From Pyropia yezoensis (Eukaryota; Rhodophyta; Bangiophyceae; Bangiales; Bangiaceae): a stretch of 64,000 bases of DNA. This document shows positions 1 to 64,000 of the stretch, in pieces (within the stretch, counting starts at the first letter, position 1; each line of letters starts with the position of its first letter). A model generated the notes under the pieces. The model was not told the DNA's origin, made no database searches, and saw nothing but the letters and a program-made list of their open reading frames with translations. The stretch covers positions 33,642,894-33,706,893 of the forward strand of contig CM020618.1 of assembly GCA_009829735.1 (NCBI GenBank), written 5' to 3'. The position numbers were made by a program, and so were the translations under genes.

Positions 1-639
1 GAGCGGCCGCCGCACGGCGATAGACCGCACGCGACGGGGGGTCACAAAAGCGAGGGGTACTTCCCCGGTAGATGAGTGAACCTGCGAATTGTAGGCAGTG
101 GTAAGAATAGAAATGTATTGGTTCCACGTTTTCACGTGCTCACTCGCATAGTGGTGCAGCTGCCGAACAATAGTTTTGCTGAAGCGCTCCACCTGCCCGT
201 TAGTTTGTGGGTGGTAGGGGGTGGCATAGTTTGCCTTAACCCCCAACATATCCAGCACTCTCTGAAACAGTACAGACGCGAATAGCGGTCCATTGTCCGA
301 TAAGGTACTATCCATGATGCCATACGCGGCAACCCAGTGATCTAGGAAGGCTGACACGACCGACATGGCCGTGATCTCTGCCAGGGGGATCGCTCGCGTA
401 AGTTTCGTGAAGCGGTCACAGATGACCAGGAGGTACTGGTTGCCCTCTTCGGTCACTGGCAGTGGCCCAAGGATGTCCATTGCCAACGCGGCAAAAGGCT
501 CCTTGGCCGGGAACAGTAACATAGCCTTAGTAGGCCGCCGTTCCATCAGACGGTTCTTCGCACAACTCGTCCAGGCAGCCACCCAACTGTAGATGTCCAC
601 CACCATGAACGGCCAGTAGTACCTGGTCCGCAGGGTCTG
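1..639 (-). pseudogene. pol: R1 integrase (H2C2 remnant plus DDE core), cut by window edge
   Basis: The minus-strand frame continues the upstream RNase H frame after one TAA at 640-642. It reads through a zinc-binding CTSC-type segment, a VTEEGNQYL-like core start, an LSDNGP motif (second catalytic Asp) and a PYHPQTNGQVERF motif (catalytic Glu), so the DDE triad is visible. It ends at the window edge in the region before a chromodomain. It is closest by eye to the R6 integrase, with which it shares AYNSQVHSSTGE. The single stop and otherwise clean frame indicate recent inactivation by a point change. Confidence 0.8.
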
Positions 640-1857
640 TTACAGTTTACTAGACCCCAGGTGTCCACCTGTGGGAGCGTTATGCTCCCTCTCACGAATA
701 CTGTCCTTGAGAGATGCGGGGACGACAAGTTGCTCGGTCCCTTGGTATGCCCCCCTCCTCAAGAGGAGGCCATCGTCTCCGAGAAAGAACCGCGTCTCCG
801 CCACCATATCCAGTATATCCCTCTGCGACTTGCAGAAGGGGTCCTCGGCCTGGGCCTTCACCACCTCGTCCAGGGACAGGGGCAAGTCCTTCTTGTTCCC
901 TGGCGCCTCGGGGTCCAACGCCTGACCCGAGCGCGTGACTACCCCCACAATGGGGATGCCCTCATCGACTGAGTTAGTGTCCAGCCCCTCGGTAGGTACC
1001 CGAGAGAGGCCGTCAGCAAGGGCATGTTGCCTGCCAGGACGGTACTCAATATCAAAGTTGAAGGGTGCCAGTCGCACCCTCCACCGGTTGAGACGAGTGT
1101 TCGTACAATCCGTCTTGAAGATGAACTGCAACGCGCGGTGGTCAAAGCGGATGAGGAACTTCTCACCCTCTAGGTAGTGACGAAGTGACGTAACAGCCCA
1201 CGCCACTGCGAGTCCTTCCAACTCGGTGACTCTGTAGTTCTTCTCGGCCGAGTTCAGCCCCTTGCTGAAGTATCGCTCCGGCAAGTACTCCTTGTCCGGC
1301 TGCTGCTGAAGCAACACACAACCAAGTTGGTCGTAGCTAGCGTCCACATCCAGGATGTTGTGGCCTCCCAACCTGGGAATAGCCAAGATGGGGGGCTGCA
1401 GCAGAAGGTCCCGAAAGGTCTCAAAGGATTCCTGCTCCACCCGACTTGGGGGAGGCAGGTTCTTCGGTAGCGTTGAGCTCACTTGCTCATTCAACGGCTT
1501 CGCCACCTTGGCAAAGCCCTTGGTGAAGCGTCGGTACACGTTACACATCCCGAAGAAGCTCCTCATCTGGGTCTGGGTCCGGGGGTACTGACCCTTACGG
1601 ATGGCCCTCAAGTTCTTCTCGTTGACACTGAGACGCCCCGGACGGACAACATGTCCCAAGTATTCCACCTCTTGAGTGAAGAGGTGGCGCTTACTCGCCT
1701 TCAGTGACACACCGGCGTCAGCAAGTAGCTTGAACACCTGGCCAAGATGGCCAATGTGTTCCTCCGGCCTTCGGGAGAACACAATGATATCGTCTAGGTA
1801 CACGAGACAGATCTGCCACCGTACTCCCGCCAGAATCATGTCCATAGAGCGCTGCAA
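640..1857 (-). pseudogene. pol: R1 reverse transcriptase palm/thumb plus RNase H
   Basis: About 405 codons. The catalytic VYLDDIIVF motif is near the start, followed by the EYLGHVV and FFGMCNVYRRF motifs of gypsy RTs. The RNase H domain begins at ILDVDASYDQLGC and includes TELEGLAVAWAV and RFDHRALQF. The segment ends at a TAA inside the GGHLGSSKL stretch that leads into integrase. It lies in the same frame as the RT N-terminal half (1903-2565) and integrase (1-639), so all three are parts of one pol polyprotein split by nonsense codons. Confidence 0.85.
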
Positions 1858-1902
1858 AGTTGCCGGCGCGTTGCACAGTCCAAACGGTAGTCGCTTGCAC
1901 TG

Positions 1903-2565
1903 TTACGTACCACAGTGACAGGTAAAGGTAGTTTTATGCCTGTCTTCCGGGGCAATGGGAATTTGCCAGTACCCCGCGTTACAGTCCAGGGTAGAGAACA
2001 CTTTAGCCTCCTCCAGAGAGTCCAGACAGTCGTCCATCCTAGGTAGGGGATAACTGTCCTTCACCGTGCTCTCGTTGAGCTTACGGTTGTCAATGCAGAA
2101 CCGTGGGGTCCCATCAACTTTGGGGACGATAACCACCGGACTCGCCCACTCGGCGTTGCTGGCCTCGATCACATCGAGGGCCTCCATGCGAGCGACTTGC
2201 TCCTTTACGAGGGCCCTTGAACGGGGCCCTCCCCTATACGGTTGTTGGCGTATAGGGGGTGCACCGGGTTTCAACTCGATCCGGTGTTGGGTGGCTCTCA
2301 TGAGTCCCAACTGACCATCCCACAACTTGTGATATTGGTCCAAGAGGCGTTCAACTTGAACCCTCAACCTGGGTGGAACACCCTCCATGTTCACATGGGG
2401 CTGAGGAGAGGCAGCCGACTTGGCTTGGTGCTTCTCCTTTCCGGACTTCGGGCCGCTACTCGCGCCCGCATTGAGGGTGACCGCTACTACCGGTCCCTCA
2501 TGTTGGTCGATATAGCCGAACTTGGCTCCCGAGTTGAGGTACTTGGGCGACGAGCTCAGGTTCAT
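1903..2565 (-). pseudogene. pol: R1 reverse transcriptase, N-terminal half
   Basis: About 220 codons with the standard gypsy RT fingers/palm motifs: WASPVVIVPK, RFCIDNRKLNE, YPLPRMDDCLDSL and STLDCNAGYWQIPI (first catalytic Asp). It stops at a TAA (1903-1905) at the position where R3 has Trp in the sequence HSGTWQCKRLPF; reading continues in the same frame afterwards. It is also separated from the protease by an in-frame TAG at 2578-2580. Confidence 0.85.
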
Positions 2566-2577
2566 AACCTGGATCCT

Positions 2578-3537
2578 CTACGGGACTCCGGCTTTGGAGT
2601 CCATCGTGCCGAGGGCGACATGCACTTGGTGCTTGCGAGCAAGACTGGGGTGAGGGTGCACCATCCCGTTCCCCGTGTAATCAGTTACAACGTCAACGTG
2701 CGCCACCGAGTTGGGGGGCAACGTGAATTTACGGGCTAAACGCAGGGTAGCAGTAAACCCTTCTCTCACAGAGCAAACAGGCTTCGACTGTGAGACTGTC
2801 ACAGGAGCCACAGACTTTCCCTTACCAAGGATGGGGATGGTCTCTCCATTTATCAACTTGACCCAATACTCAGGGCCACAAATCAAAGGCACTTGAGTTA
2901 CAACATAAGGGGTACCCAGAAGCAGGGGTACCGATATATTCTCTACTAATCCATAGGTCACGTCGACCTCATGGGTTCCCAACCTAGTTGGCAGGGTCAC
3001 GGCACCAACGATGGGAAGTACCACACCATTGGTATCGATCAGATGGTCAGCTTTAGACTTCCAGCGTTGGAGCTTCATCTCCTTTGGTAATAGCGACTTG
3101 CGTATCAAGGAGGCTCCTGAACCGGTATCAAGTACGATACGGGCACAACAGGCGCGGCCGGGGGCAAGTTGCACCCGTCCAGCCACCTGGAAGTTCTCTC
3201 CCGTCAGCACCGCGATGACCCGACGTGGGTTTACGTTCTTGGGGAGTCCTACCCGAGGTGGACGGACTCCCTTAGGTCGCCGCGGTATCCGGCACGGTTG
3301 GTTCGTCCTCTTGACCCACTTGGCCGAGGCTGCCCTTGTGAGCTTCGGAAGGCCAGCTCCAACGGTCATTCGTTTCCTGCCGACTTGGCGTCCGAATCTG
3401 AGTGCGAGGGGGAAGACGACGAGTCCGAGGACGACGTGTCCGCCCCCTCCGCCGATGGTGTGGCAACCGCCACTACCGGTCGGGCCCACCCTCGCGGCGT
3501 GAACGTACTTCGTTCGTAGCCGACTTCCTACTCGCAT
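2578..3537 (-). CDS. pol: R1 aspartic protease region
   Basis: About 319 codons with the retroviral-type protease active site VLDTGSGASLI and the flap-side region NISVPLLLGTPYV. The N-terminal part is basic and low complexity. The frame overlaps the end of gag (3473-5335) by about 65 bp and is shifted +1 relative to gag, so synthesis would need a ribosomal frameshift, or the shift is a mutation. The frame ends in TAG, 12 nt before the next Met-containing open stretch that leads into RT in the same frame. Confidence 0.75.
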   Translation of the reverse strand: MRVGSRLRTKYVHAARVGPTGSGGCHTIGGGGGHVVLGLVVFPLALRFGRQVGRKRMTVGAGLPKLTRAASAKWVKRTNQPCRIPRRPKGVRPPRVGLPKNVNPRRVIAVLTGENFQVAGRVQLAPGRACCARIVLDTGSGASLIRKSLLPKEMKLQRWKSKADHLIDTNGVVLPIVGAVTLPTRLGTHEVDVTYGLVENISVPLLLGTPYVVTQVPLICGPEYWVKLINGETIPILGKGKSVAPVTVSQSKPVCSVREGFTATLRLARKFTLPPNSVAHVDVVTDYTGNGMVHPHPSLARKHQVHVALGTMDSKAGVP

Positions 3538-5335
3538 TCTTAACCAGTTGTTGAATGCGTTTACTCAACTTGGGGCAATCATGTGCCCAGTGTCCATCGG
3601 AGTTGCAGTTCCAACACCGATTGTCAGTTCCGGGAGGGGTCTTCCCGACTGGGGAAGAAGAAGAGGTACCCTGGGAAGTTCCCACGGCAGCTACTACCCT
3701 TTCCTTGCGGGTTCGGCGTGCCTCTCTCAGCTCTCTGGCCTGGCGCGCCTCCTCGCGTTCCTTAGCCAACTCGGCCTGACGCTCCTGGCGTTGTTCCTCT
3801 CGCAACCTGCGGTAGGCCTCACCTCTGCTGTAGGCGAACCCAGCCAACTCGGCCAGGGTCGCCCGGGCAGTGTTATGCTCCCGGGTCTCCATGCGGACTG
3901 GCCAATGGAGTCCCTCCATAAACCGACTCTTCACCACAGCTTGTGGATGAAGAAACCCACAAAGATTGTTGAGCTTACGAACTCGCTCCGCAAAGGACAA
4001 CTCGTCCTCGGCCTCTTCCTGATGGGCTTGCGTAAACTCCTCGACTTGAGAAGCCAAAGCCGCTTCATCAACCATGGCTCTCAACAACCAGTTGACGAGC
4101 TCCAAGTAGGACGTCACCTCACGAGCGCCTCCACTTGATGAGCTGGGCATGACGGACATAAGTTCTGTCCGCAGGTCGCCCTTCGTAAATTCCTGTAGCA
4201 TATAGAAAGCCATGCCTTCACTTATGGCATTGTCGTCACAGGCTTTTGTGAAACGACGTAGGAACTCAAAGACACGGAGGGGGGGAGTTCCATCCCACTC
4301 CGCCTTGTGCCCAAAAGAGTGAAGTGCATTCTTCTTGGCACGGCCCATGGCTCGGGCCTGGTCAGGACCATACGCCACCGACTTGTTGTGGAGGGCGTAG
4401 GTCTCACAGTCAAAGATCCTCTGATAGACCGGGTTGGCTACCTGGATCTTGGGCGGCACCTCACGTTGAGGGAAAAGCCGCTGTGGCACTGGGGTAAGTT
4501 GACCCTCAGTGCCAGTAGTCTGGCGCGGCGAGCTTGGTGTAGCCGCCGGCGTTTCCGAGGGGAACTCCCGCGTGAAGGGCGTACGCCCCACCGAGTATGG
4601 TGTGGCTCCCTCGTTGGGAGTCACAGGGGTCGCCCCCTGTTCGGGGCGACCCGAGATAGGCGTCAGGAGGGATCTCCCCTGGGCCTGCGGGCTCGAAAGC
4701 CCACATCCGGTCTGGACATTAAGGCCATCTGGCAAACTCGCCACAATCTCCTTCAGAGTAGTATTCGTCATCGTGACCACTAGGTCCGGCAAAGTCTGCC
4801 GCAACTCATTGGTCGCCTCCCGACGGACAGTTTCCGCGAGGAGTGGATTGTCGAATCCAGTTGAGTCTCGGTCCGCCTCCGGGAGTCCACCTGGGGGGTA
4901 ACCACGATCCTCAGGTGTCTCAACTGGGGGCATGGGCGCAACCCCATCGCCGACCAACGGAGGTCCGCCGTCCTCCGAAAGCCTAGTTGGCGACGGCTCC
5001 AAGCCAAAGTTGGCTCCAACCCGAGTGGAACCCGCGGGGACAGTCCTCACATCTTGGGACGTTCCCGCTGAGCTTACCACACGGTGGCCAGACTTCGGCC
5101 CACCCACATCATAAGTGTCACCCGAGTGAACTCCCGACTGAGTCGGGGTGGCCTGTTGCCCGCCCACACTTCCAGTCCTGCTGGCTTGAGGGACCTCTAG
5201 TCCCTCTGCGACCCCAGGTAAACCCACCTGTGTCTCACCAGTATTCAAAGGCACTGAAGTACGTGCGTCACCCGTGTACTCCCCAGACGACGGGGAGTTC
5301 GAACCAGCCGTGTTTGCTAACGATCCGTATGACAC
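3473..5335 (-). CDS. gag: R1 gag polyprotein with CCHC zinc knuckle
   Basis: About 620 codons. The N-terminal 270 residues are Pro/Thr/Gly-rich and probably disordered. A capsid-like helical part follows (around FDCETYALHNKSVAYG to GFAYSRGEAYRRL), then an Arg/Glu-rich segment with coiled-coil character, and near the C-terminus one zinc knuckle CWNCNSDGHWAHDC, which binds the RNA genome in this family. No in-frame ATG precedes a stop upstream: the longest open frame begins with GTG at 5335, so the true start may be internal or the 5' end is damaged. The 5' leader to the primer site is only about 75 bp. Confidence 0.8.
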   Translation of the reverse strand: MSYGSLANTAGSNSPSSGEYTGDARTSVPLNTGETQVGLPGVAEGLEVPQASRTGSVGGQQATPTQSGVHSGDTYDVGGPKSGHRVVSSAGTSQDVRTVPAGSTRVGANFGLEPSPTRLSEDGGPPLVGDGVAPMPPVETPEDRGYPPGGLPEADRDSTGFDNPLLAETVRREATNELRQTLPDLVVTMTNTTLKEIVASLPDGLNVQTGCGLSSPQAQGRSLLTPISGRPEQGATPVTPNEGATPYSVGRTPFTREFPSETPAATPSSPRQTTGTEGQLTPVPQRLFPQREVPPKIQVANPVYQRIFDCETYALHNKSVAYGPDQARAMGRAKKNALHSFGHKAEWDGTPPLRVFEFLRRFTKACDDNAISEGMAFYMLQEFTKGDLRTELMSVMPSSSSGGAREVTSYLELVNWLLRAMVDEAALASQVEEFTQAHQEEAEDELSFAERVRKLNNLCGFLHPQAVVKSRFMEGLHWPVRMETREHNTARATLAELAGFAYSRGEAYRRLREEQRQERQAELAKEREEARQARELREARRTRKERVVAAVGTSQGTSSSSPVGKTPPGTDNRCWNCNSDGHWAHDCPKLSKRIQQLVKNASRKSATNEVRSRREGGPDR

Positions 5336-5410
5336 GGTTCAAGTCCACCGTTCCTCTGAGACAGAGGCCCCCCTACACCCGGGTGCACCCAGAGGTAAAG
5401 TTTACCTCTG

Positions 5411-5428
5411 TCCCCTGCTGCTCCACCA
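5411..5428 (-). other. R1 primer binding site
   Basis: On the minus strand this reads TGGTGGAGCAGCAGGGGA, complementary to a tRNA 3' end including CCA, and starts 2 nt inside the 5' LTR. The same 18 bases occur in R4, R5 and R7. The tRNA species was not identified. Confidence 0.85.
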
Positions 5429-5430
5429 AA

Positions 5431-5899
5431 TGTGGCCCAAACCTCTCGCACACACGACACCCAAGTTGGGGCGGTGTACAAGGGCTGCCTCCCGTGTCGG
5501 GGGAACCGGAAGAAGTGCAAGTCGCACACACTCTATCCCTGTTGTGGGGCAATCCCCCCCCTGACAAACAAGAAGATGGTGTGTGGTCCAACAGTTTCTT
5601 GGTCGGGACGGGGACGCAGGGCCAAGCCCCGCTGTCCCTCCCCTTATCCCCCAAGGGTCCCCTCAGAATCTCGCCACTCAGAATCTCCCACCCCAGCACC
5701 TGCCCACCGGGCCATACGAAAATTCAAGACGAAAAATGCAGAAAACCCTCAAATCCAAGTTGGATTTACTACTAAGCTAACTATCCCAAACTTAGGGGAT
5801 ATGGACCCAAATGCAGGGGGAGGAACGGGTCAGGCTAGTGGCCTGCCGCCCCTTGCATGGCACGTGTTGCCCCCCTACCTGGGGGTCAATACTGCCACA
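5431..5899 (-). repeat. R1 5' LTR
   Basis: About 469 bp, bounded by TGTGGC and GCCACA on the plus strand (TG...CA termini with a 6-bp inverted repeat). The primer binding site abuts its 3' end, and interrupted R2 gag resumes at its outer end. The partner LTR is outside the window, so the boundaries rest on termini and context. Confidence 0.75.
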
Positions 5900-6019
5900 G
5901 ATAGTACCCGGCCGAGCACGGGAAGCGAGGAGGAGGAAGGGCGACACGGGGTCGCTGGGGTAACCCTAGCAAGCCACCCCGGACTGCTGCGGGGGAAGCC
6001 CCACGGAGAGCGCGGTTGA
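5900..6019 (+). pseudogene. gag: R2 gag, last codons after R1 insertion
   Basis: Reads DSTRPSTGSEEEEG to the terminal GKPHGERG and TGA, matching the R5 gag C-terminus nearly residue for residue. The remainder of gag, including the zinc knuckle, lies beyond R1 outside the window. The pol frame overlaps and is in the -1 frame relative to gag, as in R5. Confidence 0.8.
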
Positions 6020-6939
6020 GCCGACGCCGCATCAACCCCCGGGTACACCTTCCGGCCCCGACGACACGGCGTCAGGGTATTGATGACGAACCTCCAAGGT
6101 TGGGAGGAGAAAGCGGGAAGCCCCGTCACATGGAACCAGACAAGGGCCCTGTTCAGGATGCCCGAGCTACACCGGATATCGGTGTAGGCCACGTACTGTT
6201 CTCCTTGGAGAACTTCAAGGTATCAGCCACACTCGGGGTTGACCCCCAGTCGACCCGATCGTATTACCCTGTACTGGATACAGGGGCTGGACCTTACTTG
6301 ATCCGGAAGGATACTCTCCCGGACAAGTGGCTCCCGCGAGTCAGAGTTGCTCGGGGACCCACGATCAAGGATGCGAATGGTCGTCTCATTCGTACGACCG
6401 CAGCGATGTCGCTGCGGGTCACCATCGGGGAGCTCACTACGGAAGTCGACTTCCTGGTGTGTGAGACTCTATCTGTGCCCTGCATACTGGGGTGCACCTT
6501 CATCAACGTTCACGTTGATGCAATCCGGCCGGGACGGAGGACCGTCGAGCTGCAAGAGGCCGACGGGACGAAGAGAAGACAGAGAGCTATCTTCAGGGGC
6601 CTGATGCTACAAGGGGGCCACGTTAACGTGGCTGAGGTATACGCCAGCGTAGAACCGAAGACACTCCGGCTGGCTGAGCGGACTCGCTTTGAGCCGTTAT
6701 TGGAGACCGTTCTCCCGGTTAACTGTGACCTCGCAGGCATCTGCAGAATCCCGTCCAACCTACGAACCTACAAGCGCCATGGGTTGACCATGCCCAACGG
6801 TATCGTAGACATCCCAGCGGTGGGGTCATCACTGCTCGTGATGGCGAACTATCGCCGTAAGGCAGTCACTCTTCCGAAAGGAACTATCCTCGGGATTGCC
6901 GAGCTCTACGAAGGAGATATCCTTACCCCTGACATGTAA
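6016..6939 (+). CDS. pol: R2 aspartic protease region
   Basis: About 308 codons. The protease active site is [18 protein letters not shown], and further down are the conserved [14 protein letters not shown] and ANYRRKAV segments that lead into RT in this family. The frame begins by overlapping the gag stop. It ends at a TAA (6937-6939) where R5 has an open codon (LTPDEGGQV), after which R2 stays in the same frame, so this stop is a mutation separating protease from RT. Confidence 0.8.
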   Translation: MSRRRINPRVHLPAPTTRRQGIDDEPPRLGGESGKPRHMEPDKGPVQDARATPDIGVGHVLFSLENFKVSATLGVDPQSTRSYYPVLDTGAGPYLIRKDTLPDKWLPRVRVARGPTIKDANGRLIRTTAAMSLRVTIGELTTEVDFLVCETLSVPCILGCTFINVHVDAIRPGRRTVELQEADGTKRRQRAIFRGLMLQGGHVNVAEVYASVEPKTLRLAERTRFEPLLETVLPVNCDLAGICRIPSNLRTYKRHGLTMPNGIVDIPAVGSSLLVMANYRRKAVTLPKGTILGIAELYEGDILTPDM

Positions 6940-6945
6940 GGTCAA

Positions 6946-7662
6946 GTGGAACCACTTGAGGTACTGGCGGTCGCCGAGACCACCGAGCTGCAGGAACCCG
7001 ATGACGGGAAATCTTACCCATCAACAGCTCGAGCGGACAATCCGCCAAAGGACCAAGAAGCCTTGAAGGCACTGGCCGAGGCTGACCTCGACCACCTTCC
7101 CCCTTCGGTAGCTGAAGGGGTACGACGGATGCTAAGAAAGCATGACGTCATGTGGACCGGTGGGGCGCTGGGTACCATTGGGGCCACCCAACACCGTATA
7201 GACCTGGTACCAGGTGCTCGACCAGCGCGGTCGCAACCGCATCGCGCGGGACCTATGCAACGAGAAATCGTTGATGGAGAAGTGAAGAGGATGAGCGAAG
7301 GTAAGGTGATCCGACCCTCGATGTCGGAGTGGGGCGCCCCAGTCGTGATCGTACCGAAGAAGGATCAAACTCCTCGGTTTTGCATAGATTATCGACGCCT
7401 CAACTTGGTTACCAAGAAAGACTCATACCCTTTACCAAGGATGGACGAGTGCATCGACTCGCTCGGGGAAGCCACAGTGTTTACCACTATCGACTGCAAT
7501 GCCGGGTACTGGCAGATCCCAGTTGCGGAGAAGGATATCCCCAAGACGGCGTTCGTCTCTCACAGTGGCGTGTACGAGTTCCTAAGGATGCCCTTCGGAT
7601 TGTCCAACGCCCCCGCCACCTTCCAGCGGGCCATCGACATTATACTGTCGGGAGTCAAGTGA
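6946..7662 (+). pseudogene. pol: R2 reverse transcriptase, N-terminal half
   Basis: About 238 codons with [49 protein letters not shown] (catalytic Asp) and LRMPFGLSNAPATFQRAID. It stops at TGA (7660-7662), where R5 has Trp in GVKWRSC. The YLDDVIVF active-site motif follows immediately in the same frame. Confidence 0.85.
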
Positions 7663-7849
7663 CGTAACTTCCTGGTGTACTTGGACGATGTTATCGTCTT
7701 CTCGCGTAACATGGATTACCATGTGCAACATGTCGACGAGATACTCACCCTCTTGCGGAAAGCCGGGGTAACCCTGCGTCTCAAAAAGTGCGCCAGCTTC
7801 CAGCAGACCGTAAAGTATCTGGGTCGCCATCACACCAGGTAAACTGGGA
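7663..7849 (+). pseudogene. pol: R2 RT palm segment with YLDD, broken by frameshift
   Basis: In frame with the preceding RT half the sequence gives NFLVYLDDVIVFSRNMDYH and TLLRKAGVTLRLKKC, the catalytic palm. Near 7826, in the EYLGHQITPG region, the frame slips by one base relative to R5, and the next open frame starts just after. Confidence 0.75.
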
Positions 7850-10159
7850 GTGCTCGAAGCTAACACCCGGGCACTCCGGGATGCGCGATACCCAACCACC
7901 CAGACACAGCTAAAAAGCTTCCTGGGGATGTGCAACGTATACCGACGGTTCGTCAAGGACTTCGCTCGTATGGCCAAACCGTTAACGGTTCTGAAGAGCA
8001 GCGCCTTGCCAAAGGTACTCCAACGTCCCTCGCCCAGCGAGGGAGAGGCATTCGAGCTGCTCAAGCAAGCTCTGCTAGCCCCACCCGTGCTGGCGTTGCC
8101 GCATAGACGCGGGACCTTCGTCATCGACGTCGATGCCTGCGATACCCAAGTGGGATGCACCCTGTTACAGGGAGAGACAATCATCGGCACCGATAATGCT
8201 ATCCCGGACCTACACCCGGTAGGGTACCTCAGCCGGACACTCAACCCGGCTGAGCGTAACTGTAGTGCCACCGAGCGCGAGTGCCTCGGAGTCATATGGG
8301 CAGTGCAACTGCTCCGGCCATATCTGGAAGGTTCCAGGTTCATCGTGAGTTCCGGCCACGAACCTTTACGATGGCTCCTCAACATTGGTGACAAGGATTC
8401 CGACAGCCACGGTCGGCTAGCCCGGTGGAGGCTAAAGATGGCCGAGCACGACAACCGGACCATATATCAGGCCGGCTCTACCCATCACCTGGGAGATGCG
8501 CTGTCGCGACTCGATACACCGAGCGGGGATATCCGGCAGGTGGACGAGGACATCCCGGTTGTACCGGTTTGCATGGTAGGTAATGCCACCCAAGGTATGG
8601 TTGACCATACCATGGCACACCTTGCGTGCCCATTGACCCTCGCGGACTTCCGCGAGGCACAGGCCAGTGACGATGACTGTAAACGCCATCGTGCTAACCT
8701 CCTGGCCGGCACGGCCGGCATCTTCTCTGAGAACGAGGACGGACTCATGTACCGGTGGGCACCCGCCGATGGACGGCATCAGGTCGTGGTTCCCTTGTCC
8801 ATACGACAAGCCGTCATGGAACGAGAACACGAGAACCCCACAGCCGGACACCCGGGGGGCTCACGCATGTTCGCAGCAATGCAAAGGTTCTTCTACTGGC
8901 CAGCAATGGCCGTCGACGTGATCGACCACGTTCGGGGATGCCACCCGTGTGCACGAAATCGTATGAGTCTTCATAGGCGGGCGTCCGCTATGAAACTGTT
9001 CCCCCCGGATGGGCTCAACAAGCAAGTCGCAATCGACATACTCGGGCCTCTTCCGGTAACGGAAGAAGGGAACAGGTACATCCTGGTCATGTCGGATCGC
9101 TTTACTAAGCTGTCACGGGCAGTAGCAATCCCGAACGATACGGCCTACACCATCATGAACGCAGTGGTTGACCACTGGATCAGTGCTTACGAAGTAATGA
9201 AGCAACTCCTCTCCGATAACGGAGCAAACCTTACGCCAGCATTCTGCACTAGGGTCTTGGGCATGTTCGGTATCGAACCACGTCGGGCATCCGACTACCA
9301 CCCGCAATCCAACGGGCAGGTGGAGCGGTTGAACCGCACCATCGTCAAGATGCTCCAATGCTATGTGGCGGAGCACACGAAGACGTGGGACAGGCTCCTG
9401 TCCGTCTTGACCCTGGCATACAATGCCAGGCCCCACAGGAGTACCAACATTGCCCCACTGGAATGGGTCATTCCTATGGGCTTCGGTAACCTGACGCTGC
9501 CACCGGGCAGATGCACTCGGTATGACATACCGAAGGGCCGACCGGCCGAACGGATCCACTTAGCTTGGTTAGCCAAGCTATCGTGGATGATACCGAGGCT
9601 CAAGGGTGCCCTTGACCGTACACAACTTCGATACAAGAAGAACGTTGACGCCCGGCTACGGGTACGGAACGCAACCCTGGTAACAGCTGACTGGGTCTAC
9701 CTCAGACACCAGAAGTTCCGAGGGAAAAAGCTTATGCAACCGGTCAAGGGACCGTACCAGATCTTACACAGAGATGATCACTCTGTCATCCTGCACTCCG
9801 ATACGGAGATACAATGCATCAACCTCAATGATGTGACACCTGCTCTGAAGCCGGAACAGCCTCAGCCGGTACGGGCTGGGTTGCTACATGAAGCTCTTAC
9901 AACCCACCGGTCAGATGACCCGATGGGGCCGGATGGGATTTCATACCAAGTAGAGAGCGTGGTCGGACACACCGACCCAGACCTACAAGGACCCTGGTAC
10001 GTCAAGGTGATGTGGGTCGGATACGACTCACCCAGCTGGGAACAGGCGGCAAATATACCCCGCCAACTTCTCATGCCTTACATGAGGCGACGACGCCTAC
10101 TGTTACAACACAACCGACACCGACTTCGGCTGTTGGGGGGTGAGGCTTATACCTACTAA
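7850..10159 (+). CDS. pol: R2 RT thumb, RNase H, integrase and chromodomain
   Basis: An uninterrupted frame of 769 codons. The order is: RT connection (SFLGMCNVYRRFVKDFA), RNase H (FVIDVDACDTQVGC, TERECLGVIWAV, SSGHEPLRWLL), integrase zinc region (H-x-H before GHPGG, then CHPCARNR), and the DDE core (AIDILGPLPV, LLSDNGANLT, YHPQSNGQVERLNR). A C-terminal chromodomain-like segment, YVKVMWVGYDSPSWEQAANIP, with a basic tail completes it. All three integrase acidic residues are present. Alone it cannot work, because the RT active site lies in the broken part upstream. The antisense ORF converges on it about 400 bp downstream. Confidence 0.88.
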   Translation: MLEANTRALRDARYPTTQTQLKSFLGMCNVYRRFVKDFARMAKPLTVLKSSALPKVLQRPSPSEGEAFELLKQALLAPPVLALPHRRGTFVIDVDACDTQVGCTLLQGETIIGTDNAIPDLHPVGYLSRTLNPAERNCSATERECLGVIWAVQLLRPYLEGSRFIVSSGHEPLRWLLNIGDKDSDSHGRLARWRLKMAEHDNRTIYQAGSTHHLGDALSRLDTPSGDIRQVDEDIPVVPVCMVGNATQGMVDHTMAHLACPLTLADFREAQASDDDCKRHRANLLAGTAGIFSENEDGLMYRWAPADGRHQVVVPLSIRQAVMEREHENPTAGHPGGSRMFAAMQRFFYWPAMAVDVIDHVRGCHPCARNRMSLHRRASAMKLFPPDGLNKQVAIDILGPLPVTEEGNRYILVMSDRFTKLSRAVAIPNDTAYTIMNAVVDHWISAYEVMKQLLSDNGANLTPAFCTRVLGMFGIEPRRASDYHPQSNGQVERLNRTIVKMLQCYVAEHTKTWDRLLSVLTLAYNARPHRSTNIAPLEWVIPMGFGNLTLPPGRCTRYDIPKGRPAERIHLAWLAKLSWMIPRLKGALDRTQLRYKKNVDARLRVRNATLVTADWVYLRHQKFRGKKLMQPVKGPYQILHRDDHSVILHSDTEIQCINLNDVTPALKPEQPQPVRAGLLHEALTTHRSDDPMGPDGISYQVESVVGHTDPDLQGPWYVKVMWVGYDSPSWEQAANIPRQLLMPYMRRRRLLLQHNRHRLRLLGGEAYTY

Positions 10160-10555
10160 GTAGGGTGTCACATGGATTCGGCAAGACTTAGGTTCACTAA
10201 GTTGGAGCGGACTTAGGCAAACTAAGTAAGCTACTGACTTTTACAAGTTTACTTGAAGGAGATAACTAACTCCGATAATTTCAAAGTAACCTGAGGCTTA
10301 CACCAATGTAAACCTTCATCCATGGGGCAAGTAACGGACCAAGGAAGGTTGACCTTCATAAGTATTAACCAACCAGGATGGGTTGGGGGGCGCGAGGAAG
10401 AACCGAGGCAGGCCACGGCTAAGTCAGACGGGGTACTCCCCAAAGGCAGGCATTGGTATCATGCAGACACCCCAGCGGGGGATGAGTTTATACGCACTAC
10501 TACCCGGCCACCGTAAGGGTCACCGGGTCCCTCTGCCTCACAACAGTAGCACTCC
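10160..10555. other. R2 spacer between convergent pol and antisense ORF
   Basis: No gene seen. It contains short imperfect repeats of ACTTAGG/CTAAGT type (about 10187-10232), related to the 24-bp tandem repeat at the equivalent place in R5, and probably holds the 3' ends of both convergent transcripts. Confidence 0.5.
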
Positions 10556-12925
10556 TCAGTGGGTAGACCCACTGCCCGAGGGAGGCCACTTTAGCGTAAA
10601 CGCGTACACCTCCATGCTCCACCGGTCGGCAATCTCACGACGGTCAACCGCCCGAGTTACCTCGGCGCATAGCTGGACGAGGGTGCAGCGACCAGCCTCC
10701 ACGTCCTCCAGAGCTGTCTGGAGGCGGTCCAGCACGCCACCGAAGCAACGCGTAGACCCAACTAGCGCAGCACCCGGGGGGATATCCCCCCAGCAAACAG
10801 AGAGACGCTCCCGCATCTCGCGGGCAATGGGGGCGTCAACGCCCTCATACCATAGACGGGGACCCCCGTCACGCATTACAGGGGCGGAAGGTGACACTGG
10901 TGCAGCCAGAGGAGCCACAGGAGCCGACACGGGTACCACCGGAGCCGGTGGCGCCTGATACGAGGCCCAGTAGGATCCCACTAAAGGGGCCCCACCGTAA
11001 ACCCGGCGGGGCTCCGCCCGACGACGGGACACCTCACGCTCCCCACCCGCAGAGTCCCACTCTCGGGGACGACGGCCAACCGTCACCGGTATCGGGTTGC
11101 CGAACCACGGGGCGAGGACCTGCAGAGGGTCATGGATAACCATGGGAATACCCAGGTCAGGAACACTTTCGGTGGACGCCCACCCACGGCAATTGGGCTC
11201 ACCCGGCTGAGCACGCCGTATGCGCAACGAGTGACGAGGCAAGGGGGCAGCCCCATCCTGCGGATCCCAGTACGGGGGAAGGGTCAACACCCCAGCCCAG
11301 TTCACGGCATCGTGAACGGCCAGCAGGTCCTCGAACACCCTTGCCAACCCGGTCTTGGCAGCAATCATGTCCACGCCCAGCTGCCCGATATGCGGATGGA
11401 CACCCGTCGGAAGATGAAACAGGCGCCCCTGCCGGCGGACGGACAGCTAGAAGGAGGAAGCCTGCCCGAGGGTAACCTCAAGGGTGAAGGTCCCCTGCAA
11501 CGGGTGGTCCGGCCGGGAGGCCAACATACTCCCGAAACATCGGAGACAGGAGCCGGTGTCAAACCGGAAAGCAGGGGCGGGTTCCCACGCCTCCTGCCAC
11601 TGAGGCGGGTGCACGGGAGTGTACACCGGCGCGCGACCGTTGCCGGTCTGCAACGCACACGTTATATCGGTGCGGAACGCATCCGCCATGACACCATGGT
11701 TGCGTCGCCAGCTCGACGCCGACTTCAACCCCGCCATAGGCGGGTAGAGAGCCGTCAACGTCAGATACGGGGACACCCCCGGGAAGTACTCAAAGTTGGG
11801 ATACCGGCCGGTGTCGCCCACCGTCTCCCCGAACGCCACCGGCTCCGCCGCCGACGCAACCCCCCGAGCACTAGCCGGGTAGTCAACTTCCCGCGGCAAC
11901 GCGGGGGCAACCAAGTCGCAGATCCCGAAGGCGGGGTTGAGGAAGACTTCACCCCGCCCCACCCGGGTGCGCCAGAGCTGCGCATGCCGGTCGTCCGGCT
12001 GACTCAGGACCCAATGATGTTCCACCCGGACCGCATTCGGCTGGTTGACCAGCCGCACTAACTCCCGCTCCCAACTCGGGTCCAACTTGACGCGCCGGGT
12101 GGACCCTCCACGGTGACGCGGCTGGTGGAAGTCCACCCGCATCCGCCCAGCGGAGTCCATGGACTCCTGCATAGTTAGGCCTCGAACCCGAGCCACCAAG
12201 TCAGACATCGACATGGCAGGTTGACCCGCCGCCAAGGCGACGCCGCCACCCAGCGGGGCAACCCGGGCTGGACCAGGAAGAATCGTGGGCGCCTGGGGGA
12301 GCCCCACCGGCAGATGGGCCGGCGCCGTAGGCGCACGGGGCCGAGGAGGAAAAAGAAGGGCGGGCGCCCGCCCGGAGTAGCTCCCGGAGTCCACCGCCAT
12401 CGGGGAAGACACGTCTTGACCACCTGTTGCCCGCAGCACCGCGGGCAGAGCATCGCGGCCACCCGGGCTCGACGTGGGCACCACGGGGGCGGAGGGGGTA
12501 GACCCGTTACCCGCCGCCACGGACACACCACCAACCGGGCGGGCACCCGCACCGTCTTGACCCGCCGTCCCGGCCGGGGTGCCGCCACGACCGTCCGACA
12601 CACCAGCTGCGCCGTCTTGGCGTAGTGCCGCGCCGGAACCGGCGACAGGAGCCATCCGGGTCGCCGGAGGAGTAGGAGTAGAAGCAGCCGCTACACGCGG
12701 TTTACCGCCACCCGACGGGGCCGTCGTGCCGCTGCACACGGACGACAACCCGCCCGGCGCGCCTTCCGAGCCACACGGACGGTTACCCGGTCGCCTTCGT
12801 CCTCCGACGAGCTCGCCAAGAAGCACCCGGCAGCTGTGGCAGAAGGGAACGTCGTCTTACATCACCTCCTCCTCCTCCTCAAGCATGAGGTCGTCCTCGC
12901 CCCCGGGTACCTGGGGGTCCGACAT
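10556..12925 (-). pseudogene. R2 antisense ORF (unknown function), two in-frame stops
   Basis: On the strand opposite to R2 gag-pol, starting from ATG at 12925 (MSDPQVPGGEDDL, acidic). About 790 codons in one frame with only two nonsense codons: TAA at 12857-12859 and TAG at 11447-11449 (R5 has Leu at the latter). The N-terminal 200 residues are Gly/Pro/Ala-rich. The middle has the conserved blocks SQPDDRHAQLWRTRVGR, PPMAGLKSASSWRRNHGVMAD and GRLFHLPTGV. The C-terminus has RLQTALEDVEAGRC and VTRAVDRREIADR. It is homologous throughout to the R5 ORF at 46922-49368 and locally to those of R4 and R6. No known domain is recognised. Confidence 0.75.
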
Positions 12926-13513
12926 GGTGGAGCCGGGGTAGCAGGGGCGCCTCGTGCCAAAAAGCCGCAGCCGGCTCGAACGGGTACAACGAACGCTCGC
13001 GCGGACGAGCCAGGGAAGCGCGGGCACCCGCGCTTATAACCACACAGCTCAGCACGAGCGATACGGCGGCGCGGGACGACCCGCGCCAGCCGGGCTACGA
13101 GGACGCTCCACCCAGGCACCTGGATCGGGGGCACGCCCCCCCACACGGGGTAATCAAGGGGGGTCACCCCCAACCGCCCGCACGCAACGCGGGCAGCCCC
13201 CGCCCCCCACTCAATCGTCCACACGAGAGGGGCCCCCCTACCACCAGACGCCTGGTGGCGAATCCGCTTGCACCACCCCACTGAAAGGGGGGTCGTGAAC
13301 AAAAACCCGCATCGGGAATTCAACGGTCCGGAAAACGGATCGTGTGTGTACCACACAAAGGGGGCCACCCCCCTCAGACAAACTCGAAAAGGGGTGTCTG
13401 TCGCGACAGGGCGCAAAGCCCCACCCGACTGGTTAACGGTCACGTGACCCACTTACATTCGGAAACCCGAATGCAACTTGACCCGAGGACGGGCCGAATC
13501 TAAGGGGGGGATA
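12926..13513. other. R2 leader of antisense ORF and polypurine tract
   Basis: No gene supported. The segment lies between the antisense ORF start and the 3' LTR. At 13500-13513 the plus strand reads CTAAGGGGGGGATA directly before the LTR: the polypurine tract that primes plus-strand DNA. R5 has the equivalent CTAAGAGGGGGATA. Confidence 0.6.
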
Positions 13514-13875
13514 TGTAGCAATATGGTTGACCGTATTGTGACCCTTTATTACGGGGGCTACTTCTAACCCTTAACTTTCAATTTGGGAGTCCGTACTGGT
13601 CACGGTATCTATAAGTTACGTATGACCAGCGGGACCTGTATCTTGGGGTGGAGGGTAGTGAGTAGTGTCTCCGAGGGTTTACAACGAGGGGGCCGGCGGC
13701 GAATCCACCGCCGGCCCAGGTAGAACAACAAACCCCTCCCATTTGGGCTCCCATCTTGGTCCCGTGGCCTGCGCTCCAAGGACAGCAACCTTGGCCTCCC
13801 GGTGACGTTCGCGCCGATCCCCCTTGGTGAGTGTTCCCGGAGAGTGGACGTGCAGCGGATACCTATTGTGCTACA
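13514..13875 (+). repeat. R2 3' LTR
   Basis: 362 bp from TGTAGCAATATGG to GTGCTACA. It aligns over its full length with the R5 LTR (362 bp, 56489-56850, opposite strand) and the R7 5' LTR (361 bp). Confidence 0.9.
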
Positions 13876-14233
13876 CCCATACGACACCGAGCGCTTCAAT
13901 CTCGGTAATGTGGTAATTTCTCTCGGCCGGGTTCAACGGCCGGGAGTAATACCCTACGGTGAGGTATTCCCCGTCGGGTTGCTGTTGTAGCCAACAACAG
14001 CCGAGCTGTTCACAGCTGGCCTGCACGTCCACTATATAGTGGCCGCCCATCGGGGGTATCGCTAGCACGGGGGGTGACAGAAGCAACCCCCGTAGCGTTT
14101 CGAAAGCGTTTCTCTCCACCTCTGTGGGTGGAGAGAGCTTCGTAGAAAGCTTGGTGCTCTTCAGCGCGGTAAGGGGCTTCACTTCTTTGGCGAAGTCCCG
14201 TACGAAGCGCCTATAGACGCCGCACATCCCCAA
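13876..14233 (-). pseudogene. pol: R3 RNase H, truncated by R2 insertion
   Basis: Reads MGMCGVYRRFVRDFAKEV, then YIVDVQASCEQLGC, GYYSRPLNPAERNY and TEIEALGVVWV, where the R2 LTR begins. By eye it is closest to R1 (shared Gln-rich LLQQQPD-type segment). The first RNase H catalytic Asp region is kept. The frame is shifted relative to the RT fragment upstream. Confidence 0.8.
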
Positions 14234-14323
14234 AAAAACTTTTCATCTGGGATTGTTTACGAGGGTATTGCCACCCTCGTAGCTCTTTCGTGTTCTTCTC
14301 GTTCACGAGAACGCGGCAAGGTA

Positions 14324-14668
14324 TTATGTCATGGCCGAGGTAGTCGACCTCCTCTTAAACGAGGTGGCACTTCTTGGCCTTGAGGGATACCCCAAGGGCC
14401 TTGAGGAGGGAGAGCACCGTCTCAAGGTGCTCCAAGTAATCCTCGGCCGACTTATAAAAATAATAACGTCAACTAAGTGGACCAGGCGTATATGCCATTT
14501 CACGCCTGCCAGGACCATGTCCATGGCACGCTGAAAGGTGGCTGGTGCGTTGCACAGCCAAAAAGGGAGGCGCTTGCACTGCCAAGTGCCAGAGTGGCAC
14601 GTAAAGGCCGGTAACGGCCGGTCCTCCTTGGCTCCTGGTATCTGCCAGTAGCCAGCATTACAATCCAA
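14324..14668 (-). pseudogene. pol: R3 reverse transcriptase palm, active site lost
   Basis: Starts at MDCNAGYWQIPG and runs through CHSGTWQCKRLPF and NAPATFQRAMDMVL. The catalytic YLDD motif is replaced by HLVD (VHLVDVIIF), losing one metal-binding Asp. The frame degenerates soon after. This copy cannot encode active RT. Confidence 0.8.
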
Positions 14669-14701
14669 CGTCGAAAAGACGTTGGCGTTCCCGAGTCAGT
14701 C

Positions 14702-15304
14702 TTAACACTCGTCTATACGAGGGATAGGATGTGCATCCTTCACCGTCATCTCACTCAGACAACGGTAGTCAATGCAAAAGCGTTTATCGCCCCCAGGCTT
14801 GGTGACGATTACCACGGGGCTAGCCCACTCCCCGTCGGAGGGTTCTATGACCCCGAGCGAGTCCATTAATCGGACTTGCTCCTCTTCCACTAGACGGGTC
14901 CTAGAACCAGACATATAGGGATGTTGTCGGACGGGGACCGCTCCTGGTTTAAGCCGGATACGGTGTACCGTCTCCTTGATGGTCCCGAGGGTGCCATCCC
15001 AGGGAGAATTATATCTCTCTAAAAGCGCCGTGAGCTTAGCTCGTAGGCCTTCGAGCACCGTCCCCAGGTCTATGCCTTTGGCGAGGGAGGAGTCCTTGTG
15101 AGCCGATTTCGGCTCCGGATCCCTCAACTCCTCGGCGGTAGCCTCTTGGCTAACGCCATCAAAAACATTAATGTGTCCTATGGCCATGCCAGGACGCAAA
15201 CGTACCGGCCGCTTGGTCGGATTCATCACCTGTACCGTAATAGGCTGGACAGGATTAAGCGTGGCAGGCCCCTCGGCCAGTTGCGCTCCATGAATGGAGT
15301 GCAA
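14702..15304 (-). pseudogene. pol: R3 protease-RT linker and RT N-terminus
   Basis: About 200 codons covering the linker (VQVMNPTKRPVRLRPGMAIG, KLTALLERYNSPWDGTLG) and RT motifs WASPVVIVTKPGGDKRFCIDY and AHPIPRIDEC, ending in a stop where homologs continue with DSL. About 20 bp upstream the sequence is broken by the R4 LTR at the GATAT target site. Confidence 0.8.
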
Positions 15305-15324
15305 TGTGCTCTTGCCAAGGATAT

Positions 15325-15731
15325 TGTGGAATATGTGTTACCCAATATAAAGGATATGGGACCGACCGGCGCTCGGAAGGCAAAGAGGAAGCTATTACCG
15401 TAGAGGCAAAGAAGACAGACCTTTAGCTCCTGGACGTTCGATGGGGAGCAAGCCGGCCGAAGGCAGCGGCGAGTCCCCACGTCGCAGATAAGGGCGAAAA
15501 CAATATGCCGGTCGAGCGACCGAGCGGAGGCCGGACGGCCGATCGCTACGAGCATAGCAATAAATATAAAAAATCCCTCCAAGGCAAGGACAGATAAACA
15601 ATACAAAACAAAAGTAGTCCCCCAAAGGGCGAGCCACAAGCGGACCCATGCCAACAAGGCTGGGGCCACCAGTCAGGGGGGCTACAAGCCAGTAAATACC
15701 GGAATTCGGTACAAGGGGCGGATATGCTACA
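15325..15731 (-). repeat. R4 3' LTR
   Basis: 407 bp, TGTGGAATATG to GATATGCTACA on the plus strand, matching 24894-25300. On the minus strand it is preceded by the polypurine stretch AACGGGGGTA (15732-15741). Confidence 0.92.
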
Positions 15732-16536
15732 TACCCCCGTTGCGAGCTTCGAGCCGTCCCGGCGAGGTCCGATCCGGTGCGGCCGGGCTGCCGGATGTGG
15801 CTACCTGCCAGCGTGCGGTGGAGGGGTCGCGTCCGCGTCGTCGTTCTGGAAGCACCGGGCCGTATGGCCGTCGGGCGCTGACTTGCATGCCTGGCCGGAC
15901 GCCTCGTTGGCAGGGCACTATAAGTGTCTGGCACGTCCGTGCCGCGGAGCACTTGGCCGTCGTTCGGCACGTCTTTTGACGGGTGCGCCGGCTCGACCGT
16001 CGGTCGTGGCCGGTGGCTGGCCAGTTGGCTCGTTACGCCCCGCCGAGGGGCACTACGCGGCTGCCGTTGGCTGGCGGCCGAGATCGGCCTGTGCCGCTAA
16101 GGGGCCAGTGCGGCCGTGCGGCAGGCGTGGCGGCACGGCAAGGGCGGCCACGCGGCGCGAGCGGTCAGGGGCGTCGGCCTGGCGGCAAGGGCGGCCACGC
16201 GGCGCGGTCGACCAAGGGTGTCGGCCGGGCGGCAAGGGCGGCCACGCGGCACGAGCGACCAAGGGCGTCGGCGCGAGGGCGGCCAAGTGCGGCCGTCGAA
16301 CGGCAAGGGCGGCCAAGCGGCGCGGTCGGCCAAGGGGCACGAGTGGTCAAGGGCGTCGCGTCTTGCGGCAAGGGCGGTTACGCGGCACGAGAGACCAAGG
16401 GCGTCGGGGCGAGGGCGGCCAAGTGCGGCCGTCGAACGGCAAGGGCGGCCAAGCGGCGCGGTCGGCCAAGGGGCACGAATGGTCAAGGGCGTCGCGTCTT
16501 GCCGGTTGGCGTCAGTTGCTTGTGGCTATTGCCAGT
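15732..16536. repeat. R4 leader of antisense ORF with tandem GC-rich repeats
   Basis: No separate gene is supported, although all frames are open because of composition. From about 16117 to 16505 it consists of repeats built on GGCAAGGGCGGCCACGCGGC-like units of about 46 bp, with a block of about 95 bp duplicated at an offset of about 136 bp (about 16273 and 16409). The array ends about 30 bp before the antisense ATG. TTGTGGCTATTGCCAG just before the ATG resembles a splice acceptor. Confidence 0.6.
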
Positions 16537-18423
16537 ATGGCAGACGAGGTTGCCCCGGTGGTGGGCGGTGGTGAGGCGGAGGCATCGCTTGATGTATGTG
16601 CGGGGGCCGCACGGCCGGTGGTGGGCTGGTATCGGAGCCCAAGGGCGACCTATATGTTTGACGGTGTCGGGTTCGTGGCGGACCCGCCGTTGATGGAGGC
16701 GGCGCGGACCAATCGGTCATTGGCTCTACAGCGTATCCGCGACGCGCGGTGGGCGTCGTTGCCCAACTTCCGGGACGCGTCAATCGACGGGCGGTTCTAC
16801 GAGGGCGAGTCCGTGTCGGACGTCCATGGTCATGCTGACTTTGGTCGTCAAGGGCCGGAACGGCAGGCGTACGAGGTGTTGTCGTTGTCCAACAAGTTGC
16901 TGCGGTACGGGGCGGCTGGTGGTCTTCACCCTTATCATCGGCGTCTGTACGCTTGGGCGCTTGCCTTTCGTGTCGGGCAAGTTGAGACCTTTGTGGTCGC
17001 GGCCAACAACTTCGGCCGTCTTCGCCGGCTGTGGCCTTCGGCCGTGTTCTTGGCACGTGACTTGGCCGAGCGGCTTGATGTGCCTATCGCGGAGGACCAT
17101 GGGCTAGAGGAGTATCTGGCCATGTTGGCTGACAAGGTTGCCCATGGGGTGCGTCCGGCGGGCGTCGAATTTGGTCCTGCGACCTGTTCGCTTCCTAACC
17201 CGTTCCGGGATCCGACGACGTCGATTCGTCTTCGAAGGTCGTGGGACCTGGCGGCCTTTGAGCGTCGCGGCCTTTTGGCGCCGGCTTGGGCGTCCAGCCT
17301 GGGGCGCGCACGCCCGTTCTTCGACCTGAAGCGTTGGCTTCCATCACGCCCATCGTGGTGGGTTGAGTACGGACCGTACATGGAGACGCCGGCGGCATTG
17401 TTGTACGTCACCAGTGGGCTTAAGGACGCAGATAACGCGGCTTGGGGCGTCGTGTACGACGAGTTCTTCTGCTTTGCCTTGGCGGCTTGGGTGCATTGGC
17501 TCGTCCATGACGGACTTTTTTGCTGGTTGCCGGACCAAGTGACCGAGTGGTTCGACGGGTTGGACGTGTCGCGGCTGGCCGATGGGCCCGGGGGTGAGGA
17601 GCGTCTTGCGACGTACCACCGTATGCGTGATGCACACGCCGTCTTCCCGTGGACAACCATTGTCGCCGACGTCCGCCGACGTGATGAGCGCACCAAGGCG
17701 GCTCGCCAGGTGTACGTCAAGTTGGACGCGACGGCCAAGTATGGCTTCGTTCTTCGTCAGCCGTGCGGCGCGTTTGATTGGAAGTATGACGCCTCGTGGG
17801 AGGGTGGTGACGAGTCGTCCGGACCGGGTCGTGGTCCCGGTCGTGGTCGTGAGACCGGTCGTCGGGTGCGGGACGCGTCTCGGTCGTTGTCGCCGGTGGC
17901 AGGTGCGGGGTCAAGTGACCGTGTTAACCCTGGTGTGGTTGCCCCTGTGTCCGGTGGGACCGGTGGCACGGAGCCGATCTGGCCGTCGGAGTGGGCCCGT
18001 GTGGGTGCTGTTGCCCTGTTGGGTACTGACCGGGTGGGTGCCTTGGCTGGGCAAGTGGTGCCTCGTGGCGCAACGGCTGGGGCGTTGGCCATTGCTTGGT
18101 CTCGTCAGACCGTGGAGATTGATGACGTTCTTCGTCGGGTCAGTGGGATGACTGAGTCGGAGGCCGTTGAGGCTTTGGTGTTGACGGTCTCCCGTTTGGC
18201 GGATCCGTCTCGCATTTGCGATAGCTTGCTCAGTGAGCTGCGTCGTGCGCCCTCGGTGGAGGCTCGGGCTGCGAGTCCTCGTCGTGTGGACGTTGGTGCC
18301 ATTCTTGGCGGTCGTCGTCGACAGATGTCGGATGACGAGGAGGAGGATGCGCCTCGTGCGCCGGCTCGGCGTGTGCGCTCGCGCAGTTCGTCTTTTGACG
18401 AGGGCTCGCGACGTCGCCGTTGA
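16537..18423 (+). CDS. R4 antisense ORF, 628 aa, unknown function
   Basis: An open frame on the strand opposite to gag-pol, ending 40 bp from the end of pol in tail-to-tail orientation. ATG at 16537 (MADEVAPVVGG) was chosen because the sequence upstream in frame is the repeat array. The centre is rich in Trp, aromatic and hydrophobic residues (FALAAWVHWLVHDGLFCWLP, then AHAVFPWTTIVADVRRRDE) and aligns by eye with GRLFHLPTGV...AHDAVNWTAV in R5 and LWHLPPTLV in R6. A helical C-terminal part is followed by an acidic stretch (DDEEEDAP) and a basic, Arg/Ser-rich end (RRVRSRSSS...RRRR) that could be a nuclear signal. No known domain was recognised. Confidence 0.75.
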   Translation: MADEVAPVVGGGEAEASLDVCAGAARPVVGWYRSPRATYMFDGVGFVADPPLMEAARTNRSLALQRIRDARWASLPNFRDASIDGRFYEGESVSDVHGHADFGRQGPERQAYEVLSLSNKLLRYGAAGGLHPYHRRLYAWALAFRVGQVETFVVAANNFGRLRRLWPSAVFLARDLAERLDVPIAEDHGLEEYLAMLADKVAHGVRPAGVEFGPATCSLPNPFRDPTTSIRLRRSWDLAAFERRGLLAPAWASSLGRARPFFDLKRWLPSRPSWWVEYGPYMETPAALLYVTSGLKDADNAAWGVVYDEFFCFALAAWVHWLVHDGLFCWLPDQVTEWFDGLDVSRLADGPGGEERLATYHRMRDAHAVFPWTTIVADVRRRDERTKAARQVYVKLDATAKYGFVLRQPCGAFDWKYDASWEGGDESSGPGRGPGRGRETGRRVRDASRSLSPVAGAGSSDRVNPGVVAPVSGGTGGTEPIWPSEWARVGAVALLGTDRVGALAGQVVPRGATAGALAIAWSRQTVEIDDVLRRVSGMTESEAVEALVLTVSRLADPSRICDSLLSELRRAPSVEARAASPRRVDVGAILGGRRRQMSDDEEEDAPRAPARRVRSRSSSFDEGSRRRR

Positions 18424-18463
18424 GGGGGGGTTGGGAGGTGGGGGTGTTGACGTACGGCTTGTG

Positions 18464-21400
18464 TTAGTCTTGTTTGTACTTGTGTTGGCCCTTTGGCTTG
18501 TTGTTTGTTTGTTCGTGTTTGAACATGAAGGCAGCCCTGGCCCATTCTGTTGTCTTTTTGTCCGATGTTAGGACTGGCCGGAGTATCTTCGACTCATGAC
18601 AGAGCCGTTTGGCTTTTGAGAACCATGGGGCATGTTCCCAGCGTGGGGTGACCAGGAGGGTGTCCTTTGGACTGGATTGTAGCTCTGTGACCACTTGGTC
18701 AAGGGTGTGGGTGGGGGGTACCCTTAGGCAGATGCCTTGTGAGTTCTGCTCCGAGGCAGTGACATGCCTCTCCGGCTGGTAGCTCAACTGGCCATAGTGC
18801 TTGGTGAGTTCTGGGAGATCCCAGAGTGGTCCCCATGTGGGGGAGGTGAAGTTCCGGCATGCCTCTGGCAGTGTTGACTTCATGTAGTACACAGGGATGT
18901 TTTCCTGGACCGAGCGGTCTGCGTTGTCCCATTGGACATTAGCCTGTACCACCCCCCATGGGTCGACGTAGACCGCGAGTATGTGTGGTTGCCAAATAGC
19001 GGCGGCTGCGCCAGTGAGCGCAACAAGTCCAGTTGCCAGCGCAACCTTGGTGGTTGGCTTTCGTGGCTTCCGCCACGTGTATCCAGGTATTTCTACCTTT
19101 TTGGATCGCAAATGTCGAATGACAAGGTTACGTGGCAAGTTTTCCACTGGTTCCCACGTGTCGTCCTTGGGGGTATAATCATACCATCGGACTTTGAATT
19201 CGTACGAATCTCCAGACCGTCGGTGAGACATGAGTTTTTCGATGACGTATTCGTCGTGGACGGTTGGCTCCGGCCGTAGTTTGTCAAACCCATCGAGTAG
19301 TGGGTGTGGTGTGGACTCATTGGAGTTGTCCGGCCGGGGTGCCGCAGTGACATGATCGCTGTTGATGCGTTTCTCGATACCATCGACGTCAATGACGAAG
19401 GTAGAGTCGTCGGCGTCGACGACCATGAATGGCCCGACGGCCTTGCTCTGCAGCTTGTTAGCTCGTTGATGGTTTGTCGTATAGACATAGTCGCCGATCT
19501 TGATCTTACGATTGCGCGTCCCAACGTGGGCATCGAAGTTACGTTTGTAACGTTGTTGAGTCTTGGCGAGGGCCTTGATGACGGCCGGGATCTGCAGCCG
19601 CAGTCGGGCCATGAACTCGCGCTTTCTCGCGAGCGGCGATCCGTCATTGAGGGTCCCTCTTTGGGATATGGACGTGCCTGGTGGCAAGTTACGAACCGAC
19701 AGGTTAGGGACACGTCGTGGGATGACAAGCTTGAATGGCGCTAGTCCAGTGGACCGATGTGGTTGGCTGTTGTATGCCATAGTCAGGACGGGCAGAAGCT
19801 CGTCCCAGCGCTTGGGGTCCTCGGTCACGTAGTGACGCAGTTGTGTAGCAATCGTACGATTGTACCGTTCGACTTGACCGTTGGTCTGTGGGTGGTACGC
19901 GGTGGTGCGCACCGTCTCGACTCCGAGTACCTTCATCACGGCGATGAAAAAGTTTGACATGAATTGGGGTCCTTGGTGGGACAAGATCTTGTCCGGTGGG
20001 CCATAGCAGGCTATCCAGTGTTCAATAACAGCGGATGAGACGGAGATGGCCGTGATGGTCTTGAGTGCGATGCACTTTGTAAGCTTTGCAAAGCGGTCCG
20101 TAATGACCAAGATGAATCGATTTCCGCTTTTGCTTGCTGGCAAGGGGCCGAGGATGTCGATCGACAGTTCCGTCAGTGGTTCTGACGCCGGAAACAGGGT
20201 CAGAGGCGTCGTATGCTTACGCAACGCTAGCCGGTTCTGTGCACAAGTGGTGCAATTGGTGATGGTCTTGTGGATATCCGATATCATGGATGGCCAGTAG
20301 AACTTTGTTCTCATAGTGAAGTACATCTTGTTCATGCCCGGGTGGGCGGCCGTGGTGGCCATGTGTTGGATCTTCAAGATGACATCTTGTTGCGACTTGG
20401 GGATGACCAGTTGGTCTCCATACACAGTTTTGCGACGCAGTGCGTTGTTGTCGTCAAGGTAGAATGACTTGTGTCCTCCGTTGTTGACGCTGTCGATGAT
20501 CGACTTGCAGAAATCATCCGATTGTTGCTTGTTAATGACTTCATAGAAGTCAAGAGGCTTGGGGTCGGTTGTGCCTGTGTACCTGTCCGTTTGGACGCCG
20601 TGTGCCGTCTGGGCCACCACTAGACATGGTATGTCATCGTTGATCGTTTCGTTCATCGCGTTATTGTCCGCGCGGGACAGGAAGTCGGGCAGGTGGTGAC
20701 TAGCACCTGGCTTGTATTTCAGTTCGAAGTCGAACTCTGCGAGACACACACGCCATCTCATCAACCGACCGCTAGAGTCGGCAGTGCTGTATATCCAGCT
20801 AAGGCTTTGATGGTCCGATCGGATTATGAAGTGTTGTCCTTCTAGGAAGTGCCTCAACTTGAGGACAGCCCACACAATGCCAAGGCATTCTCGCTCCGTT
20901 GTGGAGTAGTTGAGCTCCGCTGCGTTAAGAGCGCGGCTCCAGTAGCCAAGTGGCTGTGGTTTTCCATCGTCGTCCGTTTGGAGTAACGTGCAGCCGAGTT
21001 GATACGCACTTGCGTCGACATCGAGCGTTAGCTCACGCCCAGCCTTAGGCAAGGCCAAGATTGGTGGGTGCACCAAGGCGTCACGGAGGTCCTCAAAGGA
21101 CGCCAACTCCTCGGTCGAGGTTGGGGACAGGTCCGGTGGGACGTCTTTCTTGGTCAACGCGTTTAGCGGTCGGGCTCTCTTGGTAAAGTCTACCACGAAC
21201 CGTCGATAGACGTTGCACATGCCGAGAAAACTCTTGAGTTGGGTCTTGGTCTTGGGGAACGTTGCTTGACGCAGGGCGTCGGTGTTCTTGTTAAGAACGT
21301 GGAGTTTACCAGGCGTTATGCTGTGGCCGAGGTACTCCACCTCGTTGGAAAACCACTTGCACTTCTCAAGATTGAGAGTCACGCCGGCCTCCCGTAGTCG

Positions 21401-22276
21401 GGTAAGGACCTTGTCTACATCATGGATGTGTTGTTTGGCGGTTGCCGAGAAGATGATGACGTCGTCTAAGTAGACGAGGCAGACTTGCCACTTGAGTCCG
21501 GAGAGTATAATATCCAGGGCACGTTGAAACGTCGCCGGGGCATTGGTCAAGCCGAATGGCATCGTTGTCCAGTCGAAGATGCCATAGTGCGTTGTGAAGG
21601 CCGTTTTTTCTTGGTCCTCCTGCCGCAATGGCACTTGCCAGTACCCAGCGGTACAGTCGAGAGAGGTGAATACTTTGGCGTCTCCAAGGGAGTCGAGACA
21701 GTCCTCCATACGCGGGAGGGGGTACGCATCCTTCTTAGTGATGCTGTTCAACCGTCGATAATCGACACAAAACCGGGCCTTCCCATTTTTCTTCGGTACG
21801 ATGACGACCGGACTGGCCCAGTCACTGTGACTTGGTTTAATAACCTTGAGCTTCAACATCTTGTTGATTTGATCGACGATGATCGCCCGTTTGAACGCAC
21901 CGGTTCGATAGGGCTGCGCCCTTATAGGGGCAACCCCAGGTGGGTTGACGATGGCGTGCTCTGTAGTGTGTATGACCCCGAGGGTCCCGTCCCACATCTT
22001 GCCATGCTTGGCCAACATCGACTTAATTTGCGCGTGCAAATGTTGGGGAGCTCCGTCGAGGTTGATGTCGTCAAGTGACGGTTTGGGCTGTTCGGCCTCT
22101 GGGTCGGTTGACCCCGTATCCTCCGTCGGGGCGGCGAGGACTTGCCCGAGGTGGGGCTCGGCAAACGCGAGGACGCAGCCCTTTCGCAGGATGGCCGTGT
22201 CTGGCCCGAAGTTGCATACCTTAACCAGAAATGGTTCGTCAGGTTTGATGGTGGCGAGTCCGCGGGCGACTGCCAT
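18464..22276 (-). CDS. pol: R4 pol: RT, RNase H, integrase, chromodomain and C-terminal extension
   Basis: 1,270 codons without interruption. RT spans roughly residues 140-350 ([32 protein letters not shown] with catalytic Asp 207; YLDD at 269-272). RNase H follows (LTLDVDASAYQLGC, TERECLGIVWAV, RSDHQSLSW), then the integrase zinc region (HPGMNKM, TTCAQNRL) and the core (LSIDILGPLP; ILSHQGPQF; YHPQTNGQVERYNR). The second DDE position is His, not Asp, so integrase is predicted inactive. The chromodomain is FKVRWYDYTPKDDTWEPVENLP. About 214 further residues contain a hydrophobic stretch (VALATGLVALTGAAAAIW) and a PRWEHAPWF motif. In-frame TAG separates it from protease. Confidence 0.92.
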   Translation of the reverse strand: MAVARGLATIKPDEPFLVKVCNFGPDTAILRKGCVLAFAEPHLGQVLAAPTEDTGSTDPEAEQPKPSLDDINLDGAPQHLHAQIKSMLAKHGKMWDGTLGVIHTTEHAIVNPPGVAPIRAQPYRTGAFKRAIIVDQINKMLKLKVIKPSHSDWASPVVIVPKKNGKARFCVDYRRLNSITKKDAYPLPRMEDCLDSLGDAKVFTSLDCTAGYWQVPLRQEDQEKTAFTTHYGIFDWTTMPFGLTNAPATFQRALDIILSGLKWQVCLVYLDDVIIFSATAKQHIHDVDKVLTRLREAGVTLNLEKCKWFSNEVEYLGHSITPGKLHVLNKNTDALRQATFPKTKTQLKSFLGMCNVYRRFVVDFTKRARPLNALTKKDVPPDLSPTSTEELASFEDLRDALVHPPILALPKAGRELTLDVDASAYQLGCTLLQTDDDGKPQPLGYWSRALNAAELNYSTTERECLGIVWAVLKLRHFLEGQHFIIRSDHQSLSWIYSTADSSGRLMRWRVCLAEFDFELKYKPGASHHLPDFLSRADNNAMNETINDDIPCLVVAQTAHGVQTDRYTGTTDPKPLDFYEVINKQQSDDFCKSIIDSVNNGGHKSFYLDDNNALRRKTVYGDQLVIPKSQQDVILKIQHMATTAAHPGMNKMYFTMRTKFYWPSMISDIHKTITNCTTCAQNRLALRKHTTPLTLFPASEPLTELSIDILGPLPASKSGNRFILVITDRFAKLTKCIALKTITAISVSSAVIEHWIACYGPPDKILSHQGPQFMSNFFIAVMKVLGVETVRTTAYHPQTNGQVERYNRTIATQLRHYVTEDPKRWDELLPVLTMAYNSQPHRSTGLAPFKLVIPRRVPNLSVRNLPPGTSISQRGTLNDGSPLARKREFMARLRLQIPAVIKALAKTQQRYKRNFDAHVGTRNRKIKIGDYVYTTNHQRANKLQSKAVGPFMVVDADDSTFVIDVDGIEKRINSDHVTAAPRPDNSNESTPHPLLDGFDKLRPEPTVHDEYVIEKLMSHRRSGDSYEFKVRWYDYTPKDDTWEPVENLPRNLVIRHLRSKKVEIPGYTWRKPRKPTTKVALATGLVALTGAAAAIWQPHILAVYVDPWGVVQANVQWDNADRSVQENIPVYYMKSTLPEACRNFTSPTWGPLWDLPELTKHYGQLSYQPERHVTASEQNSQGICLRVPPTHTLDQVVTELQSSPKDTLLVTPRWEHAPWFSKAKRLCHESKILRPVLTSDKKTTEWARAAFMFKHEQTNNKPKGQHKYKQD

Positions 22277-22279
22277 GGT

Positions 22280-22786
22280 CTAGTGTCGGCACAATCGTGC
22301 GTTTGGTTGAAGAGTAACCAGTCCCGGCGTGTCACATCTGACCATAATCCATTCCTCGGTCTTGCCCTTGAGGCGCGTTTGTTTGCAAGCACGGACCTTG
22401 GTCGACCCCCCGGCCCATTGGGGCTCCATGACGTCGTCTTGACGGATGCTCAGGATTGGGGAGTGGCCGATCGAATGGTTTTCAGCACCTTGCCAAACGA
22501 TACGTTTGCGGGCGGGCAGGATTGCCTCGATGTGCTTATCGATGAACTCGGTCCCGAGTATGCACTTGACCGACAGGTTGGGCGTAACGTAAAAACGTTC
22601 TAAGGCTTGAACCCCTCCGGTGTCGATGAACAAGTGGATGGCTTCGAGAGCCTTGATTGTTTGCCCGTTGGCATCAACAATGTGCGGTGCACTGGTTAAC
22701 GTGTCGGCGTAGTCGCGCCAATGTGGCGGTAGAACATCCGGCCGGATGAGGTTGACGCCAGCTCCGGTATCGAGGATGGGTCTCAT
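22280..22786 (-). CDS. pol: R4 aspartic protease region
   Basis: About 168 codons from MRPILDTGAGVNLIRPDVLPPHW (active-site DTG at residues 6-8) through YVTPNLSVKCILGTEFI, the usual protease C-terminal half. It ends in TAG at 22280-22282; the pol Met is two codons later in the same frame. This may be a nonsense mutation or programmed readthrough, and no second copy is available to decide. The open frame extends only a few codons upstream of this Met. Confidence 0.75.
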   Translation of the reverse strand: MRPILDTGAGVNLIRPDVLPPHWRDYADTLTSAPHIVDANGQTIKALEAIHLFIDTGGVQALERFYVTPNLSVKCILGTEFIDKHIEAILPARKRIVWQGAENHSIGHSPILSIRQDDVMEPQWAGGSTKVRACKQTRLKGKTEEWIMVRCDTPGLVTLQPNARLCRH

Positions 22787-22929
22787 ACTCCGCGTGCTCG
22801 CGAGCTCCGTGCCTATACAGGCGGCGATTTAATAATGTCGATGAGCTTTGCTCAGTATCTTGGTGACCTTAGGTCTATCTTGTCGGGCAGGCAAGGGTGC
22901 GTCGGGGAGACTGCCCGGTGGTCCTCGAC

Positions 22930-23064
22930 TTACTCGTTTTTCGAGTCGGCCTTGCCGTCGCCGGCGTCGTTGCTTTCGACGTCGTCGTCGTCCGAGTCCG
23001 GCAGGACTTCGTTCTCGGCGATCGCATTGATCTGCTTGCGGACCGAGTCGTCAATGAGTGCCAT
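22930..23064 (-). CDS. R4 small acidic ORF between gag and protease
   Basis: A 44-codon frame, MALIDDSVRKQINAI followed by an Asp-rich stretch (PDSDDDDVESND) and stop. It begins about 10 bp after the gag stop in another frame. It may be the N-terminus of the gag-pol transframe region rather than a separate protein; about 145 bp separate it from the protease Met. Confidence 0.35.
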   Translation of the reverse strand: MALIDDSVRKQINAIAENEVLPDSDDDDVESNDAGDGKADSKNE

Positions 23065-23073
23065 CACTCGTGC

Positions 23074-24675
23074 CTAACGTCGTTCACGACGGGGCTTAGG
23101 GCATCGAGAGGCAAAGTGTCCGCGCTCGTTACAGTTGTAACAGATGTCGTTCGCTCGCGGGTTGGGCGTGTCCGTGCGGACAGCCCTAATGGGGTCGAAT
23201 GGTCGATCGACCGTGCGCGCTGGGGGCTCAGGGGTAGAGTCGATTTGACTAACCTTGATCATGGCTGGCCGGCTGGCCTTGATGGACTGCCGCAGGCGCG
23301 TGGCGCCTTCCCAAAACCCTTGGGCAGCTGCCACTGTGTCCGCCATTGGGCGATCAGGGAACTGACTGTCCAGAACACGGACGCTTGGTTTGATGAGGTC
23401 TGAAAGACCGTTGATGAAAACATCCTTCACGTCTTGGGCGGAGAAGAGGCCACAGAGGCGATCGCACGCCGCCTTCACGCGGGAGGCAAACACGCGCGGG
23501 ACCTCTGTGTCCGCTTGATTCATCGTAATGATGTCGTGGTAGGCCGTTGCCAAACCGGCATGAGTTGCGTACTTCTTGAGAAGCCAGTTGACTCCTTCAC
23601 CATAGGTGGTGAGCTCGTAGTGCTTGCCACTGACAACCGTGTTGGCCGCGCTGGCGAATGCGCGCTTGGCGGCTCCCGCCAGCCGGAAGGCGATCAAGGG
23701 GAACGCCCGGCCGTGGGTCAGCCCTGCCGCGTCGCAAGCTCTGCGAAAGGTGGTGAGGAAGGTGAAAACACCGAGGGTGTCGCCACCGTTAAAGGTCTCT
23801 TGACCCTGGAACGCCCCGTCTAGGCGCTTGTTCATCTTGCTAGCATCTTTCACCATCGATGGTGTATACTTGGTGCTCCGTCGGAGAAGGAAGTAGGTCC
23901 TGTAGTCCAAGAGTGACTTAAAGCGACTGTTGCCGGGTCGAATGACCAACTTGCGGTCACCCAACTCCGTGAGTTCAGCTGCCGGCGCCGGTCGGCGCCG
24001 GAAACGACGCGCACGTCGACGGTGCGCGTCCGAACTTTCCGTAACGGAATCACTGCTCGATGAGGTCGGGCTTGACGGTGGGGAAGGGTCCCAACGACCG
24101 TCATAGGTTTCGTCCGAAGACGAGGAAGACGAGGACGACGAGTTGTCGGATGACATCCCATCATCAGCGGATGATGCGCCTCCCTCCCGGGCGTTCGAAC
24201 GCTTAGTCGAGACCCTGACCTTGAGGTCTTCGACTTGGCGCTCCAACGCGCGGATCCGGCGGTTCTTCATCTGAAGACTGCCAATAGGCAGGCTGGCGTG
24301 GGACGCCCCTTGAGCAGGTCCCCGGGTCATGTTGCCCACCGGCTGTCGGTTCGACGTCGTCCGTTGACGAAACGCCTCATTTGAGGGTGGCTTTCTCAGC
24401 TCCTCAAGAGTGGTCACCAGTTTGGTGTTAGACTTCTCCAACTCCTTGTTGGCGGCCTCTTGGGCCTCAAGACGGTCACGAAATGCCTCCACCACCGCCT
24501 TCAAGCTCTCCAACTTGGAGTTAGGAATATCCTCCGCGTCGGGGTTGGGGGGGGTAACCTCGGGTGCCGGACGGCGGCTTGTTCCGCTCCCTCCGCCTGG
24601 TGGCGTGTAACCCGAAGGCAGGGCAATCCCCTTACCCTTCGAGCGCCGAGCGCCATCAGGGGCTCCCGAAGCCAT
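23074..24675 (-). CDS. gag: R4 gag polyprotein with CCHC zinc knuckle
   Basis: 533 residues from ATG at 24675 (MASGAPDGARRSKGKG); an in-frame GTG lies 90 bp upstream. The order is a Pro/Gly-rich start, a coiled-coil-like segment (LEAQEAANKELEKSNTKLVTTL), a second short heptad region (RRIRALERQVEDLKVRV), a Ser/Asp-rich linker, a capsid-like region (NGGDTLGVFTFLTTFRRACD to EGVNWLLKKYA), and one knuckle CYNCNERGHFASRC near the C-terminus followed by basic residues. Intact by inspection. Confidence 0.88.
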   Translation of the reverse strand: MASGAPDGARRSKGKGIALPSGYTPPGGGSGTSRRPAPEVTPPNPDAEDIPNSKLESLKAVVEAFRDRLEAQEAANKELEKSNTKLVTTLEELRKPPSNEAFRQRTTSNRQPVGNMTRGPAQGASHASLPIGSLQMKNRRIRALERQVEDLKVRVSTKRSNAREGGASSADDGMSSDNSSSSSSSSSDETYDGRWDPSPPSSPTSSSSDSVTESSDAHRRRARRFRRRPAPAAELTELGDRKLVIRPGNSRFKSLLDYRTYFLLRRSTKYTPSMVKDASKMNKRLDGAFQGQETFNGGDTLGVFTFLTTFRRACDAAGLTHGRAFPLIAFRLAGAAKRAFASAANTVVSGKHYELTTYGEGVNWLLKKYATHAGLATAYHDIITMNQADTEVPRVFASRVKAACDRLCGLFSAQDVKDVFINGLSDLIKPSVRVLDSQFPDRPMADTVAAAQGFWEGATRLRQSIKASRPAMIKVSQIDSTPEPPARTVDRPFDPIRAVRTDTPNPRANDICYNCNERGHFASRCPKPRRERR

Positions 24676-24874
24676 ATCGCAACCCGGCGTACTTGCGTCG
24701 GCGCGCCCTGCGTCGCCAACCAAAAGGTCCTCGTGGCACGACGCCCGGCGTCGTCCAGCCTTCACTGATCGGTGATGTCGCCCTGCAACACCCGATCAAG
24801 AGATCGTCAACACAACTGCCACAAGGCACCAAGGAACACGTACGAGTGTACGGCAGCGCCGCACACGAGCAGTA

Positions 24875-24892
24875 TCCCCTGCTGCTCCACCA
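24875..24892 (-). other. R4 primer binding site
   Basis: Minus strand TGGTGGAGCAGCAGGGGA, 1 nt inside the 5' LTR and identical to that of R1, R5 and R7. Confidence 0.88.
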
Positions 24893-24893
24893 A

Positions 24894-25300
24894 TGTGGAA
24901 TATGTGTTACCCAATATAAAGGATATGGGACCGACCGGCGCCCGGAAGGCAAAGAGGAAGCTATTACCGTAGAGGCAAAGAAGACAGACCTTTAGCTCCT
25001 GGACGTTCGATGGGGAGCAAGCCGGCCGAAGGCAGCGGCGAGTCCCCACGTCGCAGATAAGGGCGAAAACAATATGCCGGTCAAGCGACCGAGCGGAGGC
25101 CGGACGGCCGATCGCTACGAGCACAGCAATCAATATAAAAGATCCCTCCAAGGCAAGAACAGATAAACAATACACAACAAAAGTAGTCCCCCAAAGGGCG
25201 AGCCACAAGCGGACCCATGCCAACAAGGCTGGGGCCACCAGTCAGGGGGGCTACAAGCCAGTAAATACCGGAATTCGGTACAAGGGGCGGATATGCTACA
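24894..25300 (-). repeat. R4 5' LTR
   Basis: 407 bp, TGTGGAATATG to GATATGCTACA on the plus strand, followed outside by target duplication GATAT. Confidence 0.93.
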
Positions 25301-25305
25301 GATAT

Positions 25306-25505
25306 ATCCGTGGTCTTCAAAATTGGCACGCACTTGAACGTGCGCTATCGCACCCGGACGCATAAGCGTCTTGTGGGTAAGGACCAGGCGGGCGTTCCCC
25401 CCACGGGGACACGCACACACAGCCTCCCTATTCGGCTTGCGGCGGGGGTTCTTTTGAACCCCCCGCAGGATGGGACGGTCTCCCTCGATAATATGGTGAC
25501 CGTCT
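25306..25505 (-). pseudogene. pol: R3 protease-linker remnant beyond R4
   Basis: The minus strand reads EGDRPILRGVQKNP and then PGAIAHVQVRANFEDHGY, resembling the segment between protease and RT in R1 and R3. It ends at the GATAT target site of R4, so it is the upstream continuation of R3. The rest of R3 (gag, 5' LTR) is missing: homology fades near 25505 into microsatellite-like CACACG sequence, which indicates truncation. Confidence 0.6.
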
Positions 25506-26015
25506 GATTGCAGGGTCAGTCGGCGGGTAGGCACGCGCACACTCGCGCACACACGCACAATCCGACCCCGCGCCCACTCCACACAGCACACGCATGGGGC
25601 GACGGTCGCGTACTCTTGGGGGAGCGGTGGAGGGTCCGGAGAAGAAGAAGGGTGTCGAGGGTGTGGGGGTGTGCAGTGGGGGTGAGCTTGACGACGGTGG
25701 GCAGGCGGTCGAAGGTAAAGTTGTCTTTGTGTGGGGTCTTGGGCTCGATGGTTCCTGGTCTGCCTCCCCCCTCTCTCTGCCCTCGCCCTCGGTCACTCCG
25801 TACATATACCCTCGCGGGTCTCTCAGATGGCCCTCCGCGTAGTCCCTCAATGGTCGGGCACCAGGTGCCTCGAAATCGGTGGGGGCGGGCGCCCCCTCTC
25901 TCACCGGATGAGTTTAGAGAAGTTCCATGGCCGTCCGAGGACCCGGCGTCGGCACGGGTGCTTGGCGTGGCCATGGGACCCTCTGGAAGCACAGATGGCG
26001 GTCTCGGATTGATCC
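25506..26015. other. Host-like GC-rich stretch, no supported gene
   Basis: Begins with CACGCGCACAC-type simple sequence. Several open frames exist on both strands but overlap one another and show no recognised domain. Confidence 0.4.
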
Positions 26016-26158
26016 TGATGGAGGCCTTGGATGGAGGCCCCGGATGAAGGCCTCGGATGAAGGCCTCGGATAGAGGCCCCGGATGGAGGCCCTGGATGGA
26101 GGCCTCGGATGGAGGCCCCGGATGGAGGCCCTGGATGGAGGCCTCGGATGGAGGCCTC
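26016..26158 (+). repeat. 13-bp minisatellite
   Basis: Eleven tandem units of GGATGGAGGCCYY-type sequence with few variants (TGATGG, GGATGAAGG, GGATAGAGG), 143 bp in total. Variation is concentrated in the last two bases of the unit. Confidence 0.9.
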
Positions 26159-27540
26159 TACGTTCGGTGTCAAGCCGCCTCGGTGTCGGCCGCATTCATA
26201 TGCCGCCATGCTACGTTGTCGTGTCCGCAACGTAGAGCCGCCAGCGTCATTGTGCATAGTCATCACAGGGACACGTGGAGTTGAACCTTGGATGTCTAGA
26301 ATCAAAAAAGAGCGCCGGAATCCGCTCGGCCCCGGGCAAATTTTGACATCCGTCGTTGTCGGCTGAGATTTCATCCGCTCGTCCGTGGGTATTTCTGAGC
26401 GAGTCAGGAGGAATGATGCTGTAAGGATTTAGTCCTCACAGGGGGGCGGCGTCCAAAGTTGTCGTTGTCGCGTCCGCCGTAGTGGCCGTGATGATCCCCA
26501 TGCCGAGGGACAGGTCCGCCACCATGCGTAGTCAGCGGCGGGGTGTGGGTCCAGCGAGGAGGCGGAGGCGCCACCCACGGGCATGCCCAGTGGCAGGCGC
26601 CGCGGGGCGCGCTGCTTGCCGCCCACGGCATCCATTCAGTCGACGGGGGCGCGGCCGGCGCCCAAGCGCCGTCGCGGGGGGCAACATCCAGGGGCCCCCC
26701 GCGGAGGGGCCACCAGCACCGCAGCCGTGCGCGTCTTTTGCCGGCAGGGGAGGGAACGGTTGGCGTGGGCGGGGGCGTGGTCGACCGTGCCAGCGCGAAG
26801 GCGGGAGAGGGAAAGGCGGGAGACGGAATGTTGGGGACGGCTGGGCGGGTGCAAAAAAAAAAAAAAAAAAAAAAAAAGCAGAGTGGCGAGCGTCGGGCAG
26901 CGGGGGGCGCAGGTATCGATGGCGGGTAGGCGGGGTTGAATCGACCCGGGTGGGGGTCGCGACGTCTTCGCCTCCTCCCAAGAAACCAATTCGACGTCGG
27001 TCGGGAGCGCGCCCTCCGCCAGCGTAACTCCCGTGCCCCCGCCCCCCTCCCTTGCAGACGAGGAGGGGGGGGTGCGCGTCCGGACGTTCGGGCTCTTGGG
27101 GGGTCAGCCCCCCCGCAATCACTTTGTGGGGGGAGGGGGGGGCCGGGGGAGAACATAGCGGACGGCTCGCACTGCACCCCCGCGGACGAGCGCCGGCGTG
27201 TGGACGATGGGGGCCATGTGCGGCACCCGGAACGGGCTCGCCTGCCCCATTTCTTCATCCCCCCAGAGTGCCGTGCGTGCCCGAGCGTGTTTGCCGGCCG
27301 CCGTCTGGGGCAGTGTTTTCTGCTTGTTCTCGTCTTGGTGGGGTCTAGAACCTACGCAACGAGACTCCCGCCGTGGTGAACCAGCTGCGACGCGTGCGGC
27401 CGTGATCGGCACCCACCAGACGCAGAGGGCCGCCGACCCTTTTTGCCACTTGCTGCTCCCGCCTCTGCCCCTCCCCCCCGTGGCCGGTACAATGAATGCA
27501 CGTCTCCCCCCCCCCGCTCCTTCCCCCCCCCGCCACAGTG
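26159..27540. other. Host-like GC-rich stretch with an A25 run
   Basis: No gene supported. It holds an uninterrupted run of 25 A (26853-26877) and G/C-rich low-complexity DNA. Reading frames across it change identity at the A run and are judged compositional. Confidence 0.4.
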
Positions 27541-28937
27541 AGTTTGAATGACCCGTGGCGCGACCGCCAGTCGCCCCTTTCCCTCCCCACTCCACTCCTT
27601 CCCGCCCCCCCCTCTCTACTGTTTGGTTCATGCCCCCGTGCGGTCGGGGACGTGCCCACTGCCGCGTATTCATTGCGGGCATCGCTTCTTCTCCTTTGTT
27701 TCCGCCGCGCGCTCGCCACTGGACAGGGACCGCGCGGCCTGCCAAGCAGGAAGCCGCCTGCGCCCACACGCCCCCCCACCCCGTCAGCGCCCGCCGCCCA
27801 GCACCGACGCCTGCCACACGTCACCAGCGTCGACAAGAAGTCCCCCCCCCCCCCCCCGCCCCCCCCCCGCCACCGTGGCCGCCGCCCTCCCCCCCCGCCC
27901 CTCCCCCCGGTGCCCCCCCCGCGGCGGCCACCACCACCTCCCGCGCAGCGCGGAGAAGGCGGAGGTCCCCCCCCACCCCTCCGCCCCCACCTCCTCGTTC
28001 CCTACCGCCGCCGCCGCCGCCACACCCGCCGCGACCCCCCTCGCCGCCGCCGGTCGCCCCCCCACCGCTGAGGCGACCGCCCGTCGACAGCCGCCGGAGG
28101 ACGGCGGCGGCGGCGGCCAGGGCGGCCAGGTCCCCCGCGTCGGCGTCGCTGTCGTCGTCGCTGGTGGCCCACGGGGGCGTCGACGGCGGGGACGCCACCG
28201 CCGCCGCCGAGCGGCCAGACGCCCACCCCACCGGCGAGCCGGCCGCCCCCCCCCCGCACTTGGCCGCCGCCGCCGCCGCCGCCGCCGCCGTCTGGCCTGC
28301 CGCCTCGGCGGGGGCGTCGTTCCGCCGCCGCCGGGGCCGCGGTGCCGGCGGCCCGCCGCCCCCATTCTCCTTGCACGCCCCCGCCCCGGCGCTATCGACG
28401 CCGTCGGCGGCCGCCGCCCCAGAATCGGCCGCCATCGCCGCGTGCCAGCCGTCGCCCCCCCCCCACGGCGCGGCATGCGCCAGCGGTGGCGGCGGTGGCC
28501 GCCCCACCAGCCCGTCGCGGCCGGCGGCAGCGGCGGCGGCGGCGGTGGCAGACGTGGGGGAGGGCCCCTGCGGCACGGTTGCGGGCGACAGCGGCGCCCG
28601 GCCGCCCGGCCTGCCCGGCCAGGCCGCCGCCGTCGACGGCGGGGAGGGGGACGGGGGCGCCGCATGGCCGTGCGAGCGGCGGTGGGGGTGGTAGTGCAGC
28701 GAGTGGGGCAGCGCCAGGGGCGGCGGCGGCGGCCTCAGCGGCGGGGACCCCGCCGACCGCCGCGGCAGTGGCCGCGGCGACCGCAGCGGCGCCGGCAGCG
28801 GGGGCGGCAGCGGCACGCCGCCGCCCGCCCAGCCGCCGGCAGGAGCACTCACCCCCCCGCGGCCGCCACCGGCGGTGCCGGCGGGGGCGGCGGCAGCGGC
28901 GTGCGGTGGCGGCCCCATCCCGCCGTCCTGGGCGGCA
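27541..28937. repeat. Low-complexity C/G-rich tract, open in many frames
   Basis: Long C homopolymers (for example 27840-27870) and CCGCCG/GGCGGC runs. Nearly all six frames are open for hundreds of codons and encode Pro/Ala/Gly/Arg repeats. One minus-strand frame (28918-27821) has a less repetitive part, TSDDDSDADAGDLAALAAAAAVLRRL, and could be a gene, but composition alone explains the openness. Confidence 0.6.
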
Positions 28938-29514
28938 CATGGTCAACTTCTATCGTCGATTCATTAAGGGAATGGCATCCGTGACTGCACCACTCACGAG
29001 GCTCACTGGAAAAGTCGACTTTGAATGGAACTCTGACGCCAAGAAGGCTTTCGAGCAACTACAAACCCTGACGACAAGTGCACCAGTACTGAGGCCATTC
29101 GAAAAGAGGTATCCAATCTTTCTATCCACAGATACCTGTGGGTATGCTGTTGGCGCTGTCCCAGAACAAGACGACGGAAAAGAACGACGCCCAGTGGCCT
29201 ACTTCTCATTGACGCTGAAGATTCACGAACAGCGCTACAGTATCCGAGAGCGCGAACTGCTTGCTGTAGCAAAAGCCATTCGACACTGGCGCTGCTACCT
29301 CCATGGAAGATCTTTCGAGGTGCACACCGACCATGAGTCCCTAAGGTACCTGAAAACCCACGAAAAGCTCAACGACCACCAAGTCAAGTGGTTGAAGCTG
29401 TTGGAGCAATTCGATTCCAAGATCATCCCCATCAAGGGCACATCCAACCCCGTAGCTGATGCCCTTTCGAGGCAACCTGTAAGGATTCGTCCCAAATACA
29501 CCCTGAGAACCTGA
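28938..29514 (+). pseudogene. pol: R8: Ty3/gypsy fragment, RT end and RNase H
   Basis: Begins abruptly at MVNFYRRFIKGMASVTAPLTRLTG, continues through FEWNSDAKKAFEQL (RT connection), FLSTDTCGYAVGAV, YSIRERELLAVAKAIRHW and HTDHESLRYL (RNase H), and ends at NPVADALSRQPV plus a few codons and TGA. No integrase follows. The first 30 residues overlap the last ones of R9, of the same family, so the two fragments together span most of a pol gene. Base composition is clearly lower in GC than the flanking tract. Confidence 0.85.
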
Positions 29515-30389
29515 GATTGGGACATCTTCTTACAAGTCCTCAGTATCTAATTAGATGACTTGAGCATCCCCACGTAGTCGCGTGGACGCCCGTTAGTGTC
29601 TGCAAACATCGGGTAGTAACTGGAGGGTCCAGTATTAACAGACCGCTCTGGAACGGCTGCACGACCCGCCGGTCATCCGGTGATTCGGGCCGCAGCTCAG
29701 GATATTTGGACGTATGTAGATTTTGTATCTGTTGCCAGACACCTCGTCTGGAATGCTTTGGAGCTTCACATTGTGTGCGCTCGCCATTGCGTTGTTTTTG
29801 AGCCGTCTGGCCGCACTGCGGCACGACGGGGAAATGCATGCTTAGGGGGCACCTTCGGTGCCCCGCTGTGGGTACATAATGTGTGCCAGTGGGCGCTTCG
29901 GTGTGGACGGGAAGAGGCAACCACAGAGACAGACGAAGACTTTCTATAACATTGTACCAATCACCAACCATCACCTACGTCACGCCACCCTCTTCTCAAC
30001 TCCCGTCAGCGTTGCTTCCCCATCACCTTCCCCTGAATTTACACCGTTACAATCCCATCCCTTTCCCCAACCTCTACACCGGATTGCTGTTCAAGGTCAA
30101 GAGCCTGAACAAGAGTACGTGAAGGGCGACCCCGGTGTAGGTGGGCCTCACATGTGGTAGCTTCAGATAGTTCGACGTTTTGGCGCTTGCGTTGCTACTC
30201 GGCCTGATTTGGACCCCCCCGTGTTTGTGACTTCGTGCTGCCCCCTACATTCGGCGTGCTTCGGGCATTGGAACACGAACGCAGCGGGCACCACGAATCA
30301 CACCGAAAAAAAACTATCCTGACACTGCCCTTGTGCTTTGGCTTTGTGTCACGGTGGTTTTTTTTTGGTCAACCGATTGTTGATACCTA
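29515..30389. other. Host-like stretch, no recognised gene
   Basis: Moderate GC sequence with only short open frames. Near 30360 a T9 run followed by CCTAG/TGAGC could be a splice acceptor for the zinc-finger exon that follows. Confidence 0.35.
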
Positions 30390-30971
30390 GTGAGCTCCCA
30401 ATCAGGTTCTGAGTATTCACCGTCGGCTTTGGCGGCGGCACCCTCGACGACTTCATCGGCGAAGGCGCGCGGAACCCTGGCGGCCCCATCATCGTCATCC
30501 ACTGTGGCGGCCCCGCTGCACCTGTCCCTGCACGCCCGCACCGCGTCATCCCCTCGCGTGTCTACTAAAGGCAAGGACATCCAGGCGGGGCCCACAAGCC
30601 CGGCCAATCAAGGCCCTCTGCTGCCACGTCGGACAATTGAACGCCGCTTCGTGGCCCCTCCTGCGCCGCGCATCGGGCACATCAAGCCAACTACCGCCCG
30701 TGCCGCCGAGCAGCGCGAACAGCGGTTGATCAAGAAAAAGACGGCGAGTCGCAAGCTCAAGTACCAGTGTAAGCCGTGCAGTATTCGGTGCAACAGCTTC
30801 ACCGTATTCGTCGATCCCCGCGCATCGCGCTGTCACCGGAACGTGGTCAACCGCCCAAGTGAACTTTCGTATTGCAAGACTTGCGATCGTGAATTCGAGT
30901 CCATCGACCACTTCGAACGCCACCAGCGTGGGAAAAATCACCACCTTGCCTTGGCACGCGCCAGTAACTAA
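30390..30971 (+). CDS. Protein with tandem U1-type C2H2 zinc fingers, probably a terminal exon
   Basis: 194 codons. The N-terminal 90 residues are Ser/Ala/Pro-rich; a basic stretch follows (EQREQRLIKKKTASRKLKYQ). The second finger, YCKTCDREFESIDHFERHQRGKNHH, is a clean C-x2-C-x12-H-x5-H U1/JAZ-type finger, a class that often binds double-stranded RNA. The first, YQCKPCSIRCNSFTVFVDP, keeps the cysteines but lacks a clear first His. The frame has no ATG at its start (GTG at 30390) and a candidate acceptor lies just upstream, so it is likely the last exon of a gene or a fragment of one. Ends with TAA at 30969-30971. Confidence 0.5.
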   Translation: MSSQSGSEYSPSALAAAPSTTSSAKARGTLAAPSSSSTVAAPLHLSLHARTASSPRVSTKGKDIQAGPTSPANQGPLLPRRTIERRFVAPPAPRIGHIKPTTARAAEQREQRLIKKKTASRKLKYQCKPCSIRCNSFTVFVDPRASRCHRNVVNRPSELSYCKTCDREFESIDHFERHQRGKNHHLALARASN

Positions 30972-31345
30972 CCAATTTGGCACCCCCTCAGATCCGCCCG
31001 TTGAAACGGATCTATTTTGGTCGATCTGACTCGTCGACGGAACTGACTCCGACGCGAAGTGGGCCCGAGTGATTCGAACGAATGGCACCAGAAATTATCG
31101 AGTTCTAGACCACAATTTCGATCGACTCTGTATCCATCTCCTCAGAGCTTACTGTGCCTTACAGATACAAATCTCTTCGAAAGTGACCGACACACTACCA
31201 GTACCACTTTTCCCAGACACCTGTATCAGTAACTCAGTGGGAAATTCTCGACGCTTTCTTTTCCCACTGTGTCAAGAGCTTTCGCAGCGCCCTAAAGGAT
31301 CACGGTCCCAGCAACTTTTGTCCGCAGACTTTATTTTCGGAGGCG
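30972..31345. other. Leader region of R9, no gene
   Basis: No open frame of interest. TGGCACCAGA (about 31083) could be a primer binding site for R9, but no LTR could be delimited. Confidence 0.3.
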
Positions 31346-32119
31346 ATGAATGTGAACGATCCCGCGGGTGCCGGCCGAGCTGGGTCGGACTCAACTCCTG
31401 CGGCCCCCACCATGGAGTCTTGGAATCAACTTTCAGCTTTCTTCGCCCAGATGAATCGAGAGCTGGAATCAAAGAAGATCGAACTGGCGGAAACCAAGAG
31501 CCAGCTTGTCGAGGCTAAGACCAAGGCTGCGGCTGGAAGTACTGCCGCACGACCGAACAAGCCGTCACCGTTTTCGGGCAAGCCCGGTACGGTGGAAGCG
31601 TGGTGCTCACACATGGACTCTTACGTGCACCTTATTGATCCTGAAGAGGCATGCCGTATCGCCTCCACGTACCTCGACGGGTAGGCTTTTAACTGGTGGC
31701 ATACTTACCTTCGGAGCAATGTCGTGTCTGTTTGGAACGCCTTTCGAACTGCTATTGTTCGAAGGTTCAGCTCGTTGAATAAGACACAGGCCGCTAGGGA
31801 CAAGCTCCTCTCATGGCGTCAAGTTAAAGATGTTGGGACATTCAACAAAACGTTCCTAAGCGTCGTCATGGATATCCCGGATATCACTGAGGAAGAAAAG
31901 ATTGATCGCTATAGCCGGGGCCTGAAGCGAGACATATGGCAGGCTCTATGCGTCAAGACGTACTCCGAGCTCGAGACAGTCATGACTGATGCGTTGCGTG
32001 TGGAATCCGCTAGGGTCGGTGCCTCCCGCAGCCTGGGGAACGTGAGCAGCAACCACGCTAAGGCGTACGTTTCGACGGGCGTCCCAATGGACATCTCCAG
32101 ATTAAAGTGGAGAAGCTGA
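31346..32119 (+). pseudogene. gag: R9 gag capsid region
   Basis: ATG at 31346 (MNVNDPAGAGRAG). A coiled-coil-like segment (MNRELESKKIELAETKSQLVEAKT) precedes a retrotransposon-gag capsid domain (KPSPFSGKPGTVEAWCSHMDSY, then SVWNAFRTAIVRRFSSL, SRGLKRDIWQAL). A TAG at 31682-31684 interrupts the frame within the capsid domain. Around 32100 the frame slips, and the zinc knuckle CLRCREKGHLVEDC (about 32155-32200) lies in a different frame. The knuckle and capsid order matches chromovirus-type gag. Confidence 0.75.
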
Positions 32120-32138
32120 CTCCGGAAGAACGTCAGCG

Positions 32139-33599
32139 ATGCATGCGCGAAGGACTTTGCCTTCGCTGCCGAGAAAAGGGACACCTTGTCGAGGACTGCA
32201 CAAAAGGCCAGCGGAACTGAAGCAGCTGCGGTCACCAGCACCCGTGCCGCTGGCTCTCTCAGTTCCGGAAAATAATTCATCAGCACTTGAGGGCCCCGGT
32301 CTGGGGCGATTACTGTCTACTGGTACTGTGAATGGGCACGTCGTCAAGGTGCTCTATGACAACGGTTCTCCCATCAACTTTGTCTGTAAACGTCTGTCTA
32401 CCTCATTGAACGTCAAATCCCAAGAAACCGACTTTGCGGCCAACATGCCTGACGGCCGCTCTCATATCCTAGCAGAAACCACTGAATCTCTCAACGTCGT
32501 CATCGGCGCATATCAAGAACGTATGCGGTTCGCCATTTGCAACCTCAGCGCATACGATCTCATCCTTGGAAAGCAATGGCGCGATGACAAGGATGCCACA
32601 GTCAACAGCAAGAACAACAAGATATGTTTCGTCTTCAACAACAAGAACATAACCATTGATGCCTCCCTCATGGGGCAAGATGACTTCATCAGTAGACAGC
32701 GCCTCGCTCGACACCTCATCCAAAAAGCACCCGTCATCGCGATCTACCTGCAATCAAACGACCTTTTGTGCGCCGTCAATGTCAACGCCATTACAATGGG
32801 AGAAGGTGAGGCCGGACGTGAGCTCCGAAGCATACTGACGGAATACGCAGATGTCTTCCCAAATGAACTACCGGACGGGCTACCTCCGCAACGCAGCCAC
32901 AACTTCAGTATCAAGCTAGCAGAAGATGCACAGCCGCGCCGCAGCGGCATTTACCGACTGGCTGAGACTGGACTTGAGCAGCTGAAGTCTCAGCTAGCCG
33001 ACCTGATTCGAAAGGGGTTTATCCAACCGAGCTCTTCTCCATATGGCTCCTCCGTGGTGTTCGCTGCTAAGAAAGACGGCAGCTGGCCACTGTGCATCGA
33101 TTATCGAGCTCTCAATAGGCTCACCGTCAAGAACGCGTATCCCCTGCCACGCATTGACGACATCTTCTACCAACTTCGGAAGGCAAAGCTCTTCACTAAG
33201 ATCGACCTCTGTTCGGGGTATCACCAAATTCGTTTTGACCCAGAAACGATTCCCCTGACCGCCTTCCGAAGTAAGTTCGGGTTTTACGAGTTTACAGTAC
33301 TACCCTTTGGCCTAACCTATGCACGGGCGGTCTTCATGAACCTGATGAATGATGTATTCCGCCCTTACCTCTACGAGACCATATGCGTCTATCTGGCCGA
33401 CATCCTCATCTACAGTGAGACTTACGAGGATCATATCAAGCATCTCAAGCTGGCGCTGGAAAAGCTGCGAGAGCACAGACTATACGCCAAGCTCAGAAAG
33501 TGTCAATTCGCGCGGACAACGGTGAACTACCTAGGTCACGTCATATCCGATCGGGGTTTCTCCATGGAGGACGACAAGGTCCACGCCATCCAATCCTAG
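32139..33599 (+). pseudogene. pol: R9 protease and reverse transcriptase, active site mutated
   Basis: About 486 codons. The protease-like segment KVLYDNGSPINFVC has DNG where D[T/S]G is expected. RT motifs are GFIQPSSSPYGSSVVFAAKKDGSW, LCIDYRALNRLTVKNAYPLP, TKIDLCSGYHQI and LPFGLTYARAVF. The catalytic YLDD reads YLAD (CVYLADILIYSE), so one metal-binding Asp is lost. A TAG at 33597-33599 interrupts the frame, which then continues (AIPKSKKDVQSFLGLVNLYRRFIKG) to about 33745. Confidence 0.8.
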
Positions 33600-33745
33600 G
33601 CAATCCCTAAAAGCAAGAAAGACGTGCAATCCTTCCTGGGGCTGGTCAATTTATACCGCCGGTTCATTAAGGGCATGGCTTCAGTAGCGGCACCTCTCAC
33701 GCGGCTGACAGGGAACGCCGACTTTGAGTGGAACACCGAGCGCCA

Positions 33746-34386
33746 CGGCACGAGAACCCTGCCTAGTCAACACAGGAACCCGCGAGGGGCCGCTACACGG
33801 GCTCTGGCCATGGCCGCCACCCACGGGCAGACACCCGATATGGACCCAACCCGGATACACCTAACGTCTATGATGGGGGTCCGCCATGCGGCCGTGGCAG
33901 CTCCCACGGGGCAGCTGATCCGCGCGGCGGGCCACGTCGACGACCAAGCCGGTCCATGTCCCGCCCATCCGACCTGGGAGCGTAGGGCACGACAAGGACG
34001 GACGGTGACGACGTGGCCTAGCCAGCCGGCTGTCGCCACCACCCGGAGAACCCTTTCGTGATTTGGGCCCATAATCTGCTTGCCACATTCACAGGGATGC
34101 GATTTAGCCCACTGCGCGGCGTAAGGGCACAGCAACTAACGAGGGCTATCGGGAGAAAGCCAAAACTATTCGGTATGTAACGTTACATGAAAAATGCAAT
34201 GTCGATGTAAGCAAAAATCATCCAATCAAAAACCTGTACAAAATTCAGCCCGGATAGCTCTGAGCTATCGCCGAGCCAAAGCGGCACCTTTTGGTCGAGC
34301 GATAGCTCTTGCGCTATCTCATGCCAACGAGAACGCGCTCTGATTGGCTGTTACGCTACCGGAAATTGACGAACGACAAGTCCGAC
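33746..34386. other. Host-like stretch after R9 breakpoint
   Basis: No gene supported. From about 34180 it is AT-richer and holds palindromic hairpin sequences such as GATAGCTCTGAGCTATC and CGATAGCTCTTGCGCTATC (about 34251-34320), which may belong to a small non-autonomous DNA element. Confidence 0.3.
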
Positions 34387-35941
34387 TTACGTATCGAAAC
34401 ATGAGATTAGCAATAGTGGTGAATCTGCCGGTAGCCCACGTTGGTGGCTGTGTCCTAATAAACAATCAAAAACCCGAACCTTAAACTCAACCCCTAACCC
34501 AAGGGGGGTTCCTCGTTCCTTCCGTATACTCTTACTCGGGACGGGACCCGCCGACGGCAACGTCGACGACGCCGACGAAAGCGGCGTGGCGGCGGCCGCG
34601 GCCGCCGGTGCGGGGGGGCCTCCCCCCGCCCGCCGTGGGGTTGCGGTGGGTGGGGTGGTTGGGGGGGGCTGGGTGGTGGGGGGGTTGTGGGGAGGCCTCC
34701 CCCCGCCGGCTGTGGGGGAGGGTGCGGCGGTCTCGGCAGGTGGGATGGCGCGGGGGCAAGCGCTTTTTGCCGCCGCCGCCGCCGACGCCACCGCCCCCGC
34801 CGTCGCCCCGCCGCCGCTACCGCCGCCACAGCTGCCGACTCTGCTAGCCGCTATCGTCGCCGCCGCCGCCGCTGCTATCGTCGCCGCCGCCGCCGCTGCT
34901 ATCGTCGCCGCCGCCGCCGCCGCCGCCGCTGCCGCCGCCGCCGCAACTTCCGCCCACTCCGCCACCGCCGCAGACGGACAGCGGGGGGGGGGTACGGGGG
35001 GGCCGCCACCCGCGGTAGGCAGGGGCGGGGTGCGGGGTGGGTGTGGGCGTGGGGGGATTGGGTGGGGTGGGTAGGGTGGTGTGGGCGGGGTGGGGCGGGT
35101 GGGGCGGGTGGGGCGGGTGGCGGGGGGGATGCGGGGGGCGGGGGGATGACTGCGGGGGGTGATAACCGGGGGGGGGGTGATAACTGCGGGGGGGGTGATA
35201 ACTGCTGGGGGGGTGATACCTGCGGGGGGGGTGTTAAGCTCTGGCAAGAGTTTTCTTAGGGCAACAGACGAGAATGTCAAGGCTCAGGTGTCGGTGCGCC
35301 ATAAGCTTGGTATTGCTGCGGTACACGACTTGCAGAGGGAGTCGGCACTCACTACCACGACCACCGCCACCGCCGCCGCCACCATCGTCGCCGCAGCCGC
35401 CGCCGCGGATGCCGCCGCCGACGCCGACACCACCGCCGCTGCCGCCGCCTCCCCCTTCCGCAGACCACGGCCCGTGGGGGCACGGCAGAAGCGGCCAGGG
35501 GCCGTCGACCGACTGGGAGACGCCACCCCTCGACCCGACGCTCGGCCTCGTCGAGAAGTTCAGGGTGCCGCCTTGAAGATAGCGCAGGGAGCGGGCCGCG
35601 GCTGGCACCCCCACCGCGGCGGCGGCGGCAGCTGACCGCGCAAGCAAAGACGCCACCGTCACCACCGCCGAAACGGGGATCCTGCGGGGAGCCGCCCGTG
35701 ACGGCGCCGCGGGCGCCATCACCCGCCCTGACCTCGGCGGTACCGCGCGCGCCCTGGCAGTGGCGGGGCCGGGGGAGGGTTGCGCCCACCGCACAGGGCA
35801 ACAAGTGTCGGTGTGTCCACCGCCATCACCACCCCGACGCCCGTCTCGCCGGCCATGCGAGCTGTAGGGCACCTCGGAGAAGCTTCACAGGGAGGTGAGC
35901 ATCGGGTGGATGCCCCCGCCTGGGCTCCTGCCAGCGGCGGC
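34387..35941. repeat. Low-complexity G- and CGC-rich tract with short tandem arrays
   Basis: Contains GCTATCGTCGCCGCCGCC units (34850-34930), GGGTGGGGCGGGTGG repeats (about 35080-35115, G-quadruplex type), and about five copies of a GGGGGGTGATAACTGC-like unit of about 17 bp (35150-35233). Open frames follow composition. Confidence 0.6.
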
Positions 35942-37201
35942 TCACACCCCTGCCCCAGCTGGGGGGATTGTGGCGAAGCGGGCCCCGCCCCGCCCTCCCC
36001 ATGGGGTCCCACGCGACGCGCCCCCCCCCACCTCCCCCACCCGCACGCCGCGGCAGCTGGCCGGGCACCCCACCTCCAGCGCCTCTCCCCGCAGCAGCAC
36101 TGCCGTGGCCGCCGCGTGGGCCGAGACGGCCCCCACCAGCACGTACTCCGCGGCGGAAAAGACGTCAAACGCAAGGCCCAGCCGCACGTAGGTGCCCGGT
36201 GGCGGCGGCGGCGGCGGCGGCACCGCCAATGACGGGGGCGGCAGCAAGCGGGAGTAGAGGAAAAAGTAGGCGGCAAAGCCGCCTATCGCCGCGACCGCCG
36301 CGACCGACGCGGCGGCTTGAACCGCCAGCACCCCACGGGGGCGGGCGGCGGGGCGAGCGGGGAGGGTGGTGCTGGCCACCGCGCCAGCGCCCATGGGAGA
36401 GCCCGGCTGGGGAGGGGGGGCGGGAAGGGGGGGTGCCTGCTCCGTGGCGGCAGTGGCAGTGGCGGTGGCGGGGGCTGTGGCCGGCGGCGGCAGTGACGGC
36501 GACGGCGACGAGGCGGCGGCCGGCCGCCCCCCCCCGCCCCCCTTGTCGGCAACGGCTGTGGTCAGCAGCAGCCACCCCACCTGGGCAGCGACGTACACCT
36601 GCGCCCCCCGCTCGTGCGCCACGCGGTTGACGTTGGTGGACGCCGCGACGCACAGCCCCCCCGCGGCGGTGAGCGACAGGGCCAGCGCCACGCGGCCGAC
36701 GCCCAGCCGCCACCGCCACCGCCGCGGGCTGGCACAGGTGGCCGCCACCGTCCGGGGCGTGCCTACCGCTGGCGGCACCGCCACAGCGCCGCTCGACGAT
36801 CCCAGAGCAGGGAAAGGGGGAGGGGACGGCGGGGTGTCCCCGCCGCCGCCGCCGCCGCCCACCACAGCGGCGGAACGCTGGAGCGGTACTGCCGCCACCG
36901 CTGGTGGCGCCACCACACACGCCGCCCCCTCCGCCTCCTCCTGCTCCCCCCCTGCACCCCGTGGGGGGGCATACCGCACGAGGTGGACCGACAGGCCCGT
37001 GGCGGCGCCCGAGGCGGCAACGGCCAGCCCCCCCACGGCAAACGCCACCCCCCCACCGACGAGGCTCGCGTCGGACAGGCGTGGCAGCCACACGGGCCGC
37101 CCGTCGCCGAGGCCAACCAGCACCACGACGATGGCACCGGCCGAGGCGACCGGCAGGAGGATGGCCGTGAGGAGGGGGGCGGCCGCCGCGGGGACCCGCA
37201 T
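35942..37201 (-). CDS. Multi-pass membrane protein, DRAM/Frag1/Sfk1-like
   Basis: 419 residues from ATG at 37201 (MRVPAAAAPLLTAIL). At least five hydrophobic segments are visible: residues about 8-31; FAVGGLAVAASGAATGLSV; VALALSLTAAGGLCVAAS; VYVAAQVGWLLLTTAV; VAAIGGFAAYFFLY; and a last one around AEYVLVGAVSAHAAATAVLL. The order GDGRPVWLPRLSDA after TM1, ASTNVNRVAHERGAQVYVAAQVGW, and FDVFSAAEYVLVG recalls the DRAM/Frag1/Sfk1 family (autophagy or lipid-linked membrane proteins). The match is by eye and the loops contain long Gly/Pro/Ala inserts. The open frame extends upstream to 37645, but that part is Pro/Arg-rich, so the internal Met was preferred. Confidence 0.5.
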   Translation of the reverse strand: MRVPAAAAPLLTAILLPVASAGAIVVVLVGLGDGRPVWLPRLSDASLVGGGVAFAVGGLAVAASGAATGLSVHLVRYAPPRGAGGEQEEAEGAACVVAPPAVAAVPLQRSAAVVGGGGGGGDTPPSPPPFPALGSSSGAVAVPPAVGTPRTVAATCASPRRWRWRLGVGRVALALSLTAAGGLCVAASTNVNRVAHERGAQVYVAAQVGWLLLTTAVADKGGGGGRPAAASSPSPSLPPPATAPATATATAATEQAPPLPAPPPQPGSPMGAGAVASTTLPARPAARPRGVLAVQAAASVAAVAAIGGFAAYFFLYSRLLPPPSLAVPPPPPPPPGTYVRLGLAFDVFSAAEYVLVGAVSAHAAATAVLLRGEALEVGCPASCRGVRVGEVGGGASRGTPWGGRGGARFATIPPAGAGV

Positions 37202-38376
37202 GGCCTGGGCGCAGCTGCGGGGATGCCGATGGAGGGGCGTGGGGGGGTGGTGACGTTGGGGAGGGTGGGAAGGGGAGGGAGGGGAGGGGGGAGGGGGTGC
37301 CGGCGCCAGCCGATGGCGGGGAGCGCAATGGGGCGGGGATGAGGCCGCGGCGGCGAGGCCCCTCCCGCTGCCCAGACCCCATCGCGCTGCAGCGCCGCAC
37401 CTGCCGCGACGGGTGAGGGCGCTGCGCAACGCGGGCGGCCGGGAGAAGGCACCCTCCCCAGATCCGGGAGGAGGGCGAAATGCTGTGTACACTTGAAGTA
37501 CAGTGTGTATTCGATTACATGCGGTTCGTTTACATGACCCCCGGTCAGATAAACGAGCCGATCTCGCAGAAAATACCGCGCACGCTCTTACAGTAGAGTA
37601 CTTCCGCAATTGTGGTGCGACCGCCCCAACCGTATTTCGACTCATGTCTCTCGAACAGCTGCACCAGTTCTGGTCCCTGTCCGACCGACGTTGTCACACG
37701 ACCGAGCACAGCGGAGCCACGGCTCCCGACATCACCGGATCCACAGGCACCGACCAGGCACTCCCTTATTGTGCATCCCCCAAAAAGTAGCTCATGTATG
37801 GTGTGATACGCAACATGCAATGTAACATGTCTCGCGCATCATTACAGCACGTTGACAAAAGTACAGGCTGTACACACATCAGAAATTGCTCGGCCTGGAA
37901 CATGAAATAAAACACGACTCATACTACAATCCCAACATTCAATAAACTATCAAGCTAATAACAACTAAATTTTCTTTCGCAATTCTGCCGAGCAGATTGC
38001 CATACCAGGGGTTGAACAGGGACGTCCGACGTCGGTCACCTTCGATGACACCACCGTCGTCGCCACCATCTTCTTCGCACCTGGCGTCCCCGTCACGAGC
38101 GCACCCCCACCAGCGCGTCCTTCGGCCCGTGTATCACCTACCGCCCCCCTTCACCTCCCCATCCGCTCCAAGCCCTATCGCCTGACCCGGGCGGACCCCG
38201 GCCAATACAATGAGCCATGAGACAGGTGCGCCATGGAGGCAGACGATGAGAGCTGGGCGCGACGCTGGCATCCTGGCCAATCGAATGACCTTATGAGGCG
38301 ATGAATTCTAATTCTGCGGGATGACGACTGACGCTGCACGCGAATGCTTTTTTTTATGTGCTCTGTTTGCATGCAG
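37202..38376. other. Intergenic region between divergent genes, possible upstream exon
   Basis: AT content rises after 37480, consistent with intergenic or promoter DNA between the minus-strand membrane protein gene and the plus-strand spliced gene. A plus-strand open stretch at about 38011-38219 (GRPTSVTFDDTTVVATIFFAPG and following) could be a 5' exon of the spliced gene. The segment ends with a pyrimidine tract and acceptor GCATGCAG at 38369-38376. Confidence 0.4.
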
Positions 38377-40108
38377 CAGATGGCGCCCCCGCCTCGTCTT
38401 CACCCCCCCCAGTGTCCAGTCTCGGCCAACCCGGGGCGGCCACTGGCTCTAGCGCGACTGGTCCGAAGACACCTGCGTGCGGGGCGTGCGGTCATCAGAA
38501 AATTGGTTCCCACGGCAAGGGGCATTACTTCGGGCAGTGCTCTCTGGTGGCTGGAAATCTGCAGTGCGTGAGCACCTTGCTTGTTGGCCACCCGTACTAC
38601 ACCGGGGCACAATGCCAGGACCAGCACTGCATGTGCCGCACGATGTAAGTTCTTATCGGTTTTATTTTTTTCTTTTGGTGTGGCGGTTTTATGAGGTCGC
38701 ATGATGAGGGCTCTCCACGGCAGTGCGCTGACCTGCCCTTTTTTCTACACACTGGATGCACCTCTTATTGGTAATTTTCTGTCGCATATTGTGCATCTTT
38801 GAAGGTGTCCGAAGTGCCGCCGTCCAGGCCACACGCAGAAGACTATCGCATTGGACCCTAAGCTATTTAAGCGCGTCGTTTCAGACAAAGGCGTCGCGTT
38901 CAACAAGAAGGGGCACAAGAGCCTTCAGTTTTCTCATTATATTTGTCAAGGCTCCACGCCTGTATTCTTCCACGCGGAAGTGCAGAGGGCTCGAGCGATC
39001 TACGCCGAGAAGGACGCTGCTCTAAATGAGGCGGCCCGCGAACGGGCGGGACTGGTGTCCAACCTTCTTGGCGTGGTCGTCCCCGTCAGCACGGCAATTT
39101 CTAGCCTACGCTCGCTGGGGTCCGCGGCGTCCGGCTTGGCGCAGCCCAATTTAGCGGCCACTGGCGAGCAGGCAAGATTGGCCGACGCCGGTCTGTCCGC
39201 ATGTGCCGCTTCTTTGGGTGGAGCCATCGCCTCCGTCACCGGCCGCCCCAGCGGCATCAGCGACGATCACGCGCCGGGGGCGGCCCTCGCGAGTTCACAT
39301 GGTGCCCAGGCCGCGGCTCAGCGGGCGGGGGCGAAGCGACTAAGCCAATCGGCGCTGTCCCTCTCGGCTCCCAATGGCTCCAACCGCATGTACGTTTTTC
39401 CTCTTCTTTTTCTCCGCTTCTGGCTGGATGATTGTCATGGAGACATGATCATCGTGCTATGATGGGAACAAGACACTGACAGTGGCGACCGGGCAGCTAC
39501 ATACACATTTTTTCCCATTGGCTCTGATTGTTTCCACGGTGGTTCTCTGGACTTGGACTGATTTATTTGCCTGGCAGTCGGTGTGACATCAGAGCGGAGC
39601 GCCGGGCGCAGCAAGATGCTGAGATCTCGAGAGCAATGGCCGGCACCGAGGATCATCCTGTGCGACCGACCCCTGCTCGTCTGCGGCTGTCTCCCACAGA
39701 AGCCGCCATGGATCTGACTGATTTTATTTTTGGTGACGAGCAGAGCGGCGAGCGCGTCTCTTTTCTGGCCCTGGTGACGACGGCGGCAGCCAAGTATGGT
39801 ATTCGAGGGTCGACACTGAGTGAGACGGGTGACATTGCTCTGTTGACCTCTCAGCTCCTTTCTGGCGTCGATGAGGGGGCCGATACTCGGTCCAGTTATC
39901 AGGCGAGCTGTCGCGACTGGATTGGCGCCCTGCGCGCGAGGAGCCCGTGAGATCGCGCTTTTGTCGCTCTCTCTGCTTTTGTTATGTCTTTGGTCGGTCC
40001 GTTGTATCTCTTTTTCCTTGCTTTCGGTGGAGACACTCTGTGACCAAGAATTTTCTTGCGTACTTTTGCAGTGGACAGCGCATGGCTGAGCTATGGATGG
40101 ACAGATGA
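38377..40108 (+). CDS. Spliced cysteine-rich gene, at least four exons, unknown function
   Basis: Exons 38377-38644, 38805-39389, 39578-39946 and 40072-40108; introns of 160, 188 and 125 nt with GTAAGT, GTACGT and GTGAGA donors and AG acceptors. All three junctions are in phase (each splits a codon after its second base) and keep the frame open. The first exon and the junction encode a Cys/His cluster: CGACGHQKIGSHGKGHYFGQC, CQDQHCMC, then CPKCRRPGHTQK, which looks like zinc-binding. The rest is Ala-rich and helical (AEKDAALNEAARERAGLVS), then SPTEAAMDLTDFIFGDEQSGE, ending GQRMAELWMDR. No start codon lies in the first listed exon, so there is at least one upstream exon. Not recognised. Confidence 0.6.
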
Positions 40109-40791
40109 CGATGGTCGCGCGCGGCGCGCAGGAGAGTCAGCGCCCGATTGGCGGCTTCGAAGCTGTGCGATAAAAGGCTCTCATTGGCCGCAGCCGCTGC
40201 CGCACCTCCACACCATCCTCACGCAGCGCGGCGACGGCGGTCGGCGGCAACGGCTGGCGGCGGCAGGCACGGAGTCGGTGGCGGTGGCGGGTGCGGGGGG
40301 CGTGGTGCGAGCGGTGTCGGCGGCGACGGCGGCGGATGTGCGGGCGTCGGCGGTCGCTTTGTGGGGGGGGGGTGGGGTGGTCGGCGGGGGGGGGGGGGTG
40401 ACGCTCTCGCTGTGGTTGCCACCGGCCCCCGCGATGCGCACGACCCCCTCCGCGCCAAGGAGGGGGTCGGCGGCGACGCGGCTGGGGGCTGGGGCCGGCA
40501 GCTCGCGGCCGCTGTGGTCCCCCCCGCCAACCACAACAAGGTTGTCGTCGGCGGCGGGTGGGCGACGACGACGTCGGCGCGCGGCGGCAAGACGACAACG
40601 GTCGGTGGCGGCCGTCTCGGCGTCGGGGGCGGTGGCGGGTGCGGCGGGGGTGGTGTGGGCGGTGTCGGCGGAAAGGGCGGCGGATGTGCGGGCGTTGGTG
40701 GGCACTGTGTAGCTCTGTGGGGGCGGCTGAGGTTACTGGTGTTGGAGGATTCGGCGGGTTGTGGGGGAGGCTCTTTGTTGCGTCGCCGGTG
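40109..40791. other. GC-rich stretch up to the R5 insertion site
   Basis: All-frame open low-complexity sequence (GGCGGC, G10 run at about 40386). No gene supported. Ends with the R5 target duplication CGGTG (40787-40791). Confidence 0.5.
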
Positions 40792-40905
40792 TGTAGCACA
40801 ATAGGAATCCGTCGCACGTCCACTCTCAGGGAACACTCACCAAAAGGGATCGGCGCCCACGTCACCGGGAGGCCAAGGTTGCTGTCCTTGGAGCGCAAGC
40901 CACGG
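40792..40905 (-). repeat. R5 3' LTR, distal 114 bp
   Basis: Starts TGTAGCACAATAGG and matches the first 114 bp of 56489-56850. It stops at CCACGG, where R6 begins with TGTAGCAG. Confidence 0.9.
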
Positions 40906-41228
40906 TGTAGCAGTACTCCCAACCACCAACCCCGAGTCAGGGAAGGAAGGAGAGTATTGCCGATATCCCAACTTGGGACACCGGAAGCAAGCACCTCCAC
41001 ACAGCCGAACACAAAGCGTAGAAATCCGTCTGGCTCCCGTGCAAAAATCCCAAGAAACAAATACCAGCAGCATCACCCTGCACTAGTATGCCGGAAGTCC
41101 TAGTCGAATTTCCATCCAAAAGTCAGAAGATTCACCATCGTGGGTCGGGTGAATTTCGACTTCCAGTCGGGTCTACTTGACCCGAATCTCCGAAGTATTG
41201 GTACCGCATTCTGGTCCAATCTCCCACA
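40906..41228 (-). repeat. R6 3' LTR, 218 bp shorter than its partner
   Basis: Aligns with 45543-46083 except for the segment 45650-45867, which is missing here at GCCGAACAC/AAAGCG. Confidence 0.85.
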
Positions 41229-42453
41229 TTTCCCACTTCTCAAAAGTCCAGCCGTCCCGGTGGACGTCCAATCAGCTGCGAGTCGCAGTGACTGGGAGAG
41301 GAGGGTGCAATTCCCGAGTCGGGCAGTAAGATACGGTGCATCGCTTGCGTCTCGCGTGCACCAGGGTTACGCCGGGGTTGCACTCGCGTCCGGCGGGACC
41401 CTCCGGGAGAGGCAATCCCTCTCCGTGGGGTGCGCTCTCTGCCCTGACACTGGGCAGCGGGGCTCCCTCCACGCGAAACCGGTGTGGGGAGAAGTCATCC
41501 CTCACCTGGTTAGAGTGCTCCACAGGTGGACTCCCGTGTGGGTGCGCCCCCTAACCTGGGTGTTGGCGTCTCCCCGTCACATACCCCTGCTCCTCAACTG
41601 GAGGAGTAGGGCATCGACGTTCTCACTCGGAGCGTCGACCTGCACCTGCCCCTTTAGTTGGGGTACGGTTGCTCTGGGGGGGTTCGGGTTGTACCCCCCC
41701 CTTAAGACTCGAACTACCCGCAGCTGGCTCTCTGCGGGGGTGTCGCACTCTGTCGCCGTCGGTGGTGTGTTTCTCGGCCGCCGGTGCGGGGTGATCTTTC
41801 CCCTTCGTGTGTGTGCGGGCGGGTGTGTGTCTTCCCGCCGCTGTTCCCTCGCTTCGGCGTTTCTGCCCCTTCTCGCCGTGCAGTCGGTGTCGTCTCGGGG
41901 GGGTTGTCGTTCCCCCCTCCGCCCCTGTGTCGGGCGTGGTCGTTGTCGTTTGGGGGTGCGGGTCGGGTCCCCCCCCTTGTGTTCTTCCTTTGCGGGGGTG
42001 TGTCTCCCCCGTCTCCGCCCCTGTGTCGGGCGTGGTCGTTGTCGTTGGGGGGTGCGGGTTGTGTCCCCCCCCCTTTTGGTTCTTGCCGGGCGGTTTGTCT
42101 TTCCCGTCTCCGCCCCTGTGTCGGGCGTCGGTGTCTGTCGGGGGGTGTGGGTCGTGTCCCCCCCCCTTTGGCTCTTCCCTGTCGGGGGGTGTGTCGCCCC
42201 CGTCTCCGCCCCTGTGTCGGGCGTCGTTGTCGTCTGTGGGGGGGTGCGGGGTTGTTCCCCCCCCCGTGTCATGGCCAAGGTCGGGTCAACCTGGTGGTCG
42301 TCAAGGAGGGGGAGCGGGTCGTGTCTCCCCCCGTGCTCAACCTCACCGAGTTGGTCAAGGTTGTCAGACGTGTCGGTCGAGGGGGTGTGGGTCGTATCCC
42401 CCCTCTAGAGCTCAACCTCACCGAGTTGGTCAAGGTTTTTTTTTTTTTTAGAG
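41229..42453. repeat. R6 leader of antisense ORF with tandem repeats
   Basis: Four units of about 95 bp based on GTCTCCGCCCCTGTGTCGGGCG followed by G- and C-runs (about 41905-42270), then two copies of CTCAACCTCACCGAGTTGG (42339 and 42413). A T14-AG run (42436-42451) lies immediately upstream of the antisense ATG and resembles a splice acceptor. Open frames here follow the repeats and are not supported as genes. Confidence 0.65.
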
Positions 42454-44370
42454 ATGGCGGGTGAGCCGAGTCGGCCGCTGTCCCCTACGCCCACGTCGCT
42501 GTCGGACAAGCGACGGGCGGGTGAAGGGGCCATCGGGACTGAGGAGTCTCTTAGCCGGTGGTCGGCTATGGAGACGACTCGTCCCGGGCGAGGGTCGGAG
42601 GCGGCCGCCTCGGCCGTCCCCGCCCCGTCACCCTCTACCGTTCCTTCGGCTGTGGTCCCACCGGGGAAGGGGTCTTCCAACCCGGTGGCGGAAGGGGATG
42701 TGGCTCCCATTCCCCGTCTACCAGAGTCGCGGTTGCTACTCCCGCCGCGGCCCCGTCCTCCTGTGTGGCCCCGAGCCTGGGCGCCTCCCAAGTCAGTCGG
42801 GGAGCTTCCGGACTGCAAGCTCAAAGAGACCTACGTGGTCATTCCTGAGCCACGGCGGACCGACGTGTGGTACCGCCGGACTCGTCGGTACCCCAACCAG
42901 GTGTCACTACCTGAGGGAGTGGTCTGCGATCTACCGGCACTAATCTGCCTGGCGGTCGCGCCTGGGGTCCAGGCGTTGTCAACCTCTCTCGCCATGGGCT
43001 CAGGCGACGTGGAGATCTACAACACCTGTGCGGTGGTGGCTACCGAGTGGTGTGCCCTCCCTCGTCCCTACTTGGGAGGACAGGACGCCCACGCCCATCA
43101 CGGCGTGGTGCGAGAGGAGTTCCGACTCCGGGGCTCCTCTGGGTTCCTCATCCACGGGTCGCGGGTGGAGTTCACCCACGTACCTCTGGAGGAGCGTGAG
43201 CACCAGTACCCTTTACTCCCGGGGTGGTGGGAGAGGGTGGAAGTACCCTTTGGGTTTCCGGCTCGGATCCCACTCCTCGTAGCCTACTTTGGCTCTGTGT
43301 TACGCTCCAGCTCGGGGGGTAACCGGGTCCTCGCCTACCTCGCCACGCACTGGGTGGTCGTGGTTGCAAGGGGCTGGTACTCCGATGTAGTCCATTGGGG
43401 TTACCTATGGCATCTTCCACCGACTCTGGTGGAAGGTATGGAAACCCTTGACTACCACTGGTTAGCCTTGGGTGCGGGGGACCTGGCTTCATACCTCCTC
43501 AAGGGTATAGTCACCCTGCACAATCGACTCGATTGGGAGCAGTTGGACCCCTTCCTCCGCCGCAACAAGCGTACGGAGCCGGGGTTGGAGAGTGAACCAC
43601 CCCGGGACTTTGTCCATGTCACCCAAACTCTGGTGCAGGGGCAGCTACTCCTGCGTGAGGGGTTGGGGGACCCTTCTCTTCCTTCCGCGGAGGGGGTCAC
43701 TCCCTCTACGTCGCCCTCTAGCTCTGGGTGTGCGACGTCATCGGCGACGACTCGTCGTGGTGCTCGTCGGGGCCTCCCTCGGAGCCGCGGGCGAACCGCG
43801 CCTACGTCTTCCCCGCGGGTCGCGACTCCGACCTCGGGGGGAGTGGAGCCAGCTCAGGCTCCACCCTTTCACTTCCTCGAGCCCTTCCCTGACGTGGGGC
43901 TGGGTTCGCTACGGGTCCGAACTCCGGTACCCATGCCGATCGCGCGTGGCGTCGGCGAGATGCTTCCCAACCTGGGAGCCATCATGTATGACGCCACGGT
44001 GGAGGCCTCACTCGTGGCCTCCCTTGACACGCTGGCTTGGGTCACCCGGCGTGTAAGTCACTTCCTTGCGTCGGGTGACTCAGCCACGGCGCGCCAGACG
44101 TTGGCAGCAAAGGTAACTCGCCTCGCTGTTGGACATGAGTTCGTCCAACGGCTGCTGTCGAATCAGCAGCAGCTCCCGCGTCACGGAGGGAGTACCTCCG
44201 GACATCTTTCTTACGACGGGGATGGGTCCGCGAGTCGGCGGGGCCCTCCCAGTACTACCACTCCTGTGCCTCCTCGAGTGGGATACGCCCCTCCGTTTCC
44301 GTCCTACGACCCTGGTGCTCCATGGTCGGGCGGTCCCTATAGTAGTGGGGGAGGGCGCATGGAGCGCTAG
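42454..44370 (+). CDS. R6 antisense ORF, 638 aa, intact, unknown function
   Basis: Starts MAGEPSRPLSPTPTSL. The first 110 residues are Pro/Ser-rich. The central part (about 115-400) is rich in aromatics: YFGSVLRSSSGG, THWVVVVARGWYSDVVHWGYLWHLPPTLV and LLKGIVTLHNRLDWEQLDPFLR. These align by eye with YFGSVLAPRPTH, GRLFHLPTGV and LVAAHDAVNWTAVATLPPFR in the R5 antisense ORF. A Ser/Arg-rich linker and a helical C-terminal domain follow (GEMLPNLGAIMYDATVEASL, WVTRRVSHFLASGDSATARQ), then a Gly/Ser/Pro tail. Not interrupted by any stop, in contrast to the pol of the same element. It converges with the integrase fragment, with 111 bp between them. Confidence 0.75.
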   Translation: MAGEPSRPLSPTPTSLSDKRRAGEGAIGTEESLSRWSAMETTRPGRGSEAAASAVPAPSPSTVPSAVVPPGKGSSNPVAEGDVAPIPRLPESRLLLPPRPRPPVWPRAWAPPKSVGELPDCKLKETYVVIPEPRRTDVWYRRTRRYPNQVSLPEGVVCDLPALICLAVAPGVQALSTSLAMGSGDVEIYNTCAVVATEWCALPRPYLGGQDAHAHHGVVREEFRLRGSSGFLIHGSRVEFTHVPLEEREHQYPLLPGWWERVEVPFGFPARIPLLVAYFGSVLRSSSGGNRVLAYLATHWVVVVARGWYSDVVHWGYLWHLPPTLVEGMETLDYHWLALGAGDLASYLLKGIVTLHNRLDWEQLDPFLRRNKRTEPGLESEPPRDFVHVTQTLVQGQLLLREGLGDPSLPSAEGVTPSTSPSSSGCATSSATTRRGARRGLPRSRGRTAPTSSPRVATPTSGGVEPAQAPPFHFLEPFPDVGLGSLRVRTPVPMPIARGVGEMLPNLGAIMYDATVEASLVASLDTLAWVTRRVSHFLASGDSATARQTLAAKVTRLAVGHEFVQRLLSNQQQLPRHGGSTSGHLSYDGDGSASRRGPPSTTTPVPPRVGYAPPFPSYDPGAPWSGGPYSSGGGRMER

Positions 44371-44481
44371 AGTCAGCGGTGAACGACTTTGAAGAGTGGT
44401 GTGTGTCTTTCTCGTTTCGTGTTGTGCCATAGTCGGCTTTGTTTGTAGAGAGTCTTTTGAAGAACCATGTTATGTGCATAC

Positions 44482-45402
44482 TCATGGTTGACTTGCCGCT
44501 TTGCTCTGACCTGGAGCATGGACTTCATCCCCCGACGTACGAGTGGTACGTCGGCGTATAGATATGCCTGTGGCCTGGCAATATCGACGGACCTTCTCTA
44601 CTGGTAGGTCCTCTATAAACTCCCATGTGTCGGAAGTTGGGCCATACCCAAACCACCTGACTCGGAGCATGAGTCGCCCCGACTCATCGTATCCGTGGAG
44701 TAGAGAGGCTTTCGCCTGACTCGGTGTTTGAGTCCAAGTCTCACCCTCGGTCTGGGTGAGGCGTTCCACAGCTATTGATGGAAGTCGTCGGGGACAGACG
44801 AAGGCAAACGGTGCCTCTCCCGTACTACTGTGTACCTGGGAGTTGTATGCTGTCACGAGTAGTGACGCAAAACGAGCCCATGTGACTACATGGTCATGGA
44901 CATAGTGACGCAACTGGCGCACTAAAGTCCTATTGAATCGTTCCACCTGTCCATTAGTCTGGGGGTGGTAAGGGGTGGCGAAGTTTGTCTGCACCCCCAA
45001 CATCTTCATGACTCCCTGATACAGGACGTACGCAAACTTTGGTCCGTTATCCGAAAGGATAGAGTCAGGAATGCCATAACTGGCAATCCAGACGTCGAGC
45101 AACGCGCTCAGGACGTCCACGGCGGTTCTATCATTAAGTGGGGATACCCGTGCGAGCTCAGTAAAGCGATCACATATCCCCAGAAGGTACTCATATCCTT
45201 CTGGAGTTCGTGGTAGTGGACCGTGTAAGTCCACTGCTATCGCTTCGAACGGCTCGGTTGCAGGAAAGAGTCTCATGGCAAGGTAGTCAAGCAAGGGAGT
45301 TCCTGAAGCACGTTCCACCCTTCCACATACCTCAGGGAAGGCGGTGAGGTTTCTCGAAACTCCGGTTCTCCCACCGAGGCCCACGGTGGCCGACCTCGTC
45401 AC
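44482..45402 (-). CDS. pol: R6 integrase core with chromodomain, truncated
   Basis: About 306 codons. An unrelated short lead is followed by the DDE core: AIAVDLHGPLPRTPEGYEYL, ILSDNGPKFAYVLYQ and YHPQTNGQVERFNRTLVRQL, so all three acidic residues are kept. The zinc-binding N-terminal domain is gone. After SIAVERLTQ the usual C-terminal stretch is shortened, joining to LHGYDESGRLMLRVRWFGYGPTSDTWEFIEDLP, a chromodomain. The open frame starts about 120 bp from the primer site, which marks one large deletion of gag, protease, RT and RNase H. Confidence 0.8.
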   Translation of the reverse strand: MTRSATVGLGGRTGVSRNLTAFPEVCGRVERASGTPLLDYLAMRLFPATEPFEAIAVDLHGPLPRTPEGYEYLLGICDRFTELARVSPLNDRTAVDVLSALLDVWIASYGIPDSILSDNGPKFAYVLYQGVMKMLGVQTNFATPYHPQTNGQVERFNRTLVRQLRHYVHDHVVTWARFASLLVTAYNSQVHSSTGEAPFAFVCPRRLPSIAVERLTQTEGETWTQTPSQAKASLLHGYDESGRLMLRVRWFGYGPTSDTWEFIEDLPVEKVRRYCQATGISIRRRTTRTSGDEVHAPGQSKAASQP

Positions 45403-45522
45403 CCAGCGAACGCTCGGAACGTAGGCGAGTTGATCGGGTCACCGGAAGTCTCGGTGCCGAAGGGGGAGAGGGGCCAACTTGGTCCCTTCTCCGGTCAAGG
45501 GAGGTACCAAATCGATATCCAC

Positions 45523-45540
45523 TTCCCCGCTGATCCACCA
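45523..45540 (-). other. R6 primer binding site
   Basis: Minus strand TGGTGGATCAGCGGGGAA, 2 nt inside the 5' LTR. It differs from the site of R1/R4/R5/R7 at a few positions. Confidence 0.75.
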
Positions 45541-45542
45541 AC

Positions 45543-46083
45543 TGTAGCAGTACTCTCAACCACCAAACCCGAGTCAGGGAAGGAAGGAGAGTATTGCCGA
45601 TATCCCAACTTGGGACACCGGAAGCAAGCACCTCCACACAGCCGAACACGGAACTTGCGTGTGGTGAGCGGGTCCACTCACCAAGGGCACGAACAAGATG
45701 TCTTGGAGCCAGACGGTGTTTACTTGCTTGACCAACCAAGGTGGGCCCTCCCCGCCTAGCTGTCCCCCCTTATCAACCCTTCTCACACGCTCACGCATCC
45801 CCGCAAAAACACTCAGAAAATGAACACTCAAACAAACCAATCAAATCATGCCACACGCAAAGCACTCAAAGCGTAGAAATTCGTCTGGCTTCCGTGCAAA
45901 AATACCAAGAAACAAATACCAGCAGCATTACCCTGCAATAGTACGCTGAAAGTCCTAGTCGAATTTCCGTCCAAAAGTCAGAAGATTCACCATCGTGGGT
46001 CGGGTGAATTTCGACTTCCAGTCGGGTCTACTTGACCCGAATCTCCAAAGTATTGGTAACAAGTTCTTGTCCAATCTCCCACA
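45543..46083 (-). repeat. R6 5' LTR
   Basis: 541 bp, TGTAGCAGTACTC to CTCCCACA on the plus strand. Contains the 218-bp segment 45650-45867 absent from the 3' LTR. Confidence 0.87.
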
Positions 46084-46088
46084 CACGA

Positions 46089-46336
46089 TACCAAGATGGG
46101 AGCCCAAATGGGAGGGGTTTGTTGTTTTATCATGGCCGGGGGTGGGTTCGCCGCCGGCCCCCTCGTTATAAACCCTCGGAGATACCACTAACTACCCTCC
46201 ACCCCAAGATGCAAGTCCCTCTGGTCATACGTAACTCGCAGATACCGTGACCAGTGCGAACTACCAAATTGAAAGTTAAGGGTTAGAAGTAGCCCCCCTG
46301 CATTCGGGTCGCAATACGGCCATCCATATTGCTACA
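46089..46336 (-). repeat. R5 3' LTR, proximal 248 bp
   Basis: Continues the R5 LTR after R6, from ACCAAGATGGG to CATATTGCTACA. 114 + 248 = 362 bp, equal to the R5 5' LTR. Confidence 0.9.
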
Positions 46337-46921
46337 TATCCCCCTCTTAGATTCGGCCCGTCCTCGGGTCGATCCGCATTCGTTTTCCGAATGTAAGTGG
46401 TCACGCGACCGGTTACCAGTCGGATGGGCTTTGCGCCCTCTCGCCACAGCCACCCCTTTCCGGGATGACCTCAGGGGGGTACCCCCCTCCGCATGACCTC
46501 TAAGCGATCCGTTTTCCGGACCGTTGAATTCCCGATACGGGTAGTGAGTAACGACCCCCTCCCCTGTGGGGACGGGCTGTAAGCGTATCCGCCACAAGTC
46601 ATCTGGTGGCAGGGCAGCCCTACTCGGGTGAACGAGTGGACGCGGGGCTACCCGCTTTTCGCGGGGGCGGTTGCGGGTTGACCCGCCCTCAATCCTCCCG
46701 TGTGGGGCGTGGCTCCGGCCCAGGGGCCTGGGAGGAGCGCGCTCGTAGCTCCGTGTGGCGCGGGTCGCCGTGCGCCCCTGTGCCGCCCCTTGTCGGGGTT
46801 TCGGTGGTCATAAGCGCGGGTACCCACGCTTCCCCGGCTCATCCCGGTTTGTCATACCGTGCCGGGTCGGAGCCGGCGACGGCTTGTGAGCACGGGGGAC
46901 CCCTGCCACCTCGGTTTCATC
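46337..46921. other. R5 leader of antisense ORF and polypurine tract
   Basis: No gene supported. 46337-46350 on the minus strand is CTAAGAGGGGGATA, the polypurine tract. The rest corresponds to 12926-13513 of R2. Confidence 0.6.
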
Positions 46922-49368
46922 ATGTCCGACCCCGAGGTACTCGGGGAGGAGGAAGACCTCGTTGTCCCGGAGGAGATGGAGGACGACGCACCGGTCGGTC
47001 CGACTCCCTCCGGGTGCTTCCTGGCCAGCTCGTCGGACGAAGACACGCCGGTGGCCGTCCGTTTGTCGGCCGGAGGACTGTCGTCCGTTTGCAGCCGCAC
47101 GACGGCGCCGTCGGTTGGCGGTCGACCGCGGGTGGCTGCTTCTACTCCTTCTCTTCCGGCTCCTTCTCTTCCGGCTGCCCGGGCGGGGCCTGGGGCCTGT
47201 GCCGGCGTGGCCATGCTTCCTGAAGGTACTTCCGGCGGCGGTGGAGGCGTTTCCCTGCCGGCTCCGGCGGGGCAAGGTGGTCCGGGTGTCCGTCCGCCCC
47301 TCTCTCGGGACGGTGCGGGCGTTGAAGTGGGTGGTGGTGGCGGCGCATTGCCCGGCGTAGCGAGTCAAGATGGTGCGGGTGCCCGCTCGGCCGGCGTTCC
47401 GGCCCTGGGGGCTGAACCCGTGCCCTCCCCGTCCGAGGCGGGGGCGACGTCGGCGGGTGGTGCCGGCGACGGTACCCTACCCGCGGTGCCGGGGGCGGCA
47501 AGCGGTCAAGACGCTTCTTCTCCGATGGCGGTCGACACCGGGAGTTACTCCGGGCGGGCGCCCGCCCTTCTTCTTCCTCCCCGACCCCGCGCTCCTGCGC
47601 CGGCGCCTCTACCTGTCGGTGTCGCGCCGAAGCCGGCGCTTCTTCCTGGGCCTGCTCGGGTTGCCCCTCTTGGTGGCCGCGCCGGTTCATCCGGTGGCGG
47701 TGTAGCATCGCTTGGTGGAGGCGACGCCGCTGCGGTGGGACACCCCCCGATGTCAGTCTGCGAGGTGGTGGCTGGAGAACGTCGCCTAACCGTCCCAGAG
47801 TCGATGGACTCTGGCGGTAGGATGCGGGTGGACTTCCACCCGCCGGACTACCTCGAGGGTACCTCCCGTCCGGTCCCGCTGGGCCCCTGTTGGGAGCGGG
47901 AGTTGGCTCGGCTGGTCGCCCAGCCGGACGCCTTTCGCGTCGAGCATAATTGGATCCTGAGTCAGCCGGATGACCGGCATGCTCAACTCTGGCGTACCCG
48001 GGTCGGGCGGCCTGAGGTTGCCCTCCATCCCGCTTTCCGGGTGTGAGACTTGGTCGCTCCCGCGCTGCCGCGGGAGGTGGATTACCCCGCTGGTGCCCGT
48101 GGGGTCGCTGCATCGCAGGACCCGTGGCGTTCGGGCGGGTTGTGCCTGGGACCAACCGGTATCCCGGTTTGGATTACTACCCGGGGGACCCCCCGTATCT
48201 GTGGCTGACGCCAGCCTTCCCGCCCATGGCTGGGCTGAAGTCGGCGTCGAGCTGGCGTCGCAACCATGGTGTCATGGCGGACCCTTTCCGCACTGATATC
48301 ACGTGCGCGTTGCAGACCGGTTACGGTCGTGCTCCAGTGTACTCTCTGTTGCGCCCGCCTGGGTGGCAAGACGGGTGGGAGCCCGCCCCGGCTTTCCGGT
48401 TTGACACTGGTCCCTGCCTTCATTACTTCGGGAGTGTGTTGGCCCCCCGGCCTACGCATGCGCTGCAGGGTGTCTTCACCTTGGGGGTTACCCTCGGGCA
48501 GGTCTCCTCCTTCCTGCTGTCGGCTCGCCGACGGGGCCGCCTGTTCCATCTTCCGACGGGCGTCCGTCGGCACCTTGGGGATATAGGCGTTACCGCCATT
48601 GCTGAAGGGACGGGTCTCACCCGTGAGTTGGCGGCGCTGGTGGCCGCTCACGATGCTGTGAACTGGACGGCGGTGGCAACCTTGCCTCCGTTTCGGGACG
48701 CGCAGCCGGGAACGCTCCCGCTGCCTCGCCACTCGCTCCGTATCCGCCGAGTTATCTCGGGGGAAGATGGATACCAAGGGTGGGCGTCCACCGAGTCGGT
48801 TCCTGACCTGCGTATTCCCGTGGTCCTTCCTGACCCTCTCCAGGAGATGACCCCCTGGTTCGGTAGCCCGACCCCTGTGTGTCGCCGTCGCCGTGAGTGG
48901 GAATCCACCGGTGGGGGCCGTGAGACATATCGCCGTCGTGCCGAGTTCCGCCGGGTTCCCGGTGGCCGTTATGCCCAGGAGTCTGGTGCTTCTTCGCGGC
49001 CGTACCGTGCTCCGTACCCGGCACTGCCGGCTCCGGTGGTGGCTGTGTCCTCACAGCCGGCTCCGACTCCAGTCCCTCCGGTTGCGCCGGTGGCTTCGAC
49101 GGGTCCCGTCGTGCCTGACGGGGGTCCCCGTTTGTGGTATGAGGGCGTATCCGCCCTTATCTTTCGTGAGTTTTCGGGGGCGCCCCCGGTTGACTGGGGG
49201 GATAACCCCCCTGGTGGTGAGGTGTTAGGTACTGCGCGTTGCCTTGACTGGGTGCTCAACCGCCTCCAGATGGCTCTGGAGTCTGTAGAGGCTGGTCACG
49301 GCACTCTGCTGGAGCTCTGCACTGAGGTAACGCAGGCGATTGACCGGCGCGAGGTAGCCGACCGTTGA
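46922..49368 (+). pseudogene. R5 antisense ORF, about 815 codons, one stop and one frameshift
   Basis: ATG at 46922, MSDPEVLGEEEDLVVPEEMEDD (acidic), on the strand opposite to gag-pol. Open until TGA at 48044-48046, where R2 has Cys (FGICDLVAPALP). A slip near 48110-48125 then moves the frame (R2 AEPVAFGE against GPVAFGR here), after which it is open to 49368. Domain order as in R2: Gly/Ala/Pro-rich first 280 residues, SQPDDRHAQLWRTRVGR, PPMAGLKSASSWRRNHGVMAD, YFGSVLAPRPTH, GRLFHLPTGV, AHDAVNWTAV, a Pro/Val-rich linker, and the helical end LNRLQMALESVEAGHG...VTQAIDRREVADR. Function unknown. Confidence 0.75.
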
Positions 49369-49965
49369 AGCTCGGAAGTGTACGCGACGACGCGTGACTG
49401 GCCCCCTTCTACTGACGGGGGTAACCCCTATTGATGGTTGTGGGTGTGAGGGTGAGGGACCCGGTGACCCTTATGGTGGCCGGGTATTAGTGAGTATAAA
49501 CTCATCCCCCTCGGGGGCTTTGCTTGCCTCTGTTTGTTGCTCTGAGGGATATCCTTTCTGGCTCAGTGGTGCCTTGCCTCTCGTCCACCATCTTCCGGTT
49601 GGTCAGTACTTGGGGAGGTCATCCTCCTGTGTAAGCTTCCGGTATCTTCGATATTATCGGAGTTACTTTACCCTTTGAGTCATCTTATGGGGTTCGGTGC
49701 TCACTTAGTTACCTAAGCTTGGCCTGACTTAGTAACACAAGTCTGCCTTGACTTAGTAACCTAAGTCTGCCTTGACTTAGTAACCTAAGTCTGCCTTGAC
49801 TTAGTAACCTAAGTCTGCCTTGACTTAGTTATCTAAGTCTGCCTTGACTTAGTTACTTAAGTCTGCCTTGACTTAGTAACCTAAGCTGGGCTTATCCATG
49901 TCACACCCTACTCAGTAAGTCTAAGCTCCACCCCCCAACAGCCGAAGTCGGTGTCGGTTGGGTTG
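49369..49965. other. R5 spacer between convergent antisense ORF and pol
   Basis: No gene. Contains the 24-bp tandem repeat listed separately. Probably the 3' untranslated and termination region of both convergent transcripts. Confidence 0.5.
49702..49888. repeat. 24-bp tandem repeat with internal inverted repeat
   Basis: About seven units of CTTGACTTAGTAACCTAAGTCTGC-type sequence (24 bp), each containing the near-palindrome GACTTAGTAACCTAAGTC. Related short repeats stand at the same place in R2 (about 10187-10232). Confidence 0.85.
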
Positions 49966-50709
49966 TTACAATAGGCGGCGTCGCCTCATGTATTGCATGA
50001 GGAGTTGACGGGGTATATTTGCTGCCTGTTCCCAGGTGGGTGAGTCGTACCCGACCCACATTATCTTTACGTACCAGGAACCTGGTAGGTCAGGGTCGGT
50101 ATGGCCGACGATGCTCTCCACCTGGTATGGGATTCCATCCGGTCCCACCGGGTCATCCGACCGGTTGGTGGTAAGAGCTTCATGTAGCAACCCAGCCCGT
50201 ACCGGCTGAGGATGCTCCGGCTTCGGTGCCGGTGTGACATCATTCAAACTGATGCGTTGTACCTCCGTATCGGAGTGAAGGATAACAGAGCGGTCATCTC
50301 TGTGGAGGATCTGGTACGGTCCCTTGACCGGTTGCATAAGCTTTTTCTCTCGGAACTTCTGGTGTCTGAGGTAGACCCAGTCACCTGTTACCGTGGTTGC
50401 GTTCCGTACCCGTAGCCGGGCGTCAAAGTTCTTTTTGTATCGAACTTGTGTACGGTCAAGGGCACCCTTGAGCCTCGGTATCATCCACGATAGCTTGGCC
50501 AACCAAGCTAAGTGGATCCGTTCGGCCGGTCGGCCCTTCGGTATGTCATACCGAGTGCATCTGCCCGGTGGCAGCGTCAGGTTACCGACGCCCATGGGAA
50601 TGACCCATTCCAGTGGTGCGATGTTCGTGCTTCGGTGTGGCCTGGCATTATATGCCAGGGTGAGTACGGACACGAGCCATGTCCCGAGTGTTTGTGTGCT
50701 CAGCCACAT
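49966..50709 (-). pseudogene. pol: R5 integrase C-terminal part and chromodomain
   Basis: About 247 codons matching the R2 C-terminus: TLAYNARPHRSTNIAPLEWV, RYDIPKGRPAERIHLAWLA, DWVYLRHQKFREKKLMQPVKG and chromodomain WYVKIMWVGYDSPTWEQAANIP. Frame differs from the upstream part; slips lie between about 50650 and 50760, just after the catalytic Glu motif NGQVER. Confidence 0.8.
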
Positions 50710-52595
50710 AGCATTGGAGCGTCTTGACGATGGTTCGGTTCCCGCTCCACTTGCCCATTGGTTTGCGGGTGGTAGTCGGCTGCCCGACGTGGTTCGATAC
50801 TGAACATGCCCATGACCCTTGTGCAGAAGGCTGACGTCAGGTTTGCTCCGATGTCGGGGAGGAGTTGCTTCATGACTCCGTATGCACTGATCCAGTGGTC
50901 AACCACTGCGCTCATGATGGTGCATGCCGTGTCATCCGGGATGGCGGCTGCTCGTGACAGTTTGGTGAAGCGGTCAGACATGACCAGGATGTATCTGTTC
51001 CCTTCTTCCGTAACCGGAAGCGGCCCGAGTATGTCGATAGCGACTTGCTCGTTGGGCCCACCGGGTGGGAATAGTTTCATAGCAGACGCCTGCCTATGTA
51101 GGCTCATGCGGTTCCGTGCACACGTGTGGCATCCTCTTACGTGGTCGACCACGTCGACGGCCATTGCTGGCAAGTAGAAGAACCTTTGCATTGCTGCGAG
51201 CATACGTGAACCCCCCGGGTGTCCGGCTGTAGGGTTCTCGTGTTCTCGTTCCATGACGGCTTGCCGTAAGGACACGGGAACCACGACGTGATGTCGTCCA
51301 TCGGCGGGTGCCCGCCGGTATATGAGTCCGTATTCATTCTCTGAGAAGATACCGGCCGTACCGGCCAGGAGGTTAGCACGATGGCGTCTACAGTCGTCGT
51401 CATTGGCCTGTGCCTTGCGGAAGTCCGCGAGGGTTAGTGGGCACGCGCTGTGTGCCCTGGTATGGTCCACCATACCTTGAGTGGCGTTACCTACCATGCA
51501 AACTGGTACAACCGGGATGTCCTCGTCCACCTGTCGGGTATGCCCGCTCGAGGTGTCGAGTCGAGACAGCGCATCTCCCAGATGGTGGGTCGATCCAGCT
51601 TCATACACGGTACGGTAGTCGTGCTCGGCCATTTCCAGCCTCCACTGGGCGAGCCGTCCATGGCTGTCCGAATCCTTGTCACCAAGGTTGAGGAGCCACC
51701 GTAGAGGTTCGTGGTCGGACCTCACGATGAACCTGGACCCTTCCAGGTATTGACGGAGCAGTTGTACTGCCCATATCACTCCGAGGCACTCACGCTCGGT
51801 GGCGCTATAGTTGCGTTCAGCCGGGTTGAGTGTCCGGCTGAAGTACCCCACCGGACGTACGTCCGGGATAGCGTTATCGGTACCGATCAACGTCTCTCCT
51901 TGTAACAGGGTGCACCCCACTTGGGTATCGCACGCATCGACATCGATGACGAAGGTCCCCCGTCTGTGCGGTAACGCAAGGACAGGTGGGGACAGTAGGG
52001 CTCGCTTCAGTGAGTCGAATGCTTCCTCTTCGCTTGGCGAAGTGGGTTGGAGTACCTTTGGCAACGTGCTGCTCGTCAGAACCGTTAACGGTTTGGCTAT
52101 TCGAGCGAAGTCCTTGACGAACTGTCGGTACACGTTACACATCCCCAGGAAGCTCTTGAGCTGTGTCTGGGTGTTATGGAACCTGGCGTCCCGGAGTGCC
52201 CGGGTATTGGCTTCGAGTACCCCTAGTTGACCGGGGGTTATCTGGTGACCCAGATACTCAACCGTCTGTTGGAAGAAGGCGCACTTCTTGAGACGCAGGG
52301 TTACCCCGGCGGTCCTCAAGAGGGTGAGTACTTCGTCGACGTGCTGCTCATGGTCATCCATGTTACGTGAGAAGACGATGACATCATCGAGGTACACTAG
52401 GCAGCTACGCCACTTCACTCCCGACAGTATCATGTCAATAGCCCGCTGGAATGTAGCGGGAGCGTTGGACAACCCGAAGGGCATCCTTAGGAACTCGTAT
52501 ACTCCACTGTGACAGACGAACCCTGTCTTGGGGATATTCTCTTCTGCCACCGGGATTTGCCAGTACCCGGCATTGCAGTCGATTGTGGTAAACAC
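50700..52595 (-). pseudogene. pol: R5 RT palm, RNase H and integrase core
   Basis: About 631 codons: TTIDCNAGYWQIPV, LVYLDDVIVFSRN (YLDD intact), EYLGHQITPGQLG, FVIDVDACDTQVGC, TERECLGVIWAV, RSDHEPLRWLL, the integrase zinc region (GHPGGSRM, CHTCARNR), AIDILGPLPVTEEG, LLPDIGANLT and YHPQTNGQVER. In the same frame as the segment upstream but separated from it by TAG (52602-52604), where R2 has Glu. Ends by frameshift after NGQVER. Confidence 0.85.
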
Positions 52596-52601
52596 CGTTG
52601 C

Positions 52602-54131
52602 CTACCCCAGGGAGTCGATGCATTCATCCATCCTTGGTAAAGGGTATGAGTCCTTCTTGGTAACCAAGTTGAGGCGTCGATAATCAATGCAGAACCGAGG
52701 GGTTTGATCCTTCTTCGGTACTATGACGACTGGGGCACCCCACTCCGACATCGAAGGTCGTATCACCTTCGCTTCACTCATCCTCTTCACCTCCCCGTCA
52801 ACGATCTCTCGTTGCATGGGTCCCGCTCGATGCGGTTGTGACCGGGCGGGTCGTGCGCATGGTACCAGGTCTATACGATGTTGGGTTGCCCCAATGGTAC
52901 CCAAGGCTCCGCCGGTCCACATGACGTCATGCTTTCTTAGCATACGTCGTACCCCTTCTGCTACAGAAGGGGGTAGGTGGTCGAGGTCAGCCTCGGCCAG
53001 GGCCCTCAGGGCTTCTTGGTCCTTCGGAGAAGTATCCGCCAATACTAGTGGTCTATTAGGTTTCCCGACGTCGGGTTCCTCCCGCCCGGGGGTATCGGTT
53101 ACCGCCAATACTTCAAGTGGCTTCACTTGACCTCCCTCATCAGGGGTAAGGATGTCTCCTTCGTAGAGCTCGGCTATCCGGAGGATAGTCCCCTTCGGAA
53201 CGATGACTGCTTTACGGCGATAGTTCGCCATCACGAGTAGGGACGACCCTCCTGCTGGGAGGTCTACGATACCATTGGCCATGGTCAACCCATGCCGCTT
53301 GTACGATCGCAGGTTGGCCTGGACTCTGCAGATGCCTGCGAGGTCACAGTTAGCCGGGAGGACTATCTCCGACAACGGCTCAAAGCGAGTTCGCTTGGCC
53401 AACCGAAGTGTCTTCGGTTCTACGCTGGCGTACACCTCAGCCACGTTGACGTGGCTCCCTCGCGTCGTCAGATCCCTGACGATAGCTGTATATCCTCGCT
53501 TCGTCCCGTCGGCCTCTTGTAGCTCGACGGTCCACCGGCCTGGCCGGATTGCATCCACGCGAACGTTGATGAAGGAGCACCCCAGTATGCAGGGCACCGA
53601 TAAGGTCCCGCACACCAGGAATTCTCTTTCCGTAGTGAGTTCCCCGATTGTAACCCGCAGCGACATCGCCGCGGTCGTGCAAATGCGACGACCATTCGCG
53701 TCTTTGATCGTGGGTCCCTGGGTCACTCTGACTCGCGGGAGCCACTTGTCCGGGAGGGTATCCTTCCGGATAAGGTTGGGCCCGGCCCCCGTATCCAGTA
53801 CAGGGTAATACGATCGTGTCGACTGGGGGTCAACCCCCAGTGTGGCCGATACGTTGAAGTTCTCCAAGGTGAATAGCACGTGGCATACACCGATGTCCGG
53901 TGTTACTCGGGCATCCTGGACCGAGCCCTTGTCGGGATCAACGTGACGGGGCATCCCGTGTTCGCCTCCAGTCTTGGGAGGTTGGTCATCATTCCCCCGA
54001 CTCCGCGTCGTATGGGTCGGAAGGTGTACCCGGGGGTTGATGCGGCTCCGGCTCAACCGCGCTCGCCGTGGGGCTTTCCCCGCGGTAGTCCGAGGTGGCT
54101 TGCTTGGGTTGCCCCAGCGACCCCGTGCCAT
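52602..54131 (-). CDS. pol: R5 protease and RT N-terminus
   Basis: About 509 codons. Begins in an overlap of about 78 bp with the gag end, in the -1 frame, as in R2. [10 protein letters not shown], protease [32 protein letters not shown], then uninterrupted through the linker ([18 protein letters not shown]2 has a stop here) into RT ([36 protein letters not shown]). Shows that protease and RT are one frame in this family. Confidence 0.85.
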
Positions 54132-54631
54132 CCTTCCTCTGACTCGTTTCCCGCACTTGGGCGGGTACTGTCTGCCGGGGTATCCGGAAGAGGAGGTGCC
54201 TCCTCGACCGCCAGTACTCCACCTGGGGCTGGCTGCCTACCCGGTACGGGCCCGGGTGCTCTGGCGGGATACCCCCAAGTGGATGCCTTGCGTTGCGCCG
54301 CTGCTCGCCGGGACTCCTCGGGGATGAGCGGGCAGGACGACACCCAGTGCTGAGGATCCCCGCACAGCATACACACGGAAGTTCCGGTCCCCCCTTGGGG
54401 CCTTGTCGGGGGAGCCCCGTAGGTTCGGGTGCCCGCCTCGGGCGCCCGTGTGCCTGCCCCTTGGTAGGCCTTGGGTCCTTGGGTCAAGCGGAACATGGAT
54501 TCCCCCAACCGGTTGGGTCGGCCCGCGACCTGCGGGGGTGCCTCCGTACGCACCGCCCATGTTGGCATGGGCTGATGGGGGTTTCCCGTCATCGGGGTAT
54601 ACCCCGTCGTCCGTACTCGTACCTTTATCAT
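54053..54631 (-). pseudogene. gag: R5 gag C-terminal part with zinc knuckle
   Basis: Contains one knuckle CMLCGDPQHWVSSC and the ending GKPHGERG followed by TGA, identical in arrangement to R2. The frame differs from the capsid part upstream, so the join between about 54631 and 54796 is damaged. Confidence 0.75.
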
Positions 54632-54795
54632 CGATCACCGGCGTAGCTGGTAGCAACAGGTGGCCCTGTTGATCGACCAGGGGTTCCTCCTCCCCTGTGG
54701 GGGCGTACTCAGTCGCCACCAGTACTGGTGCGGCCTCACGTTCTCCCTTATCCTGCCTCGCTACCGGGGTAAGATGGAGCTTGCTCCCCTCACCC

Positions 54796-56256
54796 TTAGG
54801 CTTCGGGGCTAGGGCACACTCCGGGTGAAGAACCCCGGTAGGCGTCCCCTAGGGACTTGCACATGTGCATCAGTCGACTGAAGTTCGTCCGGGCCGTGTT
54901 GGCTCCCCGTGCGGATATCCGCACGTAGTTAGGTACTCCTGCGAACAGGATAGCCCGTAGCTCCCCTTCTCCGAGGAGCTTCCCCAGCTCGTAATCGAGC
55001 TCTTGGATCCGGCGTTCGAACATCTCATTATCTTCCCAGCTCTGGGCGGTGGCAGTGCGAAGGGCTCGGTAGTGGTTTTCGCACTTGTCCTCACTGAGGT
55101 AGCTGCTCAACAGCTCCTTTGGAATCCCATGGTATTCCATGGGGGTGCCTGCAACCCTCATTCCCGGCATCGCGGATGCCTGGCGGAGGATGCCTCGTAC
55201 CCGTTCATCAACAAAGAACGGGAGGATCTCCAGGGCTAGCCCCTCGTTAACGAGTGCCTTGTCCGCAGCTGCCTTGAAGCTGGTCAAGAAGCCGATGACT
55301 GCCAACGGGCGTCCGTTCGGGCCCCCGAACATAGGGACTCCCTTCATAAAGGTCTGCATAGAGCGGATCGCCCGATGCGAAGTATTACGCATCGATTCCG
55401 ATACGGTAACGGAACGGTCCTCCAAACGATAACGTTCGGGAATCAGTACCGACCGGAAGACTTCGTTGACGATCTCCGTGTCTGCGTCCTGGGTATCCAG
55501 TCGCTTGGCCAGTTGATGAGCAAACTCATCCGACTCCATGCGCTTGAGTAGACTCGCAGTTACCTGCGCTGTCATAGCTTCCACCACTGACGCTGGTACT
55601 TCCGGCGTCGTCCCCTCGGGTTCCCGAGTTGCCTGGCTCCGCCGGGCGTAGGGATATTGGGATAGGGTACCGCCCCGCCCAATAGCCGACTCCGCTCCGG
55701 CGTAATCATCCACCGGTGTATGTCCGCGGAGTCCGCTTCGGGTGCTCCGGGCGTAGCGCTCCGTGTGACTCCATTCCAGCTCGGCTGACGAGTCAGATCC
55801 ATAACATGCCGTGTCCGGGGGTGGTCCCGGAGTAGCTGCATCGGGGTCGACCCCGTTAGACTCCGAAAGTCGTCCGGTCGGTTCAAATGGTGCCGGTGTG
55901 GGAGGAACACGACGGGGTACCGTCGTGTGGCGTGTTGACATCAACGCTGCCATCGCGTCCTCCATGCGCTCTTGGCGTGCATCGAGTCCGGAGAACCGCG
56001 CTTCGATGCGAGCCAATGATTCCATCAGGGAATCCCCCGGTGAAGGAGGCAGCGGAGTGAGATCAGCCGACGACAGTTGAGGCGGGCCACCGCCCCCAGC
56101 CGTCCGTGCCGTACCAAACGTTGATCCGGCACCGGAGAGCATCGGCGTCTCAATGTTTTCGATCGGGTTCCCCATCCCGGTTCCCGTAATCGCCTCCGGG
56201 GTCGGCGTCGACGCCGATCCGTCATTTTGAACGTTCCCCGTCTCTTGGGCGGCCAT
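54796..56256 (-). pseudogene. gag: R5 gag capsid part
   Basis: ATG at 56256 (MAAQETGNVQNDGSAST). About 486 codons. A Pro/Thr/Gly-rich N-terminus with a short coiled-coil-like segment (SLARIEARFSGLDARQERMEDAM) and a disordered linker precede a capsid-like helical part (RSMQTFMKGVPMFGGPNG, IGFLTSFKAAADKALVNEG, ILPFFVDERVRGILRQA). The frame ends at 54796 before the zinc knuckle, which lies in another frame. R7 gag at the right edge matches its first 130 residues. Confidence 0.8.
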
Positions 56257-56469
56257 CGTCACAAGCAGTCAACCGACGTAACTGTCACCACGAAAAAGAG
56301 AGCGAGGGGTAGGGGGGTAGGATGGGGAGAGCAACAGTAGATCGCGGTCAAACGTAATCACTCAACACAATCGACCAGATCACAGCACCACGAGTACAAG
56401 AAAAGGACCGGATCCCTATCCGTGTGCCAGGGCCGAAGACGGCGTCACCACTAGGGTGACGGAAACTCG

Positions 56470-56487
56470 TCCCCTGCTGCTCCACCA
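56470..56487 (-). other. R5 primer binding site
   Basis: Minus strand TGGTGGAGCAGCAGGGGA, 1 nt inside the 5' LTR. Confidence 0.9.
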
Positions 56488-56488
56488 A

Positions 56489-56850
56489 TGTAGCACAATA
56501 AAAATCCGTCGCACGTCCACTCTCAGGGAACATTCACCAAGGGGGATCGGCACCCACGTCACCGGGAGGCCAAGGTTGCTGTCCTTGGAGCGCAAGCCAC
56601 GGGACCAAGATGGGCGCCCAAATGGGAGGGGTTTGTTGTTCTATCATGGCCGGCGGTGGAGTCGCCGCCGGCCCCCTTGTTATAAACCCCCGGAGATACC
56701 ACTAACTACCCTCCACCCCAAGGTGCAAGTCCCTCTGGTCATACGTAACTCGCAGATACCGTGACCAGTGCGAACTCCCAAACCGAAAGTTGCAGGATAG
56801 AAGTAGCCCCCCTAAATTCAGGTCGCAATACGGCCATCCATATCGCTACA
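56489..56850 (-). repeat. R5 5' LTR
   Basis: 362 bp, TGTAGCACAATAAA to CATATCGCTACA on the plus strand, followed by target duplication CGGTG (56851-56855). Confidence 0.93.
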
Positions 56851-56855
56851 CGGTG

Positions 56856-58479
56856 GTGCCGAAGGAAATGTGGCCCTTCCGTGAGTCTCTGAGGCTGGTG
56901 GGGGGAGCACTTTCGCAGCTGTTAACGGTTTTTGAGTCCGGCTAAGAGGTGTCTGGCGAGGTGCTGACGGCGCCTGCGGTGTAGTGTGGCCTTTTTTTTT
57001 GCGTCAAGAAGGCCGTTAGCGTGGAGGGTCCTGATGCCGGCTGTGCATTTTCTTCTTTTGCGCTGGAGGTACAGGTGGCGAGTGTCCTTCATGCGGGCAG
57101 TACATGCGCGGAGTTTTTGTGTGCGAGGGAGGTTGGCGGTGGCGGGAGTCCCAGTGTATGCTGCTAGGTGGTGGTATTTACTTGAGCGTGGTATGCCGGG
57201 GGGCTGGCAGTGTCGACGACGGGCGAGCGGTCTTTATGCCTTCGGGGAGTCTGGTGGCGCCGAGGAGTGTCGTTGCCGGCCGTGGGGCGGGCCGATGCCT
57301 GTGTGTGGTGCAGGCCCGTGAGGAGGGAACTCGATGTGCCTCTGTTGATGGGGGCCTTTGTAAATGTGCACTGAGAAGGTAGCGTAGACGGGGGGCCGTT
57401 GGTATCGGGGGGACGATTGTGGCTGGTTTTTCTGGCTCGTCTGGCTTGCAGCATCCTCATCCCTTGTGGCACCCGATGATGCGTCTGGCGGCGTTGTGGT
57501 CCCTGTACTAGCAATGAGGGGAGGGCGGGGAACAATACGCTGGCACTTCCCTCCAGGTCCTTTCCCCTCTCAATAATCATGCGGCAGGCCGCCCCATTTC
57601 CCCTCCATGCAATCCCGCCCCTACACCCCCCCCCCTCGCTACCCCCATGACGACTGGGTGCATCCCCGCGTACGCAGGCATGGGCGGCCGCATCAGTCGC
57701 ATACAGGCCCACCATTCCCTCTGCCGCGTCCGCCGCCGCCGCCGCTCCCCCTGCCGGTGCGCACGCGTTCCAACTACGGCTGGACAGTCGTCATGGCCAA
57801 CCGCTAAACAGCTGCGTGCCCCTTTCCCGCAGGCAGGGTGCCGCCCCAACCGCCGGGGCGACACGGTGCCACCGCGGGTGGCGCCACGGAGCCACCGCGG
57901 GTGGCGCCCCCTGAAAGTGGCAGCGGCGGCGCGTGGCGGCGGCGCCCGCCGACCGGCGGCGGCGGCCGCCACCGCCGCGCGCACCGCGGCGAGTCACACC
58001 GGCAGAGCACCTCGACGCCGCTCCCGCCCATTCCCCCCACCCTGGCGAGCCACCCTCCGCCCATCCCCCCCAACGGCCGACCGCGCCCCTCAATCCCACG
58101 CGAGCGCGTCGGCGTCAGACGCCCATGCGTCGCGTGCGGGCGGCCACCGCCACCGCCGCCCAGTGCCATCGTTGCCGCTGCTGGCGCCGCTTCTTTTCCC
58201 GCTCCAGCTGCCGCCGCCGCTCCCGCTGCCGCCGCCGTATCCGGGCGCCGCAGCCCTGCTGCCGCCAGAACTGCCCTCCGCAGACGGACAGAGGTCGAAT
58301 CTCGCGCAAACGCCTGCCATTGGATGCCATCAAGCTACTCTCGGGCGAGCCAACACCCTCGCAGCCCCCAAAAATATTATTGAAGGCAGAAGAGCTATAC
58401 GATGTCCGTGAGGGATTAACGCCAAAGAACTTGCTCTGCCAAGGTGAAACAGAGAATAAGAATGACAATGAAGGACAAG
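56856..58479. other. Host-like region right of R5, no supported gene
   Basis: Continues the locus interrupted at 40791. T/G-rich to 57500, then CGG-rich low complexity (57700-58330) that is open in many frames without recognisable domains. Confidence 0.4.
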
Positions 58480-59568
58480 TCAGAGTGGCCCCAGCTGAAC
58501 GGGAAGGGCCGGAAACACGCCTTCCAATGGCATTCCTTCCCCAGTCATCTCCGGGAGGTTGCGCAGCACCTGCCGGCGCGCCTCCCGGAAGTGGCCTTGT
58601 ATAGACGACAAAGACAGAGAAGAAAACGTCAAGACATGAGCGATGCGATCAGGCAACAGCGGATGCCAGTACACCAAGCTGCGCACGTCATGCTTATAGT
58701 CCTTAAAAACAGGTTCAATGGCAGAGAAGTCGGGTGAGTAAGGCGAGAGGCGGATGCGAGCGACCCCCTTCTCCTCAAATATCTCGTCCGCAAACGCATT
58801 GTGAACTGAGGCGTTATCGTATACCACCACGCAGTCATTGGGCTGCTCTGACAAAGGGAGGCCAGGGTGAAAAGCATTCATTCTCCGAACCAGGCTGATG
58901 CAAAACAAGGCCAAGTCATCACCATTCAATGCAGGGGGTACCTCGTTAACAGAGAGCTCCAAAATACCACGAGTATACGATACAGCCACCGTGGAAGAGA
59001 AGCGCGCGCGGGCCCGAGGGTCCGGCGCTAGCGCCTCCAACGGTTGACCAACGGGCGCCCATCCGCGCCTGCGCACCATAGCCGGACTGGCCACGTGCGT
59101 TTCATCAAGTACGACGATGCAGCGATCTGGGACATGGCGGTAAAGCCGACAACAGTCCACCCTCAGATCTTGCGACCGCTCCAGCGCCAGTCGCTCAACC
59201 TGCTTAACCGAAAATCATATCTTGTCCAGCATGCGAGATAATGTGGTCGTTGACACTGGCCAGCTCTGCTCCCGGCCAGGCAAGTCTGCCAGCTCGCGAG
59301 AGATTGCCTCCATTCCCCAAAGAAACATTGCCGGATGAGAGCGCACCAGGGTGTCCAGCGCCACCAGAAACTCTGAATTAAATACGGCGCCGTCCGCGTG
59401 CTTGTTTTGAAGAACATCATCGTTCCACGGAGAGCCGTGGCGCTCCAAATTGGTCCACCACCTCTTAGCAGCAGCAAGGCTGCACCCGACGTGCTCCAAG
59501 ATGGTTGCCCAGGACATTCCTCGGCGCCGGTTCTCGATGACCTGCCATCGGATAGCAATAGGGTACAT
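58480..59568 (-). pseudogene. Tc1/mariner-type transposase with one in-frame stop
   Basis: Two open stretches in the same minus-strand frame. 59568-59215 starts MYPIAIRWQVIENRRRGMSW and holds a helix-turn-helix DNA-binding region (ATILEHVGCSLAAAKRWW). After TGA (59215-59217) it continues with VKQVERLALERSQDLR and the catalytic domain to 58480: VVLDETHVASP (first Asp), VVVYDNASVHN (second Asp) and LSPYSPDFSAIEPVFKDYK (Glu), the DDE order of IS630/Tc1/mariner cut-and-paste transposases. About 360 codons in total, the usual length. Terminal inverted repeats were not found by eye. Base composition is lower in GC than the flanks. Confidence 0.85.
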
Positions 59569-62500
59569 CGTTATATATGTAGAGGAGGGAGGCTGAACGC
59601 ATCAGCGCCGACATCCAATGTCCGCAAGTCGACTTGGTCTGGCGACTTGGCCTGGAACTGGCCACGACCGCCGGCGACCGAACTGGACCTACTACGGATG
59701 TGTTTTTTAAATTCCCTATTTGCGAAAATATATAGCGACAAAACATTAATATATTTTGGTAACCGTCGCATAATGGCGCGCTCGCCCCAGCGCGCGGTTC
59801 GGCAGAGGCTGTGCTGAGTCACACTCGGGATTTGACGTTCAACTAGCAGGAAGTGCTCTTCCTGAGGGTCACGAAGGGCTCCGTGGAAGGATGAACCTGC
59901 CGCGCCATATCCACAAAATGAAGCCTCCTTCTTACGGATAGAGTGGATTCACGCCAGGCCAAAAAAGGCACTTTCAGCCGCCCACTTCGCAGCCTGCCCC
60001 AGCGCGCGCCCAGAGACGCGGCAGAAGCGTGTCGCGCGAGCCCAGTGCCGTGGAGGTTTTGGATGCAAACACGCATTTCGGGCCCAAGTAGCCAATCAGC
60101 ACCGGGGAGACTGGTGCTTTGCGGCTGGCTGCATTTTCTTAGCGCTTAGTTCGTTTCAATGACATGTACATGCGTACATCGGCCAGATGAGATGTACATA
60201 TATTTTTAATTAGCACCAGTCAAAGACTGAGGCGTCACGCAAGGTCCACATCAGCACCTGCATCCCAAGCACAATCCAGGCGGCCCTGGAAGGCCTGGAG
60301 TCGCAACAGCGGTGGACGGCGCGATCTCAGCCGAGGCTGATTGTCTGCCGGTCAGTCAGCACGCATCTTTGCTCCTGCTGGCGTCACTGAAGCCCCGCGG
60401 CCAGGCAGGCATCTGATCTTTCTCGGGTGCACGACTGCGGCAGGAACAGGTGCATGGTCGGCCTCCATGCCAAGCAATTGTCTGTCCGCTGGACAGTAGA
60501 AAGGCTCTGAGCCACACACAGCGAACTGGGGTCGCTCCGGTCCTTGGTCTTCATGTTTTTTTCGTTCCAAGCCTGACACGAATAGAGCACCCACTCCCTG
60601 GGTGGTGTGCTGCCGCCTGATATGGTCCCCAGTCTTCCATCTCTTTGGCAATGTTCTGCTGCTTTTGCAGGAACACGGGGTTAAGATGTGAAGCCATCTC
60701 GCGATCAATACTGTGCAGCGAATGAGAGTCCCCCATTGTGCAAGAGTGCGCAGGAATTGCTTGGCAATTTCTAGCTTCCACGCACGCGCCAGGCTTGTGG
60801 TGCACACGAATTGCACGTTCACGATTGCGACACGTCTACTTTTTGCGGGATGACAATATCTTCACGAAGGCCTGCAGCCTGGAGAAAGCGGAGTTTCAGC
60901 CGGCGTTTTATCCAGGCTCTGTTCGCGAATGATCCGGATTCTTATTACTTTGGTCGCTGGCTGCAAGGCTACGAACAGCCGCCCACGAGGCCGCTTGTCG
61001 CGCGTGTAGCGCGTGATGCAGTCAATTGGCTCGAGGTCGAAGACAGGAATTGACGTTGTTTTTCATAGCAATTGGAGTGGTCGCGGGGCCAGTGAACGGC
61101 AGACCGCCGGTTACTGCTGCCAGCCGCCCGCGGCGCCCTCCACCGGCCGCCCGCGGCGCCCGCCGTTGCAAGCCGGCTGCAGCGCCGCCGCGACGGCCGC
61201 GATTTCGGGGCAGAGCCGCGCGGACTCGCGTGCTTGCTGACTGGTTACGGAACGATGCAGAGCACGCCTGTACCCTGCGAATGCTGGGCTGGGACCAATG
61301 CACCTGGGCGCAGCGGCGCGGGGGGAACGTGGCGGCAGGCCGTCACCCCTCCGGCTGCGCTGCCGTCGCGGCCGTCGGCGCGTGACTTTTGCAGGCGCGC
61401 CGCCGTCGGCGCATGGGTGCGGCGGCGCGGTAGGCACATGCCGGCGGGTTCCGTCACCACCCCGGCTGCGGTGCTGTCACGGCTGTCGGCTCCCCGCTTG
61501 AGCTGGCCGGATGGCCGTCGCCCACACAAGCGCCACCGCAATTGCAGCGACCGCCGCCACGGCGGGTGAGCACGGGCAAGAGCTGAGGTCGCCCAAACGA
61601 CGACCCCAAGCGGCAGCCAGCCTCTCTCTTGTCGACGTCCGCAGCCGTGACGGCGGGCGCGACAAACATGGCCGCCGCAATCGCCGCGGTGGGTGACAAG
61701 CATCACTAGGGCCGCCTTCGCCGGCGCCGCAGCCGCATCACTCAGTGCGCACCGGCTACCGATGATCCCTCCCACACGCCCCCCCCCTCAGCAAGAGTCT
61801 TGTCCAGCAGCGTCGGCATCAATGAAAGGGGGCAGTACCCACACCGACGCCGCCATCGTAAGGTTTGGCACAAGCTCCGCTAGCGCCTTCGCAGCCGCCG
61901 TCGTTGACGCTGCCGCCACGCGGAATGGGACGAGCGCTGCGCCCGCACAGAAGCCCCGCCTTCCAATGGCAGTCTTGTCCGTGGGCGGCTTCCGCCGTGG
62001 CGGCGGGCGCGACCAACGCCGCCGCCGCCGTCACCACGGTGGGGGCCACCACCGCAAGGGCCGCCGCCGCCGCCACGGCGGGTGAGCACATGGTTTGCTG
62101 CGGAGAACGATGTAGAGGCCGTAGACGAGTCGGTTGACATGGTTCTGGCCGGGGAGGACACAGAGTTGGATAGGTGCGCTGACGTTCTTTTTTCTCTCCA
62201 TCATGGCGCACATGGACAGCCGCCTCTGGTTTCTGGTGCGCACGAGCCGCTCCGGCCTCACACATCTTCGTCCTCGTCAGCGTTACCACGGACGGTCCGA
62301 ACAGAATTGGGGCCAGAACTACAAACTGGAAGTGCCTCGTCTGTCAGCCACCGCTTAGTGTGTCTCAGCTAAATATTGGAAAAGAGTAGCAGGTTACTTC
62401 CGTGTAGCCCTCCATCATGTGGTCGAATAATGACCCGACAGAGCTCTATAGAACGCCGGCCCGCCAGCCCGGGTGCGAGAAATCAGCGCTGAACAATGAC

Positions 62501-62805
62501 TACGATCGAGAGTACCCGAGGTTCCATGTTGTATTCAAGTCACTCCACGCTCCTTATGGCCGCCGTGGCTACGTCACCCGCTTGTACATACTCATTTTTG
62601 CTTCTCCTTTTTCCACATAAACGTAAGCAGCTCATTGTGTGGAAAACGAAGTGACGTGACCCGGGCTACGACGCCATATGGCTGTGAAACAATCCTTTAT
62701 CCCTCAATAATCTACATTTTTTCGTTTCCCCTCTCCCACACGTACACCATGTACGAAAGGAATAATACAGCCCGGGCGGCGGGATGTGCAGTATAGAGGG
62801 GGCTG
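59569..62805. other. Host-like region with GC-rich duplications, no confident gene
   Basis: 59570-60900 has moderate GC and only short frames. A plus-strand stretch at about 60901-61053 (FANDPDSYYFGRWLQGYEQPP and following, ending in TGA) has balanced composition and could be an exon. 61080-62110 is CGG-rich with a partial duplication. A plus-strand stretch 62091-62372 (WFAAENDVEAVDESVDMVLAG and following) is acidic and could also be coding. None is recognised. Confidence 0.3.
61500..62112 (-). repeat. Partially duplicated GC-rich segment
   Basis: On the minus strand GTGCTCACCCGCCGTGGCGG followed by related sequence occurs twice, about 520 bp apart (near 61555 and 62075). Both copies can encode an Ala/Val-rich hydrophobic stretch (SPAVAAVAAIAVALV; SPAVAAAAALAVVAP). 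Coding status is unknown. Confidence 0.35.
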
Positions 62806-63166
62806 TGTAGCAATATGGATGGCCGTATGGGGACCCTATAGTAAGGGGCCTACTTCTCAGCCTTAATTTCAAGTCGGGAGCTCACTGTGGGTACGGTATC
62901 CGCGAGTTAAGTATAACCAGAGGGACTTGCGTCTTCGGTTGAAGGGTAGTTAACAGTATCTCCGAGGGCTTATAACGAGGACGCCGACGGTGAATCCACC
63001 GCCCGCCAGGGTAGAACAACAAACCCCTCCCAATTGGGCTCCCATCTTCGTCCCGTCGCTTTCGCTCCAAGGACAGCAACCTTGGCCTCCCGGTGACTTT
63101 GCTGACGATCCCCCTCGGTGAGTGTTCCCTGAGAGTGGACGTGCGACGGATTCTTATTGTGCTACA
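62806..63166 (+). repeat. R7 5' LTR
   Basis: 361 bp, TGTAGCAATATGGATGG to TTGTGCTACA, collinear with the LTRs of R2 and R5. Confidence 0.92.
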
Positions 63167-63167
63167 T

Positions 63168-63185
63168 TGGTGGAGCAGCAGGGGA
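63168..63185 (+). other. R7 primer binding site
   Basis: TGGTGGAGCAGCAGGGGA, 1 nt after the LTR. Confidence 0.9.
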
Positions 63186-63409
63186 CGAGTTTCCGTCACC
63201 CTAGTGGTGACGCCGTCTTCGGCCCTGGCACACGGTTAGGGAGCCAGTCCTTTTCTATCCGTGGTGTTGCGATCTGCTGATTGGATTGATTGTGACGTTT
63301 GACTGTGCTGGTTGTCACTGTGGACTTTGTTGAGTTTTTACTTCCCTCCGGACATACCCCCGCGCTCTCTTTTTGGTGGAGACCGTACGTCGGTTGGCTG
63401 ATTGTAACA

Positions 63410-64000
63410 ATGTCTACCCAAGAGACTGGGAACGTCCAAGAGGGCTGATCGGGATCGATCCCGACGCCGGAGGTAATCACTGGAGCCGGTATCGGTGACC
63501 CGAACGACAACATTGATACTCCGGTGCCCTCCGGACCCGGAACTACGTTCGGGACGGCACGGATGTCAGGAGGCCGGGGCTCGCCTCTACTGTCGTCGGC
63601 GGAGATCACTCCGCCGCCTCCTTCACCGGAGGACTCCCTGATGGCATCGTTCGCTGGCATTGAGGCCCGGTGTTTCCGGACTCGACGCGCGTCAAGACCG
63701 CACGGAGGACGCCATGGCAGCGTTAATGTCAACATGCCACACGACGGGACCCCGTCGTATTCCTCCCACGCCGGTACGATTTGAACCGGCCAGACTGACC
63801 TCTGAGTCCACCGGGGCCGCCCCCGATGTATCGACTCTCGAGCAACCCCCGGACACGTCGGGGTATGGTGCCGACTCGTCAGCCGAGTTGGAACGTAGCC
63901 ACACGGAGCTCTGCGCTCGGAGTACCCGGAGCGGGCTCCACGGACACGGCCCTGCAGATACTTATGCCAGAGCAGAATCGGCCATCGGCCGGGGGGGGAC
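63410..64000 (+). pseudogene. gag: R7 gag N-terminus, stop and frameshift
   Basis: ATG at 63410 (MSTQETGNVQEG), then TGA at 63446-63448 where R5 has an open codon. The same frame continues STP-type sequence, TFGTARMSGGRGSP, LLSSAEITPPPPSPEDSLM and SFAGIEARC, all matching R5 gag. Near 63670 the frame slips by one base. It continues in decayed form to the window edge. Confidence 0.8.

What the first reader, a model, noticed from the sequence alone, without database searches (positions are those of the whole stretch)
10556..49368. A long antisense ORF between pol and the 3' LTR in four Ty3/gypsy elements
R2 (10556-12925), R4 (16537-18423), R5 (46922-49368) and R6 (42454-44370) each carry a reading frame of about 630-815 codons on the strand opposite to gag-pol, ending tail-to-tail with the chromodomain end of pol. 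Every element whose 3' half is in the window has it. Antisense extra ORFs are known in some plant Ty3/gypsy lineages of the Tat group, but here the protein was not recognised and the elements encode chromodomains.
Basis: partly seen in the sequence, partly recalled or inferred. Interest (0 to 1): 0.88.

Follow-up and report, generated by a model that had tools for sequence, protein, structure and literature searches.

The report
Ancient antisense gene in algal retrotransposons
Retrotransposons in a red seaweed genome carry an extra gene on the opposite strand, next to their enzyme gene; selection has kept its protein sequence, it has travelled with these elements as they split into at least six types, and it resembles no protein family we could find.

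Summary
The antisense ORF is real and is a gene. In the window it is intact in R4 (628 codons) and R6 (638), broken by two stops in R2 and by a frameshift in R5. Named database relatives all come from Pyropia vietnamensis, a red alga. The window's own genome gave 62 R4-type loci, 92 R2-type rows and 103 R6/R1-type rows (lower bounds), mostly without stops in the stretch scored. dN/dS is 0.14-0.25 between diverged R4-type or R6-type copies, 0.36-0.39 between R2 and R5. Six element types were found, each tail-to-tail with pol where examined; they form one very divergent family whose tree broadly agrees with the pol tree. Pfam, NCBIfam and PDB sequence searches found nothing significant; fold models are poor. 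Two derivative lineages lost the body of the gene but kept its leader and part of its first ~50 codons, and appear to have multiplied since, so the product is probably trans-acting or dispensable. Such antisense ORFs are known in plant Retand/Grande and fungal Boty elements; this is a new variant, in chromodomain elements of red algae, with no TRP28 domain. Best guess: a trans-acting regulatory accessory protein; its biochemical role is not shown.

The parts
16537..18423 (+). R4 antisense ORF, intact, 628 codons
   Evidence: relatives P0001-P0005; dN/dS 0.139 to L020 and 0.211 to L051
42454..44370 (+). R6 antisense ORF, intact, 638 codons
   Evidence: relatives P0006-P0009; dN/dS 0.238 to L053
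10556..12925 (-). R2 antisense ORF, broken by in-frame stops at codons 23 and 493
   Evidence: P0010 86.5% over 468 aa
46922..49368 (+). R5 antisense ORF, broken by a frameshift (stop-free frames 46814-48046 and 48016-49368)
   Evidence: relatives P0010-P0019
18464..22279 (-). R4 pol: RT, RNase H, integrase, chromodomain and a C-terminal tail
   Evidence: Pfam, (integrase core below its cut-off, integrase zinc-binding domain above)
23074..24795 (-). R4 gag with CCHC zinc knuckle
   Evidence: Pfam zf-CCHC
15325..15731 (-). R4 3' LTR; target-site duplication GATAT flanks the element
   Evidence: 98.3% to the 5' LTR, flanks read
24894..25300 (-). R4 5' LTR; a tRNA-type primer-binding sequence lies just inside it
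16136..16502 (.). Tandem repeats (17/47/71/136-bp units) in the leader between the R4 3' LTR and the ORF's ATG
   Evidence: TRF; also in L002, L006, L010
41896..42265 (.). 96-bp tandem repeats in the leader of the R6 antisense ORF
   Evidence: TRF
44482..45438 (-). R6 remaining pol: integrase core and chromodomain; gag, PR, RT and RNase H are missing
40906..46083 (-). R6 whole element, nested in the R5 3' LTR; TSD CACGG/CACGA
50700..54236 (-). R5 pol region (two frames, plus a broken C-terminal end down to 49972)
5905..10159 (+). R2 pol region (several frames), 87% DNA identity to R5
13503..13885 (+). R2 3' LTR
1..5338 (-). R1, element cut by the left edge; its antisense ORF lies just outside the window (L065 189-2360)

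Best explanation
This is an antisense accessory gene belonging to a lineage of chromodomain Ty3/gypsy elements in a bangialean red alga. Shown: it is protein-coding and under purifying selection; it sits tail-to-tail with pol in six diverged element types; its tree broadly agrees with the pol tree, so it has been inherited with the element; its body has been lost in two separate element types, in lineages with several copies. Inferred: it is transcribed from a promoter in the leader between the 3' LTR and its ATG, towards pol; the protein acts in trans on the element's DNA or RNA as a regulatory accessory factor (transcription, anti-silencing or nuclear handling of element RNA) rather than as an envelope; derivatives that lost the body rely on relatives for the protein and keep the leader because it is the cis part (promoter or binding region).
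For: dN/dS 0.139 (bootstrap 0.105-0.177) R4 vs L020, 0.211 R4 vs L051, 0.238 and 0.246 R6 vs L053 and L054. Other frames of three of these alignments give ratios above 1, except the mirror frame (0.28-0.39), which has 9-16 stops per sequence. Association: 20 of 20 R4-type loci (R4 itself included) and 23 of 29 R2-type loci (R2 itself left out) have the pol end in opposite orientation within the 1.5-kb flank. Of 62 merged R4-type loci, 45 have pol tail-to-tail within 3 kb and 0 have it on the same strand nearby (which used 64 of the 140 pol rows and all 71 ORF rows). R6-type, R1-type, F5 and F6 loci examined have the same layout. Both trees give (R2,(R4,F5)) against R6, F4 and F6. Body losses: R4-related L061-L064 and F6-related L068/L069. 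No strong transmembrane segment in the ten proteins scanned, apart from one before the ATG of L071 and a borderline one in R6. Arginine/lysine clusters exceed shuffles in F4 (0 of 300), P0002 (5), F5 (6) and P0007 (15). Leader tandem repeats lie just upstream of the ATG in R4, R6 and F6 types and are kept in body-less L061, L062, L064, L068 and L069.
Against: No transcript evidence was available. No nucleic-acid-binding domain was recognised. Both AlphaFold models are poor (mean pLDDT 46.4 and 35.5). Basic clusters are not general: R4, R6, R2, P0003, F6 and P0011 do not exceed shuffles. No leader repeats were found in the R2-type and F4 loci examined. Trans-complementation is inferred, not seen: 19 of 64 pol rows have no R4-type ORF nearby, and a merely dispensable protein would explain that too, though not the low dN/dS. 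Inside R6/F4/F6 the two trees differ, with weak ORF support.
Confidence: 0.5

Rival explanations
1. It works like a VANC-type anti-silencing factor: a fast-evolving protein that recognises the element's own tandem repeats and removes silencing from the whole family, including derivatives that no longer encode it.
For: Leader tandem repeats next to the ATG in three of six types, with different units in R4 and L020. Body-less copies of both loss lineages kept leader repeats. Branches of the ORF tree are several times longer than those of the pol tree. VANC targets are tandem repeats that co-evolve with VANC (PMC5735166, passages read).
Against: No leader repeats in the five R2-type and two F4 loci examined. 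DNA binding and methylation effects are untested, and so is any sequence link to VANC.
Confidence: 0.2
2. The antisense RNA itself is what matters (dsRNA or small RNAs that restrain the element); the protein is incidental.
For: Convergent genes only 40-396 nt apart in R4, R6 and R2, so 3' ends of transcripts would probably overlap. Antisense regulation of this kind is discussed for plant elements (PMC7264820 section 8).
Against: Purifying selection specific to the protein frame, and types related by protein profile although very diverged.
Confidence: 0.08
3. It is an env-like or particle protein.
For: Same place, between pol and the 3' LTR, as env-like ORFs (PMC7264820 abstract).
Against: Antisense orientation; maximum 19-residue hydropathy 1.2-1.65 in the R4-, R2-, F4- and F5-type proteins scanned; R6 1.81; F6 L071 2.47, but before its ATG.
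Confidence: 0.04
4. It is a captured host gene or an inserted DNA-transposon gene, kept as a passenger.
For: Its origin is unknown; some extra ORFs in other elements arose by capture (PMC7264820 abstract).
Against: No host-gene relative was recognised and no Pfam transposase matched, although the genomic place of the database relatives could not be checked. Largely congruent trees mean one old acquisition and then retention under selection.
Confidence: 0.1

Closest known systems
Antisense ORFs of plant Retand elements (Tat group), domain TRP28/Transposase_28, PF04195
   [quoted passage not shown] tandem repeats in the same region in about half; possible DNA binding proposed (PMC11963269, abstract and passages read)
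   Different: Retand is a non-chromovirus lineage; no PF04195 match in the proteins scanned or in the six-frame search of this genome
Maize Grande gene23, rice RIRE2, PvRetro13 antisense ORFs
   Same: Position and orientation; conservation said to be similar to other element proteins; Grande protein is nuclear and has its own upstream promoter (PMC7264820 sections 5, 7, 8)
   Different: Different host lineage; their protein sequences were not compared here beyond Pfam
Boty of Botrytis (fungal element with an antisense ORF)
   Same: Antisense ORF between pol and 3' LTR outside plants (PMC7264820 section 5)
   Different: Protein not compared here
Plant and fungal chromoviruses
   Same: Ty3/gypsy pol with a chromodomain after integrase
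   Different: Recalled, from a paper that is not held (Steinbauerova et al.): extra ORFs are rare in plant chromoviruses and lie in 5' regions
VANC anti-silencing proteins of Arabidopsis VANDAL elements
   Same: Element-encoded, partly fast-evolving protein and family-specific tandem repeats (PMC5735166, passages)
   Different: VANDALs are DNA transposons (recalled); function here is only an analogy

Membership tests
Ty3/gypsy LTR retrotransposon | LTRs, TSD, gag with zinc knuckle, pol in order RT-RNase H-integrase | tested here: met
   R4:
Chromovirus (chromodomain Ty3/gypsy) | Chromodomain after integrase | tested here: met
   R4 E 2.9e-9, above cut-off; R6 and R2 only below cut-off
Retand-type antisense ORF element | Antisense ORF between pol and 3' LTR | tested here: met
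Retand-type antisense ORF element | ORF protein has the TRP28 (PF04195) domain | tested here: not met
   No match at E<=10 in 17 aligned members, 6 further proteins or the genome (no control genome passed the cut-off, so that search has no positive control)
Retand-type antisense ORF element | Non-chromovirus element, no chromodomain | tested here: not met
   R4 has a chromodomain
Env-like extra ORF | Sense orientation | tested here: not met
Env-like extra ORF | Transmembrane segments | tested here: inconclusive
   Hydropathy scan of ten proteins only: nine show no clear segment inside the ORF, R6 has one borderline window (1.81)
VANC-like anti-silencing factor | Sequence-specific binding to the element's tandem repeats and loss of methylation | not testable with these tools
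   Only the presence of leader repeats was checked
One antisense-ORF family across the six types found here | Profile similarity between types | tested here: met
   hhalign R4-R6 E 4.6e-6, R6-R5 2.2e-5, F4-R6 2.3e-35, F4-R5 3.5e-6, F4-R4 1.3e-4; hmmsearch in a small set of ORFs: R4 profile to F5 5e-14, R6 profile to F6 4e-29. Direct R4-R5: not significant (25, 50)

The most novel reading that the evidence does not exclude
A previously undescribed retrotransposon accessory protein family, ancestral to the chromodomain Ty3/gypsy elements of bangialean red algae and co-inherited with pol ever since, that acts as an element-encoded anti-silencing or regulatory factor on the leader repeats, with natural satellite lineages that dropped the gene but kept its target.
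Probability: 0.2. Interest if true: 0.85.

Novelty: new variant of a known kind. Interest (0 to 1): 0.6.

Why it matters
The function of antisense ORFs between pol and the 3' LTR is described as unknown (PMC7264820 section 5). Here is a set with strong selection, hundreds of copies, descent that largely follows pol and two natural loss lineages, which makes their function testable and places the arrangement in chromodomain elements of red algae. It also defines a large uncharacterised protein family that annotations list only as hypothetical proteins.

Tried and rejected

Prokaryote genome contigs: none for R6.

SR-protein idea: RS/SR dipeptides are not enriched over shuffles in R4, R6, F4 or R2-type proteins, so dropped. 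F5 has an arginine/serine-rich tail by eye but was not in that test.

Profile controls: of 320 column shuffles (180, 140) the medians were 15-17, against 43.6-54.2 for the real pairs; but at least seven shuffles scored 133-143 (two or more, where only maxima were printed, five or more). The five seen align 7-64 columns at a profile end; I take them for an edge artefact of the program, but did not prove it. The direct R4-R5 score, 16.2, is no better than shuffles.

In-print check: searches for red-algal LTR elements with antisense ORFs listed no paper describing this. I saw titles and abstract beginnings, and passages of two listed papers (PMC2864245; PMC5408684). Most subscription papers are not held.
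Full report
What is in the window. Four Ty3/gypsy elements whose 3' halves lie in the window (R2, R4, R5, R6) have a long ORF on the strand opposite to gag-pol, between the end of pol and the 3' LTR. R4 (15325-25300) is a full element with 98.3% identical LTRs and a GATAT target-site duplication, gag with a zinc knuckle and pol with RT, RNase H, integrase and chromodomain; its antisense ORF is open (628 codons from ATG 16537). R6 (40906-46083) is nested in the 3' LTR of R5, with a 5-bp duplication differing at one base; it has lost gag, protease, RT and RNase H but its antisense ORF is open (638 codons). R2's ORF has two internal stops and R5's a frameshift.

Is it a gene? Against 200 dinucleotide shuffles, the R4 and R6 frames are far longer than chance; the R2 and R5 pieces only slightly exceed the longest shuffle. 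Protein searches with the R4, R6 and R5 versions gave 5, 4 and 10 relatives; the ten with an NCBI name are hypothetical proteins of Pyropia vietnamensis, the other nine carry no name. R2 against R5: 9 of 13 internal gaps are multiples of three, changes by codon position are 188/156/299, and dN/dS is 0.39, 0.36 and 0.38 over three pieces, against 0.15 and 0.30 for two pol pieces.

The window's own genome. It is held as G000, 107.5 Mb in 11 contigs, three of them 43.6, 34.3 and 29.4 Mb. The tool does not name it; size and three large contigs fit Neopyropia (Pyropia) yezoensis as I recall it. R4-type: 71 match rows, 62 loci after merging; of 31 rows covering at least 620 of 628 residues, 22 have no stop (my count). 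R2-type: 92 rows, 64 without a stop in the searched piece (my count). R6 core: 140 rows; of 83 rows covering the core at 84-100% identity (R6 itself included), 73 have no stop; 20 more rows at 35-36% are the R1 type, 19 without a stop (my counts). The tool calls such counts lower bounds.

Selection. R4 against L020 (86% protein identity): dN/dS 0.139; against L051 and L052 (72%): 0.211; L020 against L051: 0.183; R6 against L053 and L054: 0.238 and 0.246. Between types (R6 against L055, L056) it is 0.40-0.43 with synonymous sites saturated. Twenty-eight pairs among eight open R2-type copies: 0.29-0.67, a weaker signal at low divergence. Four very close R4 copies are uninformative (0.40-0.73, wide ranges). 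As a control, three of these alignments were read in all six frames: only the ORF frame is free of stops; the mirror frame also gives a ratio below 1 (0.28-0.39) but has 9-16 stops per sequence, and the other frames exceed 1. The neighbouring pol gives 0.073 (R4, L020) and 0.37 (R6 integrase, L057).

Position. 20 of 20 R4-type loci (R4 included) and 23 of 29 R2-type loci (R2 itself set aside) show the pol end in opposite orientation within the 1.5-kb flank. Taking the first 64 of the 140 pol C-terminal rows and all 71 ORF rows, 45 of 64 pol ends have an R4-type ORF tail-to-tail within 3 kb, median distance between matches 56 nt; 45 of 62 ORF loci have pol, and none has pol on the same strand nearby.

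More types. R1, cut by the left edge of the window, has its antisense ORF just outside (L065, 724-codon frame), of the type called F4 here (L055, L056). Six further elements were sampled from weaker matches to the R4 integrase-chromodomain end: L066 and L067 carry an antisense ORF matched by the R4 profile (E 5e-14 and 3e-10; type F5), L070 and L071 one matched by the R6 profile (E 4e-29 and 2e-28; type F6), and L068 and L069 gave no match. Profile comparisons link all types, directly or through others; the direct R4 to R2/R5 comparison failed. An alignment of representatives shows one shared stretch, roughly R4 residues 255-400, with a G-x-L/F-x-x-L motif in most rows. Using one unbroken pol stretch per element, the pol tree is (R2,(R4,F5)) against R6, F4 and F6 (supports 0.99-1.00); the antisense-ORF tree has the same main grouping with weaker support (0.77-0.87 for the whole, 0.78-0.85 for the core). 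Inside R6/F4/F6 pol joins R6 with F4, while the ORF joins R6 with F6 at 0.07 (whole) or 0.74 (core).

Losses. Of 19 pol rows without an R4-type ORF nearby, four were examined (L061-L064). L061, L062 and L064 keep an R4-like LTR (88.7-91.3%); L063 shows none in the 3.2 kb fetched. All four keep a remnant of the ORF's start (residues 24-43, 17-43, 17-43 and 1-53; with a stop inside in L061-L063), but the body is gone and other sequence of about half a kilobase stands between the remnant and pol, alike among them. L068 and L069 repeat this in type F6: they are 95-96% and 92-93% identical to L070/L071 over the pol end, then carry 0.52 kb of other sequence and resume 48 codons inside the ORF, keeping its ATG and leader. 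L068 and L069 lie on different contigs and share the same junction, so most simply they multiplied after the loss. The gene therefore seems not to be needed in cis. R6 is the converse: gag to RNase H gone, ORF kept.

How it most likely works. Selection on the protein, position and descent are shown. A trans-acting regulatory accessory role is inferred from the losses, from the lack of strong membrane segments, and by analogy with plant antisense ORFs, whose protein is nuclear and has its own upstream promoter in Grande (PMC7264820 sections 5, 7, 8). Leader tandem repeats just upstream of the ATG in R4, R6 and F6 types, kept in body-less copies, make binding to them, in the manner of VANC proteins, an attractive but unproven version. 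The five R2-type and two F4 loci examined show no such leader repeats.

What it is among known things. It fits the known kind 'antisense extra ORF between pol and 3' LTR' (Retand, Grande, RIRE2, PvRetro13, Boty). It is not a Retand-type element: chromodomain present and TRP28 not found. Five paper searches listed nothing on such ORFs in red algae. I rate it a new variant of a known kind.

Noticed in passing
L066 2-766 (+) and L067 2521-3201 (-): The pol of F5-type elements has, after the chromodomain region, a tail matching Pfam Dam (DNA N6-adenine methyltransferase, PF05869, E 7.6e-8 and 9.8e-8, above the cut-off). R4 pol has a related tail (27% over 233 aa in L066) that does not match Dam.
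   Followed up: partly
window 40906-46083: R6 is a nested element without gag, RT and RNase H that retains LTRs, the integrase end and an intact antisense ORF; downstream of related ORF copies, L057 and L060 hold the RNase H and integrase region of pol, L057 also the end of RT.
   Followed up: partly
window 49703-49885: 24-bp near-palindromic tandem repeats (CTTAG..CTAAG) between the facing pol and antisense ORF ends of R5; a similar motif occurs in the R2 gap.
   Followed up: no
window 28939-33716: RNase H-like and protease-RT fragments of another element in unusual order on the + strand.
   Followed up: no
window 24870-24894, 45520-45543, 56440-56489: R4 and R5 share the same putative primer-binding sequence next to the 5' LTR; R6 has a variant of it.
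   Followed up: no
L061-L064, L068-L069: Both body-less lineages kept part of the first ~50 codons of the antisense ORF; why the cut falls there is unexplained.
   Followed up: partly
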